The notes under the pieces are model-generated. The model searched no databases. It saw only the letters and a list, made by a program, of their open reading frames with translations, and was not told where the DNA came from. Of a stretch of DNA of 64,000 nt, positions 1 to 64,000 are shown one piece after another. Positions within the stretch are counted from its first letter, which is position 1. Every line of letters begins with the position of its first letter. The position numbers were made by a program, and so were the translations under genes. Location of the stretch: NCBI GenBank assembly GCA_021805565.1, contig JAJZFA010000047.1, forward strand, positions 1 through 64,000. The letters are read 5' to 3'. The DNA is from Pseudomonadota bacterium (GTDB lineage Bacteria; Pseudomonadota; Alphaproteobacteria; Acetobacterales; Acetobacteraceae).

Positions 1-278
1 CGAGACCAGGCGGCATTGGCGGCGTTGGACGCGCTGACGATCTGGACACCGAGCGTGAGTTCGGTTTCGTCGCGGGGGTGGAGCGCGGCGAGGGCGCACT
101 GGGCGGCGTGGATGCGGCGTCCGGCGGCTGCGGGCGAGGCGAGCAGATCGGGTTCGAAGCCGCGCATGATGCCGCGGACGGCTTCATCGATGACGGTTGG
201 GTCGAGCGGTCCATCGATGCGAAACAGGTCGGGCGGGTCGTAGGATAGAGGTTCGGCGAAAATCGGATCGGCCTTGGT
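1..278 (-). CDS. Uncharacterised protein, cut by window edge, start unclear
   Basis: A minus-strand reading frame with coding character runs off the left edge. It reads from an in-frame stop at 279-281 through residues such as FAEPLSYDPPDLFRIDG and ends at the window edge in SASNAANAAWS. I do not recognise the family. No ATG, GTG or TTG lies between the upstream stop and an ATG at 165-167, yet the sequence before that ATG already looks like protein. Either the true start is a rare codon (ATT at 261-263) or the gene has lost its 5' end. The upstream DNA to 409 holds no other gene. Confidence 0.45.
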
Positions 279-409
279 TTATGATTTGTTCCTTAATGAG
301 GGGAAGGTTGTGCGCGGATGCGGCGCGGACAAGGGGGAATGTAAGAATTTTTTCCATGTTTGGCGCGAGCGCCGATAACATCGGGGGCCGGGTTGCCGGA
401 CGCCGACGT

Positions 410-1480
410 TTATCCGGCCGCCACCAGTCCGGCGATGGCCGACCCGACATCGGCGGTGCCTGCCTGTCCGCCCATGTCCGGGGTTTTGGGGCCGCTTTCG
501 CGCAGCAGGGTTTCGATGGCATCCACGATCGCCTTGCCCGCGGCCGCTTCGCCGAGGTGTTCCAGCATCAGCGCCGCGGACCATATCTGGCCGATGGGGT
601 TGCAGATGAATTTGCCGGCGATGTCAGGGGCGGACCCATGCACCGGCTCGAACATCGACGGATAGATCCGTTCGGGATTGATATTGCCGCCTGCCGCGAT
701 GCCGATCGAACCGGCGATGGCCGGGCCGAGGTCCGACAGAATATCGCCGAACAGGTTGGACCCGACGACGACATCGAACCAATCGGGATGCTGCACGAAA
801 TGTGCGCACAGGATGTCGATATGGTACTGATCCGTTTTGATGTCGGGATAGCGCGCGCCGATCGCGGCGAAGCGCTCGTCCCAGTACGGCATGGTGTGGA
901 TGATGCCGTTCGATTTGGTGGCCGACGTCACGTGCTTTTTGGGGCGCGTCATGGCCAGTTCGAACGCATATTTCAGGATCCGGTCGGTGCCCTTGCGCGT
1001 CAGGACGGTCTGCTGGGACACGAATTCGCGGTCGGTGCCCTCGAACATGCGGCCGCCGACGGAAGAATATTCGCCTTCGGTGTTTTCGCGTACCACGAAG
1101 AAGTCGATATCGGCTTCCGTGCGACCCGCGAGCGGGGTGCGGACGCCGGGCATCAGCTTGCAGGGGCGGACATTGGCGTATTGGTCGAAGCCGCGCCGGA
1201 TCGGGATCAGCAGGCCCCATAACGAAATATGGTCTGGCACGCCGGGCCAGCCGACGGCACCCAAAAGGATCGAATCCGACTTCGCGAGCTGGTTCAGCCC
1301 ATCGGCCGGCATCATGGTGCCGGTGTTTTTATAGGTCTCGCACGACCAGTCGTACTGGTTGAGGTTCAGCCCGAAGCCGAAGCGACGCGCCGCCGCGTCC
1401 AGAACCTTCAGGGACTCGGGGACGGTTTCCTTGCCGATCCCGTCGCCAGGGATAACCGCTATCGTGTGGGTGCGTGTCAT
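410..1480 (-). CDS. Tartrate dehydrogenase-like enzyme (isocitrate/isopropylmalate dehydrogenase family)
   Basis: This 356-residue cytoplasmic NAD-dependent beta-decarboxylating dehydrogenase belongs to the family of tartrate dehydrogenase (TtuC/YeaU), 3-isopropylmalate dehydrogenase and D-malate dehydrogenase. The N-terminus has IAVIPGDGIGKE, the substrate-loop motif RENTEGEYS is near residues 131-139, and the metal-binding NLFGDILSD is near 242-250, followed by a GSAPDIAGK nucleotide-binding region. The match to the tartrate dehydrogenase branch rests on the SLWGLLIPIRRGFDQYANVRP stretch. The ATG at 1480 was chosen because it directly precedes the conserved start; the frame stays open further upstream without conservation. 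It is divergent from the lutB-like gene at 1662, so the two may share a control region. D-malate or tartrate are both possible substrates. Confidence 0.88.
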   Translation of the reverse strand: MTRTHTIAVIPGDGIGKETVPESLKVLDAAARRFGFGLNLNQYDWSCETYKNTGTMMPADGLNQLAKSDSILLGAVGWPGVPDHISLWGLLIPIRRGFDQYANVRPCKLMPGVRTPLAGRTEADIDFFVVRENTEGEYSSVGGRMFEGTDREFVSQQTVLTRKGTDRILKYAFELAMTRPKKHVTSATKSNGIIHTMPYWDERFAAIGARYPDIKTDQYHIDILCAHFVQHPDWFDVVVGSNLFGDILSDLGPAIAGSIGIAAGGNINPERIYPSMFEPVHGSAPDIAGKFICNPIGQIWSAALMLEHLGEAAAGKAIVDAIETLLRESGPKTPDMGGQAGTADVGSAIAGLVAAG

Positions 1481-1606
1481 GGCCGGTGTCCTTGGGTCAG
1501 CGTTGCCGCAAGGGATACCGGACGCGGCGGGGTCCGGCAACGGTATGCCGGTCGCGGGGATGCGATCCGGTTCGCGACCGGTGCGAACCCCATGGAGTTG
1601 TTCCGG

Positions 1607-1632
1607 CGGGCGGAGTAGACGGGCGGAGTAGA
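1607..1632 (+). repeat. 13-bp direct repeat x2 in a divergent promoter region
   Basis: CGGGCGGAGTAGA occurs twice head to tail (1607-1619 and 1620-1632), 30 bp before the lutB-like start and inside the 181-bp gap between two divergent genes. It could be a regulator half-site pair or a slippage duplication. No known binding-site consensus is recognised. Confidence 0.6.
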
Positions 1633-1661
1633 ATTGAATTCTGGATCGATCGGAACGGCTC

Positions 1662-3095
1662 ATGCATATCGCAACGTCCCCCGCCTTCAAGGAAAACGCC
1701 CGTGCGGCGCTGGCCAACGCCGGCCTGCAAAAGGCGCTTGCCCGCAGCGGCCCCAGTTTCATCGCCCGGCGTGCGGCGGCGGCGGCGGATTTGCCGGAAT
1801 TCGAAACACTGCGGGACACCGCCCGCGACATCAAGAACCACGCCCTGGCAAATCTGGATTTTTATCTGGAAGCCTATGAGGCGAAGGTGCTGGAGTCCGG
1901 CGGCAAGGTGCATTGGTGCAGCGATGCCGGGCAGGCCCGGGATACCGTGCTGGCGATCTGCCAGGCGGCGGGCGCGCGGACGGTCACCAAGGGCAAATCG
2001 ATGATCGGCGAGGAGATCTCGATCAACGAACACCTCGAAAAACATGGAATCGTCCCGGTCGAAACCGACCTCGGCGAGTACATCATTCAACTGCGGCATG
2101 AACTGCCCAGCCATATCATCGCGCCGGCGTTTCATCTGAATATGGAGGACTGGGAGGACGCATTTCGCAAGGCCCATACCGATCTGCCCGCCGATCGCCA
2201 GTTCGCCGAACGCCGCGATATCTTGATTGAGGCTCGGGAGCGGTTGCGGTCCAAGTTCCTGGCGGCCGATGTTGGCATTACGGGCGCGAATTTCCTGATC
2301 GCCGAGACCGGCAGTAGCGTGATCGTTACGAACGAGGGTAACGGCGACCTGACCCAGACGTTGCCGAAAGTGCATATCGTGCTGGCAAGTATCGAAAAAT
2401 GCGTGCCGACGCTGGAAGATGCGACCTCGTTGCTGCGGGTGCTGGCGCGATCGGCCACCGGGCAGGAATTTTCGGTCTATACGACGTTTTCCACCGGGGC
2501 GCGGCGGCCGGACGATCTGGACGGGCCGCATGAATACCATGTGGTGCTGATCGATAACGGACGATCGGCGATGTTCGGCACCGATTTCCAGGAAATGCTG
2601 CGGTGTATCCGTTGCGCGGCCTGCATGAACCATTGCCCGGTCTATGGCGCGGTCGGCGGCCATGCGTATGGATGGGTGTATCCGGGCCCGATGGGGGCGG
2701 TGCTGACGCCGACGCTGATCGGGGTGGAAAAGGCCGGACATCTGCCAAACGCCTCCACATTCTGCGGCAAGTGCGAAAGCGTGTGCCCGGTGCGGATTCC
2801 GTTGCCGAAACTGATGCGGCACTGGCGCGAACGAGAATTCGAGCGGCATCTCAGCCCGGCCGGCGTGCGCGGCGGTCTGGCCGTTTGGGGGTTCTTTGCC
2901 CGGCGGCCGGCGCTATACCGGCTGGCAACCCGGCTGGGTGCGGTCGCGCTTGGCCTGTTCGGGCGCAAAAAAGGACGGTTTGCCCGCATGCCCTTCGCGG
3001 GCGGCTGGACCGCCGGCCGGGATTTGCCGGCGCCCGAAGGCGACACCTTCTTTGCCCGCTATGCCAAGGCGCAGCGTTCGGGGGCCGTGCAATGA
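1662..3095 (+). CDS. LutB-like iron-sulfur protein with LUD domain
   Basis: This is a 477-residue LutB/YkgF-type iron-sulfur oxidoreductase subunit, which in other bacteria takes part with LutA and LutC in lactate oxidation. The first about 300 residues form the LUD domain, including a TKGKSMIGEEI stretch and a conserved ETGSSVIVTNEGNGDL segment. Two 4Fe-4S cysteine clusters follow, CIRCAACMNHCP near residue 314 and CGKCESVCPVRIP near 368. The C-terminus is a positively charged tail rich in Arg and Gly. The gene overlaps the next (LutC-like) by 4 bp (ATGA), so the pair is translationally coupled. No LutA (CCG-domain) gene lies beside it; the divergent neighbour is a tartrate dehydrogenase-like gene. 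The oxidised substrate is therefore open. Confidence 0.9.
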   Translation: MHIATSPAFKENARAALANAGLQKALARSGPSFIARRAAAAADLPEFETLRDTARDIKNHALANLDFYLEAYEAKVLESGGKVHWCSDAGQARDTVLAICQAAGARTVTKGKSMIGEEISINEHLEKHGIVPVETDLGEYIIQLRHELPSHIIAPAFHLNMEDWEDAFRKAHTDLPADRQFAERRDILIEARERLRSKFLAADVGITGANFLIAETGSSVIVTNEGNGDLTQTLPKVHIVLASIEKCVPTLEDATSLLRVLARSATGQEFSVYTTFSTGARRPDDLDGPHEYHVVLIDNGRSAMFGTDFQEMLRCIRCAACMNHCPVYGAVGGHAYGWVYPGPMGAVLTPTLIGVEKAGHLPNASTFCGKCESVCPVRIPLPKLMRHWREREFERHLSPAGVRGGLAVWGFFARRPALYRLATRLGAVALGLFGRKKGRFARMPFAGGWTAGRDLPAPEGDTFFARYAKAQRSGAVQ

Positions 3096-3769
3096 CCAAG
3101 CAGGCGATTCTGACGGCGATCCGGCGCGGGTTGAAACGCGGATCGCTGCCCGCGGATCAGGCGGCGATGCTATCGGGACGGATGGCAGCCCACCCCCGGC
3201 ATCTGATTCCCGCGCGGTCCCGGCTGCCCGCGTCCGGGCAGGTGGCGCTGTTCGTGCGGAATGTGGAAGCCGCGTTCGGAACGGTTGCCAGCGTGCCGGA
3301 CTCCGCGTCGGTGCCCGGTGCGGTGGCGGATTATCTGGCGGCGCAAAACCTGCCCGGCTCGCTGATCATGGCGCCGCACCCCGAATTGCAGGCCATCCCG
3401 TGGCAGGACCGGCCGTTGCTGGAGGTACGCCAGGGACGGGCGGAGGCGACGGATGCGGTCAGCGTGCAGCATGGCTTTGCCGGCATCGCCGAAACCGGAA
3501 CGCTGATGCTGCCAGGGTCGCCGCAACGGCCGGTGACGTTAAATCTGCTGGCGGATACGGCGATCGTGGTGCTTCGGGCTTCGCATGTCGTGGGGGCCTA
3601 TGAAGATGGGTGGGACCGGCTGCGGGCGGAGGTGGGGCCAATGCCCCGCAACGTTATGTTCGTTACCGGACCATCGCGTTCGGCCGATATCGAGCAAACA
3701 CTGGAGTTGGGCGCGCACGGGCCTCGGCGTCTGCACGTGGTGCTGGTGGGCGACCCGGCACCGGACTGA
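3092..3769 (+). CDS. LutC-like LUD-domain protein
   Basis: A 225-residue LutC/YkgG-type LUD-domain protein, the usual partner of LutB in the lactate-utilisation complex. The conserved core HGFAGIAETGTLML sits at about residues 125-140, followed by the typical NLLADTAIVVLRASHVVGAYED segment. The start ATG at 3092 overlaps the stop of the LutB-like gene, so the two are co-translated. The function of the LUD fold in catalysis is not firmly established; a role with LutB is inferred from coupling and family history. Confidence 0.87.
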   Translation: MTKQAILTAIRRGLKRGSLPADQAAMLSGRMAAHPRHLIPARSRLPASGQVALFVRNVEAAFGTVASVPDSASVPGAVADYLAAQNLPGSLIMAPHPELQAIPWQDRPLLEVRQGRAEATDAVSVQHGFAGIAETGTLMLPGSPQRPVTLNLLADTAIVVLRASHVVGAYEDGWDRLRAEVGPMPRNVMFVTGPSRSADIEQTLELGAHGPRRLHVVLVGDPAPD

Positions 3770-3779
3770 CGCCGCAAGG

Positions 3780-4607
3780 TCAGTTCAATATCGATCTTAG
3801 AATTTCCAGTTGCGCACGCACGTCGTCGGCGGCTTTGCCCGTGGGCACCAGGTCCAGGAACTTTGCATAGCAGTCGCGGGCGGCGGCGACCCGATCCAGC
3901 TTGTGGTTGAGCGATCCGGCCTGTCGCCATAGGTCCGCATGACCGGGGGCGATCGACACCATGTGTTCGGTGCAGCGCAGCCCGCCGACCAGGTCGCCCG
4001 CATCCAGCCGTCGGGTCAGGATGTTGTTCTGCAGGCGCAGCAAGACCCGGCGCGTACTCAGGGGCTGCAACAAACCGGGCCGCAGTTCGGCCTGATCGCC
4101 TTCCACCCGTCTGAGCAGGCGGCGCAAATCGCGGGCGGCCAGCACCCGGCCGCCGTTGAAGGCGTCGATGATCACGCGGGTTTTCTGTCCTTCCAGGGCG
4201 ATCAGGAAGTGCGCCGGAAAATCGACGCCATAGCAGTTCCAGCCGGCGGCGCCGGCGGTGTGCAGCCAGATCACGCCCAACGCCACCGGCAGGCCCCGGC
4301 GGCGTTCGGTCACCCGGATCAGGTTGGCATTGGCTGGATCGTCATAGGTCTGCCGATCGCCGAAATAGCCGTATTCGCGCGCCAGCAAATCGGCGAGCAG
4401 CGCGGCCCTGGACGACAAATCCTGGTGGTCCATGGCGGCGGCCCGTTCGGCCGAGCGCCGGGCCAGATCGGACAGATGGCTGGACGCCGCCAGCCATCCG
4501 TCGCCGGGCGCGTCCACCCTGGCAAGCTGAACCGCGGCGCTGGCGATATCTATTTCAGAGTCGGGCAGTTGCCCGATCGCCTTCAGCGCAGTGTCAGCGT
4601 CTATCAT
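3780..4607 (-). CDS. SirB1 family protein (transglutaminase-like plus TPR)
   Basis: This 275-residue protein carries the SirB1-type transglutaminase-like N-terminal domain, with the conserved region LIRVTERRRGLPVALGVIWLH, then CYGVDFPAHFLI, around residues 95-135. A C-terminal TPR-like segment includes HADLWRQAGSLNHKL and CYAKFLDLVP. Proteins of this family are cytoplasmic and of poorly defined role. It lies directly downstream of thiC on the same strand with a 16-bp gap, so it may be read through from the thiC transcript, and it converges with the lutC-like gene with only 10 bp between them. Nothing in the sequence suggests truncation. Confidence 0.85.
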   Translation of the reverse strand: MIDADTALKAIGQLPDSEIDIASAAVQLARVDAPGDGWLAASSHLSDLARRSAERAAAMDHQDLSSRAALLADLLAREYGYFGDRQTYDDPANANLIRVTERRRGLPVALGVIWLHTAGAAGWNCYGVDFPAHFLIALEGQKTRVIIDAFNGGRVLAARDLRRLLRRVEGDQAELRPGLLQPLSTRRVLLRLQNNILTRRLDAGDLVGGLRCTEHMVSIAPGHADLWRQAGSLNHKLDRVAAARDCYAKFLDLVPTGKAADDVRAQLEILRSILN

Positions 4608-4623
4608 GCGCGGCGAATGCCTG

Positions 4624-6622
<1,999 letters not shown>

Positions 6623-6852
6623 TAATGGAGAAAGATGGAACGGCCGGGGGCCGGTGTCAAATCCGGCTTGCGCGATCCGCCACAATCCCGCCGGGTTTAC
6701 GGCGGATCGCCGCACGATGCCGCATGAACAGCGGAGAGTCACGCGTTTAACACCTCGTCGTGAACGACGTTTCATGAACAATCGCGGTTATGTTCGGATC
6801 CGCCAGCGGGGCTGGCCCGTAATCTTCCGACGTGTGGTTACGGAGTAGCGGA

Positions 6853-7944
6853 ATGGCCTTCGCCGGACGAATTTTACGCTTGGGTTCATTCGTTGTGTCG
6901 CGGATGGTTTTAGCGAGTGTCTTGAGCAGCGCCGCCGAGGCTCATGTAAAGTGGTTTTGTGGACCCGCCGACGTCACTTTGTTGCCACTTTCTCTCCCCG
7001 TTGTGCTGTCTCGGGTATTTTTGGTTAGCGGTGTCGCTTTTTGGATTATCGTCTCGTCCGCTGGAATGGTGGATGTCCTGGCCTATCGCCGCTGGGCGCC
7101 CAAGATATGGCGGTACCGGAACAGAGAAGCACTTGAAGCCATTATAATTCGCCTGGGCGTGGGCACATATACGCTTTTTCTGTTCAATAAAACGGCGGTC
7201 GCGCCGTGGGCCGCGGGCGGCGATGGGTCCATTCTGACCCCGGAACTTTTTCAGCATGACGCCTGGATAAGATCGATTCAGATCGCGATCGGTTGCCTGC
7301 TGATCTTTCGTTCCACATGCGCCATGGGTGGCGCCGGCCTGTTGATTTTATATGTCGCCGGCATTGTCCGGTATGGCCTGTTTCATATGACGGATTACAC
7401 CTATTTTGTGTGCCTGGCGGGATATTTGATATTGAGCGATTCATATTTCGACACAAACGCCAACCTTCGCCGCTGGCGGGTGCCGCTGATTACCGCGGGA
7501 CTCAGTTTCAGCTTGATGTGGACGGCGATCGAAAAATTTTTATACCCGTTGTGGACAGGAATTGTCCTGAGTTCCCATACGAACCTGACGATGGGCTTCC
7601 CCATTCCATTCGTAACAGTAATGGCCGGCTTCGTCGAGTTCAGCCTGGCGTTCTACCTGTTGGCCGGACGCAGCCTGCTGCGGCTCGATACGGCTGTTTT
7701 GATGCTGGTTTTTCTTTCCGCCATTCCGGAGTTCGGCGTATTGGACAGTGTCGGCCATATCCCGATTGTTGCGATGCTGTTGGTTATTTTCATCCATGGA
7801 CCGGGGCGTTTGCAGCAGTTGGCTCAGCCGTCCCATGGTGGATATGCCAGGGCTGCCGTGCCGGCCGGCACGCTGTGCGTGGCCTCGTTCGCGGTTATGA
7901 TGACGCTGTATTATGGGCTTCAAAGGTTCGCGTCGTGGCCGTGA
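6853..7944 (+). CDS. Polytopic membrane protein, DoxX-like
   Basis: This 363-residue integral membrane protein has about seven to nine hydrophobic segments. An early motif AHVKWFC (around residue 30) resembles the AH.KWF signature seen near the N-terminus of some DoxX-related membrane proteins, followed by charged loops and a central HMTDYTYFV segment. The ATG at 6853 was chosen over an upstream GTG at 6832; an ATG at 6904 is also possible. It stands alone between the thiC leader and the SDR gene and is somewhat lower in GC than its neighbours. The role is unknown; the DoxX link is weak. Confidence 0.6.
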   Translation: MAFAGRILRLGSFVVSRMVLASVLSSAAEAHVKWFCGPADVTLLPLSLPVVLSRVFLVSGVAFWIIVSSAGMVDVLAYRRWAPKIWRYRNREALEAIIIRLGVGTYTLFLFNKTAVAPWAAGGDGSILTPELFQHDAWIRSIQIAIGCLLIFRSTCAMGGAGLLILYVAGIVRYGLFHMTDYTYFVCLAGYLILSDSYFDTNANLRRWRVPLITAGLSFSLMWTAIEKFLYPLWTGIVLSSHTNLTMGFPIPFVTVMAGFVEFSLAFYLLAGRSLLRLDTAVLMLVFLSAIPEFGVLDSVGHIPIVAMLLVIFIHGPGRLQQLAQPSHGGYARAAVPAGTLCVASFAVMMTLYYGLQRFASWP

Positions 7945-8070
7945 ACGCGGTAATCGCAAACATTCTGTTTCCGAATTGTATGGACAAATATTCCACGCCG
8001 GAAGCAGACACCCTGGCCGGGCCGGAACCTGTGCGCTAGCCTGACCGGCATCGGTAACCGGGGGAACATC

Positions 8071-8835
8071 ATGGGCAGTTTGGACGGCAAGGTCATCATC
8101 GTGACAGGCGCCAGCCGCGGCATTGGCGCGGCGGCATCGGCCGCGCTGGCGGCGGCGGGCGCCACGGTCGTCCTGACTGCCCGCCCAAGCCAGACTCTAA
8201 CCGATGTCGCCACCGCCATCGCCCGCACCGGCGCAACCATCTCCGTTCGGCCATGCGACGTTTCGGACTACGCGCAATTCGCCTCGGTGGCCGACGAAAT
8301 GGCGGACAAATACGGGCGCATCGACGGCCTGATCAATAACGCCGGAGTGATCGAACCGATCGCGTCCATCGCCGAAAGCGACCCCGCCGCCTGGGCGCGC
8401 AACGTCGGAATCAACCTGACCGGCGCATACCACGCGATCCGCGCCGTTCTGCCACTGATGCTGGAGGACGGCGGCGGCACCATCGTGAACATATCCTCCG
8501 GCGCCGCGATCCGGCCGTTGGAGGGATGGAGCGCCTATTGCAGCGCCAAGGCCGGCCTGCACATGCTGACCCGAGCGGTTGCGCTGGAAACAGGCGGCAA
8601 GGGCATACGGGTGTTCGGCTTTCAGCCCAGTCCGACGGACACAGACATGCAGGTGTCGATCCGGGCGTCGGGGCTCAATCCGGTCAGCCAAATCCCGCGC
8701 GAAAAGCTGACGCCGGTCGCGCTGCCCGCACAGGCGATCGTATATCTGTGCACCCCGGCCGCCAACGACCTGCACGGGCAGGAGTTCAGCCTGAACGACG
8801 CGTCGTTTCGCGCTCGGTTGGAGCACGCGCAATGA
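8071..8835 (+). CDS. Short-chain dehydrogenase/reductase
   Basis: A 254-residue classical SDR. The NAD(P)-binding motif TGASRGIGAA is at residues 12-21, NNAG follows near 90, and the catalytic Ser-Tyr-Lys is represented by NISSGAA and YCSAK. A basic residue in the first loop (SRGIG) and TARPS suggest NADP may be used. The stop overlaps the start of the downstream CoA-transferase by 4 bp (ATGA), so the pair is coupled and probably acts in one catabolic route for a hydroxyacyl or keto substrate. The specific substrate cannot be read from the sequence. Confidence 0.9.
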   Translation: MGSLDGKVIIVTGASRGIGAAASAALAAAGATVVLTARPSQTLTDVATAIARTGATISVRPCDVSDYAQFASVADEMADKYGRIDGLINNAGVIEPIASIAESDPAAWARNVGINLTGAYHAIRAVLPLMLEDGGGTIVNISSGAAIRPLEGWSAYCSAKAGLHMLTRAVALETGGKGIRVFGFQPSPTDTDMQVSIRASGLNPVSQIPREKLTPVALPAQAIVYLCTPAANDLHGQEFSLNDASFRARLEHAQ

Positions 8836-9977
8836 CCGGACCGCTGGCCGGCATTAAGGTTATCGAAATCGGTCAGGCGCTGGCCGGTCCGCTCGCCGGG
8901 GTTATCCTGGCGGACATGGGCGCGGACGTGATCAAGGTGGAAAAGCCCGATGGCGGCGACGACGCGCGCCTGTGGGGGCCTCCGTTCGTCGATGGCGATT
9001 CGGTTAGTTTCCACAGCAACAATCGCGGCAAGCGATCGGTGACGCTGGACATCAAAAGCGCGGCCGATGTGGATAAGCTGAAGCTGCTGGTCCGGGATGC
9101 CGATATCCTGATCCAGAATTTGCGGCCGGGGATCGTGGACGATTTCGGCATTGGGCCAGACGCGCTGATGGCGGTTAATCCCCGGCTGATCTACTGTTCT
9201 ATCTGGGCGTTCGGCAATACAGGTCCGTTGAAGATGGCGCCGGGGTTCGATCCGTTATTGCAGTGTTACGGCGCGGTGGTCACGCTGACCGGCCGTCCGG
9301 ACGACCCGCCGACATTTTGCGCCCCGGCGATCAACGATACCGCCACCGGCATGTGGTGCGTCATCGGCGCGCTGGCGGCGCTGAAACAGCGGGACCGGAC
9401 GGGCGTGGGATGCGTTGTCGATGCATCGCTGTTCGAAAGCGCGGTGGCCTGGGTGCAGGGATCGCTGAACGCCTATGGCGTGACGGGGAAACTGCCGGAA
9501 CGGCATGGCGCGGCCAGCGCCACGCTGGCGCCGTATCAGATTTTCGAGACCGCCGACCGCCCGATGTGCATCGCCGCCGGCAACGACCGGCTGTTCGTGA
9601 AGCTCGCCGGGGCGATGGGCCATCCGGAATGGTGCGAGCACCCGTTGCTGTCGGACGGACGCAAGCGGGCTGCCAACCGCCAGTTTGTGGTCGATACGAT
9701 GCAGCCGGTGTTGCTGACCCGCACGCGGCAGGACTGGCTGGGCATTATCGGGGAAGCGGGCGTGCCGAGCGCGCCGGTGAACGATATCGCCGAACTGGCG
9801 GACACCGAACAGTTGGCGGCGATGGATATGATGCGGACATTGCCGGGAAGCGGGTTACGGGTGGTCGGCCTGCCGATCTCGTTCGACCGGCAACGGCCCT
9901 ATCCAGCCGGGGGGGCGCCGAAACTGGGGGAGCATAACACGGAAATTTTCGGAGGATCCGTCCTAGCAGGCTGCTGA
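8832..9977 (+). CDS. Class III (CaiB/BaiF) CoA-transferase
   Basis: A 381-residue family III acyl-CoA transferase, which moves CoA between carboxylic acids through an Asp-linked mixed anhydride. The N-terminus GIKVIEIGQALAGPLAG, the ADVIKVEKPDGGD motif and the INDTATGMWCVIGALAAL segment (carrying the likely catalytic Asp) are typical. It is coupled to the SDR upstream by a 4-bp overlap. The last residues (LAGC) and the stop codon are supplied by the terminal inverted repeat of the IS remnant that begins at 9967; the conserved core ends before this, so function is probably kept. Confidence 0.9.
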   Translation: MTGPLAGIKVIEIGQALAGPLAGVILADMGADVIKVEKPDGGDDARLWGPPFVDGDSVSFHSNNRGKRSVTLDIKSAADVDKLKLLVRDADILIQNLRPGIVDDFGIGPDALMAVNPRLIYCSIWAFGNTGPLKMAPGFDPLLQCYGAVVTLTGRPDDPPTFCAPAINDTATGMWCVIGALAALKQRDRTGVGCVVDASLFESAVAWVQGSLNAYGVTGKLPERHGAASATLAPYQIFETADRPMCIAAGNDRLFVKLAGAMGHPEWCEHPLLSDGRKRAANRQFVVDTMQPVLLTRTRQDWLGIIGEAGVPSAPVNDIAELADTEQLAAMDMMRTLPGSGLRVVGLPISFDRQRPYPAGGAPKLGEHNTEIFGGSVLAGC

Positions 9978-10932
9978 AAAGCCCCTTGCATCGGCGCGAG
10001 CGTATCGGATTCGATAGCACATCGGATCGACACTCCCAGGGCAGGCAGAATGCGAGGTTCCGGCCAGCAACGCGACGGACTTTTCAGCTACGTGCGGCCG
10101 GAGAGCCGGATCCCCAAGACCCCACCCGCCGCGGGTGATCCGCACGCTGGCCGACCAAGCGCTGGCCATTCTCGACGACCAGTTCCCCGCGCTCTACTCC
10201 GAAAACGGCCTTCCCTCGATCCCGCCCTAGCAACTGTTGCGCGCCCTGCTGCCGCAAGCCTTCTACACGATCCGTTCTGAACGGCAGTTGACGGAGCGAC
10301 TGAACGACAACCTGCTGTTCCGCTGGTTCGTCGGTGTTTCGGTGGACGACCCGGTCTGGGTGCCGACGGTTTTCAGCAAGAACCGCGACCGGTTGCTTGA
10401 AGGCGACATCGCGGCGGCGTTCATGTCGGCCGTGCTGGACCTGCAGCAAGTCAAGGGACTGTTGTCGGGCGAGCACTTCTCGGTGGATAGTACTTTTATA
10501 AAGGCATGGACCAGCGTGAAGAGCTTCCGCCGCAAAGACGGGCTGGACGAGCCGCCCGCGCCCGGCCGCACCTGCGAGCGCAACTGCAAGGGCGAGAAGC
10601 GATCGAACGAGACGCACGCCTCGACCACCGACCCGGACGCGCAGTTGGCGAAGAAGTCCGGCAGGCAAAAGGCGAAGTTGGGCTTCACCGGGCACCTGCT
10701 TATGGAAAACCGCAACGGCCTGATCGTCGATGCGCGCCTGACGCATGCGACCGGCACCGCGGAGCCGGATGCCGCGACTGGTCGCGAGAGGATGAGTCTG
10801 TCCGCAGTGTATCCGAAGGTCCTGAAACGGGGTTTCGGACATCGCGAAAATGCGTGATTCTGACCCTGGAGACCGAAATTCGACGCCCAGCCATAGGATT
10901 TTCGGTTTTGAAATGGCTTTTTCAGCAGCCTG
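9967..10932 (+). mobile_element. Decayed IS5-type insertion sequence with both terminal repeats
   Basis: The left end CAGGCTGCTGAAAA (9967-9980) is mirrored by TTTTCAGCAGCCTG at 10919-10932. Inside is a transposase pseudogene. The element is about 0.97 kb, too short for an intact IS of this type, because the centre and C-terminus of the transposase are deleted. The flanks are CTAG (9963-9966) and TTAA (10933-10936). Both fit the YTAR target of IS5-type elements but they are not identical, so they are not a simple target duplication. Confidence 0.85.
10050..10857 (+). pseudogene. IS5 family transposase, frameshifted, nonsense-mutated and truncated
   Basis: Translation starts at 10050 (MRGSGQQRDGLFSYVRPESR) and matches the N-terminus of IS5-type transposases. 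An extra C in the run near 10118-10124 shifts frame: the continuing frame reads VIRTLADQALAILDDQFPALY. That frame then meets a TAG at 10228-10230 where the family has Gln or Glu before QLLRALLPQAFY. A long open stretch (10237-10857) carries RSERQLTERL, NLLFRWFVG, FSVDSTF and KRSNETHASTTDPDA, with the first catalytic Asp region. After HATGTAEPDAA the homology stops and unrelated residues follow, so the DDE core is incomplete. It cannot encode an active enzyme. Confidence 0.85.
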
Positions 10933-12468
10933 TTAAGCCGCGATAGGCCCCTTCATATCCGCTTTGGATTTTGCTGCCGTCTCAAGCGGAAGATCTTTTA
11001 AGGCCGTGAATCGCGCATACTCGCGCTCTCGCCCGAGTGCTGCAGCAAGTCTACGGATCGATAGCCGCTTCAAGATTTCCACGGTGATAGGGCGTTTTTC
11101 GTCCCAATGCACCATCGAGTGAAAAAACTCGTGTGACCGATCGGATGCAAGTAAGTCTTCGATGAAGCTGGCCTCGTCCTCCGACCAGCAGGATAAGAAA
11201 TTGATAGTGTCATCAAACACTACGGGGCGTTCATCAAGCGGCCCAACCTTCACGAATTTTAGAGTTTTATAAAAGCCAGAAATAGCGATTTTCCATGGAG
11301 CAAAGCTGTATGGCCCTACGCCGAAAATGGAGAAAGCTGGCTTGTTCTTGTATATAATACTGGCGCGTTTATTCAACAGCGCCGAATGGCGCTGAAGATA
11401 GCTCCACGTTTTAGGTGCGTCGCGGCAAATATGGCGGGTGTCTTCTCCAACCGTCTGCTGTGTTACCAGCATGACGCTACGGCAATGGATGCGCCCATTG
11501 CCGATATCGGAGCTTTTGAGCATAGGCAGAAGAAAGGTATCTTCGAGGGTTTCAACTTCATCTAGGCCGTTGGCGTAGCCCCGGTCGGTAGGCACCAGCT
11601 CCATGACCTTCGAGCAATCGTGCTTGATGCCGGAGCGCCAGATGTAATGAATTTCAGGCCCTAACAAATCTCGTTGACGATTGAAGGCCTCTACATCGGC
11701 AATAATGTGACCGTCAAGGAAGCCGAGTGTGCTCGTCGGGATGGCATCTTCAAGGCCGTTGAACATATCGCAGTTCAGTGTGCGTGCCTGCGGGTGAAGT
11801 TCTAGGACAAAAAAACAGGCGTCTACGGCCGCCCCGAAATGCGCTAACGCATCAATTTTGTATATCCGGGCGGACTGCATCCGGACGTCTTTTTTCCAGA
11901 CATGCAAAAGGATCTTGCGCGCCACGGCGGTTTTACATAGTACCGCGATGGTGCCTCTATGCCCTTTTAGCCAATCGAGGTAGCGCAGCAGCATCCACTC
12001 GGATATGTCGAAGTTGCTCTTGCCGGTAATGGCCTCAATACCAATGCGGCCCTGAAAATTAGACTTCTCCGGCAGGTTGTCGCTCGCAATTACGCCTAAT
12101 TCGGCACTAGTAACCCAAGGTGGGTTGCCAATCACTAGCCACGGCTCGCCTTCATTGGTGATAACGCTCTGCCAATCGAATTTGAAAAAGTCGCCCTGCC
12201 GTAGCTTGACGCGGGTGCGGTCTGTAACGGTGCGCGCCACATTCAAATGGGCCTGGTTGATATCAACGCCGATAACGGAGGCGGCCTGGGGGAAGCAAGC
12301 GGCTGCGGCGGCAAGGAAAGATCCCTTGCCGCATGTCGGCTCCAAAATCGAACGCGGTTGAATGCCGAGGCGAGCCAGCAAATTCGACGCGGCGCGGGCC
12401 AGGGCCGAGGGCGTCTGAAAGTCCCCGAACTCAGCGATAGCCTTGGGTTTCCGTTGCTTGCCTGCCAT
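10933..12468 (-). CDS. Type II restriction-modification N6-adenine DNA methyltransferase
   Basis: A 511-residue DNA methyltransferase of the gamma (N-terminal SAM, C-terminal target recognition) class. The SAM-binding motif I EPTCGKGSF is at residues 43-51 and the catalytic NPPW at 115-118 in IGNPPWVT, the form expected for an adenine-N6 enzyme. The remaining about 350 residues are likely the target-recognition region. The start at 12468 overlaps the stop of the upstream endonuclease gene by one or more bases (TAATG), the coupling typical of type II systems. The stop codon lies inside the TTAA next to the IS end. The gene is richer in A+T than its neighbours, a sign of transfer. Recognition sequence not predictable here. 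Confidence 0.88.
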   Translation of the reverse strand: MAGKQRKPKAIAEFGDFQTPSALARAASNLLARLGIQPRSILEPTCGKGSFLAAAAACFPQAASVIGVDINQAHLNVARTVTDRTRVKLRQGDFFKFDWQSVITNEGEPWLVIGNPPWVTSAELGVIASDNLPEKSNFQGRIGIEAITGKSNFDISEWMLLRYLDWLKGHRGTIAVLCKTAVARKILLHVWKKDVRMQSARIYKIDALAHFGAAVDACFFVLELHPQARTLNCDMFNGLEDAIPTSTLGFLDGHIIADVEAFNRQRDLLGPEIHYIWRSGIKHDCSKVMELVPTDRGYANGLDEVETLEDTFLLPMLKSSDIGNGRIHCRSVMLVTQQTVGEDTRHICRDAPKTWSYLQRHSALLNKRASIIYKNKPAFSIFGVGPYSFAPWKIAISGFYKTLKFVKVGPLDERPVVFDDTINFLSCWSEDEASFIEDLLASDRSHEFFHSMVHWDEKRPITVEILKRLSIRRLAAALGREREYARFTALKDLPLETAAKSKADMKGPIAA

Positions 12469-13136
12469 TATGTAATCCGCCGTAAACCGTGGACTGCGCC
12501 CGCCTGCACGATGACGCGGCCATACTGAAGCCGCCATTGCAGCGCGTTTGAAATTGTTAGGTAGCCCTGCTCCGGTTTATTGGTCAGGACGTGCTCAGCA
12601 ATGTTGTTCGCTTCGATGTCGTCCACCGGGAGGCTGCGATCCTGAAGAAAGGCTACGATATCCTCCGCGTTCCCATCGCGTTCAATTATTTCGCGTAGGC
12701 CGCGTGTCATCTGGTAATCGCCCGTGCGCTCCTTCTCAACGAATATCGTGTGATGCATCGTGAGACGGCTTGTTTTGGCAAGGGGATCGTCAGACTTATC
12801 ATAGACAAATATTATTAGATTATATCCAAGTCCATAAATTTTCTGGCGTGCTGACTTAAACGGACAAGACGATTGTGGCTGCTTTATGCTTGTCACTTTG
12901 ATATCGACGTTGATGCTAGGTATATCGATGCCCAATGCGGAGTTTCCACCGGCAAACGAGTACCGGTCCATCAAATACGCCGTGAATTTATGCTCAAGGT
13001 AGGTGCCTACGGCTTTACCATCGGTCACACCGAAAAGGGCTGGTTCATCGTGGGTGCTCTCGGCCTGCGAGAATAGCGCTGCCTCTGCTATTAGAGTTGG
13101 AATGCTAAGAAGGGCTTTCGAGGCGGGCGCTTGCAT
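12468..13136 (-). CDS. Putative type II restriction endonuclease, PD-(D/E)XK type
   Basis: A 222-residue protein directly upstream of, and overlapping, the methyltransferase gene. The segment ALGIDIPSINVDIKVTSIK holds a plausible PD-(D/E)XK core, with D71, D78 and K80, preceded by a possible metal Glu at E48 (YLEHK). Size, gene order and coupling all fit the cognate nuclease of the methyltransferase. I do not recognise a named restriction enzyme in it, so the specificity is unassigned. Its base composition matches the methyltransferase and not the surrounding chromosome, so the two probably arrived together. A non-nuclease role is less likely but cannot be excluded. Confidence 0.7.
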   Translation of the reverse strand: MQAPASKALLSIPTLIAEAALFSQAESTHDEPALFGVTDGKAVGTYLEHKFTAYLMDRYSFAGGNSALGIDIPSINVDIKVTSIKQPQSSCPFKSARQKIYGLGYNLIIFVYDKSDDPLAKTSRLTMHHTIFVEKERTGDYQMTRGLREIIERDGNAEDIVAFLQDRSLPVDDIEANNIAEHVLTNKPEQGYLTISNALQWRLQYGRVIVQAGAVHGLRRIT

Positions 13137-13232
13137 TGAATTAACACCAGAGTAGGTAAGAGGCAGCCGAAGTTCCCTGGCTAAGCCGATTCGGGCGTCG
13201 AGCAGGATCGCGGAACCCTATCACCTCAATTC

Positions 13233-14186
13233 TTACAGTGACAGCGTTTCCAAAAACCCGCCCAGCGCCGCGATAACCCCCTGCGTGTTCTGCCCGTGAA
13301 CGTTATGCCCGCAGTCCGGCACCGTAACCAACCGCCCGTCCGGCAGCGCCGCGGCGAAGCGTTCCGCCGCGTCCGGTTCCAGAATGTTGGAGTTCGCCCC
13401 GCGCACCAGCAGCACCGGCAGACCGAACCCGGCGGCGTCTTGCAACGTAATGTTCTCCAGCGGCCCGCTGCCGCGCGGAATGTTCAGGCGGCGCGGATTC
13501 GAATCGCACTTGCTGACGAATTTTCCGTCCGCCCGCTCCAGCATATTATACTTCACCGTACGCTCGATGTGCTCGCGGCTGCGGTATGGATCGTATTTGC
13601 GGACGTTGGCGATAAAATGGTCCAGATCGTCGAATTCCTGATTAGCCTGCACAAATCCGCCGATCGCGGCGCGTCCGCGTTCCGATAGTTCCGGCCCGAC
13701 ATCGACAATCGCGGCCGCCCGCAGCAGTGCCCGGTTTCGCCGGATCAGTAGCATGGCGTTGCGGCCGCCCATCGAATGCCCGGTCAGCACCGGCCGGTGC
13801 AGCCCCATCGAAACGATAAATGCCTCGGCATCCAGCGACATCTCATGGTTGGAGTAAACCGTGTCCCGCGCCCATTCGCTGTCGCCATGGCCGCGCTGAT
13901 CCAGCGCCAGCACGCGATAGCGTTGCGCCAGATGCAGGCTGACCAGATCCCACGAATGCGCCGACTGATGGCCGCCGTGCAGCAGCACGATCGGGGGCGC
14001 GTCCGCATGCCCCCATTCCAGGAAATGGAACCGCATCTGCCGCAGCACGATGTTGCAAGACCGGTACGGCACGTCCGGCGCATGCGGAATACCCAGATCG
14101 GCCGCGCTGGCCAGCAGGCTGCGGAACTCATCCGTATCCGTCATGTCCAGCGGCGCCGAACCGGACGCGAAACTGTTCAGATACAT
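13233..14186 (-). CDS. Alpha/beta hydrolase
   Basis: A 317-residue alpha/beta-fold hydrolase. The oxyanion HG motif is in VLLHGGHQSAHSWD, the nucleophile elbow is GHSMGG near residue 154, the acid is probably the Asp in ILEPD late in the protein, and the catalytic His is in CGHNVHG near the C-terminus. The ATG at 14186 (MYLNSFASG) was preferred to longer in-frame extensions, which run into the start region of the divergent M20 gene. Divergent from the two M20 paralogues with about 100 bp between starts, so a shared control region is possible. The substrate is unknown. Confidence 0.87.
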   Translation of the reverse strand: MYLNSFASGSAPLDMTDTDEFRSLLASAADLGIPHAPDVPYRSCNIVLRQMRFHFLEWGHADAPPIVLLHGGHQSAHSWDLVSLHLAQRYRVLALDQRGHGDSEWARDTVYSNHEMSLDAEAFIVSMGLHRPVLTGHSMGGRNAMLLIRRNRALLRAAAIVDVGPELSERGRAAIGGFVQANQEFDDLDHFIANVRKYDPYRSREHIERTVKYNMLERADGKFVSKCDSNPRRLNIPRGSGPLENITLQDAAGFGLPVLLVRGANSNILEPDAAERFAAALPDGRLVTVPDCGHNVHGQNTQGVIAALGGFLETLSL

Positions 14187-14289
14187 AAGCCGCCCTCTCC
14201 CATGCGAATGCGCGACAACACCCCGCCCGGTCTGACAAGGCAAGACCCCCATGCTATACGCCATACCAGACACCGCACCGGAACCAAGC

Positions 14290-15465
14290 ATGCCCCAGTC
14301 CCCGCTCGACCGCGCCCGTTCCTACCAGGACGAACTGTCTTCCATCCGCCGCGATATCCACGCCCATCCCGAACTCGGCCTGCAAGAACATCGCACCGCC
14401 GCACTGGTCGCGGACAAGCTGGCGGAATGGGGGATCGAGGTGCATCGCGGCGTCGGCCAGACCGGCGTGGTGGGCGTTCTGCGGAACGGCAACGGCCAGG
14501 CCTCGGTCGGCCTGCGGGCGGACATGGACGCGCTGCCGATCATGGAGGCAACCGGCCTGCCCTACGCCAGCCAGACGCCGGGCCTGATGCACGCCTGCGG
14601 CCATGACGGCCACACCGCCATCCTGCTCGGTGCCGCGAAGTATCTGGCCGAAACCCGCGACTTCAACGGCACCGTGAACTTCATCTTCCAGCCGGCCGAG
14701 GAAGGCCTCGGCGGCGCGGAAGCCATGGTGAAGGACGGATTGTTCGAACGGTTTCCGTGCGACACGATTTTTGGGCTGCACAACCGGCCGGGCCTTCCCA
14801 TCGGCCGGTTCGAAACCAGTCCCGGCGTGCGCTTCGCCGGGGCCGCGCTGTTCGATATCGTCATTACCGGCAAAGGCGCCCATGGCGCGCGCCCGCAGGA
14901 AGGCATCGACCCGGTAATGGTCGCCTGCCATCTGGCGACGGCGTTGCAGTCCATCGTGTCGCGAAACATCGCCGCACAGGATGCCGCCGTGCTCAGCGTC
15001 ACCCGCATCCACTCCGGCGACGCCTATAACGTAATCCCGCACGACGCGGCGCTGGCCGGCACCGTCCGCACGATGAAGCCGGACATCATGGCGGCGATCG
15101 GGGACGCGATAAAGCGTCTGTCGGTCAGTATCGCCGCCGGGTTCGGCGCGGAGGCGGTGGTGACGTTTCGCGATATGTTCGCCCCTGTGGTCAATAACAC
15201 GCAGGAGGCGATCGCTTATGCCGGCGCCGCGGCTTCCGTGGCCGGCGAGGCGAACATCCGGCGCGACGGTCCGCCGACAATGGGATCCGAGGATTTCGGT
15301 TTCATGATGGCTCGTATTCCCGGCGCGCACATGCTTGTCGGCAACGGCGTCGGCGCGGATGTGCATAACCGGCTTTACGATTTCAACGACGAAGCCATTC
15401 CCTATGGCGTGGCCTTGTTCGCCGCCATCGCCGAACGGAAACTGCCGAAGGAAACGGCGGATTGA
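14290..15465 (+). CDS. M20D family amidohydrolase (hippurate/aminoacyl hydrolase-like), copy 1
   Basis: A 391-residue M20D metallohydrolase of the hippurate hydrolase / IAA-amino acid amidohydrolase type, which removes acyl groups from amino acids. Metal-binding blocks are HACGHDGHTA (about residue 98-107), PAEEGLGGAE (136-145) and the C-terminal GSEDFGFM. The dimerisation lid segment GKGAHGARPQEGIDPV is also present. The ATG at 14290 was chosen because it aligns exactly with the start of the next gene. It is followed by a close paralogue with a 60-bp gap, so the two are probably co-transcribed. Confidence 0.92.
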   Translation: MPQSPLDRARSYQDELSSIRRDIHAHPELGLQEHRTAALVADKLAEWGIEVHRGVGQTGVVGVLRNGNGQASVGLRADMDALPIMEATGLPYASQTPGLMHACGHDGHTAILLGAAKYLAETRDFNGTVNFIFQPAEEGLGGAEAMVKDGLFERFPCDTIFGLHNRPGLPIGRFETSPGVRFAGAALFDIVITGKGAHGARPQEGIDPVMVACHLATALQSIVSRNIAAQDAAVLSVTRIHSGDAYNVIPHDAALAGTVRTMKPDIMAAIGDAIKRLSVSIAAGFGAEAVVTFRDMFAPVVNNTQEAIAYAGAAASVAGEANIRRDGPPTMGSEDFGFMMARIPGAHMLVGNGVGADVHNRLYDFNDEAIPYGVALFAAIAERKLPKETAD

Positions 15466-15525
15466 CGGTCTGGCAACAGCCCGCGCGTGACAAATTCACT
15501 CATTGAACAGACCAGGGAACCGCCG

Positions 15526-16701
15526 ATGACACAGACCGCACTCGATCGCGCCCGTCTTTATCAGGACGAACTGTCCGCGATCCGCCGCGATATCCACGCG
15601 CATCCGGAACTGGGGCTGGAAGAATACCGCACCGCGGATTTGGTCGCCCGGAAGCTGGAGGAATGGGGCGTCGAGGTGCATCGCAATGTCGGTAAAACCG
15701 GCGTCGTCGGCGTGCTGCGCAACGGCAACGGCCAAAGCGCGGTGGGCCTGCGCGCCGACATGGACGCGCTGCCGATCCAGGAAGCCACCGGATTGCCGCA
15801 CGCCAGCCAGACGGCCGGCCGTATGCACGCCTGCGGCCATGACGGCCACACCGCGATGCTGCTGGGCGCGGCCAAATATCTGGCGGAAACCCGCAACTTC
15901 AACGGCACCGTCAACTTCATCTTCCAGCCGGCCGAGGAAGGCCTTGGCGGCGCGCTGGAAATGCTGAAAGACGGTTTGTTCGAGCGGTTTCCGTGCGACA
16001 CCGTCTATGGAATGCATAACCGGCCCGGCCTCGCGGTTGGCAAATTCTCCACCGGCCCATCCGCACGGGCGGCCGGCGGAGCGTTCTTCGATATTCTGAT
16101 TACCGGCAAGGGCGCCCATGGCGCGCAGCCTCAGCAAAGCATCGATCCGGTCGTCGTCGCCTGCCATCTGGGCACCGCGCTGCAAACCATCGTGTCGCGC
16201 ACGATATCGGCGCAGGACACGGCGGTTTTGAGCATCACCCGTATCGCGTCCGGCGATGCCTACAACGTTATTCCGCAATCGGCTGTCATGGCGGGAACGG
16301 TGCGGACGATGAAGCCCGAGATCATGACGGCGATCGAACAGAACATGAAACGCCTCGTGGCCAATATCGCCGCCGGATTCGGCGCGGAGGCGACGGTCGA
16401 TTTCCGCGTGATCTTCGCCCCCATGATCAACGACACGGACGAGGCCATCGCCTATGGCGACGCCGCGTCTGTATTGGTCGGCGAGGACAATGTGCGCCGC
16501 GACGGGCCGGCCGGCATGGGATCGGAGGACTTCAGCTTTATGATGGAGCGGGTGAAAGGCGCCCATATCAATCTGGGCAACGGCGACAGCGCGGCGCTGC
16601 ACAATCATCTTTACGACTTCAACGACGAGACGCTTCCATACGGCGTGGCGCTATACGCCGCGATCGCCGAAAAGAAACTGCCGAAGGGTGTGCCCGGTTG
16701 A
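15526..16701 (+). CDS. M20D family amidohydrolase, copy 2 (tandem paralogue)
   Basis: Also 391 residues and clearly a tandem duplicate of the preceding gene; most aligned positions are identical. It keeps HACGHDGHTA, PAEEGLGGA and GSEDFSFM, so it should be an active metal-dependent hydrolase. Differences concentrate around the middle lid region (GKGAHGAQPQQSIDPV) and the stretch AVGKFSTGPSARAAGG, which may alter substrate choice. A GTG at 15487 would extend the N-terminus by 13 residues, but the ATG at 15526 matches the paralogue. It converges with the ABC-transporter operon, separated by hairpin-rich DNA. Confidence 0.92.
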   Translation: MTQTALDRARLYQDELSAIRRDIHAHPELGLEEYRTADLVARKLEEWGVEVHRNVGKTGVVGVLRNGNGQSAVGLRADMDALPIQEATGLPHASQTAGRMHACGHDGHTAMLLGAAKYLAETRNFNGTVNFIFQPAEEGLGGALEMLKDGLFERFPCDTVYGMHNRPGLAVGKFSTGPSARAAGGAFFDILITGKGAHGAQPQQSIDPVVVACHLGTALQTIVSRTISAQDTAVLSITRIASGDAYNVIPQSAVMAGTVRTMKPEIMTAIEQNMKRLVANIAAGFGAEATVDFRVIFAPMINDTDEAIAYGDAASVLVGEDNVRRDGPAGMGSEDFSFMMERVKGAHINLGNGDSAALHNHLYDFNDETLPYGVALYAAIAEKKLPKGVPG

Positions 16702-16764
16702 TGCTGGAATCGTCGCTACGGTCAGGAGACCGCGGCGACAGGCCATTCCGGATCGCAACGTCCA

Positions 16765-16787
16765 TTTTCGCCGCATACCGGCGAAAA
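16765..16787. other. Perfect 9-bp hairpin in a convergent intergenic gap
   Basis: TTTTCGCCG (16765-16773) pairs with CGGCGAAAA (16779-16787) around a 5-nt loop. It lies between convergent genes (M20 copy 2 and the ABC binding protein). No U tract follows on either strand, so classical rho-independent termination is uncertain. Confidence 0.5.
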
Positions 16788-16802
16788 GGGACGCCTGCGC
16801 CT

Positions 16803-16880
16803 GCTTAGGCCATGCCCTAAGCCTTTGTTTGAGCGGGCAGCTTTATCGGCGTGCTGATGCACATATGGCCGATGCTGCCC
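16803..16880 (-). repeat. Dispersed palindromic repeat, copy A
   Basis: Minus-strand reading gives GGGCAGC ATCGGC, then an inner GTGC-ATCA-GCAC, then GCCGAT AAA GCTGCCC (16835-16880), an extended hairpin starting on the base after the stop codon of the ABC binding protein. Downstream a second perfect hairpin (GCTTAGG / CCTAAGC, 16803-16822) follows after CTCAAACAAAGG. The same layout recurs at 37382, 37496, 49600, 53752 and, in a decayed form, 57258. Confidence 0.85.
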
Positions 16881-17996
16881 TTACTTACCCCAGATTTTCT
16901 TGTACGCGTCGCGATACCCATTTTGCGGATCGAAGATGTTCTGCGGCCCGCCGTCATGGTCGATATTCGCCTTCACAAACAAATGCGGCGGCGCAACATA
17001 CATGCTCGGTTTTGCCCCCGCGAACGCTCGGTTGAGTTCATCGACGATCTGCCAGCCATGCAGGCGTAACGGTTCGGCGACCGTCGCGGCCTGATATTCA
17101 CCAGTGCGGATGCGCTGAAACGCCGGTTCAGATCCGTCGCCCGCCGAAATCGCGTGCGGCGGCGCATCGCCCGCAACGCCGGCCGATTGCAGCGACGGCC
17201 CCATGAAGTCGAACGTCAGATCGTTGACCGACAGCGCATAGGTCCATTTCGCGCCATAGCGTTGCAGTAACGATGTGGTCAACTGCGGCATGCGATTGGC
17301 GGCATCGGCCAGCGGCGTGTCTTCCACACTGAGCACCGTACAGGTTTTGCAGGCCCTGATGACGGCCGCCATTTCATTCGATTTGGCGATGGCGATGGCA
17401 TAGGCGCTATCGGTGAACACGATGGCGCCAGCCTTGCCGTCCGACGCGGCCACCGCATACAGGCCGGCGGCCTTGGCCACCTGCAACGGGTCGGTGGTGA
17501 TGTTGGTGAACAGGCCGTACTGAGCGTTCGGTCCCGGCACCGCCGCCGCATGCCAGCCGACGACCTTGATTCCAGCCTTTTCGGCCTGTTCGGTGGCCGC
17601 CGCCTGTTCAGCCGCATCGATGGCATCCAGCACCAACCCATCGGCCTTCAGCGCGACGGCCTGTGCGATTCCAGCCGCACGGGCATTCACCGAACCCTGA
17701 CCGTCGATCGCCCGCACATCCCAGCCAATCGCCTTGGCGGCTTCCGCGATGCCTTCGCCCACGCCGCGCGCGCCGCCGTTGCGCTGGTCGGTGGAGACAT
17801 AGACAATCAGCTTGTGACCGGTTGCCTTCGGCCCCGTGGTCGGTCCGTCCCATGCCGTCACCGGCTGAGTAACCTTCTTGATATAATCCTTCGCGGCCTG
17901 GACCGTATCGTCGGCCCGGGCAGTACCGGCCACCGATAGCGCGAACAATCCGGCCGATGCCAGCAGCGCGGCCCTGGTCGATCGATGCGTGAACAT
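16881..17996 (-). CDS. Sugar-type ABC transporter substrate-binding protein
   Basis: A 371-residue periplasmic binding protein of the ribose/xylose-type (periplasmic binding protein 4) family. A Sec signal peptide covers residues 1-28 (MFTHRSTRAALLASAGLFAL..TARA|DD). The mature protein has the two-lobe pattern with LIVYVSTDQRNGGARGVGEGI and DGLVLDAIDAAEQ. It is the last gene of a three-gene importer (ATPase, permease, binding protein), separated from the permease by about 150 bp. A palindromic repeat begins right after the stop codon and may stabilise or end the transcript. The ligand is not known; sugar or sugar-like is inferred from the family. Confidence 0.88.
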   Translation of the reverse strand: MFTHRSTRAALLASAGLFALSVAGTARADDTVQAAKDYIKKVTQPVTAWDGPTTGPKATGHKLIVYVSTDQRNGGARGVGEGIAEAAKAIGWDVRAIDGQGSVNARAAGIAQAVALKADGLVLDAIDAAEQAAATEQAEKAGIKVVGWHAAAVPGPNAQYGLFTNITTDPLQVAKAAGLYAVAASDGKAGAIVFTDSAYAIAIAKSNEMAAVIRACKTCTVLSVEDTPLADAANRMPQLTTSLLQRYGAKWTYALSVNDLTFDFMGPSLQSAGVAGDAPPHAISAGDGSEPAFQRIRTGEYQAATVAEPLRLHGWQIVDELNRAFAGAKPSMYVAPPHLFVKANIDHDGGPQNIFDPQNGYRDAYKKIWGK

Positions 17997-18146
17997 ATGT
18001 TTCTCTCCCTGTTTGCACAGCCGCTTCATCATCGGACCCGGCCGCTAGTCCGCACAGCGCGGAACACGTTTCGATTACAGCACTTTCAGCCAATTTTGGA
18101 AATATGCTATTCGTATCTTTCTATGGCAGTCGGCTTCCGTCCCGCC

Positions 18147-19181
18147 TCAGGAATCGCGCACGCGGCGCGCTGCCGACCGGCGGCGCTGGGCATAGCCGGC
18201 AATGCCGATCGCAACGATCAGGGTCGCGCCATTGAACAGCGGTTCCACGAAGAACGCGGCGCCGAACTGCTGGATGCCGGAAATGCCGACCGCCAGGATC
18301 AGCACGCCGACCAGCGTGCCCCACACATTCACGCGGCCCGGCTTGATCGTCGTGGACCCCAGAAACGCCCCGACCAGCGCCGGCAGCAGGTATTCCAGCC
18401 CGACACTGGCCTGCCCGATCCGCAGCTTGGACGCCAGCAGCACCCCGGTAAACGCGGTCAAGACGCCGGACGCCACAAACACGCCAATCACATAACCCCG
18501 CACCGGAATGCCGTTCAGCGCCGCGGCCTTGGGATTGGCGCCGATCGCATACAGATACCGGCCCAGCGGAAGGCGTTCGGTGACGATCCACAGTGCCACG
18601 GCGATGCCCAGAACGTAAAACGCGCTAATCGGCAAACCGAGAAACCAGGTCGCGTTGATCGCCAGAAACCCATGCGGCAACAGGCCCATGATCTGCCGTC
18701 CGCCGGTATGCCACATGGCGAACGAATACAGAATAGTTCCGGTCCCCAGTGTGGCAATGAAACTGTCGATCTGCGCGATTTCCACCAGCACCCCGTTGAC
18801 CAGGCCGGACAGCAATCCGCCCAGAAGTGTAACGGCCACCGCGGCCGGCCAGGAAAATCCGTAGGTTACCTGCAAGCTGATCGCCGCGACATGCCAAAGC
18901 ACAATGCCATAGCCCACCGTCAGATCGATCCGCCCGGCGATCATCGGCAGCATCGCCGACAGCGACAGCATGGCGATCACCGCTTTGTCGCTCAGGATGG
19001 ACCTTGCGTTCAGCGCCGTCGGGAATGTGTCCGGCAGCAGAATGGAAAACAGCACGATCAGTGCCACGGTCAGGATCGGCAGGCCATACACCGGCAACAG
19101 CCGGCGGATTCGTTCGCCCGTGCCCATTTGTGCGAGGTCCGACCGGGTGGGTTCTAGCGCGTTGGATTGCAAGGACTGCAT
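18147..19181 (-). CDS. Sugar-type ABC transporter permease
   Basis: A 344-residue inner-membrane permease of the RbsC/XylH family with about nine to ten hydrophobic segments. Typical family blocks include the central GRYLYAIGANPKAAALNGIPV region (the EAA-like cytoplasmic coupling loop, residues about 220-240) and LIGTFLG-type segments such as LLPALVGAFLGSTTI. It starts 3 bp after the ATPase gene stops and so is co-translated with it. It forms the membrane channel of the importer with the ATPase upstream and the binding protein downstream. Confidence 0.9.
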   Translation of the reverse strand: MQSLQSNALEPTRSDLAQMGTGERIRRLLPVYGLPILTVALIVLFSILLPDTFPTALNARSILSDKAVIAMLSLSAMLPMIAGRIDLTVGYGIVLWHVAAISLQVTYGFSWPAAVAVTLLGGLLSGLVNGVLVEIAQIDSFIATLGTGTILYSFAMWHTGGRQIMGLLPHGFLAINATWFLGLPISAFYVLGIAVALWIVTERLPLGRYLYAIGANPKAAALNGIPVRGYVIGVFVASGVLTAFTGVLLASKLRIGQASVGLEYLLPALVGAFLGSTTIKPGRVNVWGTLVGVLILAVGISGIQQFGAAFFVEPLFNGATLIVAIGIAGYAQRRRSAARRVRDS

Positions 19182-19184
19182 GGT

Positions 19185-20831
19185 TTATCCGTGAACAGGG
19201 TTGCGATCGGGCGCGGGTAAGCCGGAGGAAGGTGGCACGCCGGCGGATGCGGCGGCCAGCAGCGCCTGCACCGAAAGATCGGCCTCGGCCAGTTCGGCCA
19301 CCACCCGGCCGCGGTCGAACACCAGCGCCCGGTGGCAAACATTGGCCACTTCCTCGAAGTCGGTGGATACGATCAGGATGGCCGCACCGGCCTCCAGCGC
19401 GACGTTGAACAGGCGATAAATCTCCGCCTTGGCACCGACATCGACGCCGGCCGTCGGATCCTCGAAAATATAAAGCCTGCCGCGCAAATGCAGCCACCGC
19501 CCGACAACGACCTTTTGCTGATTGCCGCCGGACAGCGCCTCGATCGCCATGGCCGGGTCGTTGGGCCGCAAACCCACCTCGGCACCCAGGATCCGCGCCG
19601 CCTTTATTTCCTTGGCGGGCGCGATATAGCTGAACGGGTGCAGGCCGGCGGCCAGCGGGTTGATATACATGTTCTCGCGCACCGACAGCATCGGCACGAT
19701 CGATCCGGCGGTGCGATCGCCCCATACCAGTTCGATTCCCGCCGCCATGGCCGAGCGGGGCGAATCCGGCGCTACTGGCACGCCATCCAGCATTGCCCGG
19801 CCGCCGGTCGCCGGTTCCAGCCCGAACAGCGACCGCCCGACCAGATCCTGGCCCGCGCCCCGCAGACCCACCAGCCCGACGATCTCGCCCGCCCGGATTT
19901 TCGTACTGACCGGCCCGGCCCAGCCGATGCGATAGTCGTCCAGTTCCAGCAGAACCTTGCCCCGGCCTTCGACCGGACGGCGGAAGACCTGCGACGGTTC
20001 CCGCCCGACAATCAGCAGAATGGCTTCCTCCGCCGTGGTGGTCGCCACCGGCCGGTCGCCCACCACCCGGCCGTCCCGCATCACCACCATGCGATCGGCG
20101 ATTTCGAATACCTCATCCAACCGGTGCGACACGTAGATCATTGCCACACCCCGGTCGCGCAGCCGCCGCAGCGCGGTGAACAACCGGACGACCTCATCGG
20201 CGGGAAGGCTGGCGGTGGGTTCGTCCAGTACCAGCAGTTCCGCGTCGGCCGCCAGCGCCCGGCTGATCGCCACCAGCGATTTTTCGGTGCGGCTGAGCGA
20301 TTGCACGCGGGTATCGGGATCGATATCGGCGCCCAGTTGTGCCAGTGCCCGCGCCGCCCGTTCGCGCGCCGCCGTCCAGTTCACCAGCCCCATCCGGCGG
20401 GGATACCCGAGTGCCAGGCAGATATTTTCGGCGACCGTCATCCATTCGATCAGCCCGAGGTCCTGATGAATGAACGCGATGGGCAGCCGCCGCAGCCCCT
20501 GTGTAACGTCCTGGCCGGCGAAATGGATACTGCCGGAATCCAGCACGACCACGCCGGCCAGCGACTTGATCAGCGTCGATTTACCCGCCCCGTTCTCCCC
20601 CAACAGCGCAACGATCTCCGCCCGGTCCACCCGCATGCCGACAGAATCGAGCGCTCGGGTACCGCCGAATTGCTTGCAGGCGCCGCGCACTTCCAAAAGC
20701 GGCGCCGCGCCGGCAAGCGGATGCGTATCGGTCGCGGCGGCAGTGCTGCTCACCTGATTCGTCTCCCATGCCGGCTTTCTGGTCCGCAGCGTCGATGCGC
20801 GCGGCCGAAACCAGCCGATGTCAGCAGACAT
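19185..20831 (-). CDS. Sugar-type ABC transporter ATP-binding protein (two nucleotide-binding domains)
   Basis: A 548-residue double-domain ATPase of the RbsA/XylG type. The first domain has Walker A GENGAGKST and Walker B LLVLDEPTAS, with the signature LSRTEKSLVAISRAL. In the second domain the Walker A is replaced by GLRGAGQDLVG, as usual for this family, while LSGGNQQKVVVGRWL and FEDPTAGVDVG are present. The ATG at 20831 is preferred to a TTG at 20843. It is the first gene of the importer and sits 54 bp downstream of a MetX-like hydrolase gene, so all four genes may share a transcript. Confidence 0.92.
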   Translation of the reverse strand: MSADIGWFRPRASTLRTRKPAWETNQVSSTAAATDTHPLAGAAPLLEVRGACKQFGGTRALDSVGMRVDRAEIVALLGENGAGKSTLIKSLAGVVVLDSGSIHFAGQDVTQGLRRLPIAFIHQDLGLIEWMTVAENICLALGYPRRMGLVNWTAARERAARALAQLGADIDPDTRVQSLSRTEKSLVAISRALAADAELLVLDEPTASLPADEVVRLFTALRRLRDRGVAMIYVSHRLDEVFEIADRMVVMRDGRVVGDRPVATTTAEEAILLIVGREPSQVFRRPVEGRGKVLLELDDYRIGWAGPVSTKIRAGEIVGLVGLRGAGQDLVGRSLFGLEPATGGRAMLDGVPVAPDSPRSAMAAGIELVWGDRTAGSIVPMLSVRENMYINPLAAGLHPFSYIAPAKEIKAARILGAEVGLRPNDPAMAIEALSGGNQQKVVVGRWLHLRGRLYIFEDPTAGVDVGAKAEIYRLFNVALEAGAAILIVSTDFEEVANVCHRALVFDRGRVVAELAEADLSVQALLAAASAGVPPSSGLPAPDRNPVHG

Positions 20832-20885
20832 GACAATGCGCAACGACGCAACCGTTTTTGCCGAACCCGGGGACTCGGGCGGGGC

Positions 20886-21923
20886 TTACGGCGTCTTTGC
20901 CTCCAGCCGGGCGATGAAGGCGCGCAATGCCGGCGCCCATTTGGCCGCGTCGGCGCCGGACGCCAGATGGCCGTGGTCGCTGTCGATTTCGAAATAATCG
21001 GCGTCCACCCCGGCGTCCCGCAGCCCGGCCATGACCCCAGGTGCCAGCGTCGGCGGAAACAGCAAGTCCGTGCGCGACAGCACATACAGCACGGGCACCC
21101 GGATCCGGCCGAAATCTTTCGCCACGTCGTACGTCGCCATCGCCGCGCCAAGAATAAACAGCGAGTTCGCATCGAACACATTTGCCCAGTCCGAGGCGAT
21201 GCGCCGCAGTGCCGCGTCGCGCGCGGCCGGGTCGGGGAATTCGACCGCCAGACTCTCGGCCAGGCCATAGCGGGTCAGTGTCTCCACCCGCAACGCGGTC
21301 AGCGTTTCTTGCACGCCGCCGTTGTCGTAATAATCGCCGCCGTTCCAGTTCGGGTCTTGTTCGAACCGCTGCCGCAGCGTTGCCTCGCGATCCGATTCCG
21401 GCGGCAGCGGCGAGGTGATCACCGGCACCGCGCCGTCCATGAAATCGGGGAACGTCACCGCCCACTGGAAGGCCTGGAACCCGCCATAAGACGGGCCGAC
21501 CACGGCGCGCAGATGGGTCACGCCCAGATGGTCCAGCAGGCGCTTTTGCGCGGTAACGATGTCGGCGACCGATATGCGGGGGAACGTCGATCCATACCGC
21601 TGGCCGGTGCGGGGATCGATGGACGCGGCGTTGGTGGAACCGAAGCTGGAACCAAGCATGTTGGAGCAGACGACGAAGTATTTGTCGGTGTCGATCGGTG
21701 CGCCGGGGCCGACCAGGGTACTCCAGGCCCCTTCGGACGACGCCACGCTGGGTTCGATCATGCGCGGCCCGCTGGTGTAGCCGTGGGTGACCAGGATCGC
21801 GTTGCGGCCATCGGGCGCCAGACGGCCGCGCGCGACATAGGCCAGTGTGACCTCCGGCAGCGTGCCGCCACCGGTAAGCCGCAGGTTCTGGAAGGTAAAA
21901 CTGTCGTGGACGATGCCGGGCAC
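20886..21923 (-). CDS. Homoserine O-acetyltransferase-like alpha/beta hydrolase (MetX family)
   Basis: A 345-residue MetX-family alpha/beta-fold protein. The nucleophile elbow GPSYGGFQAFQWA, preceded by HLRAVVGPS, carries the Ser near residue 143. The acid is likely the Asp in VLSRTDLLFPP and the His in DSDHGHLASG. Family blocks such as VTHGYTSGP and CSNMLGSSFGSTN are present. Members of the family include homoserine or serine acyltransferases and unrelated hydrolases, so the acceptor cannot be stated. Located upstream of an ABC importer on the same strand, it may process the imported compound rather than make methionine. Confidence 0.8.
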   Translation of the reverse strand: MPGIVHDSFTFQNLRLTGGGTLPEVTLAYVARGRLAPDGRNAILVTHGYTSGPRMIEPSVASSEGAWSTLVGPGAPIDTDKYFVVCSNMLGSSFGSTNAASIDPRTGQRYGSTFPRISVADIVTAQKRLLDHLGVTHLRAVVGPSYGGFQAFQWAVTFPDFMDGAVPVITSPLPPESDREATLRQRFEQDPNWNGGDYYDNGGVQETLTALRVETLTRYGLAESLAVEFPDPAARDAALRRIASDWANVFDANSLFILGAAMATYDVAKDFGRIRVPVLYVLSRTDLLFPPTLAPGVMAGLRDAGVDADYFEIDSDHGHLASGADAAKWAPALRAFIARLEAKTP

Positions 21924-22014
21924 GATAGACTCCTCTCACTTGTTCGGCACAGGTTGCCACCGGCGGCGGTTGCGTGCGAATCAGCGCTGCATCGAGGGCG
22001 AGCGAGGGGACACA

Positions 22015-22557
22015 ATGAAGCACCCGACCGGCACACTGGTCTGTCTGACCGCGCTGACGCTGGCGACGGGGATCGCCCCGCCGGCGCGGGCGGCGGACCT
22101 GACGGTGACCATGTTGAAGGCTACGCAGGATGGAACCGGCGCGACGCTGGGCACGATCGTTGTCAGCACATCGGACGCCGGGGCCGCTTTCAAGCTGAAT
22201 TTGCACGGGCTGCCGCCTGGACCTCACGGGTTCATCGTGCATTCCAACGCCAATTGCAGCCCAACTTTTCTGAACGGCGTGCGGATTCCGGCGGGTGCCG
22301 CGGGCGGGCCGCTCGATCCGGATGAAACGTATAAGCATGCCGGTCCGGCGGGGGACGGTTACCTCGGCGATCTGCCGGTATTGACCGTGTCTGCCGACGG
22401 GACCGCGACGGAAACGGTGGTCGCACCGCGCATCAAGGATCTGGCGATTTTGAAGGGTCACGCCCTGATTATCCATATCGGCGGCGACACCTACAGCGAC
22501 TCGCCCAGCCTGATGGGCGGTTCGGGTGGGCGCCTGGCCTGCGGCCTGGTGGAGTGA
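22015..22557 (+). CDS. Cu/Zn superoxide dismutase-like protein lacking several metal ligands
   Basis: A 180-residue exported protein with a signal peptide (residues 1-27, cleaved near PARA|AD) and the SodC fold: GPHGFIVHSNANC, LDPDETYKH, GYLGDLPVL and GHALIIHIGGDTYSD. In active SodC the Cu and Zn sites need His at positions corresponding to 74, 99 and 116. Here these are Ile (FIVH), Pro (GGPLDP) and Tyr (GYLGDL). H76, H108, D119, H154 and the disulfide cysteines C81 and C176 remain. Canonical Cu/Zn catalysis is therefore unlikely. The stop is 5 bp before the next start, so it is co-transcribed with the luciferase-family oxidoreductase. Confidence 0.88.
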   Translation: MKHPTGTLVCLTALTLATGIAPPARAADLTVTMLKATQDGTGATLGTIVVSTSDAGAAFKLNLHGLPPGPHGFIVHSNANCSPTFLNGVRIPAGAAGGPLDPDETYKHAGPAGDGYLGDLPVLTVSADGTATETVVAPRIKDLAILKGHALIIHIGGDTYSDSPSLMGGSGGRLACGLVE

Positions 22558-22562
22558 AAGCC

Positions 22563-23630
22563 ATGGAATTCGGAATTGCCGTCGCCACCGCCGCCGATAG
22601 CTGGAAGGTGGTGAAACGGGCCGAGGAACTGGGATTTTCCCACGCCTGGTTCTATGACACGCAGATGCTGTGCGCGGATTGCTTCGTCGCCATGGGCGCG
22701 GCCGCGGTGCAGACCTCGCGGATCCGGCTGGGAACCGGGGTGCTGATCCCGACCAATCGGATCGCGCCCGTTGCCGCCAACGCGTTTGCGTCGCTGAACC
22801 GGTTGGCACCGGGGCGGATCGATTTCGGCGTCGGCACCGGGTTTACCGGGCGGCGCACCATGGGCCTGGGGGCGATGAAGCAGGGCGATATGGAGGAATA
22901 CATCCGTATTGTCATGGCGTTGCTGGATGGGGAAACTCCGGACTTCGAGGTGGAGGGCGGCAGGCATCCGATCCGGTTCCTGAATCCGGAACTGAAGCTG
23001 ATCAATGTGCGCGACGAGGTTAAGCTGCATGTGTCGGCCTATGGGCCGCGCGGGCGGGCACTGACCGCTCGTTTGGGGGCGGGCTGGCTGAATTTTGTCG
23101 GCGATGTGGCGGGCGGCGTGGCGGCGATGCAGGAGATGAAAGGCAGTTGGGACCGCGCCGGCAACGATATGTCGGATTTGTCGGCGGTGGCGTTCGCGCT
23201 GGGATGCGTTTTGCGGGCGGGCGAGGCGATGGATAGCGACCGGGCGATGGCTCAGGCGGGGCCACGGGCGGCGGTGTTGCTGCACCGGGCGGCGGATGAG
23301 GCGTTGTCGGGGTTGCCGAACACGTCGCCGGTTCCGCCGGAGCTGGCGGAACCGATTGCCGGGTACGTGGAACTGGCGCGGACGTTCAAACCGGCGGACG
23401 CCCCGTATCTGACGAATCATCGCGGCCATCTGATGGTGGTGAAACCGATCGAGCGACCGTTCGTTACGGCGGAGATGATCCGGCGGACGACGTTTACCGG
23501 CGAGGAAGCGGATTTGCGGGACCGGATCGCCGCGTTGCGCGATGGCGGATATACGCAATTCACGGTGCAGTTGACGCCTGGGCACGAAGCCGCGATCGAG
23601 GACTGGGCCCGGTTGAAGGCGGCGTTTTAA
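22563..23630 (+). CDS. LLM class flavin-dependent oxidoreductase
   Basis: A 355-residue luciferase-like (TIM-barrel) monooxygenase or reductase that uses reduced FMN or F420. The N-terminus MEFGIAVATAADSWKVVKRAEELGF, then RLGTGVLIPTNR and APGRIDFGVGTGFTGRRTMG are characteristic. The central part (residues about 150-270) is variable and probably defines the substrate. It follows the SodC-like gene with a 5-bp gap and converges with the glycosyltransferase gene. The ATG at 22563 is used; an in-frame GTG at 22554 overlaps the preceding gene. The substrate is unknown. Confidence 0.87.
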   Translation: MEFGIAVATAADSWKVVKRAEELGFSHAWFYDTQMLCADCFVAMGAAAVQTSRIRLGTGVLIPTNRIAPVAANAFASLNRLAPGRIDFGVGTGFTGRRTMGLGAMKQGDMEEYIRIVMALLDGETPDFEVEGGRHPIRFLNPELKLINVRDEVKLHVSAYGPRGRALTARLGAGWLNFVGDVAGGVAAMQEMKGSWDRAGNDMSDLSAVAFALGCVLRAGEAMDSDRAMAQAGPRAAVLLHRAADEALSGLPNTSPVPPELAEPIAGYVELARTFKPADAPYLTNHRGHLMVVKPIERPFVTAEMIRRTTFTGEEADLRDRIAALRDGGYTQFTVQLTPGHEAAIEDWARLKAAF

Positions 23631-23639
23631 CGGCGGCAG

Positions 23640-23659
23640 CGGCCATAACATCATGGCCG
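23640..23659. terminator. Hairpin between convergent genes
   Basis: CGGCCAT (23640-23646) pairs with ATGGCCG (23653-23659) around a 6-nt loop, in the short gap between convergent stops. No U run follows, so it may act as a pause or end signal on both strands but is not a classical intrinsic terminator. Confidence 0.4.
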
Positions 23660-23667
23660 GACAGGCC

Positions 23668-24777
23668 CTATGGCGCGTGTTGGCCCAGGACATCGCGCCG
23701 CAAGGCCGCCAGCCGGGCCCCGATCTTCGGGACGGTGAAGGCCTGCACGCGCTGCCACCCCGCCGCCGCCAGCGCCGCCCGTCTTGGTTCGTCGCCGGCC
23801 AGGCTGCGGATCGCGGCGGCGAGTTCGGCGGGACGATCGGGATCGGCATACACGGCGGCGTCGCCGGCGACCTCGGGCAATCCGCCGCGGGGCGAGCAGA
23901 TCAGCGCCGCGCCGCTGGCGAGCGCCTCCAGGGCGACCAGTCCGAATGGTTCGGCCCAGCGGCTGGGTACCACGACGATGGCGGCCCTGGCCATCGCCGC
24001 CAGGACATCCGGGTGGTCGCGATAGCCTAGCATGCGGACGTTGGCGCCCGCGGCGGCCGCCCGGATCATCTGAACGAACGCCGTGTCGGGGCTGTCATGG
24101 GCGAACCGGTCGGCGCCGATGATTTCCGCGCTCCAGCCGGGTAAATGCGGCAACGCGGCGGCGCAGGCGGCCACGAAGACGTCGGGGGCCTTGTCGGCGA
24201 CGACCCGGCCGGCAAACAGAATCAGCCGTTCGCGGCGACGCGGCGGGGGCAGTTCGGCCAGATCGAGGCAGTTGGGCAGCACGGCCGGATCCCGCGCCGG
24301 CGCCGCCACGCCGTCCAGCACGCGCTGGCGGAGATACTCCGACGGGGTGATGACGCCGGCCAGCGCACGGAGCAGTTTGGCGCGTTCGCCCGCCGTGGTG
24401 GCTTCGCGCATTCCCTGCGGATCGTTGTGCAGAAAGTTCACCACCGGAATGGTACGGCATCGCGCGGCAATCGACAGGGCGATTTCCGGGCGGTTGTGAA
24501 CCTCGATCAGCGCCGGCGGCTGTTTCCGGATCGCGTCCGCCACGGCGGCGGCGTATCGGAGATTGGTGCTGCCAATGCGCCAGAGCGACGGCGCGACCGG
24601 CCGGAAGTCGATGCCGGGGAACGCCGGAGTCTCCTGTTTGCCGCCGAAAACGGTGGTTTCAAAATCCGGCGTCCTCGCCAAACGGCGAACCAGCAAACCG
24701 ATCGCACCGGCTCGGCCGGCGCCGAATCCTTCGCGTGGCGGCAGGACAACCGCGATTTTGGGGAGGTTGGCTTGCAT
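23668..24777 (-). CDS. GT4-type glycosyltransferase
   Basis: A 369-residue GT-B fold glycosyltransferase of the GT4 family. The N-terminus IAVVLPPREGFGAGRAGAIG binds the acceptor side, and the donor region has VVPSRWAEPFGLVALEALASG (the E-x7-E type motif) near residues 275-295. Cytoplasmic or membrane-associated; the sugar donor and acceptor are not evident. It stands apart from any polysaccharide operon. Frames extending the start to 24945 run through the tandem-repeat DNA at 24807-24862; the ATG at 24777 was chosen because similarity begins there. Confidence 0.87.
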   Translation of the reverse strand: MQANLPKIAVVLPPREGFGAGRAGAIGLLVRRLARTPDFETTVFGGKQETPAFPGIDFRPVAPSLWRIGSTNLRYAAAVADAIRKQPPALIEVHNRPEIALSIAARCRTIPVVNFLHNDPQGMREATTAGERAKLLRALAGVITPSEYLRQRVLDGVAAPARDPAVLPNCLDLAELPPPRRRERLILFAGRVVADKAPDVFVAACAAALPHLPGWSAEIIGADRFAHDSPDTAFVQMIRAAAAGANVRMLGYRDHPDVLAAMARAAIVVVPSRWAEPFGLVALEALASGAALICSPRGGLPEVAGDAAVYADPDRPAELAAAIRSLAGDEPRRAALAAAGWQRVQAFTVPKIGARLAALRRDVLGQHAP

Positions 24778-24806
24778 GGTCGGCGGCCTATACAGGGCGG
24801 GCGGCG

Positions 24807-24870
24807 CCCGCGCCACAGGTCCCGCGCCATGGGGCCCGCGCCACACGGCCCGCGCCATTGGGGGGGGGGT
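24807..24870. repeat. 14-bp tandem repeat x4 followed by a G10 tract
   Basis: Four head-to-tail 14-bp units starting CCCGCGCCA occur at 24807, 24821, 24835 and 24849, followed by ten G residues at 24860-24869. They lie between the divergent starts of the glycosyltransferase (24777) and the slipin gene (25005), which is promoter territory. Such tracts mutate by slippage and could vary expression of a neighbour. Confidence 0.85.
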
Positions 24871-25004
24871 GACAGGCCCATGCCCGAAGCGCCTATATCT
24901 GACAAGGATGGCTGGATGCGCTGTCCGTGCCGGCATATCGGCCACTTTCAGTATCGCCGCCGGCCGTTCGATGGGTCGGCGGCTCGATCAGCAGGAGATT
25001 GCCA

Positions 25005-25778
25005 ATGACCATCGCGGTTGCCGCCATCGTTCTGGCGGTTTTGTTGGTGCTGGCGCGCGCCGTCCGCGTCGCATCCGAATGGCAGCGCGCCGTGATCCTT
25101 CGACTGGGGCGCTTCCAGGCGGTCGCGGGACCGGGCCTGTATCTGGTGTTTCCGTTCATCGATTCCGTCGCCCAGGTGGTCGATCTGCGGATCCAGACCA
25201 CCACCATTACCGCCGAACAGGCGCTGACCCGGGACACCGTGGCCGTCGGGGTCGATGCGATCGTGTTCTGGCAGGTGGCGGATGCCGAAGCCGCCGCGAT
25301 TCGCATCGCCGATTACCGCCAGGCGATCGAGCGGGTGGCGCAAACCAGCCTGCGGGAAATGATCGGTGCCACCGACCTGTCGAAACTGCTGTCGGATCGC
25401 AAGGCGGCCGATGAACAGTTGCGGGTGACCATCAGCGCCAAGACCAGTACTTGGGGTGTCACCGCGAGCAGCGTGGAGATCAAGGATGTCGTTATTCCCC
25501 GCGAACTACAGGATGCCATGAGCCGGCAGGCCCAGGCCGAACGCGAAAAAGATGCGCGCGTTACGCTGGCCTCGGCCGAAAAGGCGATCGCCGAACAGAT
25601 ACTGGAGGCGGCGAAATTGTATGGCAGCGATCCCAATGCGCTGAAGCTGCGGCAGATGAACTTGCTGTACGAGATGAACAAGGAGCGCGGGACAACGGTA
25701 CTGATCCCGACGGACATGGCCAATAGTTTAGGCACAACGGTTGCCCTGATCCGGGCAACACAGGCCGGCGCTGAGTGA
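25005..25778 (+). CDS. Slipin (SPFH/band 7 family) membrane protein
   Basis: A 257-residue stomatin-like protein of the prokaryotic slipin type. A single N-terminal hydrophobic segment (residues 3-18) is followed by the band 7 domain with GRFQAVAGPGLYLVFPFID, VDLRIQTTTITAEQALTRD and a coiled-coil stretch around SRQAQAEREKDARVTLASAEKAIAEQ. It is likely to form membrane-associated oligomers. No NfeD-type partner gene is next to it. The start at 25005 follows a GCAGGAGATTGCC ribosome-binding stretch. Its stop is about 80 bp before the sRNA promoter region. Confidence 0.9.
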   Translation: MTIAVAAIVLAVLLVLARAVRVASEWQRAVILRLGRFQAVAGPGLYLVFPFIDSVAQVVDLRIQTTTITAEQALTRDTVAVGVDAIVFWQVADAEAAAIRIADYRQAIERVAQTSLREMIGATDLSKLLSDRKAADEQLRVTISAKTSTWGVTASSVEIKDVVIPRELQDAMSRQAQAEREKDARVTLASAEKAIAEQILEAAKLYGSDPNALKLRQMNLLYEMNKERGTTVLIPTDMANSLGTTVALIRATQAGAE

Positions 25779-25861
25779 TTGGGGGGCATCTTGGCCTTGA
25801 ATGCCCTGGTGTGCTTAAATATGTTGCAATTTTATCACAGACAGGCCTGATGGCGAGAAAA

Positions 25862-25914
25862 TGCTGCGACGCAGCAAAAAATCGCTTGCATGCCGCGTGA
25901 GCAACTGCCATTCT
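25862..25914 (+). promoter_or_regulatory. sRNA promoter with PhaR-type operator
   Basis: A 15-bp palindrome TGCTGCGACGCAGCA (25862-25876) contains CTGC-GAC-GCAG, which fits the CTGC-N3-GCAG consensus reported for the polyhydroxybutyrate regulator PhaR. Ten bases further are a -35-like TTGCAT (25886-25891) and, after a 17-bp spacer, a -10-like CATTCT (25909-25914). This places a likely transcription start near 25921. The match is by eye. Confidence 0.6.
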
Positions 25915-25920
25915 CCTGAC

Positions 25921-26003
25921 CGCAGACCGCGCTTAGGCGCACTGCTTTCTTGGACGTTTCCTCCCTAAACTTCGGCGGTGCCAAAAGCACCGCCGTTTTT
26001 TTT
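25921..26003 (+). ncRNA. MmgR (alpha-r8)-like small RNA
   Basis: The intergenic region ends in a strong intrinsic terminator (CGGCGGTGC / GCACCGCCG plus eight T). Just before it is TTTCCTCCCT (25957-25966), the ten-base motif that I recall as invariant in the alphaproteobacterial alpha-r8 family, whose Sinorhizobium meliloti member MmgR limits polyhydroxybutyrate storage and phasin expression. From the predicted promoter the RNA would be about 80 nt, near the 77 nt of MmgR. The CCUCCC sequence could pair with ribosome-binding sites. No coding frame of quality exists here. The family assignment is from memory and by eye. Confidence 0.62.
25973..26003 (+). terminator. Rho-independent terminator of the sRNA
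   Basis: CGGCGGTGC (25973-25981) and GCACCGCCG (25987-25995) form a perfect 9-bp GC-rich stem with a CAAAA loop, followed by eight T residues (25996-26003). It is the clearest intrinsic terminator in the window and directed to the plus strand. DNA from 26004 to 26134 holds no further feature I can support. Confidence 0.92.
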
Positions 26004-26134
26004 GAATTCAGGAGAAAGGTCGTCCCGGCAGGCCCGTGGCCGGCAGAATGCCGAACCGGGTCATGGCTCGCGCATCGTCCGGCTGACGTCGCTGTTACGT
26101 GGTTGTCAGCCGGTTTGGCCGGTGTGCGCCCTGG

Positions 26135-27052
26135 CTAGAACGTGTCGTCGGACCCGCCACCGCCGCTATCGCCGCCGCCGCTGTCCCAACTGGAGTCGCC
26201 ACCGCCGCCGCCGGTGTCGGTCCATGATGAATCGGCGGCGCCGCCGGGCTGGTCCCAGGTGCCGTTATCCACATAGTCCTGATTGCCGGATGGTTCGGAT
26301 GCACCGCCGCCCTGGTCCCAGCTTCCGGTATTCACGGATTCCTGGCCGGGTGCCGCCCATGGACTGCCGCCCGGCGCACCGCCAAAACCGCTGCCGCCCA
26401 TGCCCTGGTGCGGGGAGAACAGATTCATCAGCGCCTCGCCAGCCACCATGCCGCCGGCCACGCCCGCCGCGGTGGTCAGCGCCGACCCCAGAAAGCCGGA
26501 ACCGCCGCGTTGCTGGAACATGCCCTGCTGATAGTTCGGCGGGTATTGCGGCGGCGGCGGGGCCGGTTGCGGGTAGTAGGCCTGCTGCGGTTGCCCGCCC
26601 GGGTAGCCTGCGCCTTGTCCGCCCCAGCGAGGATCCCCCTGGGGTGGTGCGCCCTGCGGCGGTGGGCCTGGGGGTGGAGCAGCCTGTGGCCGGGCGCCGC
26701 CGCCGAACAGGCCACTAAAGAAGCCACCGCCGCTGGCCGGCTGAGCCTGGGCCTGGGCCTGGGCCTGTTGTGCCTGTTGGCGGGCTTGTTGCAGTTCCCA
26801 TTCCAGCCGTTGGATGCGGTTTTGCGCCTCGGCCAGGGCGTGTTCCTGCACGAAGGCCAACTGAACGATGCGGTAGCGGGCTTCGGGGATCTGCCCGAAC
26901 GCCTGGCCGATGAAGGCGTCGGCGTCGCGGTCGATCGGCGGCAGGGCAGGCTGAACCGCCGGCACCGATCCGGCGGCGAAGCTGGCTGGCCGGGGTGCTC
27001 CGCCCACACGGGCGATGAACTGGCCAATAATGTCGCGCTCTTCGTTCGTCAT
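26135..27052 (-). CDS. DUF2076 family protein
   Basis: A 305-residue protein whose N-terminus (MTNEERDIIGQFIARVGG...FIGQAFGQIPEARYRIVQLAFVQEHAL) matches DUF2076 proteins, which have a short helical, coiled-coil start. A Gln/Ala-rich coiled segment (QQARQQAQQAQAQAQAQ) is followed by GGGFFSGLFGGG, a long Pro/Gln-rich linker, a small hydrophobic glycine-rich stretch (SALTTAAGVAGGMVAGEAL) that may associate with membrane, and a Gly/Asp/Ser/Trp-rich tail. The function is unknown. Low-complexity composition makes distant similarity unreliable. Confidence 0.82.
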   Translation of the reverse strand: MTNEERDIIGQFIARVGGAPRPASFAAGSVPAVQPALPPIDRDADAFIGQAFGQIPEARYRIVQLAFVQEHALAEAQNRIQRLEWELQQARQQAQQAQAQAQAQPASGGGFFSGLFGGGARPQAAPPPGPPPQGAPPQGDPRWGGQGAGYPGGQPQQAYYPQPAPPPPQYPPNYQQGMFQQRGGSGFLGSALTTAAGVAGGMVAGEALMNLFSPHQGMGGSGFGGAPGGSPWAAPGQESVNTGSWDQGGGASEPSGNQDYVDNGTWDQPGGAADSSWTDTGGGGGDSSWDSGGGDSGGGGSDDTF

Positions 27053-27134
27053 GGGGCATCCCCTGATGGATACGGAAGTTATCCCGAACCGCCGGAATGT
27101 GGCGCGGATCGGCCCAGGATTCAATGGCCGCGGT

Positions 27135-27605
27135 TTAATGGCCGTGGCTCAGTGGGGGCTGAATGGCCGGCGCCGAAGAAGGCGCACCGAACGGGCCGAT
27201 GCGGCGGTCTTCGATGATCGGGCAGCGGTCCATCGCGACCAGAAGCCCGGCGGCGCGGGCCCTGGCGGCTGCCTGACGATCGATCACGCCCAGTTGCATC
27301 CAGAGGACCCGAGCGCCCAGCGCTATCGCCTGGTCGGTTAGTGCCGCCACGTGCCGCGATGCCCGGAAGACTTCCACCATTTCAAGCGGAGCAGCCTCGG
27401 CCAGGGTTGCCACGACACTGCGCCCATGGATGGTCTGACCGGCGAGGGTGGGGTTGACCGGGGTTACGTCGTAGCCGCGATCCAGCAGAAAACGCATCAC
27501 CTCATGCGACGCGCGCCAGGGTTTGGCGGACGCGCCAACAAGGGCGATCCGCCGGGTTGTGGACAGGATGTCGCGGATCGTATCGTCGGTATTGCCGTCA
27601 ATCAT
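27135..27605 (-). CDS. CoA-binding protein (YccU-like)
   Basis: A 156-residue protein with the CoA-binding Rossmann domain (YccU/succinyl-CoA ligase-alpha type). Early blocks RIALVGASAKPWRASHEVMRFLL and GYDVTPVNPTLAGQTIHG match the family, and VEVFRASRHVAALTDQAIALGARVLWMQLG forms the second half. It probably binds CoA or a nucleotide in the cytoplasm; the metabolic role is unknown. Upstream (27606-27694) lies the left part of an IS5 remnant, so its native promoter may have been altered by that insertion. Confidence 0.88.
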   Translation of the reverse strand: MIDGNTDDTIRDILSTTRRIALVGASAKPWRASHEVMRFLLDRGYDVTPVNPTLAGQTIHGRSVVATLAEAAPLEMVEVFRASRHVAALTDQAIALGARVLWMQLGVIDRQAAARARAAGLLVAMDRCPIIEDRRIGPFGAPSSAPAIQPPLSHGH

Positions 27606-27614
27606 AGCGGTTCC

Positions 27615-28147
27615 CCTGGGGAAAATCGGAAAAGGTCCCTTACGATACGTCCTCGGTATGATTCTCTGGCTTTGACAGATGAGGATCGCCCTGGATGCAG
27701 CGCAGCTTCGCCAAGTATGACCGTTTCCGGAAACAGCGGAAGATCGCCCGCCGGGAGGCGTTTCTGGCGGAGTTGGGACGCGTGGTGCCGTGGCGCCGGC
27801 CGGAAGCGCCGATCAAACCGTACTATCCGTTGGCGGGGAAGGGCCGCAAGCCGTATCGGTTGAGCACCATGTTGCGGATTCACTTGCTGTAGCAGCGGTG
27901 TGGATATTCTGACCCCGGCTGTTTGCGCTGGCGAACCTCTACATCGCCCGGCGGGCGATCGCATCGGCCGCTTGAGGTTCGGGGCGCAGTCTGTCCAGCA
28001 TCCCGAAAAAGCGCGCCGGAAGCCTCCGAAAGCCGACAATCGCCGCGAATTTCAGGCGCCAGGCGGCCAAACCCAGCCGCTGTCGGCCGGTCGCCGTTTG
28101 CCCGACAGATACAAGGGCAAAAAATTGCGCTGTTCAGAGGTTGCATA
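27615..28147 (+). mobile_element. IS5-type remnant between the CoA-binding protein gene and rsmG
   Basis: The stretch from about 27615 to 28147 holds the transposase pseudogene and its outer DNA, ending near TTCAGAGGTTGC. No other gene of quality occurs in the 28000-28159 part; the frames there have no family signal. Boundaries are approximate because the inverted repeats are degenerate. Confidence 0.55.
27695..27978 (+). pseudogene. IS5 family transposase remnant with internal deletion
   Basis: The N-terminus from 27695 (MQRSFAKYDRFRKQ..LAELGRVVPW..YYPLAGKGRKPYR..MLRIHLL) is a typical IS5-type start, stopped by TAG at 27890-27892 where QQ is expected. After a further short stretch the DNA jumps to LFALANLYIARR, which matches the C-terminal end of such transposases, and ends at a TGA near 27976. 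The catalytic centre is thus deleted. The left 60-70 bp before the gene also resemble an IS5 leader. The terminal repeats are too decayed to place exactly. Confidence 0.8.
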
Positions 28148-28159
28148 ACACGGCCGACC

Positions 28160-28729
28160 CTACCGCGCCCGCAATCCCCCAATCCGCAGCACAATCCCAT
28201 CCGTCCCCGTCTGGCTCGGTATCCGTTCCGCACGCATGATCCACGCCGGGTCCGCCGCCGCCAACTCTGCCTCGACCCGTCCGCCTTTCAGCAACAGACA
28301 CACCCCGTCCGCCGTCAAAAACCGGGACGCCAGCGGCAGCAGCCGGGGCAGCGGTGCCAAAGCCCGAGCGGTGACAAGATCGGCGGGGGCGACATCGGCT
28401 GTCTCGATCCGGCAACAATATACCGTCGCCGGCGCCCCCGTTTCCAGGATCGCCGTCCGCAGAAACGATGCCTTCCGCCGATCCGATTCGATCAGATCGA
28501 ACGCCACGCCGGTCGCGATGGCCAGTACCAGCCCCGGAAAACCGCCACCCGACCCGAGATCGACCGCGCGTGTCAGCCCAGCCGGCATTAGCGGCGCCAG
28601 TTGCAACGAATCGGCGATGTGACGGTTCCAGACCACATCGGCATCGCGGGCCGCGATCAGGTTCAGCGTTCCGTTCCATCGCAGCAGCAATGATGAAAAC
28701 AACCGCAGACGATCGCCGGCCTCGCTCAC
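28160..28729 (-). CDS. rsmG: 16S rRNA (guanine-527 N7)-methyltransferase RsmG
   Basis: RsmG (GidB) methylates G527 in 16S rRNA with SAM. The 189-residue protein is a little shorter than the E. coli enzyme (about 207) but complete. The SAM-binding motif VDLGSGGGFPGLVLA is at residues 52-66 and WNGTLNLIAARD precedes it. The GTG start at 28729 overlaps the dmeF stop by 4 bp (GTGA), so rsmG is translationally coupled to a metal-efflux gene. This is unusual: in most proteobacteria rsmG sits between mnmG and parA. None of these neighbours is in the window. Confidence 0.9.
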   Translation of the reverse strand: MSEAGDRLRLFSSLLLRWNGTLNLIAARDADVVWNRHIADSLQLAPLMPAGLTRAVDLGSGGGFPGLVLAIATGVAFDLIESDRRKASFLRTAILETGAPATVYCCRIETADVAPADLVTARALAPLPRLLPLASRFLTADGVCLLLKGGRVEAELAAADPAWIMRAERIPSQTGTDGIVLRIGGLRAR

Positions 28730-29886
28730 CGGGCCTGCACCTGGACCGTTACATGCGACAGCGCCGGAAAATGCCGCTGCCGGTAGTCTTCCGCTCCTCG
28801 GTCCTGTCCCGTAACGACGGACAATTCCGCGCCCAGATGTCCAGGCCCCAACCGCCAGAGATGCAAGTCCAGCACTTCGTCGCCATCGGCTTCGATGTCC
28901 TTGCGCACCCGTTCGGTCAATATTGGGTCGGGGTTCATATCCAGCAGAATCCGGCCGGTATCGCGCACCAGCGCGTAAGCCCAACTGCCGATTACCATTG
29001 CCCCCACAAGTCCGGCCAGCGGGTCCATCCAGAGCCATCCGAATGTGCGGGCCAGCAGCAGTCCGGCAATCACCAGCACCGATACCGCCGCGTCCGCCAT
29101 GACATGCACCACGGCTGACCGCATGTTGTTGTCCCGGTGGGTCGCGTCGTGCGTATGCTCCTCGAACACCGCCGATACCGACGCCTCGCCCAGATGCACC
29201 GCCACGGTAAAGGCATGCGGTTCGGGAATATCGTCGATGCTTTCCAGCACCCCGCCCAGATCGCGGAACAGGAATCGCTGGCGGCTTCCGTCCGGGCGCA
29301 GCGTCTCGGCCCAAAACGCCTCCGCCGGCCCCGCCCCGCGCACCCGAAATCGGGGCGGCACGCCGTCCTCGAAAATCTCCAGCGTGGCGCGCGTACCGCC
29401 GATATCCAGCGTCCGTGTCTCATCGTGTGCATGATGATGGTGGTGATGATCGCCGCCGCTCAGCAGCCAGGCGCTGACGACGTTGACCGCCAGCCCCAGG
29501 CAAGCGATCGGAATGGCCTCCGCGAAGGCGATCGGCACCGGGGCGACAAATCGGGCCAGCGCTTCCCAGCCGATCAGCAGTGCGATCATGGCCAGTACGA
29601 TGGCACTGGTAAATCCCGCCAGATCGCCGAGTTTGCCGGTGCCGAAGGTAAACCTGTCATCCGCCGCATGGCGGCGGGCGTAGCGATACGCCAGGGCTGC
29701 CAGCAGCAACGCCCCTGCATGCGTGCTCATGTGCAATCCGTCCGCCACCAGCGCGATCGAACCGAACAGCAGGCCGCCGACGATCTCCAACACCATCATC
29801 GCACCGCACAGCCAGATGACTGTCCATGTGCGTTTCTCGGCGTGCTCATGGCCTTCGCCGAGAAAGACGTGGGTGTGCGGTTCCAT
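28726..29886 (-). CDS. dmeF: CDF family Co/Ni efflux transporter DmeF
   Basis: This 386-residue inner-membrane cation diffusion facilitator of the DmeF type would export Co or Ni. Membrane segments lie in the first 170 residues and again after about 265. The first half includes ADGLHMSTHAGALLLAALAY and FGTGKLGDLAGFTSA. A His-rich loop (GGDHHHHHHAHDE) is followed by an inserted, probably beta-rich domain of about 90 residues (EIFEDGVPPRFRVRGAGP..), then the metal-site HVMADAAVSV and the C-terminal cytoplasmic domain. It lies 8 bp after the repressor gene dmeR and overlaps rsmG, so expression should be metal-induced. Confidence 0.9.
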   Translation of the reverse strand: MEPHTHVFLGEGHEHAEKRTWTVIWLCGAMMVLEIVGGLLFGSIALVADGLHMSTHAGALLLAALAYRYARRHAADDRFTFGTGKLGDLAGFTSAIVLAMIALLIGWEALARFVAPVPIAFAEAIPIACLGLAVNVVSAWLLSGGDHHHHHHAHDETRTLDIGGTRATLEIFEDGVPPRFRVRGAGPAEAFWAETLRPDGSRQRFLFRDLGGVLESIDDIPEPHAFTVAVHLGEASVSAVFEEHTHDATHRDNNMRSAVVHVMADAAVSVLVIAGLLLARTFGWLWMDPLAGLVGAMVIGSWAYALVRDTGRILLDMNPDPILTERVRKDIEADGDEVLDLHLWRLGPGHLGAELSVVTGQDRGAEDYRQRHFPALSHVTVQVQAR

Positions 29887-29894
29887 GCTTGTCC

Positions 29895-30173
29895 TTACTT
29901 CAGATACGTGCGGACGACTTCGAGCAACTGCTCGACCGCATCGGCATTCAGTGCCTCGGGGTGGGCGTTGGCATCGACCAGATGCGTGCGAACATGGTCC
30001 TCGACGACCTCGGCCATCAGCCCGGCCATGGCGCCGCGCGCACCCGCGATCAGATGCATGACCTGTTCGCAGCCGGACTCGCTTTCCAGCGCCCGCTCGA
30101 TGGCTTCGATCTGGCCGCGCAGGCGGCGCACGCGGGCGAGCAATTTCTGCTTTTCGCGGATGGTATGCGTCAT
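29895..30173 (-). CDS. dmeR: RcnR/CsoR family metal-sensing repressor (DmeR-like)
   Basis: A 92-residue helical repressor of the RcnR/FrmR branch. The residues that bind Ni or Co in E. coli RcnR, namely His3, Cys35, His60 and His64, are found at exactly those positions (MTH, SGC, EDH, RTH). It precedes dmeF by 8 bp and would repress this operon until metal is present. A G-tract operator-like site lies just upstream. The FrmR (formaldehyde) sense is possible but less likely, since His60 and His64 are both kept. Confidence 0.9.
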   Translation of the reverse strand: MTHTIREKQKLLARVRRLRGQIEAIERALESESGCEQVMHLIAGARGAMAGLMAEVVEDHVRTHLVDANAHPEALNADAVEQLLEVVRTYLK

Positions 30174-30174
30174 G

Positions 30175-30193
30175 GATAGGGGGGTACCCTATC
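30175..30193 (-). promoter_or_regulatory. RcnR-type G-tract operator before dmeR
   Basis: The sequence GATAGGGGGGTACCCTATC (plus-strand reading) is an imperfect palindrome with a six-G tract flanked by ATA/TAT. RcnR-family sites have a G/C tract within AT-rich inverted flanks. It lies immediately before the dmeR ATG and covers the position where the ribosome-binding site should be, so repressor binding could act near the promoter or a leaderless start. No clear Shine-Dalgarno was seen. Confidence 0.65.
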
Positions 30194-30235
30194 TGGCCAT
30201 CCGATGCAATGCCCGGCACCTGGCGTCGGCGCCGG

Positions 30236-31093
30236 TCAGTCGCGGAACACGACCGTCCTGATGCCGTTGATGAAAATCCGTCCGTCCAACTGCCACCGCA
30301 GCGCGCGGGACAAGACCCGCCGTTCGATATCCCGCCCCTGGCGCACCAGATCGTCCGGCGATTCGGCGTGCCCGATCCGCTCCACGTCCTGCTCGATGAT
30401 CGGCCCTTCGTCCAGATCCGCCGTTACGTAATGCGCGGTCGCGCCAATCAGTTTCACCCCCCGGTGGTGGGCCTGATGGTATGGTTTTGCGCCTTTGAAC
30501 CCCGGCAGGAAGGAGTGGTGGATGTTGATGCACCGCCCGGCCAGTTTGCCCGCCAGATCGTCCGATAAAACCTGCATATAGCGGGCCAGGACCACCAGTT
30601 CCGTCCCCGTCGCGCGCACCATATCCCAGATTTGTGCTTCCTGTGCCGCCTTCGTGTCCCGCGTTACCGGCAGGTGATGGAACGGTATGCCATCGAAATC
30701 GAGGTGCCGGAAACTATCGCGGGAATGATTCGATACGACCGCCGCGATCGACATCGGCAGTTCGCCGATCCGCCAGCGATACAGAATATCGGCCAGGCAG
30801 TGATCGAACCGGGAGACCAGCAGCATGACCTTCTGCCTGTCGGTTCGATCCCGCAGTCCCCAGGTCATGGCGAACCGGTCCGCGATCGTGCCCAACGCCA
30901 TTCTCAGCCGGTCCAGGTCCAGCTCGTTTTTCGGATGATCCAGCACGATGCGGGCGAAGAACCGGCCGCTTTCGGTGTCGTCGAATTGCTGCGACTCCCG
31001 GACGTTGCCGCCGTGCTCGAAAATCGTCGTTGCCACCGCCGCGACGATTCCGGGGCGGTTCTGGCAAGACAGGGTCAGGATAAACTGGTTCAC
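30236..31093 (-). CDS. purU: Formyltetrahydrofolate deformylase PurU
   Basis: PurU hydrolyses 10-formyltetrahydrofolate to formate and tetrahydrofolate and balances the one-carbon pool. This 285-residue protein has an N-terminal ACT domain ([27 protein letters not shown]) and a formyl-transferase-like C-terminal domain with [20 protein letters not shown] and [20 protein letters not shown], which carry the catalytic Asn-His-Asp set. The GTG at 31093 was chosen because the protein then begins at the ACT domain; a TTG at 31114 adds seven residues. It is an ordinary monocistronic gene. Confidence 0.92.
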
Positions 31094-31156
31094 GAACGGC
31101 GCGCTCCACGGCAATCGCGGCGATGTATGCTAAATCCGGCGCAGCCTCAACCGGAC

Positions 31157-32026
31157 CTATTTCGCCAGCCGCGCCCGTATCGCCAGCAACGCGCCCCGTC
31201 GCTCGTCGCTCGTCGCGGGATATGACATTTTCAGCCCCTCCAGCGTTTCCAGCACGATCTCGGACACGATCAACCGAGCATTTTCCTTGTCGTCGGCGGG
31301 CACCACGTACCAGGGCGCGGCGGCGGTGCTGGTGGCGCTCAGGCATTTCTCGTAGGCTTTCATATAGTCCGGCCAGAACGCCCGTTCCTCGATATCGGCC
31401 TGGCTGAACTTCCAGTTCTTGTCCGGCTCATCTATTCGTTGCAGAAACCGCAGCCGTTGTTCCTCTTTCGACAGATGCAGGAAAAATTTCACGATCCTTG
31501 TGCCATTGACGTCCAAGTGCCGTTCCAGATCGTTAATCGACCGATAGCGGCTTTCCCAAATCGTCTTGGTCTTCGATGGCAGGCCGGGCATCCCTTCGTT
31601 GCGCAGAATTTCGGGATGCACGCGGGCAACCAGGACTTCCTCATAATACGACCGGTTGAAAATTCCGATCCGCCCGCGCTCCGGCATATCGCGCGTGGTC
31701 CGCCACAGAAAATCGTGCTGTAATTCGCCCGCGCTCGGATGCTTGAAGCTGAACACCTGGCAGCCCTGCGGATTGATCCCCGACATCACATGCCTGATCG
31801 CGCCATCCTTGCCGGCCGCGTCCATCGCCTGAAAAATCAGCAGCACGGCATGGCTGTTGGAGGCATACAGAAGCTGCTGTTGCGCGCTCAGCCGATCGAC
31901 GTGATCCGCCAGCATCTTGCGGTATTGGTGTTTCGATTTGTAAACATCGGCCACTTTCGTGTGCCATTTGGCGAGATCAACGGTATCGCCTTCCCGGACG
32001 CGAAAGTCCTTCGGATCGATTTTCAT
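31157..32026 (-). CDS. ppk2: Polyphosphate kinase 2 (PPK2)
   Basis: A 289-residue single-domain PPK2 that transfers phosphate between inorganic polyphosphate and nucleotides. The Walker A-like [13 protein letters not shown] is at residues 66-78, followed by the Walker B / lid region [20 protein letters not shown] around 120-140. Arg and Lys residues for polyphosphate contact are present. The C-terminus includes [15 protein letters not shown]. Which nucleotide class it uses (ADP, GDP or AMP) cannot be decided. It follows tcuB by about 30 bp on the same strand and might be in that transcript. Confidence 0.93.
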
Positions 32027-32057
32027 CGGATTTCCTCTCGCCGGCGGCGGAATTGGA

Positions 32058-33167
32058 TCATTCGCCTCCCAGCGGTTTCATGTTCCGCTCCACCGCTCGG
32101 CGCAACAGGGCGGCGGAACGATAAACGCCATGCACCATTTTGGAATAAGGCAGCACCAGGAAGAACGCCAGGATGAAGCCCAGGTGAACAGCCATCGCCA
32201 GACCCATGGCCCCGGTTGCCCGCACCGCCAACAGAACCAGCCCGGTCAGCGCAATCATCGCCAGCATTGCCAACATCGCCACATCGCCCCCCAGAAGGCG
32301 CCGGACCGAGGGTTCCGGGTCGTCCACCAACTTCATCGCGAACAGCCCAACGGTGCCCACCAGCATCGACAGTCCGCCAATCGTGCCCAGCAGAACCGGG
32401 GCGCTAAGGACGCCATAAGGCGCGGGCCAGCCGAGGAAGGTATGATAAATAAAGCCTGTCGTTGTAGCCGCGAAGCACAGCAGAAACCCGTAGAACATCG
32501 CGTGATGAAGGTAACGCCGGCGCATGGAGAATGCCTCGGAATTATCGTTGCAGCCGTTACCGCCGCCGCCCAGGTTCTTCAGCGTCAGCACGTCCCAAAC
32601 CGCGATGGCGATTGCTACCGGCCCGATTTTTTCGCCCGGCCCGGCATCCCGCCAGAAATTCCGGGCGCCCATGCCCAGAGCGACCAGGGCAAAGCCGAAT
32701 GTTGCGATCCCGACGATCTGCATCGCCCATAACGGAACGATATCGTAAAACGAATTGGGTTCGGTGCCGTGCGCACCGAAAAAATTCGCCCGCTGGTTCG
32801 CCAGTATGCTCAGGAACAAAACCACTGCGATACCCAGCGCCGCAACCAGCGATACGACCGTTCCATTGCGGTCGAACATCGACGCCAGCGGCTTCGGCCA
32901 CGCATATTCCGCATAGCTCTCCGCCCGGACCTCCGCCAGTGCCCTGGGAACGTTGATCCCCCATTCGTGCGGCGGGGCGTATTGGCAGGCGTAATAACAG
33001 CCCCGGCAGCCGTGACACAGATTTGCCAGATAGATCAGGTCCCCGGCGGAAAATTCCCGGCGCAGTTCCACTGCCGGAAATACCGCGCAAAATCCCTCGC
33101 AGTAACGACAGGCGTTGCAGACTTCCATTTCCCGCCGGGCGTTCGCGATAGCATCAGTTTCTTGCAC
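32058..33167 (-). CDS. tcuB: Tricarballylate utilization protein TcuB (CitB-like)
   Basis: TcuB re-oxidises the flavin of tricarballylate dehydrogenase TcuA and passes electrons to the quinone pool. This 369-residue protein has two N-terminal Fe-S cysteine clusters ([11 protein letters not shown] and [13 protein letters not shown], residues about 14-24 and 48-60) and about six membrane segments with conserved His residues that may hold heme. The GTG at 33167 overlaps the 3' end of tcuA by 14 bp; an internal ATG at 33128 would still keep the Fe-S clusters. The absence of a transporter TcuC and regulator TcuR nearby should be noted. Confidence 0.9.
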
Positions 33168-34554
33168 GGCGCGCTGCCTCCTGGCCTGCGATCCGGCCGA
33201 AGACCGTTCCGATCGCCATTCCGAATCCGGCAAGATAGCCCTTGCCGAGGATGTTGCCCGACATAATCTCGCCCGAGGCAAACAAGTTGCCGGCCGGCTG
33301 GCCGTTATCCATCAGCACCTGCGCTTTCTCGTTCACCTTGACGCTGAGATACGTAAAGGTAATCCCCGGACGCAGCGGATAGCCATGGAACGGTGGCCTA
33401 TCGATGGATCGCGCCCAGTTGGTTTTATCCGGCGTCAGACCGGCGGTGGTGTTGCCGTCCAGCTTCGAATTGTCGAACACCTGGCCCGGTTTCACCGCCG
33501 CATTGAACCGGCCGATCGTGTCGCGAACCCGTCCTGGGTCCAGTTTCAATTTGACCGCCAGTTCCTCCAGCGTGTCCGCCTTGATCGCCGGAAAGACCGA
33601 CGGCATGAACAGCGGGAATGCCTTGGAGTCGCAAATGGAGTAAGCAATCTGACCGGGTTGCTGGGCAATCAGGCGGCCCCAGATGGCATACCGCTTGGGC
33701 CAGACGTCTTCGCCTTCGTCGTAAAAGCGGTCGCCGTTACGGTTGACCACCACGCTATACGGCACACTGTCCAGGCGGGTGGTAATGCCGCCGTCGAATT
33801 TGGGCGCCCGCGCGTCCAGCGCGACGGCGTGAAACTGCGTCGGGTCGCCGATCGCCGCCACCCCTTGCGACAGCAGGTTTTTCAGCACGCGGCCGCGGTT
33901 ATACGGCGTGCCGCGGATCACGAAATTATCGACCGCGTCGCCCCAGTATTCGCGCATCCAGTCGAGATTGGCCTGGAACCCGCCAGACGACGCAACCACG
34001 CACCTTGCATGCACGGTTTCGGGAAAGCCCCTGTAGGTAATATCGACCGATCGCACCGATCCGTCGTCCATGGCCATGTTCACAACCTCGGTGTCGTACA
34101 GAATCTCGACCCCCAGGCGTTCGGCCGTAAGATAATAGGCATTTACCAGCGCCTTGCCGCCGCCAAGGAAAAACGCATTGGTGCGGCCCAGATTCAGCGT
34201 GCCGGTCAGCGACGGCTGGAACCGCACTCCGGCATCCTTCATCCAGCCGAACACGCCGGATGAGCCTCGTATCGTCATGCGGGCCAGCGCCTCATCCGTG
34301 TTGCCGCCGGTGACGCGCAGCAAATCGTCCCAGTATTCATCTTCCTTGTAAGCATCGGTCAGCACAGCGTTCGGCTTGTCGTGCATCGCGCGCAGGTTGC
34401 GCGTGTGCCGGCTGTTGCCACCCCGGAATGCTTTCGGGGCGCTTTCCACCAGCAGCACCGTCGCCCCCGCCTGACGCGCGGTAATCGCGGCGCACAAGGC
34501 CGCGTTGCCGCCGCCCGCGACCAGCACATCGTATGTCTTTGTCCGATCCGGCAT
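33154..34554 (-). CDS. tcuA: Tricarballylate dehydrogenase TcuA
   Basis: A 466-residue FAD-dependent dehydrogenase that oxidises tricarballylate to cis-aconitate in Salmonella. The dinucleotide-binding motif VLVAGGGNAALCAAITA is at residues 10-26, RGGNSRHTRNLRAMHD is typical of TcuA, and the C-terminal GEIMSGNILGKGYLAGFGMAIG closes the FAD site. It belongs to the fumarate-reductase flavoprotein group, so another polycarboxylate could be the natural substrate. It overlaps tcuB and is divergent from a two-gene TPP decarboxylase. Confidence 0.88.
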   Translation of the reverse strand: MPDRTKTYDVLVAGGGNAALCAAITARQAGATVLLVESAPKAFRGGNSRHTRNLRAMHDKPNAVLTDAYKEDEYWDDLLRVTGGNTDEALARMTIRGSSGVFGWMKDAGVRFQPSLTGTLNLGRTNAFFLGGGKALVNAYYLTAERLGVEILYDTEVVNMAMDDGSVRSVDITYRGFPETVHARCVVASSGGFQANLDWMREYWGDAVDNFVIRGTPYNRGRVLKNLLSQGVAAIGDPTQFHAVALDARAPKFDGGITTRLDSVPYSVVVNRNGDRFYDEGEDVWPKRYAIWGRLIAQQPGQIAYSICDSKAFPLFMPSVFPAIKADTLEELAVKLKLDPGRVRDTIGRFNAAVKPGQVFDNSKLDGNTTAGLTPDKTNWARSIDRPPFHGYPLRPGITFTYLSVKVNEKAQVLMDNGQPAGNLFASGEIMSGNILGKGYLAGFGMAIGTVFGRIAGQEAARRARN

Positions 34555-34640
34555 GCGGTCCCTCCGCCGTCTTCCTACGAACGGTTGCCGGATCGTGCAA
34601 GGCATGCGAAGCCGGACGGACGGCGGAGGAGACTGGGAAA

Positions 34641-35159
34641 ATGGCGGTCGCGTGGTATGAAATCGTGCGGGACGTGCTGAAACGCCACGATGTCAGCCTG
34701 GTGACCTACGTCCCCGACAACGTGCTGCGGCCGCTGATCGAGGCGATCCACGCCGATCCGTTCTTTACCGCATTCGCCTGCACGCGGGAGGAAGAGGCGC
34801 TGGGGATCGGTGCCGGCGCCTATATGGGCGGGCTGCGCGGCATCCTGCTGATGCAGACCTCCGGGTTCGCGACACTGCCGAACGTGCTGGCATCGCTATC
34901 TGTTCCGTTCGGCATCCCAACGTTGATGATGGTGTCGGAGCGTGGCACGCTGGGCGAGTTCAACATCGGCCAGCAACTGGTCGCACGCACCATGCGCCCC
35001 GTGCTGGACGCGCTGAATATCGAATCCCACACCATGACGCGGCTGGACGAGGCCGAATTTATCCTGGACCGAGCGCTGGTGCAGGCGTTCGCCACCATGG
35101 CGCCGTGCTGCTTTATCCTGTCGCCGCTGCTGACCGGCGGCAAGATCTTCGCAAAATAA
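34641..35159 (+). CDS. TPP-dependent decarboxylase, alpha (N-terminal) subunit
   Basis: A 172-residue PYR-type half of a split thiamine-diphosphate enzyme, similar to sulfopyruvate decarboxylase subunit alpha (ComD) and phosphonopyruvate decarboxylase N-terminus. The catalytic Glu region is ACTREEEALGIGAGAYMGG at residues about 46-64. The next gene encodes the PP (cofactor-binding) half, 9 bp downstream. The pair is divergent from tcuA-tcuB, which suggests a joint catabolic role with a 2-oxo acid intermediate. The substrate is not decidable from sequence. Confidence 0.83.
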   Translation: MAVAWYEIVRDVLKRHDVSLVTYVPDNVLRPLIEAIHADPFFTAFACTREEEALGIGAGAYMGGLRGILLMQTSGFATLPNVLASLSVPFGIPTLMMVSERGTLGEFNIGQQLVARTMRPVLDALNIESHTMTRLDEAEFILDRALVQAFATMAPCCFILSPLLTGGKIFAK

Positions 35160-35168
35160 GAGGGCACG

Positions 35169-35819
35169 ATGACCGCTTTAGCGAATCACCCGGCAAACCG
35201 GGACAGTGCGAAGACGATGAACCGGTACGACATCGCCAAGCGGATGGTCGGGCTGTTGCACCGCGACGAAGCCGTTATCGGCGGCATCGGATACACGAAT
35301 TTCGACCTGTGGGCGGCGTCGGACTCCCCCCACGGCCGCCGCCCGCAGAACTTTTACATGCTCGGTTCCATGGGTCTGGCGGTGCCGATCGCGCTGGGCG
35401 TGGCGATCGCCCAGCCGCACCGGAAGGTGTTCGCGCTGGAGGGCGACGGATCGGTGCTGATGCAGCTTGGATCGCTGTCCACGGTGGCCGCGCGGGCGCC
35501 AAAAAATCTGTGCATCGTGATCATGGATAACGGCGCATACCAAATCACGGGCGGTCAGTTAACGGCGACGGCGCACGGCGCCGATATCGTGGGGATTGCC
35601 CAGGCGTCCGGGCTGGCGCAAAGCGCCTGGGCAGCGGATGAGGACGCATTCGTGGAACTGGCCGGGCTGGCGTTGACGGAAGACGGGCCATGGCTGATTG
35701 GCTGCCGGATCGATAACGAGAAGCCAAAGGATACAACAGAACGCGACCCGGCCAGGATCCGGGATGGATTTATGCGCGGACTGGGGTCCGGACAGGCCGG
35801 CGGCCGGGGTTCGGCATAG
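35169..35819 (+). CDS. TPP-dependent decarboxylase, beta (cofactor-binding) subunit
   Basis: A 216-residue PP-type half that binds the pyrophosphate of TPP. The TPP motif begins ALEGDGSVLMQLG and ends about 28 residues later in IVIMDNGAYQ (the GDG...N pattern) at residues 96-126. It resembles ComE (sulfopyruvate decarboxylase beta) and the C-terminal half of phosphonopyruvate decarboxylase. A second in-frame ATG (35217, MNRYDIAKR) is a plausible alternative start. It is co-transcribed with the alpha-type gene. Confidence 0.83.
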   Translation: MTALANHPANRDSAKTMNRYDIAKRMVGLLHRDEAVIGGIGYTNFDLWAASDSPHGRRPQNFYMLGSMGLAVPIALGVAIAQPHRKVFALEGDGSVLMQLGSLSTVAARAPKNLCIVIMDNGAYQITGGQLTATAHGADIVGIAQASGLAQSAWAADEDAFVELAGLALTEDGPWLIGCRIDNEKPKDTTERDPARIRDGFMRGLGSGQAGGRGSA

Positions 35820-36042
35820 CGGCTCGTCGCGGCCAGCGGGGGCTATGGCCAGGGAACCCTATGTCAGGGAACTAATTTCCGCTATATCGGGGCAGGGATG
35901 CCTTTTCAGGTTTTCCCGCGTGTAACAAACAAACGTTTAGCGTAACGGAAGCGGCGATGCGTCTTGCTGGCACCGGCCACGGTGGTTATGCCGCAGGCCG
36001 GAAGCCGCACATCCCATAACCGCGGCGAGGATCTTGCCATCC

Positions 36043-37347
36043 ATGGATGAGCGTGTTTACCGGACGGACGTTGGCTCAGCCCCAGATACCGTGTCGCGTG
36101 AGACCGTGGCACCGGCCCGGAGCCGCCGTGGCTACTGGATTCTGACGGCGCTGATCGCTGCCGGCCTGATGGGCGGCGCCTGGTATCTGTGGCCCCGGAA
36201 GGCGACCCAGCCGGCGACGGCCGTCGCCACGGCCGGTGCGCCGGCCGGCCCCGCCGCCGCCGCCCAGCCGGTTGGCTTCGCCACCATCGGCAAAGGCGGT
36301 ATCCGCATCGTCCTGAACGAACTTGGCGCGGTGAACTCGCTCGATACCATCTCGGTGGTGACGCAAATCAGCGGCCAGATCATGCGATATGGCTTTACCG
36401 AAGGGCAGTTGGTCAAGGCCGGCGACTTCCTGGCGCAGATCGATCCTCGCCCGTATCAGGCGGCGCTGGATTCGGCCCAGGGCACCCTGGTCCACGATCA
36501 GGGCCTGCTGGATCAGGCCAAGGCCGACCTGAAGCGATACGTCACGCTGGGCCGTCAGGATTCGATCGCGCAGCAGCAGATCGAGGATCAGCACTTTCTG
36601 GTGCAGCAATATACCGGCGCCGTGCAGACCGATCAGGGCGCGGTGGAAGCCGCGCAGGTCAATCTGGTGTACTGCCATATCGTCTCGCCGGTGACCGGCA
36701 AGATCGGCCTGCGTCAGATCGACGTGGGCAATTATGTCTCGGCCAATGGCACCGGCATCCTGGCCGTGGTCACGCAGATGCAACCCATCTCGGTGATTTT
36801 CTCGCTCCCGGAAGACGATCTGCCGCGGGTCATCCAGCGACTGGGTGCGGGCGCGACGCTTGCGGTGGAAGCCTATGACCGGTCCAACAATACCCTGCTG
36901 GAGCGGGGAGAGGTTTCCAATCTGGACAACCTGATCAATACGTCCACCGGCATGCTGAATATCCGCGCGACGTTCCAAAACCCCGGATACCGGCTTTACC
37001 CTAATCAGTTCGTCAACGTGCATCTGCTGGTCGATACCATCGCCGATGCCGTCCGCGTGCCAGTCACTGCCGTGCAGCGTGGCCAACAGGGCACATTCGT
37101 CTATCTGATCGCCGCGAATAACACCGTATCCGTCCGCCCGGTGACGCTTGGTCCCACCGATGGCGATTTTCAGGCCGTTACCGACGGTTTGCAGCCCGGC
37201 GACCGTGTTGTGACGGACGGTACCGACCGGTTGCGCGAAGGTGCGCTTGTCAGCCTGCCGGGCGCCGCGAAGAGCGCCGGCAAACCGGACAAACCGGGCG
37301 CGCCGGACCCCCAACCAGGCCGCCAAAACTCGTCACGACCGCAATGA
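36043..37347 (+). CDS. RND efflux periplasmic adaptor subunit (MdtA-like)
   Basis: A 434-residue membrane-fusion protein of the MdtA/AcrA type. Residues 31-55 form a single N-terminal membrane anchor (GYWILTALIAAGLMGGAWYLW); there is no lipobox. The biotinyl-lipoyl-like halves surround a coiled coil (GTLVHDQGLLDQAKADLKRYVTL..), with the beta-barrel region around PISVIFSLPEDDLPRVIQRL. The C-terminal tail is Pro/Gly-rich and disordered. It is the first gene of a four-gene efflux operon and should bridge the inner-membrane pumps to the outer-membrane channel. Upstream DNA 35820-36042 has no gene; AAACGTTT (35931-35938) is a short palindrome that might bind a repressor. Confidence 0.9.
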   Translation: MDERVYRTDVGSAPDTVSRETVAPARSRRGYWILTALIAAGLMGGAWYLWPRKATQPATAVATAGAPAGPAAAAQPVGFATIGKGGIRIVLNELGAVNSLDTISVVTQISGQIMRYGFTEGQLVKAGDFLAQIDPRPYQAALDSAQGTLVHDQGLLDQAKADLKRYVTLGRQDSIAQQQIEDQHFLVQQYTGAVQTDQGAVEAAQVNLVYCHIVSPVTGKIGLRQIDVGNYVSANGTGILAVVTQMQPISVIFSLPEDDLPRVIQRLGAGATLAVEAYDRSNNTLLERGEVSNLDNLINTSTGMLNIRATFQNPGYRLYPNQFVNVHLLVDTIADAVRVPVTAVQRGQQGTFVYLIAANNTVSVRPVTLGPTDGDFQAVTDGLQPGDRVVTDGTDRLREGALVSLPGAAKSAGKPDKPGAPDPQPGRQNSSRPQ

Positions 37348-37377
37348 TGCTCGGCCGGAACGCGATGGCGACCGGCG

Positions 37378-37610
37378 CTAAGGGCGGCATCGGCCATAAG
37401 TGCGTCAGCACGCCGATAAAGCTGCCCGGTCAAACAAAGACCTGGGATATGCCCGGCGCCGCGATCCGAAGCGATCGTGGCCGGGCGTGGACTAAGGGCG
37501 GCATCGGCCATAAATGCGTCAGCACGCCGATAAAGCTGACCGGTCAAACAAAGACCTGGGACATGCCCGGCGCCGCGATGCGAAGCGATCGTGGCCGGGC
37601 GTGGACTAAG
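37378..37610 (+). repeat. 114-bp tandem duplication of the dispersed palindromic repeat (copies B and C)
   Basis: The unit starting CTAAGGGCGGCATCGG (37378) repeats at 37492 and begins a third time at 37606, a spacing of exactly 114 bp. Each unit contains the dispersed hairpin (GGGCGGC ATCGGC ... GCCGAT AAA GCTGCCC, 37382-37427 and 37496-37541) and a second strong hairpin (GCCCGGC...GCCGGGC, 37451-37486). The array fills the 316-bp gap between the adaptor and first pump genes. No protein-coding evidence is seen here. Confidence 0.92.
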
Positions 37611-37663
37611 GGACGCCCGGCCGCGGACGGCGTGTCGCGCCTGTCCGCGCCGGGCCGGACGGC

Positions 37664-40600
37664 ATGAGTCCATCCACGCCGTTCATCCAGCGGCCGGTTG
37701 CCACCACGCTGCTGATGGCGGCGATCATGCTGGTGGGCCTGGTCGCGTACCGCTTCCTGCCGATCTCCGCGCTGCCCGCCGTCGATTACCCGACCATTCA
37801 GGTGCAGACCTTCTATCCGGGCGCCAGCCCCGAGGTCATGACATCGGCCGTGACCGCGCCGCTGGAGGTGCAGTTCGGCCAGATGCCCAGCCTGAACCAG
37901 ATGTTTTCGGCAAGTTCGGCCGGGGCATCGTCGATCACGCTGCAATTTACCCTGGATATCAGCCTGGACGACGCCGAACAGGAGGTGCAGGCGGCGATCA
38001 ACGGGGCGACCAACCTGCTGCCGTCCGATCTGCCGGCGCCGCCGATCTATGCCAAGGTCAATCCAGCCGATGCGCCGATCCTGACCCTGGCACTGACCTC
38101 GAAAACCCTGCCGCTGACGCAGGTGGAGGATATGGCCGAAACCCGGCTGGCACAGAAAATATCGCAGCAGCCCGGCGTCGGGCTGGTCAGCATCGGCGGG
38201 GGCCAGCGTCCGGCTGTGCGGATTCAGGTCAATCCCCAGGCCATGGCCGCCTATGGGCTGAACATCGACGATTTGCGTACCACGATCGCCAATTCCAACG
38301 TCAACATCCCAAAGGGCAATTTCGACGGCCCGGCGCAGGCCTCCACGATCGACGCCAACGACCAGATCGCCGCCCCGGCCGACTATCTGAAGCTGGTGGT
38401 CGCCTACCGTAACGGTGCCCCGGTCTGGCTGAAGGATATCGCAAAGGTCATCGAGGGCACGGAAAACGCCAGGCTCGGTGCCTGGGCCAACAAGACGCCG
38501 GCGGTGATCCTGAACGTGCGGCGTCAGCCCGGTACCAATGTCATCAAGGTGGTGGACAACATCGAGGCGCTGTTGCCGCGCCTGACCGCCAGCATGCCGG
38601 CCGCCGTCGATGTGACGGTGATGACCGATCGCACGACGACAATACGGGCGTCGGTCGCCGACGTGGAATTCGAGCTTGCCCTGGCGGTCGTGCTTGTTGT
38701 GATGGTCATCTTCGTGTTTTTGCGCAACGTGCCGGCCACTATCATACCGAGCCTTTCGGTGCCGCTGTCGCTGGTCGGCACACTGGCGGCGATGTACCTG
38801 CTGGGGTTCAACCTGGATAACCTGTCGCTGATGGCGCTGACCATTTCCACCGGGTTCGTCGTGGACGATGCCATCGTGATGATTGAAAACATTTCCCGCT
38901 ATATCGAGGCCGGGGAACCGCCGATGGCGGCGGCGCTGAAGGGCGCGGGCCAGATCGGGTTCACCATCGTCTCGTTGACCGTATCATTGATCGCCGTTCT
39001 GATTCCGCTGCTGTTCATGGGCGATGTCGTCGGGCGGCTGTTTCATGAGTTCGCCATCACGCTGTCGATCACGATCGTGATTTCCGCCATCGTCTCGCTG
39101 ACCCTGGTGCCGATGATGTGCGCCCGCCTGCTGCGCCACCGGCCGGCATCCGGGCGCGGTTGGTTCGAGGTGAGGGCGGAGCGCGTGTTCGACGCGGTCG
39201 TCGATCGGTATGACATCGCCTTGAAGGTCGTTTTCGCCCATCAGCCGCTGACGCTGTTCGTGGCGGTGCTGACGATGGCCGTGACTGTCTGGCTTTATAT
39301 CGTGGTGCCGAAAGGCTTCTTCCCGGTGCAGGATACCGGCACGCTGCAAGGCATTTCGGTCGCCGCGCAGACGTCGTCGTATGGCGCCATGGCGGCCCAT
39401 CAGCAGGCGCTGGCCGATGCGATCCTGGCGGACCCCGATGTGGTCAGCCTGACATCGTTCATCGGTATCGACGGCACCAACATGACGCTGAACAACGGCC
39501 GCTTCCTGATCAACCTGAAACCGAAAGACTCCCGCGGCCTGAACGCGACCCAGATCGCGCGGCGTTTGCAGCAGGAAACCGCCGGTATTGCCGGGGTGCG
39601 GCTGTATCTTCAGCCCGTGCAAGACCTGTCCGTCGATGCGTCGGTCAGCCGGACCCAGTATCAGTTCGTGCTGGAAAACCCGAATCTGTCCGCTTTCGCG
39701 GAATGGGTTCCGAAACTTCTGGAGAGACTGGCCAAGGCGCCCGATCTGACCAACGTCGCCAGCGACCTGTCGCAGCAGGGCCTGGCCCTGGATGTGACGA
39801 TCGATCGGACAACCGCCGGACGATTCGGCATTACGCCGGCAACCGTCGATAACGCCCTGTACGATTTGTTTGGCCAGCGCATCATCTCCACGATCTATAC
39901 GCAGTCCAACCAGTACCGCGTCATCATGGAAGCCGATCCGGATTTACAGACATCGGCCAAGGCGATGGACTCGATCTATCTGCCATCCGCCCAGTCCGCC
40001 ACCGGACAGGTGGCACTGAGTTCTATCGTAACCCTATCACAACGGCCTGGGCCGCTGCAAATCAGCCATTTGGCGCAGTTTCCCGCGACGACGATTTCGT
40101 TCGATACCAGACCCGGTTCGTCGCTGGGGGCGGCGGTGCGCGAAGTCCGCCAGGCGGAGATCGATATTGGGCTTCCCGCCGATTTCGTGACTGCCTTCCA
40201 GGGCGCCGCGGCGGCGCTGGAGGCGTCGCTGTCGAACGAATTGCTGCTGGTGCTGGCGGCGATCGTGACGGTGTACATCGTGCTGGGCGTGCTATACGAA
40301 AGCTTCATCCATCCCATCACGATCATTTCCACGCTGCCCTCGGCCGGGGCGGGCGCGCTGGCGGCGTTGTGGATCGCCGGGGACGACATCGATGTGATCG
40401 CCGTCATTGGCATCATTCTGCTGATCGGCATTGTCAAGAAAAACGCGATCATGATGATCGACTTCGCCCTGGCGGCGGAGCGGGAGGACGGTAAATCCCC
40501 GCGGGAGGCGATCCATCAAGCCTGCCTGCTGCGTTTTCGTCCGATCATGATGACAACGATGGCCGCCCTCCTCGGTGCGTTGCCGCTGATGCTGGGCAAC

Positions 40601-40780
40601 GGCACCGGGTCGGAATTGCGGCGTCCGCTGGGTGTCGCCATCGTTGGCGGCCTGCTGGTCAGTCAGGTCCTGACGCTGTTCACGACACCGGTCATCTATC
40701 TGATGTTCGACCGGTTGTCGCGGCGCCTGCGCCGGCAAACCCCGCCGGCCGCGGTGGCATCGGACGGACGTCCGTCATGA
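37664..40780 (+). CDS. RND efflux inner-membrane pump (MdtB-like)
   Basis: A 1038-residue RND transporter of the hydrophobe/amphiphile (HAE1) type, usual length. It has 12 predicted membrane segments with two large periplasmic loops. The proton-relay Asp pair is in [17 protein letters not shown] in the fourth segment. An early [24 protein letters not shown] and a late [22 protein letters not shown] are typical. It forms, probably as a heterotrimer with the next pump as in MdtBC, the drug-proton antiporter. Its last codon and stop lie inside the first copy of a 27-bp repeat. Confidence 0.94.
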
Positions 40781-40866
40781 TGAAAATCGGACGGACGTCC
40801 GTCATGATGAAAATCGGGCGGACGTCCGTCATGATGAAAATCGGACGGGAGTCCGTCATGATGGGA
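40759..40866 (+). repeat. 27-bp tandem repeat x4 between the pump genes
   Basis: Four consecutive 27-bp units begin ATCGG[A/G]CGG and contain the palindrome GACGGACGTCCGTC followed by ATGATGAAA. They begin at 40759, 40786, 40813 and 40840; the fourth is diverged. The first unit includes the stop codon of the MdtB-like gene (TGA at 40778-40780). They separate two pump genes that in related operons usually overlap or lie a few bases apart. Confidence 0.95.
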
Positions 40867-40904
40867 TCGCCGGGAGATCCGGCCGTGGCAGGCCGGTCGC
40901 CGGG

Positions 40905-43900
40905 ATGAATCTGTCCGCCCCCTTCATCGCGCGTCCCGTCGCGACCATTTTGCTGACCGTCGGGCTCACGCTGGCCGGCCTTTCCGGGTTCTTTCAACTG
41001 CCGGTCGCACCGCTACCGCAGGTCGATTTTCCTACTATCGCGGTCCAGGCGCAATTACCCGGCGCCAGCCCCGACACGGTGGCAACCTCGGTCGCCGAAC
41101 CGCTGGAACGCCATCTGGGCCAGATTGCCGATGTCACCCAAATGACATCGGGCAGTTCGGTCGGCCAAACCCAGATCGTGCTGCAATTCGGCCTGAACCG
41201 CGATATCAACGGCGCGGCCCGCGACGTGCAGGCAGCGATCAATGCCGCAAGGGCCGATTTGCCGCCGAACCTGCGCAGCAACCCATCCTATCACAAGGTC
41301 AATCCGGCCGAAGCGCCGATCCTGATCCTGTCGCTCACGTCCGGAACCCTGACGCCCGGCCAAATCTACGACGCGGCAACCAACGTGTTTTCCCAAAGCC
41401 TGTCGCAGCTTCCAGGGATAGGCCAAGTGATTATCGGCGGCTCCGCGCTGCCGGCGGTGCGGGTGGAATTGAACCCGACCGCCCTGAACCGCTACGGCAT
41501 CGGGCTGGAGGATGTGCGCGCGGCCCTGGCATCGGCCAACGCGGACAGTCCGAAAGGATCGATCGACAGCGAAACCCGGCACCTTCAGCTTTACACCAAC
41601 GATCAGGCAAACCATGCCGACGATTACAAGCTGCTGGTGATCGCGTACCGCAACGGCGCCCCGGTGCGGCTGTCCGATGTGGCGGACGTGCTGGATTCCG
41701 TCGAAAACCTGCGGACGCTAGGTCTATCGCAGGGAAAGCCGGCGGTTCTGGTCATTCTGTTCCGCCAGCCGGGTGCGAACATCATCGCGACCGTGGAAGC
41801 CGTGAAGGCGGCGATTCCGCAACTGATGGCGGCTATGCCGCGCGATATGGAGGTGTTGATCGCCAACGACCGCAGCACCACGATCCGCGCCAGCCTGCAC
41901 GATACGGAAATGACGCTGGCAATCGCGGTGCTGCTGGTGACGATTGTGGTGTTTATGTTCCTGGGGAGCGCCAGGGCGACCCTGATTCCCGCCGTCGCGG
42001 TGCCGGTGTCTATCGCCGGCACGTTCGGCGCGATGTATCTGATGGGCTACAGCCTGGACAATCTGTCCCTGATGGCCCTGACCGTGGCGACCGGATTTGT
42101 GGTCGATGACGCCATCGTCGTGCTGGAAAATATCTCCCGCCACCTGGAAGCCGGGATGCCGCGCGTTCAGGCGGCGCTTCAGGGCGCCCGCGAAGTCGGC
42201 TTCACGGTCATTTCGATCAGTCTGTCGCTGATCGCCGTTTTCCTGCCGATATTGCTGATGGGCGGTGTCGTCGGGCGGCTGTTCCGCGAATTCGCCGTTA
42301 CCCTGTCGATCGCCATTCTGGTGTCGCTGGTCATATCGTTGACCACGACACCGATGCTGTGTGCGCTGCTGTTGCGCCCGGTTGTCCATGCCGGACCGGA
42401 AAAGCGGTCCCTGTTCGCCCGGACGCAGGCGCTGTACGGTCGCACACTGACGTGGTCGCTGCGCCACCCCCGGCTGACGATGCTCGTGCTGCTGATCGCC
42501 ATCGCGCTGAACGTCACGCTGTATGTGATCATTCCAAAGGGATTTTTTCCGCAACAAGATACCGGCCGCATGATCGGCGGCTTGCAGGCGGATCAGAGCA
42601 TTTCGTTCCAGGCCATCAAGGCCAAGCTGACCCGGCTGTCCGACATCGTTCAGCGCGACCCGGCGGTGCAAACCGTGGTGGGATTTACCGGCCAGGCCAG
42701 CGGCGGGGCGAGTGGCCAGACCAACACCGGCCGGTTCTTCGTCGCATTGAAGCCCCTGTCGCAACGCGATGGCGTGGATGTAGTGATGGCACGGCTGCGC
42801 AAGGCGCTGGCCGTGGTGCCAGGGGGCCGACTGTATCTGATACCGATACAGGACATCAGCGTAGGCGGACGTCAGTCCAACGCCACCTTCCAATATACGC
42901 TGCAAGCTGACAATACCGCCGATCTGTACGAGTGGGCACCAAAACTGACCGCCGCGCTCGAACACGATCCGGTCCTGCGGGATGTCAATTCCGACCAGCA
43001 GCAAAATGGCCTGGAAACAAAGATCGTCATTGACCGGGCGACTGCCGGACGGCTTGGTATTCTGACCGCCCAGATCGATTCCACGCTGTACGACGCATTC
43101 GGCCAGCGTCAGGTTTCCGTTATCTACAGCGCACAAAATCAATACCATGTCATCATGGAAGTGGCCCCGCGATATTGGCAGGATCCAAAAGCGCTCCAGG
43201 ATATCTATGTCAGCACCGTCGGCGGGCCGGCCGCGGGCACGCAGACCACGAATGCGGTCGCCGGTACCGTTCTGGGCGCCCCGGCCAGCGGCAAAACCGC
43301 GCCTTCGCTCACCAGCGCGGCGCAGATCGCGGCCAATTCCGCGCGTAACGCGCAAACCAATGCACTGGCCGCCACCGGCAGAAGCAGCGCATCCTCGGCC
43401 GCTGCCGTCAGCACCAGCCTGGAAACCATGGTTCCGTTGTCGGCGATCGCGCACTATACCTTCGGCAACACCCCGCTGGGGGTGAACCACCAGGGCCCGT
43501 TCGTCGCCGCCACGATTTCTTTCAACCTTGCGGCGGGCAAATCGCTCGGCAACGCCACCGCGGCGGTCGCGGCGGCGGAAGCCCGGATTCATATGCCTGG
43601 GACCATCCATGGCAGCTTCGAGGGGACCGCGCGGACGTTCCAGGCGTCCTTGAGCAGCGAACCGTTTCTGATCGGCGCCGCCCTGATCGCCATCTATATC
43701 GTTCTGGGCGTGCTGTATGAAAGCTACATCCACCCGATCACCATTCTGTCCACTCTGCCTTCGGCCGGCGTCGGCGCCTTGCTCGCCCTGATGCTGTTTC
43801 ACAGCGAGTTCAGCGTCATCGCGCTGATCGGCGTCATTCTGCTGATCGGAATCGTGAAGAAAAACGCCATCCTGATGATCGACTTCGCGCTGGAGGCCGA

Positions 43901-44207
43901 ACGCACGCAGGGGATCGGCCCGTATGACGCGATCTATCAGGCGTGCCTGATGCGCTTTCGTCCCATTATCATGACGACCGCCGCCGCGATCCTGGGCGCC
44001 CTGCCACTGGCCATCAGTTTCGGCGACGGCGGGGAGATTCGCCGGCCGCTGGGCATTTCCATCGTGGGCGGACTGATGGTCAGCCAGATTCTGACCCTTT
44101 ACACAACACCGGTCGTCTATCTGTACCTGGACCGCTTCCGGCTGTTCACGAAACGAAAATGGGACCGGGCGTTTCCCGGCCTGGCCGCGCCGGAGGCTGC
44201 CGAGTAA
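40905..44207 (+). CDS. RND efflux inner-membrane pump (MdtC-like)
   Basis: A 1100-residue RND transporter, about 60-75 residues longer than usual MdtC proteins. The excess is a low-complexity insert at about residues 769-840, rich in Ala, Thr, Ser and Gly (VGGPAAGTQTTNAVAG...SASSAAAVSTS), in the second periplasmic porter/docking loop. The TM4 Asp pair is in [19 protein letters not shown], and [22 protein letters not shown] is near the end. The stop overlaps the start of the outer-membrane gene (TAATG), so the two are coupled. With the MdtB-like pump it likely forms one heteromeric transporter. Confidence 0.94.
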   Translation: MNLSAPFIARPVATILLTVGLTLAGLSGFFQLPVAPLPQVDFPTIAVQAQLPGASPDTVATSVAEPLERHLGQIADVTQMTSGSSVGQTQIVLQFGLNRDINGAARDVQAAINAARADLPPNLRSNPSYHKVNPAEAPILILSLTSGTLTPGQIYDAATNVFSQSLSQLPGIGQVIIGGSALPAVRVELNPTALNRYGIGLEDVRAALASANADSPKGSIDSETRHLQLYTNDQANHADDYKLLVIAYRNGAPVRLSDVADVLDSVENLRTLGLSQGKPAVLVILFRQPGANIIATVEAVKAAIPQLMAAMPRDMEVLIANDRSTTIRASLHDTEMTLAIAVLLVTIVVFMFLGSARATLIPAVAVPVSIAGTFGAMYLMGYSLDNLSLMALTVATGFVVDDAIVVLENISRHLEAGMPRVQAALQGAREVGFTVISISLSLIAVFLPILLMGGVVGRLFREFAVTLSIAILVSLVISLTTTPMLCALLLRPVVHAGPEKRSLFARTQALYGRTLTWSLRHPRLTMLVLLIAIALNVTLYVIIPKGFFPQQDTGRMIGGLQADQSISFQAIKAKLTRLSDIVQRDPAVQTVVGFTGQASGGASGQTNTGRFFVALKPLSQRDGVDVVMARLRKALAVVPGGRLYLIPIQDISVGGRQSNATFQYTLQADNTADLYEWAPKLTAALEHDPVLRDVNSDQQQNGLETKIVIDRATAGRLGILTAQIDSTLYDAFGQRQVSVIYSAQNQYHVIMEVAPRYWQDPKALQDIYVSTVGGPAAGTQTTNAVAGTVLGAPASGKTAPSLTSAAQIAANSARNAQTNALAATGRSSASSAAAVSTSLETMVPLSAIAHYTFGNTPLGVNHQGPFVAATISFNLAAGKSLGNATAAVAAAEARIHMPGTIHGSFEGTARTFQASLSSEPFLIGAALIAIYIVLGVLYESYIHPITILSTLPSAGVGALLALMLFHSEFSVIALIGVILLIGIVKKNAILMIDFALEAERTQGIGPYDAIYQACLMRFRPIIMTTAAAILGALPLAISFGDGGEIRRPLGISIVGGLMVSQILTLYTTPVVYLYLDRFRLFTKRKWDRAFPGLAAPEAAE

Positions 44208-45643
44208 TGCGTGCCGTGTTGACGTGTACCGTATGCCTGCTGCTGGCCGGCTGTCTGGTTGGGCCGGATTACCGGCGTCCCGCCGCGCCGCCTTCGCCAC
44301 CCTTCAAGGAACGCGCGGGCTGGAAAATCGGCGAACCGGCCGATACCTTGCAAAAAGGTCCATGGTGGTCTGTGTACCAGGATCCGGAACTCGACCGGCT
44401 TGAACGCACGATCGAGATATCCAATCAGACAGTGAAACAATTCGAAGCGCAGTATCGCAACGCCGTCGCCGTGGTGGCGCAGGCGCGATCCGGGCTGTTT
44501 CCAACGCTGGGTGTGTCGCCGGGCGTTAGCCGAAGCGCCGGCGGAGGTGGCCAGTTAGGCGCGACCGGGGGCGGTGCCGCCTTTACTCAGTACAGCCTTA
44601 ACGGCACCGCCGCGTGGATGCCCGATATCTGGGGCAGTATCCGGCGTCAGATCGAAAGCACGAGCGCCGCGGCGCAGGTCGGCGCGGCCGATCTGGCGAA
44701 TGCCACGCTGTCGGCGCAGGCAACCCTCGCCACCGATTACTTCGATCTCCGGGCCGAGGATTCGTTGATCCAGATTTTGACCGAAACAGTCAAGGCCGAA
44801 CGCCGAGCCATGGATATTGCGAAAAATGAGTATCAGGCAGGGACAGTTAATAGTATAGATTATGTAACGGCGCTGGCTTTATTGCAATCGACCGAGGCAT
44901 CGCTGGAAGGCGTCGGCGTGCAGCGGCAGCAATACGAACACGCGATCGCGGTGCTGACAGGACACGCCCCCGCCGAACTGACCATTGCGCCGGCACCGCT
45001 TACGTCCACCGTCCCCACGATGCCGCCCGGAGTGCCATCGGCGTTATTGGAACGGCGCCCGGACATCGCCGCGGCGGAACGGGCGATGCAGCAGCAGAAT
45101 GCGCTGATCGGCGTGGAGGTCGCGACCTATTATCCGAACATCTCGCTGTCGGCGGTGGGTGGCTTCGCGGCCAACCCGTTATCGGCGCTGTTCAATGCCG
45201 GCAATGAGGTTTGGTCGCTGGGTGCCACCGGCACCGAGGTTCTGTTCAGCGGCGGCCTGCGCGGCGGCCTTGTGGGCGCGGCTCGGGCCAATTACGACGC
45301 GTCGGTGGCGGCATACCGGCAGACCGTTCTGAATGCCTTTCAGAGCGTGGAGGACGCACTGTCCACCCTGCGTATTCTGGAACGTCAGGCCAAGGCCGAG
45401 GCAACGGCGGTCGCGTCCGCGCAAAAGGCGCTGGACGGGACGCTGAACGAGTACAAGGCCGGAACGGTTATCTATACCGCCGTTATTACCGAACAGACGC
45501 TGCTGCTGGCGGATCAGCAGACCTTGCTCGCGATCCAACAAGGCCGGCTTGTCGCGAGCGTGGCCCTGATCGTCGCCCTGGGTGGCGGATGGTCCACCGC
45601 CGATCTGCCGGCTGCGATCCCTTGGGCGATCCCGGCGCCATAG
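44207..45643 (+). CDS. RND efflux outer-membrane channel (OprM/NodT family lipoprotein)
   Basis: A 478-residue TolC-type outer-membrane factor. It has a lipoprotein signal (LLLAGC, Cys16) and the family repeats of two OEP domains with long helices such as TVKQFEAQYRNAVAVVAQARSG and DIAAAERAMQQQNALIGVEVATYYP. The domain order is typical of NodT proteins. It is the last gene of the efflux operon and provides the exit duct through the outer membrane. The start at 44207 was chosen for the lipobox and the TAATG overlap with the pump. Confidence 0.93.
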   Translation: MRAVLTCTVCLLLAGCLVGPDYRRPAAPPSPPFKERAGWKIGEPADTLQKGPWWSVYQDPELDRLERTIEISNQTVKQFEAQYRNAVAVVAQARSGLFPTLGVSPGVSRSAGGGGQLGATGGGAAFTQYSLNGTAAWMPDIWGSIRRQIESTSAAAQVGAADLANATLSAQATLATDYFDLRAEDSLIQILTETVKAERRAMDIAKNEYQAGTVNSIDYVTALALLQSTEASLEGVGVQRQQYEHAIAVLTGHAPAELTIAPAPLTSTVPTMPPGVPSALLERRPDIAAAERAMQQQNALIGVEVATYYPNISLSAVGGFAANPLSALFNAGNEVWSLGATGTEVLFSGGLRGGLVGAARANYDASVAAYRQTVLNAFQSVEDALSTLRILERQAKAEATAVASAQKALDGTLNEYKAGTVIYTAVITEQTLLLADQQTLLAIQQGRLVASVALIVALGGGWSTADLPAAIPWAIPAP

Positions 45644-45717
45644 GCGGCCATCGGGAGCCTGGGCGATCTGGAGTATTGCCAGTTCGCATGGCGTGACGCG
45701 GCGACGCCGATGCGGTT

Positions 45718-46626
45718 ATGATTGCGTCCATGCCGAACCGGAAACCGCGCAGCCAGCCTAAACCGATCGTCATCGGAGAAGCCGGATTCGGCTTGTCGAA
45801 GCTAGGCGTGCAGCGCTTCGACCCGAGCGATCCGTACCATGTCGCGGTCAGCCTGTCCTGGCCTGGGTTTGCCGTTGCCATGCTGGCGGCGTGGCTTTCG
45901 ATCAATCTGGTGTTCGCGACCCTTTACGTATTGCGACCGGGATCGATCGCCAATGCGGCGAGCGGCGCTTTTTCCGACGCGTTCTTTTTCAGTGTCGAGA
46001 CGCTGGCCACCGTTGGATACGGCGTCATGGCCCCCAGCACATTATACGGCCATTTCGTTTCGGCAGCGGAAATCGTCGCCGGGATGGCATTCACCGCCAT
46101 CTTTACCGGCCTTCTGTTCGTCCGGTTTTCCCGGCCCCGCGCGAAGATCGAGGCGGCGGCCGATGCCGTCGTGACAATGCATAATGGGCAACCGACCCTG
46201 ATGCTGCGCATCGTCAACGGCCGGGTGACGATCATGAGCAATGCGACGGTACGGCTTTTCATACTGTTGGAAGAACGGTCCCCGGAAGGCCTGTCGTTCC
46301 GCCGTGTTCACGATTTGCCATTGCGGCAGTCCCATCAGCCGATATTTATCATGCCGTGGACCCTGATGCACATTGTCGATGGCTCCAGCCCGCTGCACGG
46401 GCACGATTCCGGATCGCTGATCCGGGGCCGGGCCTGGCTGCTGCTGACGATCGAGGCGCGCGATCATGCCCTGGCCACGATGGTGCAGGACATTAAGAAT
46501 TATCCGGCGGAGCAGATCCGGTTCGACATGCATTTCGCCGATATGGTCGTTCATGAAGAAGCCGCCGGCACGACAGCCGACATGTCCCGTCTCAGCCTGC
46601 TGGAACCCGACCGGCCGCGGGCCTGA
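45718..46626 (+). CDS. KirBac-like inward-rectifier potassium channel
   Basis: A 302-residue prokaryotic Kir channel. Residues about 45-72 and 113-137 form the two membrane helices, with the pore helix and selectivity filter TVGYG at 98-102. The cytoplasmic Kir immunoglobulin-like domain follows (RFSRPRAKIEAAADAVVTMHNGQPTLMLRIVN). It should move K+ across the inner membrane as a tetramer. An internal ATG at 45730 could be the start instead. The nearest known family length is about 330, so it is complete. It converges with an SDR gene across a 26-bp palindrome. Confidence 0.92.
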   Translation: MIASMPNRKPRSQPKPIVIGEAGFGLSKLGVQRFDPSDPYHVAVSLSWPGFAVAMLAAWLSINLVFATLYVLRPGSIANAASGAFSDAFFFSVETLATVGYGVMAPSTLYGHFVSAAEIVAGMAFTAIFTGLLFVRFSRPRAKIEAAADAVVTMHNGQPTLMLRIVNGRVTIMSNATVRLFILLEERSPEGLSFRRVHDLPLRQSHQPIFIMPWTLMHIVDGSSPLHGHDSGSLIRGRAWLLLTIEARDHALATMVQDIKNYPAEQIRFDMHFADMVVHEEAAGTTADMSRLSLLEPDRPRA

Positions 46627-46742
46627 CGCCTGGGCATCGAAACATCGTCTATCGCCCGCTCCTGTGCCAGGGCCGCCCGCGGAAGTGGGTTCGCCGCGAT
46701 CGGCATCGCCGCCGCATCCCGTTCAGGTGGGCCGGACCCGGC

Positions 46743-46768
46743 GGCGGGTACACGGCCGTGTACCCGCC
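46743..46768. other. Perfect 26-bp palindrome between convergent genes
   Basis: The left half GGCGGGTACACGG (46743-46755) is exactly mirrored in 46756-46768, with no loop. It sits between the convergent KirBac-like and SDR genes, 10 bp from the SDR stop. It could form a cruciform, bind a symmetric regulator, or serve as a two-way transcription stop, but it has no T run. Confidence 0.85.
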
Positions 46769-46778
46769 CCGCAACGGA

Positions 46779-47537
46779 TCATAACTGGCGCTGTAGCGCG
46801 GCGACATAGCCACGGTTATAGGTTGGCGACAAATGCACTTCGTTCATCACGAGATGCTTTGGCAAACACGCGATATAACGTATCAGATCGCCGCAATCGG
46901 CCGGCTGGACCATGCGCGCGCGCACCTCCGGTCCAACCGGATTGGGCCGCTTATCCAGAATCGGTGTGGCGACCTCGCCCGGCAGAAAAACCGTGGAGCG
47001 GATACCGTTGACACATTCCTGCATGTTCAGGCCGTGGCTCATGGCCACAATGCCGTGTTTTGCCACCGTGTAGATCGGCCCGCTGACCCCGCCGATGAAT
47101 CGCCCGGCCATGGACGCGGTATGGATCAGCAAACCGTCCTTCCGTGCGCGCATGAACGGCAGCGCCACGGTGACGCAATACAGTGCGCCGGATAAATTCC
47201 CTTGCAGCAGCGTGTCGATCGACTCTGGCGTCAGTGTATCCCAATGACGCTCCACGATGTTGACGCCGGCGTTGTTCACCAGAATATCCAGCCGGCCGAA
47301 TGTTGCCCGGATGTAATCGCCAACGCCGCGCACCTGATCCGCCCGCGTCAGGTCCGCCGGCCGCACATGCGCTGTCCCCGTCTGGCCGATGCGGCGGGCA
47401 ACGTCGTCCAGCGGCGCCTGGCGTCGTCCGGTCAGCACCACGGTCGCGCCGGCGCCGGCCAAAGCGAGTGCCGCCGCTTCTCCGATCCCGGTCCCCGCAC
47501 CAGTCACCCAGGCAATTTTTCCCGCCAGACTTGTCAT
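46779..47537 (-). CDS. Short-chain dehydrogenase/reductase
   Basis: A 252-residue SDR. The cofactor motif TGAGTGIGEAAAL is near residue 11, NNAG at about 85, and the catalytic YTVAK is in SGPIYTVAKHGI. An Arg after the second strand (TGRRQ) points to NADP. The start at 47537 was chosen since upstream residues do not match the family. It is divergent from hemN with a large gap and converges with the channel gene. The substrate is not known. Confidence 0.9.
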   Translation of the reverse strand: MTSLAGKIAWVTGAGTGIGEAAALALAGAGATVVLTGRRQAPLDDVARRIGQTGTAHVRPADLTRADQVRGVGDYIRATFGRLDILVNNAGVNIVERHWDTLTPESIDTLLQGNLSGALYCVTVALPFMRARKDGLLIHTASMAGRFIGGVSGPIYTVAKHGIVAMSHGLNMQECVNGIRSTVFLPGEVATPILDKRPNPVGPEVRARMVQPADCGDLIRYIACLPKHLVMNEVHLSPTYNRGYVAALQRQL

Positions 47538-47780
47538 GATCTGTCTCCCCGCCGCATACCGGCCGGGCATTGTCCGGAACCGGGCACGTCAAGGCAAGGC
47601 CGGGTCCGGTCAGCGCGTCCCTGGCAGCGACCCCGGACGGCGATCGTCGTGGGCAGGCCCGCGAGATCGATATCGAATATCGCCGAAAACGCCGATGCCA
47701 CCGCGGCGCCGAGGTCGCGCACAGCCGCGAGCTCTATCCCGTCGCTGAAACGAGCCTGACGGGATACCGCGGGGACGGAA

Positions 47781-47794
47781 TTGATCCGGATCAA
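47781..47794 (+). promoter_or_regulatory. FNR/Anr/FixK-type box upstream of hemN
   Basis: TTGATCCGGATCAA matches the FNR-family consensus TTGAT-N4-ATCAA on both arms. It lies 35 bp before the hemN start. HemN genes are commonly activated by FNR-type regulators in oxygen limitation, so the site probably overlaps or neighbours the promoter. Confidence 0.9.
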
Positions 47795-47828
47795 GGCATA
47801 AGTCGGCCAGCGCGGGCAAACCAGTGCC

Positions 47829-49187
47829 ATGGGAAATACAGCGGACAGCGTCATCGCCAAATACCTGACGGAACGCATCCCGCGCTACACCAGCTATCCG
47901 CCCGCGCCGCATTTTTCATCCGCCACCGGACCATCGTCCTATCGCGACTGGCTTTGTACGCTCCCCGACTCTGCTCGGCTTTCTTTGTACCTGCATGTCC
48001 CGTTTTGCCGGTCGCTGTGCTGGTATTGCGGCTGCAACACCAACATCGTCCGGCATTGGGATGCCATCGAACGCTATATGCGAACCTTGCAACGGGAAAT
48101 CGCACTGGTGGCCCGCCTGACGGGAAGCCGCCGCGTGGCGCATATCCACTGGGGCGGCGGAACCCCCACGATCATGGGGCCAGGACTGTTCGCGGCGGCG
48201 ATGGCGCACCTGCGGAACCTGTTCGACATTGAACCAAACGCCGAGATCGCGATCGAGGTCGATCCGCGCCGCCTGGACACGGCAATGGCCGACGCTCTCG
48301 GACAGGCGGGCGTCACGCGGGCCAGCCTGGGCGTTCAGTCGTTCGACCCGTCCGTGCAGCACGCGGTGGCCCGCATTCAAAGCCTCGCGGACACACAATC
48401 CTGCGCCGACAGGCTGCGTCAGGCGGGAATCGCGGCGATCAATCTCGATCTGCTGTATGGTCTGCCGTATGAAACGGTAGTCACATGCGAGGCGACTGTG
48501 AAGGCGGCGCTGACCCTGGCGCCAGCGCGTTTGTCGGTGTTCGGCTATGCCCACGTGCCGGCCATGATGAAGCACCAGCGGGTGATCGATGCCGCCACGC
48601 TGCCGGATTCCGACGAACGATTGCTACAGGAACAGACCATCGGCCGTGCCCTGCTGCAGGCTGGCTACAATCGGATCGGGCTGGATCACTACGCCCTGCC
48701 GGGCGATCCGTTGTCCCAGGCACACAGCGACGGTACGTTAAAGCGTAACTTCCAGGGCTACACCGACGATCCGGCCGAAGCGTCGATCGGTATCGGGGCG
48801 TCCGCGATCGGGCAGTTGCCGCATGGCTATGTGCAGAACGCCGCCGACACCAGGATCTGGCGGGACCGGATCGAGGCGGGCGAACTCGCCACCGCGCGCG
48901 GGTTCCCGCTCGCCCGCGAAGATGGGCTGCGCGCGGCCATCATCGAGCGGCTGATGTGCGACCTAAAAGCCGATATTCCGGCATTGTTGCACCGCCACGG
49001 CTTTCCGGACGGGTGGCTGGATACCGAATTAGCCGGATTGCATCCCTTGGCCGCCGATGGCCTGGCCCAGATCGACAACGGTGTGGTCATCGTGCCCGAA
49101 GCCGCGCGGAACCTGGTGCGGCGGGTTGCCAGCGTGTTCGACGCTTATCTGGACCCTGCGGCTGGGCGCCACGCCCCGGCCGTTTGA
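47829..49187 (+). CDS. hemN: Oxygen-independent coproporphyrinogen III oxidase HemN
   Basis: HemN is a radical-SAM enzyme that decarboxylates coproporphyrinogen III in heme synthesis without oxygen. This 452-residue protein is of normal length. The start region PRYTSYPPAPHF is diagnostic and the radical-SAM cysteine motif CRSLCWYCGC (CxxxCxxCxC) is at residues about 59-68. GGGTPT and ASLGVQSFDP follow. The C-terminal HemN domain is complete. The FNR-type box 35 bp upstream predicts induction under low oxygen, fitting a facultative lifestyle. Confidence 0.95.
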   Translation: MGNTADSVIAKYLTERIPRYTSYPPAPHFSSATGPSSYRDWLCTLPDSARLSLYLHVPFCRSLCWYCGCNTNIVRHWDAIERYMRTLQREIALVARLTGSRRVAHIHWGGGTPTIMGPGLFAAAMAHLRNLFDIEPNAEIAIEVDPRRLDTAMADALGQAGVTRASLGVQSFDPSVQHAVARIQSLADTQSCADRLRQAGIAAINLDLLYGLPYETVVTCEATVKAALTLAPARLSVFGYAHVPAMMKHQRVIDAATLPDSDERLLQEQTIGRALLQAGYNRIGLDHYALPGDPLSQAHSDGTLKRNFQGYTDDPAEASIGIGASAIGQLPHGYVQNAADTRIWRDRIEAGELATARGFPLAREDGLRAAIIERLMCDLKADIPALLHRHGFPDGWLDTELAGLHPLAADGLAQIDNGVVIVPEAARNLVRRVASVFDAYLDPAAGRHAPAV

Positions 49188-49215
49188 TACAGCCGGGGCC
49201 GCGGCGCGACGAAAT

Positions 49216-49539
49216 TTACCGCGCTACGGATTTCGGTGTCGGCACGATCCGCGTCACGACGATAGCGGAACGATCGAGATACTCCGGCACGCGCGGTGCG
49301 ATCTGGGTTTTCCAATGGTCGGACTCGTACACCGCGGCATACAGCGCGACCCGCTGTTCCTCGCTATCGAAACGGCGGAGCCAGACATAGACCGAAGCAT
49401 CGGTTTCGCCTTGAAAGCTGCCGGTAATCACCATGCCCTTGGCCACCTGGAATGGAATAATCTCTTCTTCCATCATTCTGATCCAGCCGGCCATCTGTCC
49501 GGGCAGCACCTTGTATTGGCGTAGTTCGTAGAATGCCAT
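49216..49539 (-). CDS. NIPSNAP family protein
   Basis: A 107-residue protein with the NIPSNAP ferredoxin-like fold: ELRQYKVLPGQMAGWIRMMEEEIIPF at the N-terminus and YVWLRRFDSEEQRVALYAAVYESDHW in the middle. Members of the family act as small dimers of unclear role, often near catabolic genes. The gene stands alone next to hemN, on the opposite strand and convergent with it. Nothing suggests truncation. Confidence 0.85.
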   Translation of the reverse strand: MAFYELRQYKVLPGQMAGWIRMMEEEIIPFQVAKGMVITGSFQGETDASVYVWLRRFDSEEQRVALYAAVYESDHWKTQIAPRVPEYLDRSAIVVTRIVPTPKSVAR

Positions 49540-49599
49540 CTGTTCCCTCCTGATTGAACGTTGCTCAGCAAGCCACGGCTGGCGGAACGACGCAACTCA

Positions 49600-49644
49600 G
49601 GCAACGCTGGCGGATAAGTGCGTCAGCACGCCAGCAAAGTTGCC
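49600..49644 (+). repeat. Dispersed palindromic repeat, covarying copy D
   Basis: GGCAAC GCTGGC pairs with GCCAGC AAA GTTGCC around GTGC-GTCA-GCAC. Compared with copy A the arms changed together (GGCAGC/GCTGCC to GGCAAC/GTTGCC, and ATCGGC/GCCGAT to GCTGGC/GCCAGC) while pairing was kept. It lies in the gap between the NIPSNAP and AsmA genes. Confidence 0.8.
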
Positions 49645-49710
49645 GTGCAACACATCGGCTTAGGGATTGCCCGACGCTGCTGCTTTTAGCGATTATTGTC
49701 GGGCAATTCC

Positions 49711-51714
49711 TCAGTGCGCCGGGGCAGGGCCTTTCGATGCTGGCGGCAGTGCCTGTCCGCCCGCCTGTGCGCGGGCGCGCGCCAGCAGCACGCCGCACCG
49801 AGCATCCGCCGCTTCCGACGTGCCGAACTGGATGGTCGGCAGTATCGCCAGCGGCAGGAACAGCGCCCCCAAACCGACGGCCGCCCCCAGCCGGGCGACA
49901 GCTTCGGCGCCAGGACGAATGGACGGATCCTTGAACGTGCCGCCGATACTCAGCCGGGTCGGCAACGAACCGACCGAGAAATGCTTGGAATCGGTCTTCA
50001 GGCCCAGATCGATCGTTTCCTTCGACAAATTAACGTTGCCAACGACATTGACGATCGCCTCTCCGGTATCCAGCGTCACCGCGTCGAAATCCAGCACGCC
50101 GCGCCGCAGCGCCATGTCCCCGACGAAACACTGCACCGGTGTCTTGTCTGGAATCCCCAGCGCCGACAGCAGGGCTTTGCCAAACTGCAATCCCGTAAGG
50201 TCGATCAGCACCGCCGACAGGTCGCCGCCAGCCATTGCCATCTTCACCTCGCCGTTGCCGTTCGCCATCAGCGACGCCATCGAGTTGCCGGTTGCATCGA
50301 TCGCACCCACGCCACTAACCGATCCGGCGCCCTGAAACGTATGCGTCGCCGCCATCATCCGGGCCAGATCGAGGTTCTGCATCCGCAAATCGACCTTGGC
50401 ATGGACGTTCTTACCGCTTTCCGGGACGAGTTCGACATGGGCGGTCAGGTGCCCCTTGCCGATTGCGAAACCGATCGGATGCAGCGTGATTCGTCCGCCC
50501 ACGACATCCATGGCAACCGTTACATCGTCCAGCGGCATATCGCGCCCCGCGATAGCAGCGGCGTGGTAGTGCAGGTGGATATCGGCCCAATCCAGTTTCG
50601 GCACATCGATCGGCGTGTCTGGAAACAGCTTCGGGCTGGCGCGCGCGGCGGCCGCTGCCTCGCGCTCCTTGGGCGTGGCGTTGGCGGTTGTGGCCCGTCC
50701 CGGCGTGCCGCCGATGAATCCGTTCAGGTCCGGCAAATCGACCCGCCTGGATCGAAGGTCCATCGTCACCAGCGGCTTCGATTGGCCGTGTTCGGTCGAT
50801 CCGCCCGGTTGTTCTTCTATCGTGCCGCCAATGTCGGAACTACCCAGCCGGCCCTCGAAATCCTCGAAACGGATTTTGTCGAGACCGTCCAGTATCAGCT
50901 TGCCCGTAATATCGTAGGCCGGCGTTTGCGGGATCGGAAACCCGACGAATCGATCCAGCAACGCCATATCCGGACCGCTGAGTTTAAGCCTTACATCCGC
51001 ACCTTGAAGCGCCAGCGGGTCGCGCAGCGTGCCGTTGAGCGCGATCCGGGTGGGCCCGTTCACCAGGTCCAGTTTTATCGGCCATGGGTGCGCCGCGTCG
51101 CGCAGCGACAATAACGCCCCCCCGACAAGCGTGCCGGCGACCGGTTGATCCGCGTAACGGCCTTTGGCATCGACGACGATTTGCGCCGCATCGCCTTCGC
51201 CCCTGGTCTCGATCCGGGCGTTGAAATCGGTTTTCAGGCGGGAAATCGCGACATGGGCGTCGCTGTCGGCAATTTGGACGTTGCCGATTTTGACCGGGGT
51301 TCCGCCTTTGCTTCCGCTGGCCGGGAATTTGTAATTCGCCGCGCCGCTGGGCGTCTCGGCCACCAGGATTTTCGCGCCGGCGGCGCCGATCATGGGCAGA
51401 ACCAGGCCGCGACCGCGGATATAGTCCCAGGCGCCGGCCTGAATCTTCAATGTCTGGATCGTCGCGAACTTAGCATCGGTGGTGGGCCAGTCCGGCGGGT
51501 TGGCGATCGTCACATCGGCGGCATCGACCTCGACAATGCGGCCAAGATGCACCTGCAAATGCCCGATCGTCACCGCCCGTCCTAACGCCGCGGAGGCTTT
51601 GGATTCGACGATCGGGATAAACCAGTCCCAGTTCCAGAATACGGCCAGCGCGCCGATCAAAAGAACGGGAACACCTGTCCAGGCGAGGCGTCGCAGGGCG
51701 CGGGAACGTATCAT
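49711..51714 (-). CDS. AsmA family protein
   Basis: A 667-residue AsmA-type protein with one N-terminal membrane anchor (residues 8-27, AWTGVPVLLIGALAVFWNW) and a long periplasmic beta-rich body. The family segments GRAVTIGHLQVHLG and VDAADVTIANPPDW lie at the start, and the C-terminal AsmA-like half contains GNGEVKMAMAGGDLSAVLIDLTGLQFGKALLSALG. Such proteins are thought to bridge the periplasm and move phospholipids or shape the outer membrane. The gene is single and ends in a Pro/Ala-rich tail. Confidence 0.87.
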   Translation of the reverse strand: MIRSRALRRLAWTGVPVLLIGALAVFWNWDWFIPIVESKASAALGRAVTIGHLQVHLGRIVEVDAADVTIANPPDWPTTDAKFATIQTLKIQAGAWDYIRGRGLVLPMIGAAGAKILVAETPSGAANYKFPASGSKGGTPVKIGNVQIADSDAHVAISRLKTDFNARIETRGEGDAAQIVVDAKGRYADQPVAGTLVGGALLSLRDAAHPWPIKLDLVNGPTRIALNGTLRDPLALQGADVRLKLSGPDMALLDRFVGFPIPQTPAYDITGKLILDGLDKIRFEDFEGRLGSSDIGGTIEEQPGGSTEHGQSKPLVTMDLRSRRVDLPDLNGFIGGTPGRATTANATPKEREAAAAARASPKLFPDTPIDVPKLDWADIHLHYHAAAIAGRDMPLDDVTVAMDVVGGRITLHPIGFAIGKGHLTAHVELVPESGKNVHAKVDLRMQNLDLARMMAATHTFQGAGSVSGVGAIDATGNSMASLMANGNGEVKMAMAGGDLSAVLIDLTGLQFGKALLSALGIPDKTPVQCFVGDMALRRGVLDFDAVTLDTGEAIVNVVGNVNLSKETIDLGLKTDSKHFSVGSLPTRLSIGGTFKDPSIRPGAEAVARLGAAVGLGALFLPLAILPTIQFGTSEAADARCGVLLARARAQAGGQALPPASKGPAPAH

Positions 51715-51821
51715 CCGGTCGCAAACGCGCGACCGAAGGCGCGGTTGTCCCGGCTGGATATCAATTTAACGAAACCCAGCCGGGACCATCGGACATTACC
51801 GTCAGGGTGGCCCGCGTCCGG

Positions 51822-52487
51822 TCAGCCCAGATGCCTGGCGAACAGTTCCAGTGTCCGCTTTTGCGCCAGGTCATAGTCCGGTGCGCTATAACTGCCGCGT
51901 TCGTCGCAACCGAACCCGTGTTGTGCGCCGTCGTACACAAAGACCTCCACCTTGGGCTGCGCCGCACGCACCGCATCCACATCGGTCATCGGAATCGACG
52001 CATCCTTCTCGCCGAAATGCATCTGCACCGGGCAATGCGCGTGCTCGTTTTTCGTGCCGGGTATCCCGCCGCCGTACCAGCAGGACGAGGCCGCGAACCG
52101 CGTCGTGCGCGTAGCGCCCCACCAGGCGACCGTGCCGCCAAAGCAATACCCAACGATGCCCAGTTTCTTGCCAGCCAGATGGGCCGCCGCGGCTTCGATG
52201 TCTTGCATGACATCGGCATCGGATAGTTTCATGCGCAGATCGCGGCCCTTGCCGATGTCGTCCGGCGTATAGCCCAGTTCCACGTCGCGCTGCGTTCGGT
52301 CGAACAGGGCCGGCGCCACCACCGCATAACCCAAGGCGGCGAAGCGATCCGCCATGTCGCGGATATGCGGGTTGACGCCGAAGATCTCCTGCACCACCAC
52401 CACGCCCTTCGTGGCGTCGTCCGGCCCCGCCACATAAGCCGAAAAGCTGAAGCCGTCCGCGGCCTTTAACTGGATTGTCTTGCCCAT
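51822..52487 (-). CDS. Dienelactone hydrolase family protein
   Basis: A 221-residue alpha/beta hydrolase of the dienelactone hydrolase family. The Cys nucleophile C115 is in VGYCFGG, the Asp D162 in FGEKDASIP and the His H190 in GAQHGFG; Glu34 in VVQEIFG matches the residue that holds the Cys in its resting form. The MGK start at 52487 gives the family length; the frame continues upstream without similarity. Dienelactone hydrolase activity is a family inference; other small lactones or esters are possible. Confidence 0.9.
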   Translation of the reverse strand: MGKTIQLKAADGFSFSAYVAGPDDATKGVVVVQEIFGVNPHIRDMADRFAALGYAVVAPALFDRTQRDVELGYTPDDIGKGRDLRMKLSDADVMQDIEAAAAHLAGKKLGIVGYCFGGTVAWWGATRTTRFAASSCWYGGGIPGTKNEHAHCPVQMHFGEKDASIPMTDVDAVRAAQPKVEVFVYDGAQHGFGCDERGSYSAPDYDLAQKRTLELFARHLG

Positions 52488-52678
52488 TTGAATCTCTGTC
52501 TCCCGAACCATAACAGCGGAGGCGGATAAAAGGAGGAGATCGCGCCGCCCGTCAACCAAGCGTCTGCGTCCCTGTTCGGCTTGCGGGCCCGGCGGTTCGA
52601 TGGTCAAGTTCCAGCCTGCGATCCTGGAAGGCAACAGGCGACGGTATCGCCGCCCAGGTTCTAGGGAGACAAACGCAT

Positions 52679-53752
52679 ATGACCCCGATCGGCGATTCGA
52701 AGAGCCCGTACACCGGCCTGATCCATCGTAACGATGCCGCCTTGAAGGCCTGGCTGGCGCGGCGTCCGGCGGAGACCGCGCTGGAACCCGATTTGCCGAT
52801 TATCGATCCGCATCATCATTTCTGGGATACGCCGCATCGCGGCACCTACTTCCTTCCCGACCTGCTCGCGGATATCGGCGGCGGGCATAAAATCGTTTCG
52901 ACTGTGTTCATGGAATGCCAGGCGATGTACCGCAAACATGGCCCGGCCGAGATGGCGCCGGTCGGCGAGGTCGAATTCGTCAACGGCATCGCCGCGATGA
53001 GCGCATCCGGCCATTACGGTCCCTGCCGCGTGGCCGAGGCGATTATCGGTTACGCCGACCTTCGCCTTGGCAGCCGGGTGCGGGAGGTTTTACAGGCCGA
53101 GATCGCCGCCGGTAACGGCCGCTTTCGCGGCATTCGCATGGGCGTGGCGTGGGACGGCGATTTATCGGTCGGCAAATACGCATCCCGAACCGTTCCGCCG
53201 CAACTGGTTCACGACCCTGTGTTCCGCCAGGGTTTCGCCGAACTGGCGAAGCTGGGGCTGACGTTCGAATCCTGGCAGTATCATCCGCAACTATCCGGTG
53301 CGATCGACCTCGCCAGGGCGTTTCCGGACACGACGATCGTTCTGGATCATGTCGGCGGCGTGCTTGGAGTCGGGTCTTATTCCGGACGCCGCCAGGAGAT
53401 CCTCCAGACATGGCGCAAGGATATCCAGGAACTCGCGAAATGCCCCAACGTGAACGTCAAGCTTGGCGGTTGCGGCATGACATCGTTCGGGTTCGAATTC
53501 ATCGACCGCGACGTGCCGCCGGGTTCGGACGATCTCGCCGCCGCATGGCGCCAGTATATCGAACCCTGCATCGAAGCCTTCGGCGCCGATCGCTGCATGT
53601 TCGAAAGTAATTTTCCGCCCGACAAGCAATCCGGCGGCTACACCGAATTATGGAACGCCTTCAAACGCATCGCCTCCGGTGCCTCGGCGACCGAAAAAAG
53701 GGCGCTGTTCAGTGGCACTGCCGCGCGGGTTTACGGTATGATCCCCCCTTAG
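52679..53752 (+). CDS. TIM-barrel amidohydrolase (amidohydrolase_2 / PDC lactonase-like)
   Basis: A 357-residue amidohydrolase-2 protein with the metal-binding start IIDPHHHFWD (residues about 41-50), related to 2-pyrone-4,6-dicarboxylate lactonase and similar lactonases or decarboxylases. Later metal or substrate residues lie in LDHVGG (about 222) and in FESNFPPD near the C-terminus. It is divergent from the dienelactone hydrolase and converges with an enoyl-CoA hydratase gene. The stop codon TAG is the first base of palindromic repeat copy E. Confidence 0.87.
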   Translation: MTPIGDSKSPYTGLIHRNDAALKAWLARRPAETALEPDLPIIDPHHHFWDTPHRGTYFLPDLLADIGGGHKIVSTVFMECQAMYRKHGPAEMAPVGEVEFVNGIAAMSASGHYGPCRVAEAIIGYADLRLGSRVREVLQAEIAAGNGRFRGIRMGVAWDGDLSVGKYASRTVPPQLVHDPVFRQGFAELAKLGLTFESWQYHPQLSGAIDLARAFPDTTIVLDHVGGVLGVGSYSGRRQEILQTWRKDIQELAKCPNVNVKLGGCGMTSFGFEFIDRDVPPGSDDLAAAWRQYIEPCIEAFGADRCMFESNFPPDKQSGGYTELWNAFKRIASGASATEKRALFSGTAARVYGMIPP

Positions 53753-53860
53753 GGCAGCATCGGCGGCAATGGCGTCGCCGCGCCGATAAAGCTGCCCGCT
53801 CAGACAAAGGGCCAGGGCAGCATCGGCGACAACGGCGTCGGCACGCTCGGTCCTGTCGGA
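53752..53860 (+). repeat. Dispersed palindromic repeat, copy E plus partial copy
   Basis: A full hairpin GGGCAGC ATCGGC ... GCCGAT AAA GCTGCCC (53752-53797) begins on the last base of the amidohydrolase stop codon. A second, partial copy starts at 53815 (GGGCAGCATCGGCGAC). A further small hairpin CCTGTC/GACAGG lies near 53852-53864. The region separates convergent genes and could stop transcription. Confidence 0.85.
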
Positions 53861-53878
53861 CAGGCAACAGCCGCCAGT

Positions 53879-54733
53879 TCAGTCAGGATCGTGTCCGCGC
53901 ACCGCGGCGTACCCGCTTCCAAACGCCGAATCGCGCTTCTGGAAGGCGTGCTTCACCCCGTGTTCGCGCATCGTCGCCTTGAACGCCATCGCCATGGGCG
54001 CCAAATGGCCACGCGCGTCGATCTCGGCGCCGATGCGCTGAAGCGTGCGGGCACCCATCAGTTCCAGGCCCAGATTGACCATGCGCTTGTTCGCCGACAG
54101 CAGATGCGGGTCTACCAGGCCCATGCGGGCCGCCAACCGCATGACCTCGGTTTCCAACTCCGCCGCAGGATACGATTTCAACGCCAGCCCGATCTCCGCC
54201 GCGTCCTTGCCGGTGAGTGAATCGCCTGTCAGCAGCAGGCGTTTCGCCCATTGCGGGCCGCAGTGATACAGCCACATGCTGCCCGGCGGCGTGCCCAGGT
54301 CGCGCACCGGAGGAAAGCCGATACGGGCGTCGTCGGCAACCAGGATCATATCGCAAAACCACGCCAGTTCCGTTCCGATCCCGATGCAAGTCCCGTGCAC
54401 CTGCGCAATGACCGGCTTGTGCATATCGAACAGTTCGATGCGCAGTTTTTGCCCTTGCTCCAGCCGCCACACGTCGTCGTCGATCTGCGAGCGCCCGCGA
54501 TAATCGGGTCCGCGACCCGAGGAAAATTCGTTCAGATCGGCGCCGGCACAAAAATGCGGACCGGCGCCACGCAGCACGACGCAATGAACCGGGTCGTATT
54601 CGTCCGCCTCCTTCAGCGCCGCATTCAGTTCGCGCAGCAGTTTCCCGCTCAGGGCGTTGCGCCGTTCCGGGCGGTTCAGTGTGATAATGCAGGTGGTGCC
54701 CTTCACCTCGTAGGCAATTTGCTCGAAGTCCAT
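53879..54733 (-). CDS. Enoyl-CoA hydratase/isomerase family protein
   Basis: A 284-residue crotonase-fold protein. The oxyanion-hole segments are HFCAGADLNEF (residues 64-74) and HGTCIGIGTELAWFCDMILVADDARIGFP (about 120-150). Residues expected to carry the acid-base function lie around ELAW and PPVRDLGTPPG, though the latter differs from the usual GLIPGG pattern, so classical hydration is not certain. The start at 54733 was chosen because the next in-frame start overlaps the gene upstream. Its CoA ester substrate is unknown. Confidence 0.87.
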   Translation of the reverse strand: MDFEQIAYEVKGTTCIITLNRPERRNALSGKLLRELNAALKEADEYDPVHCVVLRGAGPHFCAGADLNEFSSGRGPDYRGRSQIDDDVWRLEQGQKLRIELFDMHKPVIAQVHGTCIGIGTELAWFCDMILVADDARIGFPPVRDLGTPPGSMWLYHCGPQWAKRLLLTGDSLTGKDAAEIGLALKSYPAAELETEVMRLAARMGLVDPHLLSANKRMVNLGLELMGARTLQRIGAEIDARGHLAPMAMAFKATMREHGVKHAFQKRDSAFGSGYAAVRGHDPD

Positions 54734-54838
54734 CGCATCCTCCTGTGTGGCCTCGATTGCAGTCAACCAATGGACGGAGTTGGGTGCAAGAGCATGGTTC
54801 CGCTTCGCGGTTGCCCGGAACCGCGCTACCCCGGCGTT

Positions 54839-55408
54839 ATGCCGCGCATTCACATCCTGGGGGCCTCCGGCTCCGGCACCTCGACCCTCGGCGCGGCCCT
54901 CGCACGGCGGCTGGGGGTGACCCATACCGATGCCGACAGTCTTTACTGGATGCCGACCGACCCCCGCTTCACGACCCCGCGCGCCGCCGCGGATCGGCAG
55001 ACATTGCTGATGCGAACGTTGCCCGTCGCCGGCCACTGGGTCTTCTCCGGCGCCGCCACGAAATGGGCAGCGCCGCTGGAACCGTTCTACGATCTGGTGG
55101 TGTTCCTGCGCCTTGATTCCACCGAACGCATGATCCGGCTGCGGCGGCGGGAGGCCGATCGCTACGGCGCCCGGATCCTGCCAGGGGGCGACATGGCCGC
55201 GCTCAACGCCGCCTTTATCGCATGGGCGGAGTCCTACGACACCGCCGGGTCGCTGCGCCGGGGCCTGCTAACGCACGAAGCCTGGCTGATCGATCAGCCA
55301 GCGCCGGTGCTACGCCTGGATTCCGTTCGGCCGGTCGCGGATCTCGTCACCGAGATCGTTCTGTGGTTCGATCCGCTGCATTCGCGCCGGAAGGAAACCG
55401 ATGGCTGA
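54839..55408 (+). CDS. P-loop NTPase, adenylate kinase-like, with non-canonical Walker A
   Basis: A 189-residue small P-loop protein of the kind annotated as adenylate-kinase-like or topology modulation protein. The nucleotide loop is GASGSGTST at residues 8-16, where Thr14 takes the place of the usual Walker A lysine. RMIRLRRREADRYGARI is likely the lid. Such a Lys-less loop is, as I recall, found in a subset of this family. The stop overlaps the next gene start by 8 bp, so the pair is coupled. The function is not known. Confidence 0.78.
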   Translation: MPRIHILGASGSGTSTLGAALARRLGVTHTDADSLYWMPTDPRFTTPRAAADRQTLLMRTLPVAGHWVFSGAATKWAAPLEPFYDLVVFLRLDSTERMIRLRRREADRYGARILPGGDMAALNAAFIAWAESYDTAGSLRRGLLTHEAWLIDQPAPVLRLDSVRPVADLVTEIVLWFDPLHSRRKETDG

Positions 55409-56588
55409 TATTCTGATCGCCGGCGCCGGACTCGGCGGACTGACCAGCGCATTGGCGCTTATTCAGCGTGGCCACCGGGTGCGCGTGTTCGAACAGGCTA
55501 ACGAACTGCGGGAAACCGGGGCCGGCGTACAACTCGGCGCCAACGGCACCCGCATCCTGATCGCGCTCGGGCTGGAACCGGCCATGCGCCAGATCGTCTG
55601 CGCCGCCACCGCCAAGGAAATCCGGTTGGGCACCACCGGACAAATCTGGCCGGTGTTCGACCTGGGCGAAAGTTCGGTCGAACGCTTCGGCGCCCCATAC
55701 TGGATGGTTCATCGCGGCGATTTTCATGCGGTTCTGCTGGACGCGGTGCGTACCGCGGCACCCGACGCGATCCGCACTGGATGCGGATGCGTGGGGTTCA
55801 GCCAGACCGGCGACACCGCGATCCTGCATTTGGCCAATGGCGATCGTATCGATGGCGATGTTTTGATCGGCGCGGACGGTGTGCATTCCCAGATACGCCA
55901 GCAAATGTCCGGCGCTGGACCAGCCTGCTTCACCGGCCTTATGGCCTGGCGCGGGCTGGTCCCGATGGATCGCCTTGCGCCGCATCAACGCCGTTCGGTC
56001 GGGGCGAACTGGCTGGGCGCCGGCGGGCATGTCGTGACCTATCCCATCCGTCGCGGCGCGTTGCTGAATTTCGTCGGCGTGGTGGAGCGCGACGACTGGC
56101 ATGTGGAATCGTGGAACGAACCGGGCAGTCACGCGGAATGCCTGCGCGATCTGGCGAACTGGCATGCCGACGTAAAGGCCGTTATTCGAGCGATCGATAC
56201 GCCATACAAATGGGCATTGCTGGGGCGCGAACCGCTGACCGCGTACGTCCAAAACCGGGTTTGCCTGATCGGCGACGCCGCCCACCCAACCTTGCCGTTC
56301 CTGGCACAAGGCGCAAACATGGCGCTGGAAGATGCCATGGTGATCGCGCGCTGCCTCGATCTGTCCAGCGATCCCGGCGAAGCACTCCGCCGCTACCAGA
56401 ACGCACGCCTCGATCGGACCGCCGCCATCGTGCGCGGGTCGTCCGATAATACCAGGCGCTTTCATAACCCCGCACTTGCCAGCGCCGAAGGCGCCGCGGC
56501 GTACGTGGAACGGGAATTCCGGCCAGAAAAAATTCGGCAGCGTTACGACTGGCTGTATGAATACGACGCGCTGACCGTCCCGGTATAA
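55401..56588 (+). CDS. FAD-dependent monooxygenase (salicylate hydroxylase-like)
   Basis: A 395-residue class A flavoprotein monooxygenase of the salicylate / 3-hydroxybenzoate hydroxylase group. FAD-binding blocks are GAGLGGLTSALAL (residues 7-19), VLIGADGVHSQIR (about 155) and GDAAHPTLPFLAQGANMALEDA (about 290). It should hydroxylate an aromatic acid using NAD(P)H and O2, with the ring identity unknown. It overlaps the P-loop gene by 8 bp. It keeps the DG and GD motifs, so it is probably active. Confidence 0.9.
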   Translation: MADILIAGAGLGGLTSALALIQRGHRVRVFEQANELRETGAGVQLGANGTRILIALGLEPAMRQIVCAATAKEIRLGTTGQIWPVFDLGESSVERFGAPYWMVHRGDFHAVLLDAVRTAAPDAIRTGCGCVGFSQTGDTAILHLANGDRIDGDVLIGADGVHSQIRQQMSGAGPACFTGLMAWRGLVPMDRLAPHQRRSVGANWLGAGGHVVTYPIRRGALLNFVGVVERDDWHVESWNEPGSHAECLRDLANWHADVKAVIRAIDTPYKWALLGREPLTAYVQNRVCLIGDAAHPTLPFLAQGANMALEDAMVIARCLDLSSDPGEALRRYQNARLDRTAAIVRGSSDNTRRFHNPALASAEGAAAYVEREFRPEKIRQRYDWLYEYDALTVPV

Positions 56589-56830
56589 ACCCCGATCCCA
56601 AGCGGCCTGGGCGGACACGGCACCGCTCCGTCTTGGGCTAATCCGCATGTCATCGTCCCCGGGGGCCGGTTTGCGATTTTGCTACCTATGCGCTGTGCGG
56701 GATGCAGCCATGCCGACGCTGGCAGTCCGGGGAGAAAACCGGCTAAAAAACGCCTCATTCGTAGTTCATGGTCACTGCATTGCGTCATTGCGCGTAATGT
56801 TTTGGCGCACCATAGTGGCTGGAGGTTGTT

Positions 56831-56989
56831 ATGCCTATGTCCCGGAAGGAAACGCGCGGCGGCAAGGCTTTCGCGTTCCCACTGTTCGGGATCGCGCTTT
56901 TGCTCGCGTTCTATTGGGTGCTGGCAGATTGGCACAGCATGCCGGCGCTGATCGGTGGCGCGCTCGCCGCGGTACACTGGCCGCTCTGA
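56831..56989 (+). CDS. Small membrane protein, 52 residues
   Basis: A short gene that begins with MPMSRKETRGGKAF and has a single hydrophobic helix (FPLFGIALLLAFYWVLADW) followed by SMPALIGGALAAVHWPL. A strong Shine-Dalgarno GGAGG lies 6 bp before the ATG, which supports translation. The helix orientation with Arg/Lys at the N-terminus predicts a cytoplasmic start. No family is recognised. The DNA between 56589 and 56830 has no other supported gene. Confidence 0.6.
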   Translation: MPMSRKETRGGKAFAFPLFGIALLLAFYWVLADWHSMPALIGGALAAVHWPL

Positions 56990-57257
56990 GCAACCGCGTC
57001 CGGTCGGATTGGCCTGACCGTCCCAGCCGCACGATCGGATGATTGGTATCGCCGCGGTTCGGCCGGTAACGCCGATTTGCATCCGCGCGGCAGAGCCAAC
57101 CCCCCGATAGCGATCCGCGGCGCGGAGCAACAAGTGTGGTTCCCGGCGCCTATTGCCGTCCCCCTTGGGCCAGTGCATTCTCATAACGAATAACGATTCG
57201 GTTTAACCGGCCCCGTTTGGCGGCAAATGATCGGAAGACATCGCCGTTGCTGTTCCA

Positions 57258-57315
57258 AGGCAGTATCGGCAATGGGCATCGATAAGGTCGCCGCTCTGAC
57301 AAAAGCCTGGGATAT
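57258..57315 (+). repeat. Dispersed palindromic repeat, decayed copy F
   Basis: AAGGCAGTATCGGC, then CATCGATAAGGTCGCC and GCTCTGACAAAAGCCTGGG follow the order of the other copies but the stems have lost several pairs. It lies in the 397-bp gap (56990-57386) before the MFS gene. The rest of that gap holds no feature that I can support. Confidence 0.6.
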
Positions 57316-57386
57316 ATACGGCACCGTAATCCAAAGAGATAAGGGCCGGACAAATCCGAATCCGCCCCGATACAGTGTTCGACGGG

Positions 57387-58664
57387 ATGGAAACGATGGG
57401 AACGATGCCGGATCAAGTCAAAGTATCGAATCGCGCGTACACCGTATTGGGATTGTTGTTTATTTATCAGACGCTGAATTTCTTCGATAAACTGGTCTTT
57501 GGTCTGTCGGCGGTGCCGATGATGCACGATCTGCATCTGTCGCCTCGGCAATTCGGACTGATCGGCAGCTTGTTTTTCCTGCTGTTTTCGGCGTCCGGCA
57601 TGCTGGTGGGCCTGTTTGCGATCGGCCGGATCGGAACGCGCTGGATTCTGGCCGCGCTGGTGCTGATCTGGTCCATCAGCCAGTTGTCCGTGGTCTTCGC
57701 CGAATCCGTCATCGCACTGGCCGCGTGCCGCATTCTGCTGGGTGTTGGCGAAGGCCCCGGTCTGCCAACGGCGCTGCATGCCTGCTACGACTGGTTCCCC
57801 GCCAACCGGCGCAGCGTGCCGAGTGCTGTCATCTTGCAAGGGATCAGCGCGGGATTTCTGGTGGGCGGCCCGCTGCTGACCGCCATCATCGTGAATTTTG
57901 GCTGGCGCGCCGGGTTTTTCGTATGCTTCGCTCTCGGGATTTGCTGGCTGATCGCGTGGTCGGTCTTCGGTGGCGATGGACCCTATGCGGCGCCGGCCAC
58001 AGCGACGGACGGTAAAGGTCTGCCATGGCAAACATTATGGCTCGACCGGACCGTGTTGGGCGTCGCGGCGATGTCGTTCATGTCCTACTACGTCGTGGGG
58101 ATGGCGGCGACATGGTTGCCGCCATACCTGCAACTCGGCCTGTCCTACCGGCCGGTGACGGTTGGATGGATAATTTCAGCCATTTTCGCCTTTCAGTCGC
58201 CGCTGCTGCTGTTCGGATCCTGGCTATGTCAAACCATGCAGCGGCGCGGCTGGAGCGGCCGCGTGGCGCTCGGGCATGCCTGTACGGTCGCGTTGCTGAC
58301 GGCGGGCGTCGCCCTGATCGCCGCGACACGAACGGACGGCACGCCGCGGCTGGTGCTGATCGCCATCGGTTTCGCGGCGCCGGCCCTTACAACGGTGTAT
58401 GGCCCGGTTATCCTGGGCCTGGTCGCACCGCCGGCGCAGCGCGGCCGTCTGATCGTGGTGATTTACTCCGCTAACGCGCTGGCCGGGTTGGTGTCCACCT
58501 ACGGAACCGGGTGGATCGTCGGCGCCGCGGGTGCCGATTTACCGGCGGGATTCGCGGCCGCGATCGCCCTGGCCGGCGCGATGCTGATCGCCGGCGCGGC
58601 GGCAAGTCTGTTATTGATCTTCCCGGATCGCTCCGCGGCCCGATTTGTCGCTCAGGTCCGATAA
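57387..58664 (+). CDS. MFS transporter (anion:cation symporter-like)
   Basis: A 425-residue 12-helix major facilitator. The RILLGVGEGPGLPTALHACYDWFPANRR block at about residues 115-142 resembles the anion:cation symporter (ACS) family of organic-acid importers. The ATG at 57387 is one of several candidates (GTG 57375; ATG 57396 and 57405). The 3' neighbour is a GlcG-like gene 38 bp downstream, and the FAD monooxygenase lies upstream. An aromatic or organic acid is a likely substrate, inferred only. Confidence 0.88.
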   Translation: METMGTMPDQVKVSNRAYTVLGLLFIYQTLNFFDKLVFGLSAVPMMHDLHLSPRQFGLIGSLFFLLFSASGMLVGLFAIGRIGTRWILAALVLIWSISQLSVVFAESVIALAACRILLGVGEGPGLPTALHACYDWFPANRRSVPSAVILQGISAGFLVGGPLLTAIIVNFGWRAGFFVCFALGICWLIAWSVFGGDGPYAAPATATDGKGLPWQTLWLDRTVLGVAAMSFMSYYVVGMAATWLPPYLQLGLSYRPVTVGWIISAIFAFQSPLLLFGSWLCQTMQRRGWSGRVALGHACTVALLTAGVALIAATRTDGTPRLVLIAIGFAAPALTTVYGPVILGLVAPPAQRGRLIVVIYSANALAGLVSTYGTGWIVGAAGADLPAGFAAAIALAGAMLIAGAAASLLLIFPDRSAARFVAQVR

Positions 58665-58702
58665 GAATACCCAAGTTTCATGATAACAAAGGAAATGTCC
58701 CC

Positions 58703-59200
58703 ATGATCCGATCGATTTTCGCCGCATCGGTCCTCGGCCTGACGCTCGCCGTGGCATCCGTACCGGCCGGTGCCCAAACCCCATCGGCTCCGCCGCCGGC
58801 TTATGGCGGGCCGATCACCGCGGCCGATGCCAGCCGCGTCGCTCTGGCTGCGATCGAACAGGCAAAGAAAGATGGATTGGCCATGTCGGTGGCCATCGTC
58901 GATCCGTCCGGCAATCTGATTTATTTCCAGCGGATGGACGATTGCCAGTTCGGCAGCGGCCCGGTCGCGATCGAAAAGGCCCGTTCGGCGGCCTTGTTCA
59001 AGCGTCCGACACAGGCGTTCGCCGACGGTGTGGCGCATGGCGCCACGTATCTGCTGGGTCTGACGGGCGCGGTGCCAGTTCCGGGCGGCATTCCGCTTTA
59101 CATCGACGGCAAGATCGTGGGCGCGATCGGCTCTTCCGGCGGAACCGGGCAGCAGGACGCCGGTATCTCCCAGGCGGGCGCCAGCTCGATGCACCCGTAA
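58703..59200 (+). CDS. GlcG/HbpS family heme-binding-like periplasmic protein
   Basis: A 165-residue secreted protein with a signal peptide (residues 1-24, cleavage after PAGA) and the GlcG/HbpS (DUF336) fold: GPITAADASRVALAAIEQAKKDGL, MSVAIVDPSGNLIYFQRMD and the closing IGSSGGTGQQDAGISQAG. Members bind heme or small ligands, sometimes linked to glycolate or aromatic catabolism. It follows the MFS gene on the same strand, so it is probably in that operon. Confidence 0.87.
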   Translation: MIRSIFAASVLGLTLAVASVPAGAQTPSAPPPAYGGPITAADASRVALAAIEQAKKDGLAMSVAIVDPSGNLIYFQRMDDCQFGSGPVAIEKARSAALFKRPTQAFADGVAHGATYLLGLTGAVPVPGGIPLYIDGKIVGAIGSSGGTGQQDAGISQAGASSMHP

Positions 59201-59381
59201 GCGCCGGCCCGGCGGTTTCGGTACCGCGTGCCCCGGCGCCGACGGCAGGCGCCGCCACCAAGCGCGTCCGCGCGCCGGATAGAGCCAGCCTGGAACGGCG
59301 ACCGGATTGTCTCGATTGGCCTTTGGGGCGGTCTCGAGGCGTGGTGGCCGCGGACTGTCCTGGCGGGAATGCTGGCAGCGG

Positions 59382-59732
59382 TTAGAATTTCTCGTCGCCA
59401 TGATGGCGACCGGGATCGGGGAAATCGCGGTAAAGGCCAAACACCGCATTGCGGACAAGACTGTTGACCCCGTGATGCGCGCTCTCCACCGGCTCCCGCC
59501 GCGATGCCGCATGCTGGAACGCCCGGTCCAGTTGCGCCATGTCTTTTGTTTGAATTTCGACATGAAATTCTCCGATCTCCGGCGGACCCAGGCCCAGCTT
59601 GCGGCGCGTCAGGCGCCAGTCTTCGATCATCCCCTGCTGTTTCAGGTAATTCATATAGGATTTGACCTTATCGGCGAATTCCAGATCGCCGATGCCGGGT
59701 TTTAGATCGCACCAGATATGATACAGGTCCAT
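59382..59732 (-). CDS. Conserved hypothetical protein, possible DUF6614
   Basis: A 116-residue protein beginning MDLYHIWCDLKPGIGDLEFADKVKSYMNYLK and including WRLTRRKLGLGPPEIGEFHVEIQTKDMAQLDRAF. The pattern resembles a ferredoxin-like small domain known to me as DUF6614; the naming is from memory. It lies directly after the methyltransferase gene with a 3-bp gap, so it is co-transcribed at the end of the amidase operon. The function is unknown. Confidence 0.75.
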   Translation of the reverse strand: MDLYHIWCDLKPGIGDLEFADKVKSYMNYLKQQGMIEDWRLTRRKLGLGPPEIGEFHVEIQTKDMAQLDRAFQHAASRREPVESAHHGVNSLVRNAVFGLYRDFPDPGRHHGDEKF

Positions 59733-59735
59733 GCG

Positions 59736-60548
59736 CTAGAATTTCCGGCCGTAGGCAGCAAATGCGGCGAGCGGGATCGCGAGTCCGTTCGCGTCGCGGT
59801 ACACAGCGGCCTCCCGGTCGATATCCGCGACGATCGCCGGAATCGCGTCCAACGGCTGCGCCTCGATCGATGCCGCCATCCGCGCGGTGCCGGATCGCAA
59901 CGCGGCAAGCAGTTCCCGGCCGCCCGCCTGATGCCATAGCGCGGTCAGCTTGAGGTAACCGGTTCGGGTAAAACCGGCCGCTTCCAACGCGGCGACACAA
60001 TCGTCCGGCGTATCGGCCCCAGCACCCGGCGGCGGTGCGCGCGATGCCGCGATGTCGCCGCACCGCCGTATGGCGTCGAACACCAGTTTCCAGGCAATAT
60101 TCTCCGCCGGCGCGGCCCATATGGTGAAGGCCACCGCACCGCCGGAACGCAGCACACGGTGCGCCTGCCGCAACGCCCGAACCGGGTTGGGCACGTGATG
60201 AACGCCGAAATTCGACACCACGGCATCGAAATTTCCATCCGGATACGGCAAATCCTCCGCGTCTCCCGCATCGAACGGAACCGAAGGATGACGCGCCCGC
60301 GCGACGTTCAGCATAGCGGCGGAAAAATCCATCCCGCGCGCCACGGCACCGCGTTCGGCAGCACCGACCGCGACAAATCCAGGACCGCACGCGACATCCA
60401 GCACCGCATCGCCCGCCCGGACATTCGCCGCGTCTAACAGTCCCGGAATGAACGGCCGGGTCGCCGGGGCAAACGCCGCCTCATACGCGTTCGCCGCACG
60501 CTGCCACCCGGCCTGTTCGAACGCCCGGATCGCGGCATCGTCCGCCAT
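59736..60548 (-). CDS. SAM-dependent methyltransferase
   Basis: A 270-residue class I methyltransferase. Motif I VLDVACGPGFVAVGAAERG is at residues 47-65, the acidic motif is GMDFSAAML, and SNFGVHHVPNPVRAL marks the catalytic side. It probably modifies a small molecule. The start at 60548 lies 2 bp after the stop of the asparaginase-like gene, and the stop is 3 bp before a small hypothetical gene, so it is part of a tight minus-strand operon. The acceptor is unknown. Confidence 0.88.
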   Translation of the reverse strand: MADDAAIRAFEQAGWQRAANAYEAAFAPATRPFIPGLLDAANVRAGDAVLDVACGPGFVAVGAAERGAVARGMDFSAAMLNVARARHPSVPFDAGDAEDLPYPDGNFDAVVSNFGVHHVPNPVRALRQAHRVLRSGGAVAFTIWAAPAENIAWKLVFDAIRRCGDIAASRAPPPGAGADTPDDCVAALEAAGFTRTGYLKLTALWHQAGGRELLAALRSGTARMAASIEAQPLDAIPAIVADIDREAAVYRDANGLAIPLAAFAAYGRKF

Positions 60549-60550
60549 GC

Positions 60551-61549
60551 TCAATACGTCCGGAACATGCGCGCTATCGCCTCGGGATCGGCGGTGACAG
60601 TCAATGCCAGCGCCAATAAAATGCGTGCCTTCTGCGGATTGAGGTTGTCGGCGATCAGAAATCCCGCCTCCCTTAGCTTCTGACCGCGAAACGTCCGCCC
60701 CGATCCCGCTCGGGTCGATTGCGTAACAATAATGCCTTGCGCCGCCGCTTCGGTCAGTGCCGCCACGTCGCCCGGCGGACAAAACCCCGGCGCGAACCCC
60801 GCCGCGACAATGCCACGCGCCCCAGCCGCCATGAAGGCGCGCACCGCGACCCCATCCCCGCCCGCATAGGAATAGGCGATATCGACACGAGGCAGTGCCT
60901 CGACACCGGATACATCGAATTCGGTGTCCGGCGCGCGCCGACGGATCGGCTGGCGGTAAAACGCGATCGCATCCTCATCCGCATGCCCCAGAACGCCGAA
61001 ATCCGGTGTGCGGAACGTTTGCAGGCGCAGCGTGGATGTTTTGGTAACGTCCCGCGCCGCGTGGATTTCGTCGTTCATTACGACCAAAACGCCCATGCCG
61101 AGCGATTGCGGACTGGCGGCGACCCGGATGGCGTTTACCAGGTTCATGCCGGCATCGCTCGACAGCGCGCTGGACGGTCTCTGGGCGCCGACAATCACGA
61201 CCGGAACCGATACCTTTACCGTCAGGTTCAGGAAATACGCGGTTTCCTCCAGCGTCGCGGTGCCGTGCCCGATGACAATTCCCGCAAGACCTGGATGTTC
61301 GCGCACCACTGTCTCGCACAGCGCGGCCAATGCTTTCCAATCGGCAAAATCGATCGCCGGGCTGACGATATTTTTATACCGGATCGGGATAACCTCGGCC
61401 ACCAGCGCGGTCTCCGGCCAGCGGACCAGAATTTCGTCGGCATGCATCACGATGCCGGCGGCGCTGTAGTCCACCAGATCGAGCGGCCCGCGCCCCAGCG
61501 ACGCGATGGTGCCGCCGGTTCCGATGAAGGCGACTTTCGGCTTGGTCAT
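60551..61549 (-). CDS. Asparaginase-like amidohydrolase with Ala at the substrate Asp
   Basis: A 332-residue type I/II asparaginase-family enzyme. The nucleophile Thr14 is in GTGGTIAS, and the VTK segment (RDVTKTST) holds the catalytic Lys. The second motif reads GHGTATLEETAYF (residues 94-106): the Asp that follows the second Thr (Asp90 in E. coli AnsB) is Ala98 here. That Asp binds the amino group of L-Asn, so the natural substrate may be another amide. It overlaps the amidase by 4 bp (ATGA), which suggests joint use in nitrogen scavenging. Confidence 0.83.
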   Translation of the reverse strand: MTKPKVAFIGTGGTIASLGRGPLDLVDYSAAGIVMHADEILVRWPETALVAEVIPIRYKNIVSPAIDFADWKALAALCETVVREHPGLAGIVIGHGTATLEETAYFLNLTVKVSVPVVIVGAQRPSSALSSDAGMNLVNAIRVAASPQSLGMGVLVVMNDEIHAARDVTKTSTLRLQTFRTPDFGVLGHADEDAIAFYRQPIRRRAPDTEFDVSGVEALPRVDIAYSYAGGDGVAVRAFMAAGARGIVAAGFAPGFCPPGDVAALTEAAAQGIIVTQSTRAGSGRTFRGQKLREAGFLIADNLNPQKARILLALALTVTADPEAIARMFRTY

Positions 61550-62973
61550 GCGGCGGTCCTGACCATGGGCGGCTTGGCCCAGTGCCAGTCGGTATCGGAC
61601 TGATAGGCACCGGCGACCTTCAGGATGCGTCCTTCGCCGAACGGACGGCCGGCGATCTGCAAGCCGATCGGGCAACCGTTCGGATCGAAGCCGCATGGCA
61701 CGCTGATGGCCGGCAAGCCGAGGTAGTTGAACGGCCGCGTGTTGGCCGACACCGCCATGAATTTCGTTTCGGTTCCGGGCGGGCCGCGATCGATGTCGGT
61801 TTCCGCCAGCGTCGGCAGGCACGTGCGAATCGTCGGCGTGACCAATACATCCGCCTTGGCGAACACCTCCGCCGCGAAGGCTCTCAGCACCGGCCCCCGG
61901 CGGCTGAGCGCCTCGATATAATACGCGGCAGGGATGGCATATCCGGGATACATCCGTCCGCTGATATGCGCCCCATAGGCCTGTGGGTCCGACCGCATCC
62001 ACTCCGCATGGATCGGCGCCGCTTCCGCGCGTGACACAATCCCGCCATAGGCCGCGATCGCATCCATCAGCGGCAAATCGAACCGGGTGACAACGGCGCC
62101 TCGCCCAATAAGGACCAGCAGCGCGGCCTCCATAGCCGCGACAACCGGCGCATCGGCGCCATCGAGAAAACCGATCGCCGGTACACCGATCCGCAAGCCG
62201 CGCAGGTCGCCGTCCATGAAACTTTCATAGTCCGGCACCGGTTCGCGGGCGCTGGTCGGATCGAGCGGATCGTGTCCGGCAATCGCCGTCAGAACCCTGG
62301 CGCAATCGCGGGCGGTGCGCGCCACCGGCCCCACATTGTCGTGGGAGAACGACAGCGGCATGACGCCGTACCGGGATACCCGCGTTTGCGTCGGTTTAAG
62401 CCCAGTCACGCCGCAGGCCGACGCGGGCAACCGTATCGAACCGCCGGTATCGGACCCCAGCGCCATGTAATTGAAACGCGCCGCCACCGACGCGCCGGAC
62501 CCGGACGACGATCCCCCGGTAATGTATGGCGGGTTCCAGGGATTGTGGCAGTCTCCGAACGTCTTGTTGTGGCCGGTCGGATTTTGCGCGAATTCCGCCA
62601 TGTTCAGGCCGCCGAACGTAAAAGCGCCGGCCGCCGACAAACGCCCGATAACCGTCGCGGTGATCGCCGGGCGGAAATCCTTGCGCAGGGCCGATCCGCA
62701 GGTACTCAGCTTACCAGCCTGATAATACATATCTTTATGCGCCATCGGCACGCCATGCAAAGGCCCGAGGCGCTGCTTGGTCCGCACGGCTTCGTCGGCG
62801 GCACGCGCCTTGACCTCGGCGTCCTCGCGATCCTGCCAGATCATGGCGTTCACCTGGGGATTGACCGCATCCAGATTGGCCCAGCAGGCCCGCAACAGTT
62901 CCAGCGATGTGGTTTCGCCCGATGCCACCCTATCGGCGGCCTGGATCAGCGTGAGATCGGCCAGCCCCGCCAT
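61546..62973 (-). CDS. Amidase signature family hydrolase
   Basis: A 475-residue amidase. The Ser-cisSer-Lys triad is clear: K80 (MAHKD), Ser155 in ITGGSSSGSG and the nucleophile Ser179 in GSDTGGSIRLPAS. It should cleave a small amide to acid and ammonia. The start codon overlaps the stop of the small upstream gene by one base, so the two are translationally coupled, and the stop overlaps the asparaginase-like start by 4 bp. The substrate is not determined. Confidence 0.93.
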   Translation of the reverse strand: MAGLADLTLIQAADRVASGETTSLELLRACWANLDAVNPQVNAMIWQDREDAEVKARAADEAVRTKQRLGPLHGVPMAHKDMYYQAGKLSTCGSALRKDFRPAITATVIGRLSAAGAFTFGGLNMAEFAQNPTGHNKTFGDCHNPWNPPYITGGSSSGSGASVAARFNYMALGSDTGGSIRLPASACGVTGLKPTQTRVSRYGVMPLSFSHDNVGPVARTARDCARVLTAIAGHDPLDPTSAREPVPDYESFMDGDLRGLRIGVPAIGFLDGADAPVVAAMEAALLVLIGRGAVVTRFDLPLMDAIAAYGGIVSRAEAAPIHAEWMRSDPQAYGAHISGRMYPGYAIPAAYYIEALSRRGPVLRAFAAEVFAKADVLVTPTIRTCLPTLAETDIDRGPPGTETKFMAVSANTRPFNYLGLPAISVPCGFDPNGCPIGLQIAGRPFGEGRILKVAGAYQSDTDWHWAKPPMVRTAA

Positions 62974-63173
62974 CAGGCAGGTTCCTTCGTGGCCTGTAAG
63001 GCGGATTCGAAACTCGACGGCTCATCCTCGAACGCAAGCGTGCCGCGCAGCGCCTCGAACGCCAGGATGGTCCCGGCCAGTTCGGCCGCCAGACGCTTTG
63101 CCGGCTCGTTTGGCGCCGCGATCCCGAACCATCGCGCAATCGTTGATTTAACCGAAGTCTCGAATGCACCCAT
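62973..63173 (-). CDS. AtzG-like small amidase-associated protein
   Basis: A 66-residue helical protein (MGAFETSVKSTIARWFG...AAELAGTILAFEALRGTLAFEDEPSSFESAL). Its size, its place directly before an amidase and the one-base overlap resemble AtzG, the small GatC-like partner of the AtzE amidase in cyanuric acid breakdown. The C-terminal FEDEPSSFESAL pattern is the best similarity. The link is inferred, not established; it may assist folding or assembly of the amidase. Confidence 0.6.
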   Translation of the reverse strand: MGAFETSVKSTIARWFGIAAPNEPAKRLAAELAGTILAFEALRGTLAFEDEPSSFESALQATKEPA

Positions 63174-63223
63174 CTGTCGGTTTCTCCGGGTTCCGTGTCA
63201 GGCGAGTAGGCAACAGAAAGGGT

Positions 63224-64000
63224 ATGCAGGCAATGCTGGACCGCACGAAAATCTACGAAACAAACGTGCCGAACCGGCTTGATCGGTTGCCTTGGTCAGG
63301 GTTTCATTGGCTGGTGGTTTTCGCCCTCGGAATCGCCTGGATCCTGGATGGGCTGGAAGTAACACTTGTCGGATCGCTCGCCGGGGCGCTGTCGGACAGT
63401 CCAACGCTGCATCTGACCGGGAGCGAGATCGGCGGCGCGGCCAGCGCCTATCTTATTGGCGCGGTCGGCGGAGCGGTGTTCTTCGGCTGGCTGACGGATC
63501 GGCTTGGTCGCAAGAAGCTGTTTACCATCACAGTACTTGTTTATCTGGTTGCCTCGGTCGCCTGCGGGCTGTCCTGGAATTTCTGGTCGTTCGCGTTCTT
63601 TCGCATGATAACCGGCGCCGGCATTGGCGGCGAGTATGCCGCCGTGAACGCCACCATCCAGGAGATGATTCCAGCTCGGAAGCGCGGCTTCACCGATCTT
63701 GCGATCAATGGCAGCTTCTGGCTTGGCGCGGCGATCGGCGCCCTGGGATCCTACGTCGTGCTCGATCCCACGCTGATCCCGCCGGAAATCGGCTGGCGCG
63801 CCGCGTTCGTCATCGGCGGTTTGCTGGGGTTCGCCGTCCTGCTGCTGCGCCGTTATCTGCCGGAAAGCCCGCGCTGGCTGATGACCCACGGTCAGCCACG
63901 AGAGGCTGAAAAAATCGTCGGGGAGATCGAAGCGCGGATCGAGCGTCAGACCGGCAGGCCCCTGCCGCCTATCCCACCTGGAACCCTGCGGCTACGAACC
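63224..64000 (+). CDS. MFS transporter (sugar/anion porter-like), cut by window edge
   Basis: An open frame from ATG 63224 reaches the right edge without a stop, so at least 259 residues are encoded. The protein has the MFS start (SGFHWLVVFALGIAWILDGLEVTLVGSL) with motif FFGWLTDRLGRKKLFTI between helices 2 and 3 and RMITGAGIGGEYAAVNA in helix 4. The PESPRWL motif in the middle marks the sugar-porter / metabolite-symporter group. The alternative ATG at 63233 is close. It is divergent from the amidase operon and may import its substrate. Confidence 0.9.
   Translation, partial: MQAMLDRTKIYETNVPNRLDRLPWSGFHWLVVFALGIAWILDGLEVTLVGSLAGALSDSPTLHLTGSEIGGAASAYLIGAVGGAVFFGWLTDRLGRKKLFTITVLVYLVASVACGLSWNFWSFAFFRMITGAGIGGEYAAVNATIQEMIPARKRGFTDLAINGSFWLGAAIGALGSYVVLDPTLIPPEIGWRAAFVIGGLLGFAVLLLRRYLPESPRWLMTHGQPREAEKIVGEIEARIERQTGRPLPPIPPGTLRLRT

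Follow-up and report, generated by a model that had tools for sequence, protein, structure and literature searches.

A dispersed two-hairpin repeat flanked by TNA target duplications, often at stop codons, in a member of the Acetobacteraceae

The window analysed here, a stretch of 64,000 nucleotides of contig JAJZFA010000047.1 from an alphaproteobacterium of the Acetobacteraceae, carries a family of dispersed palindromic repeats, some of which begin at the stop codon of a gene. This raises the question of whether such repeats are selected RNA elements or mobile DNA and, if mobile, how they move. An earlier note, made from the sequence alone, had listed six copies; all were found in place and were confirmed by covariance model scores (E-values 7.1e-30 for copy A, 2.5e-29 for B, 4.5e-26 for C, 6.1e-20 for D, 3.2e-16 for E and 4e-4 for F), the model having been built from 31 rows that include copies A to E, so that F alone gives an independent score.

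The layout described in that note is correct for the first hairpin; the repeat is longer. Full-length copies are a unit of 111 bp between two TNA triplets, which consists, in order, of a hairpin (H1) with an unpaired AAA bulge on its 3' side, a linker rich in A, the internal TTA and a second, independent hairpin (H2). The sequence CTCAAACAAAG-CCTGGGA, regarded earlier as a tail, is present and is actually the linker plus the start of H2. The triplets flanking the unit are a 3-bp target duplication. The copies and the genes adjoining them are:

16805 to 16883, minus strand: copy A, a 73-bp element at 16808-16880 that lacks the centre of H2; TAA duplications, read on the minus strand, at 16881-16883 and 16805-16807
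16881 to 18032, minus strand: Peripla_BP_4 (periplasmic-binding-protein) gene, its TAA stop being the left duplication of copy A
37379 to 37495, plus strand: copy B, element at 37382-37492 (111 bp), TAA at both ends
37493 to 37609, plus strand: copy C, element at 37496-37606 (111 bp), TAA at 37493-37495 and 37607-37609
49597 to 49713, plus strand: copy D (class D), element at 49600-49710, with H1 at 49600-49644, linker at 49645-49659, internal TTA at 49660-49662, H2 at 49663-49710 and TCA duplications at 49597-49599 and 49711-49713
49711 to 51714, minus strand: AsmA-family gene, its TGA stop being the right-hand duplication of copy D
52679 to 53752: amidohydrolase gene, its stop TAG (53750-53752) lying at copy E
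53749 to 53881, plus strand: copy E, with TTA at 53749-53751; H1 and linker extend to about 53811, and a degraded second H1 (E 0.02) lies at 53812-53881, with no H2 right end recognised
57255 to 57345, plus strand: copy F, decayed, its H1 inner hairpin lost, with an H2 remnant by eye and no recognisable target duplication

Copies B and C lie in tandem, are 96% identical and have one TAA in common (37493-37495, right of B and left of C). The family extends well beyond the window. A covariance model search of the organism's own genome gives at least 150 matches to H1, and an 18-base core, allowing up to two mismatches, occurs at 82 sites in these 4.49 Mb, against none with the core reversed. The possibility of a few random duplicates, raised at the outset, is not borne out. 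Rfam gives no match at the window copies at gathering scores, nor does a blast search of the element against plasmids.

The target duplication is best seen in counts over many copies, all of them from draft assemblies. Among the 150 listed matches in the own genome, 106 were accepted as full length and 44 rows were dropped, nested copies being entered as separate rows. TNA stands at both ends in 57 of the 106, with the same middle base in 47 (26.8 when shuffled). The unit including its duplications measures 116-118 bp in 80 of the 106, the other 26 being of improbable length; among these 80, TNA stands at both ends in 56 and the triplets are identical in 46. In class D the middle base agrees in 36/43 (shuffled 19.8; reached in 0 of 20000 shuffles), C precedes the left TNA in 33/48 and G follows the right TNA in 38/48. 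In class A only 11/58 rows have identical triplets (10/35 with the proper unit length), which counts against the model. In the relative G011, where 28 of 39 matches were fetched and one was cut by a contig end, identical triplets flank 26 of the 27 copies with both ends, one pair being TAT/TAT, and every unit is 111 bp. The corresponding counts are 5/5 in G020 (of 18 matches; 111 bp in 5/5) and 3/7 in G032 (of 8 matches), so that 34/39 triplet pairs are identical in the three genomes pooled, against 17.7 shuffled (0 of 20000). The copies of G016, inspected by eye, resemble insertions into TA rather than TNA and count against the TNA model.

The proposal that the repeat is mobile, made from the sequence alone, finds support in this duplication and in an empty site at copy D. 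The stop-codon insertions compared with orthologues are those of copies A and D. At D, the AsmA orthologues of G016 and G002 read exactly TGAGTTGC, as predicted for the site before insertion. GTTGC is found at the stop-codon end, or within one base of it, in 6 of 12 distinct AsmA gene ends, those of G016 and G002 among them (loci L175 and L198 share an end and were counted once; L182-L197 lie outside the count), and likewise after the second TGA at copy D in the own genome; in these six a GTGGCTT-like block follows about 20 bases further on. The other half of the orthologues have different bases after the stop, several with a different stop codon, and count against. At copy A, three of four orthologues end at the same IWGK-TAA without an element, so the TAA stop predates the insertion.

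Stop codons are frequent at these junctions. Two copies, A and E, had been recognised as starting at one; D joins them by its other end, its right-hand TCA being the TGA of the convergent gene. Of the 150 listed copies, 40 lie at stop codons, at offsets of 0 or -1 only, an upper bound since the home-made gene caller may count genes truncated by an element as ending there. The background is 6.1% for non-genic TNA and 12.2% for non-genic CTNAG sites. The association arises because TNA contains TAA or TGA on one or other strand.

Selection on structure, also suggested earlier, is supported by compensatory changes in H1. The paired changes singled out in copy D are real and common to its whole subfamily. 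Over eight genomes, 96.6% of H1 cells are paired and both sides of a pair have changed in 28 cells, compared with 9.0 in shuffles, so the H1 stems covary across species; further pair types do not exceed the shuffles (14 versus 13.4; 224 of 500). Folding of six sequences gives two arms plus a linker and not one end-to-end stem, the pair counts referring to H1 only. The RNA folds are stable, with z from -4.2 to -5.1 in three sequences.

Such stems would also be expected of selected RNA elements, acting as 3' UTR stabilisers or terminators that help the upstream gene, their mobile past being incidental. The stable, covarying folds and the 40 stop-codon copies fit this reading, which is nevertheless unlikely. 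Genes on either side are served (27 left, 13 right), and the flanking genes are co-directional at 64 of 117 copies, convergent at 35 and divergent at 18, proportions near the background of 154/56/46; the remaining 33 of the 150 copies sit at piece edges. Between 36500 and 54500 of the window there are 23 terminator-like sites (12.8 expected), yet the repeats contribute a single weak one (49675-49691, within the H2 arm of copy D), while copies B, C and E contain no such site. The use of stop codons, moreover, follows from TNA targeting.

Slightly less probable still is that H1 with its linker (60 bp) and H2 (48 bp) are separate, smaller elements that each insert at TNA and have become neighbours via each other's TTA. 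The internal TTA before H2, the tandem arrays of H1 alone with a period of about 63 bp and the inverted ends of H2 itself point in this direction. Against it, a right-end pattern found at 24 places in G000, 32 in G011 and none in G020, whose right end differs, has H1 upstream in 24/24 and 31/32 cases, respectively (a contig end truncates the remaining one), and each of the 27 G011 copies in which both ends are present is the 111-bp composite. As a present-day mechanism this scheme is weak; it may describe the origin of the unit. The right ends located by this one exact pattern belonged to 111-bp units and not to an insertion sequence, whose edge the earlier note had named as an alternative.

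The REP or BIME identity suggested there, with a RAYT (Y1) transposase as the mobilising enzyme, is very improbable: there are many dispersed palindromes with bulged hairpins, one Y1 transposase in the genome and a CGTC in the H1 loop, and GTAG REP termini are reported, in excerpts of one paper (PMC3733652), to supply stop codons to flanking genes, but the 3.36-kb locus of the sole Y1 match (a 209-aa frame) is free of the repeat, a 3-bp target duplication and an empty site are present, the 111-bp unit has two unlike arms instead of being a 20-40-bp palindrome, no GTAG/CGTC tag marks the ends, CGTC being confined to the H1 loop, and CGTC-tagged REPs are reported in the same excerpts to be missing from the Acetobacteraceae.

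The repeats are probably non-autonomous, MITE-like elements of 111 bp with a CIR/RIME-type architecture, moved in trans by a DDE transposase. Like MITEs they are short, non-autonomous and flanked by a target site duplication. Terminal inverted repeats of at least 10 bp are lacking: in six elements the two ends agree at 4-6 of their first 12 positions and at 8-10 of 20, where shuffled ends give about 5 of 20, and the element is therefore termed MITE-like and not a classical MITE. The transposase would most likely be of the IS5 family (IS1031-like, TNA-specific). The target of insertion would be a TNA triplet, in many cases as part of CTNAG, which a staggered cut would duplicate. A stop codon would be a frequent and harmless target, as the duplication recreates the stop and leaves the gene intact. 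Selection may maintain the hairpins because mobilisation requires that the ends fold or be recognised; any influence on the 3' ends of mRNAs would then be secondary. Tandem pairs such as B and C would arise by insertion into the TNA of an older copy and not by recombination.

Excerpts of a source on the IS5 family describe a TNA preference and 3-bp repeats for its IS1031 group (PMC12016507), as in the 111-bp element. Unlike the latter, elements of this group carry their own transposase and terminal inverted repeats, and ends as weakly matched as 8-10 of 20 positions are unusual for an IS5 substrate, which counts against this assignment. A transposase-bearing element with matching ends was not found with one exact right-end pattern and two transposase families in draft assemblies. 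Scanning for TNA plus terminal repeats at 11 DUF4096 and DDE_Tnp_1 loci of G000 and at 8 of 10 DUF4096 loci of G011, G016, G020 and G032 gave only elements with other ends, none a parent IS5 element. In G011 a 300-aa IS5 transposase frame lies between TTA triplets 932 bp apart, its element ends (12/16 match) differing from those of the repeat; its borders are uncertain because a better-matching pair of ends (15/16, TTA/TAA) encloses it. Separately, an insertion sequence in locus L137 has the ends GGGCCTGT, which by eye resemble the beginning of H2 in G020; this is suggestive only.

The earlier note gave no named family for this sequence. The architecture resembles that of CIR/RIME-type alphaproteobacterial repeats, the closest described class. 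The CIR, or Caulobacter CcrM-associated intergenic repeats (Chen and Shapiro 2003), are outlined in excerpts of a review (PMC2229807) as about 110 bp long, with two arms joined by a linker and no clear terminal inverted repeats, as here, and with TA-like termini; the comparison is by description, and the target duplication, demonstrated for the 111-bp element, is entered there as '?'. Here TNA stands at both termini, chiefly as TAA or TTA; those of G016 look TA-like by eye. CIR have GANTC in the loop of one arm. The motif is found in H2 of all 39 relatives' copies examined (27/27 in G011, 5/5 in G020, 7/7 in G032), but in only 6/106 full copies of the own genome; by eye it is absent from the H2 arm of G001, G009 (two copies) and G016 (two copies) and present in G031.

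A two-arm plasmid repeat of the Rhizobiaceae, perhaps RIME1, shares the order arm, linker, arm, and its first arm likewise has unpaired, A-rich bases bulging on the 3' side. Within one mismatch, the linker AAACAAAGACTTA occurs in 9/10 of its copies and in 33 of the 150 listed own-genome copies; the 106-base query was chosen after the likeness in the linker had been seen, so this match is not independent of the choice. GANTC is present in the second arm in 7/10, and genes end at the element in 4/8 annotated copies. Its stem sequences differ from those of the own element and its termini look like TA. BOX is a further short mobile repeat with a modular likeness to the two-arm element. RUP, Correia/NEMIS and ERIC are likewise mobile, short and non-coding, and they fold stably; the review (PMC2229807) gives RUP, Correia and ERIC terminal inverted repeats and, in place of two arms, a single stem that runs from end to end.

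An exact 23-base core has one match among GTDB contigs, a collection that possibly does not include the own genome, namely in Acidiphilium sp. PA, where there is one H1 copy without a clear H2. The strict linker pattern (ending GAG) occurs once each in four of 190 alphaproteobacterial genomes, the own one included, and wide spread is therefore not supported; viral contigs have none. Weak model matches at loci L208-L212 (G019, G023, G018, G005 and G021; one of the two G019 matches was viewed) did not look like elements by eye.

Common descent with CIR and RIME is inferred. A bolder reading, itself improbable, would consider all three as one ancient alphaproteobacterial superfamily, in which a transposase would recognise folded ends instead of terminal inverted repeats, leaving the stems to drift yet covary, GANTC in H2 would couple mobility to replication via CcrM methylation, and stop-codon targeting would be nearly neutral. 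Dam methylation couples the mobility of IS10 to replication. Covariation of stems while termini change calls into question whether every MITE-like element is recognised by its terminal repeats.

What appears new is a two-hairpin variant with a target duplication, within an architecture already known from CIR and RIME. Landing in stop codons allows a mobile element to increase in number while doing little harm to a gene-dense genome, and a hairpin adjoining a stop codon need not be a terminator. The exact ends, the TNA duplication and the empty site make the mobility of the CIR/RIME architecture directly testable, and suggest how a class of bacterial repeats of hitherto unexplained mobility could move.

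The repeat is a unit of 111 bp between flanking triplets, ordered TNA, first hairpin (H1), linker, TTA, second hairpin (H2), TNA. In H1, 6-7 pairs form one stem, 6 pairs another, and 4 pairs a hairpin with the loop GTCA; three A residues on the 3' side are unpaired. H2 forms a palindrome distinct from H1 and has inverted ends of its own. All of the copy positions listed in the earlier note are borne out in the window and the layout it described is present, but the full unit is longer than described once the flanks are included. Folding recovered the two arms in three sequences as DNA and three as RNA (z -3.5 to -5.1). Two classes occur in the genome. Class A (GGGCAGC...) is varied; class D (GGCAACG...), which includes window copy D (at 49600), is less diverged and so presumably the younger. 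Judged by eye, copies in the related genome G016 keep the layout and the AAA bulge (GATAAAG) with replaced stems, and their insertion sites are apparently TA.

In a second related genome, G011, a sister family adjoins the 111-bp element at four loci (L044, L048, L050, L052), with stems unrelated to those of the element (ACCATGATCG...CGATCATGGT) and the linker CTCAAACAAAGGCTTAG. The home genome also holds tandem arrays of H1 alone, with a period of ~63 bp; the opening unit of each has a normal start, and the units after it have starts changed in an array-specific manner (CCGCAGC, GACCAGC and TCGCAGC among them):

C53:10067-10328, H1-only tandem array
C58:252132-252330, H1-only tandem array
C17:75161-75359, H1-only tandem array
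C24:101208-101343, H1-only tandem array
C57:8185-8320, H1-only tandem array
C45:75803-76001, H1-only tandem array

An 18-base core, allowing ≤2 mismatches, matches 82 times in the home genome (4.49 Mb, 64 contigs), 47 forward and 35 reverse; its reversed form has no match there at the same tolerance. A covariance model from 31 aligned copies finds at least 151 matches at E ≤ 0.01, and the per-copy counts below rest on the 150 matches listed. Model matches occur in 16 of the 33 genomes of the genus, this one included, with 39 in G011, 23 in G016, 18 in G020 and 8 in G032. The weakest (G005, G018, G019, G021, G023) were judged by eye not to be elements.

The covarying stems claimed earlier are upheld. 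In the 31-row alignment 94.3% of H1 cells are paired, with both-side changes at 7 pairs (1.5 in shuffles); in a 20-row alignment from 8 genomes 96.6% are paired, again with both-side changes at 7 pairs (4.3 in shuffles, reached in 8 of 500) and with 28 both-side-changed cells against 9.0, these counts being evidence rather than probabilities, as the shuffles do not keep relatedness. Pair types in the 20-row alignment do not exceed shuffles (14 versus 13.4), and its pairing is lost when the partner is slid along.

Copy D is flanked on the plus strand by TCA on both sides, which is TGA on the minus strand for the following gene:

49711-51714, minus strand, AsmA-like gene whose TGA stop is the right-hand flanking triplet of copy D

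Beyond the second TGA the genome reads GTTGCGTC...GTGGCTTGCT. Twelve distinct orthologous gene ends from the genus were compared, lower-identity orthologues being left out, and none has the element in the bases printed past the stop. Six carry GTTGC at, or ≤1 base from, the end of the stop codon and a GTGGCTT-like block ~20 bases on (ATGGCTT in one), the stop being TAG rather than TGA in three of them. The predicted empty site, TGAGTTGC, is found exactly in two orthologues (G016, G002), and so 111 bp entered the AsmA stop codon and duplicated it. At copy A (16835, minus strand), three of four orthologues of the binding-protein gene end at the same IWGK-TAA without an element behind, and the fourth ends IWGV-TGA.

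With a home-made gene caller applied to 454 kb around the copies, the terminal triplet position is the stop of a called gene in 40 of 150 copies (27 left, 13 right), an upper bound, because genes truncated by the element may count as ending there. Among offsets from -3 to 3 the coincidence occurs at 0 or -1 only, and two of the 150 copies lie inside a called gene. Non-genic triplets in the same stretches fall at stops in 6.1% (TNA), 12.2% (CTNAG) and 8.7% (CTWAG) of cases; copies at stops thus show some excess over background. Stop codons are often used by the element because TNA holds TAA or TGA on one of the two strands, and TTAG or CTAAG holds TAG.

Target duplication of TNA is well supported. 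The 150 matches were aligned to consensus units with flanking triplets masked, and 106 full-length copies were kept (44 dropped). TNA stands on both sides in 57, with an identical middle base in 47 (26.8 in shuffles; 0/20000). For class D this holds in 36 of 43 (19.8; 0/20000), with pairs including TAA/TAA, TTA/TTA and TCA/TCA, and C precedes the left triplet in 33/48 and G follows the right in 38/48. Class A has a right TNA in 21 of 58 rows and identical triplets in 11/58. The unit measures 116-118 bp, duplications included, in only 80 of the 106 copies, 46 with identical triplets; for class A rows of that length the figure is 10/35. In fetched copies of relatives with both ends (27 of 39 matches in G011, 5 of 18 in G020, 7 of 8 in G032), triplets are identical in 26/27 (one TAT/TAT), 5/5 and 3/7 respectively, or 34/39 pooled against 17.7 shuffled.

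Duplications of 3 bp at TNA are characteristic of IS1031-group elements within the IS5 family (PMC12016507). The IS4/5 transposase domain DUF4096 has matches in all five genomes tested. In G011 an IS5-family transposase of 300 aa is flanked by TTA triplets spaced 932 bp apart; terminal bases match at 12/16, though a better-matching terminal pair also encloses it, and its ends differ from those of the repeat. The one right-end pattern searched revealed no larger element sharing the ends of the repeat. We infer for the mobile element an IS5-type mechanism, in which an IS5-type transposase would move it, duplicating the TNA. Terminal repeats between its left and right ends are weak, which together with the covariation suggests that the transposase would recognise the folds instead.

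In two copies of the home genome, both situated at contig ends, H2 is broken by an identical sequence (110 bp compared, starting GGCAGCAATTCTCATTTTG), probably an insertion sequence targeting this hairpin:

C48:1-150 (L100), H2-interrupting sequence
C23 end (L069), H2-interrupting sequence

By eye, IS-like sequences begin at TTA or TAA at six loci (L138, L139, L039, L041, L001, L040), all but L138 close to repeat copies, with ends TGTCCGTCTGAGAAC, TTTGACAGAGTCG and TTTGAGAAAATCAC; several insertion sequences seem to share the element's TTA/TAA target. A probable decayed insertion sequence with the ends CAGGCTGCTGAAAA lies at 9963-10935 in the window, between a CTA and a TTA. Its frame and further window features are:

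10237-10857, plus strand, frame matching transposase domain DUF772
6503-6629, TPP riboswitch (RF00059)
25937-26010, mmgR/suhB small RNA (RF00519)
14251-15465 and 15487-16701, tandem M20 peptidase genes, 404 aa each, with a 300-base stretch 80% identical between the two
40759-40863, ~4 copies of a 27-bp unit (ATCGGACGGACGTCCGTCATGATGAAA) in head-to-tail order, every unit containing a small palindrome, where an AcrB-type gene ends and ahead of the next such gene

RNA effects of the element are less probable but may occur: gene orientation around copies is near background, and of 23 terminator-like sites at 36500-54500 (12.8 expected) one, a weak one, falls in a copy (H2 of copy D). The REP/BIME type proposed earlier does not fit the element in transposase, end tag, length or target duplication, and the element's CGTC is confined to the H1 loop.

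The element resembles a Rhizobiaceae repeat with matches in 455 of 72,556 plasmid records. Ten fetched copies share the arm, A-rich bulge, linker and second arm, and the linker AAACAAAGACTTA is within one mismatch in 9/10 (0.005/10 expected in shuffles), a supporting rather than independent match, as the query was chosen after the likeness of the linker had been noticed. Across 190 alphaproteobacterial genomes the linker pattern turned up in just 4. GANTC lies in the Rhizobiaceae second arm in 7/10 copies, and in H2 in 27/27 copies of G011, 5/5 of G020, 7/7 of G032 and 6/106 of the home genome; it is present in G031 and absent from the examined H2 arms of G001, G009 and G016. A gene ends at the Rhizobiaceae element in 4 of 8 annotated copies (L234, L235, L236, L240). 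The accessible parts of the literature searched, with the original CIR paper outside it, contained no report of target duplication for the two-arm repeats CIR or RIME, nor any of this element in Acetobacteraceae. The element is a genuine, covarying, mobile two-arm element of the CIR/MITE kind, and not a REP.
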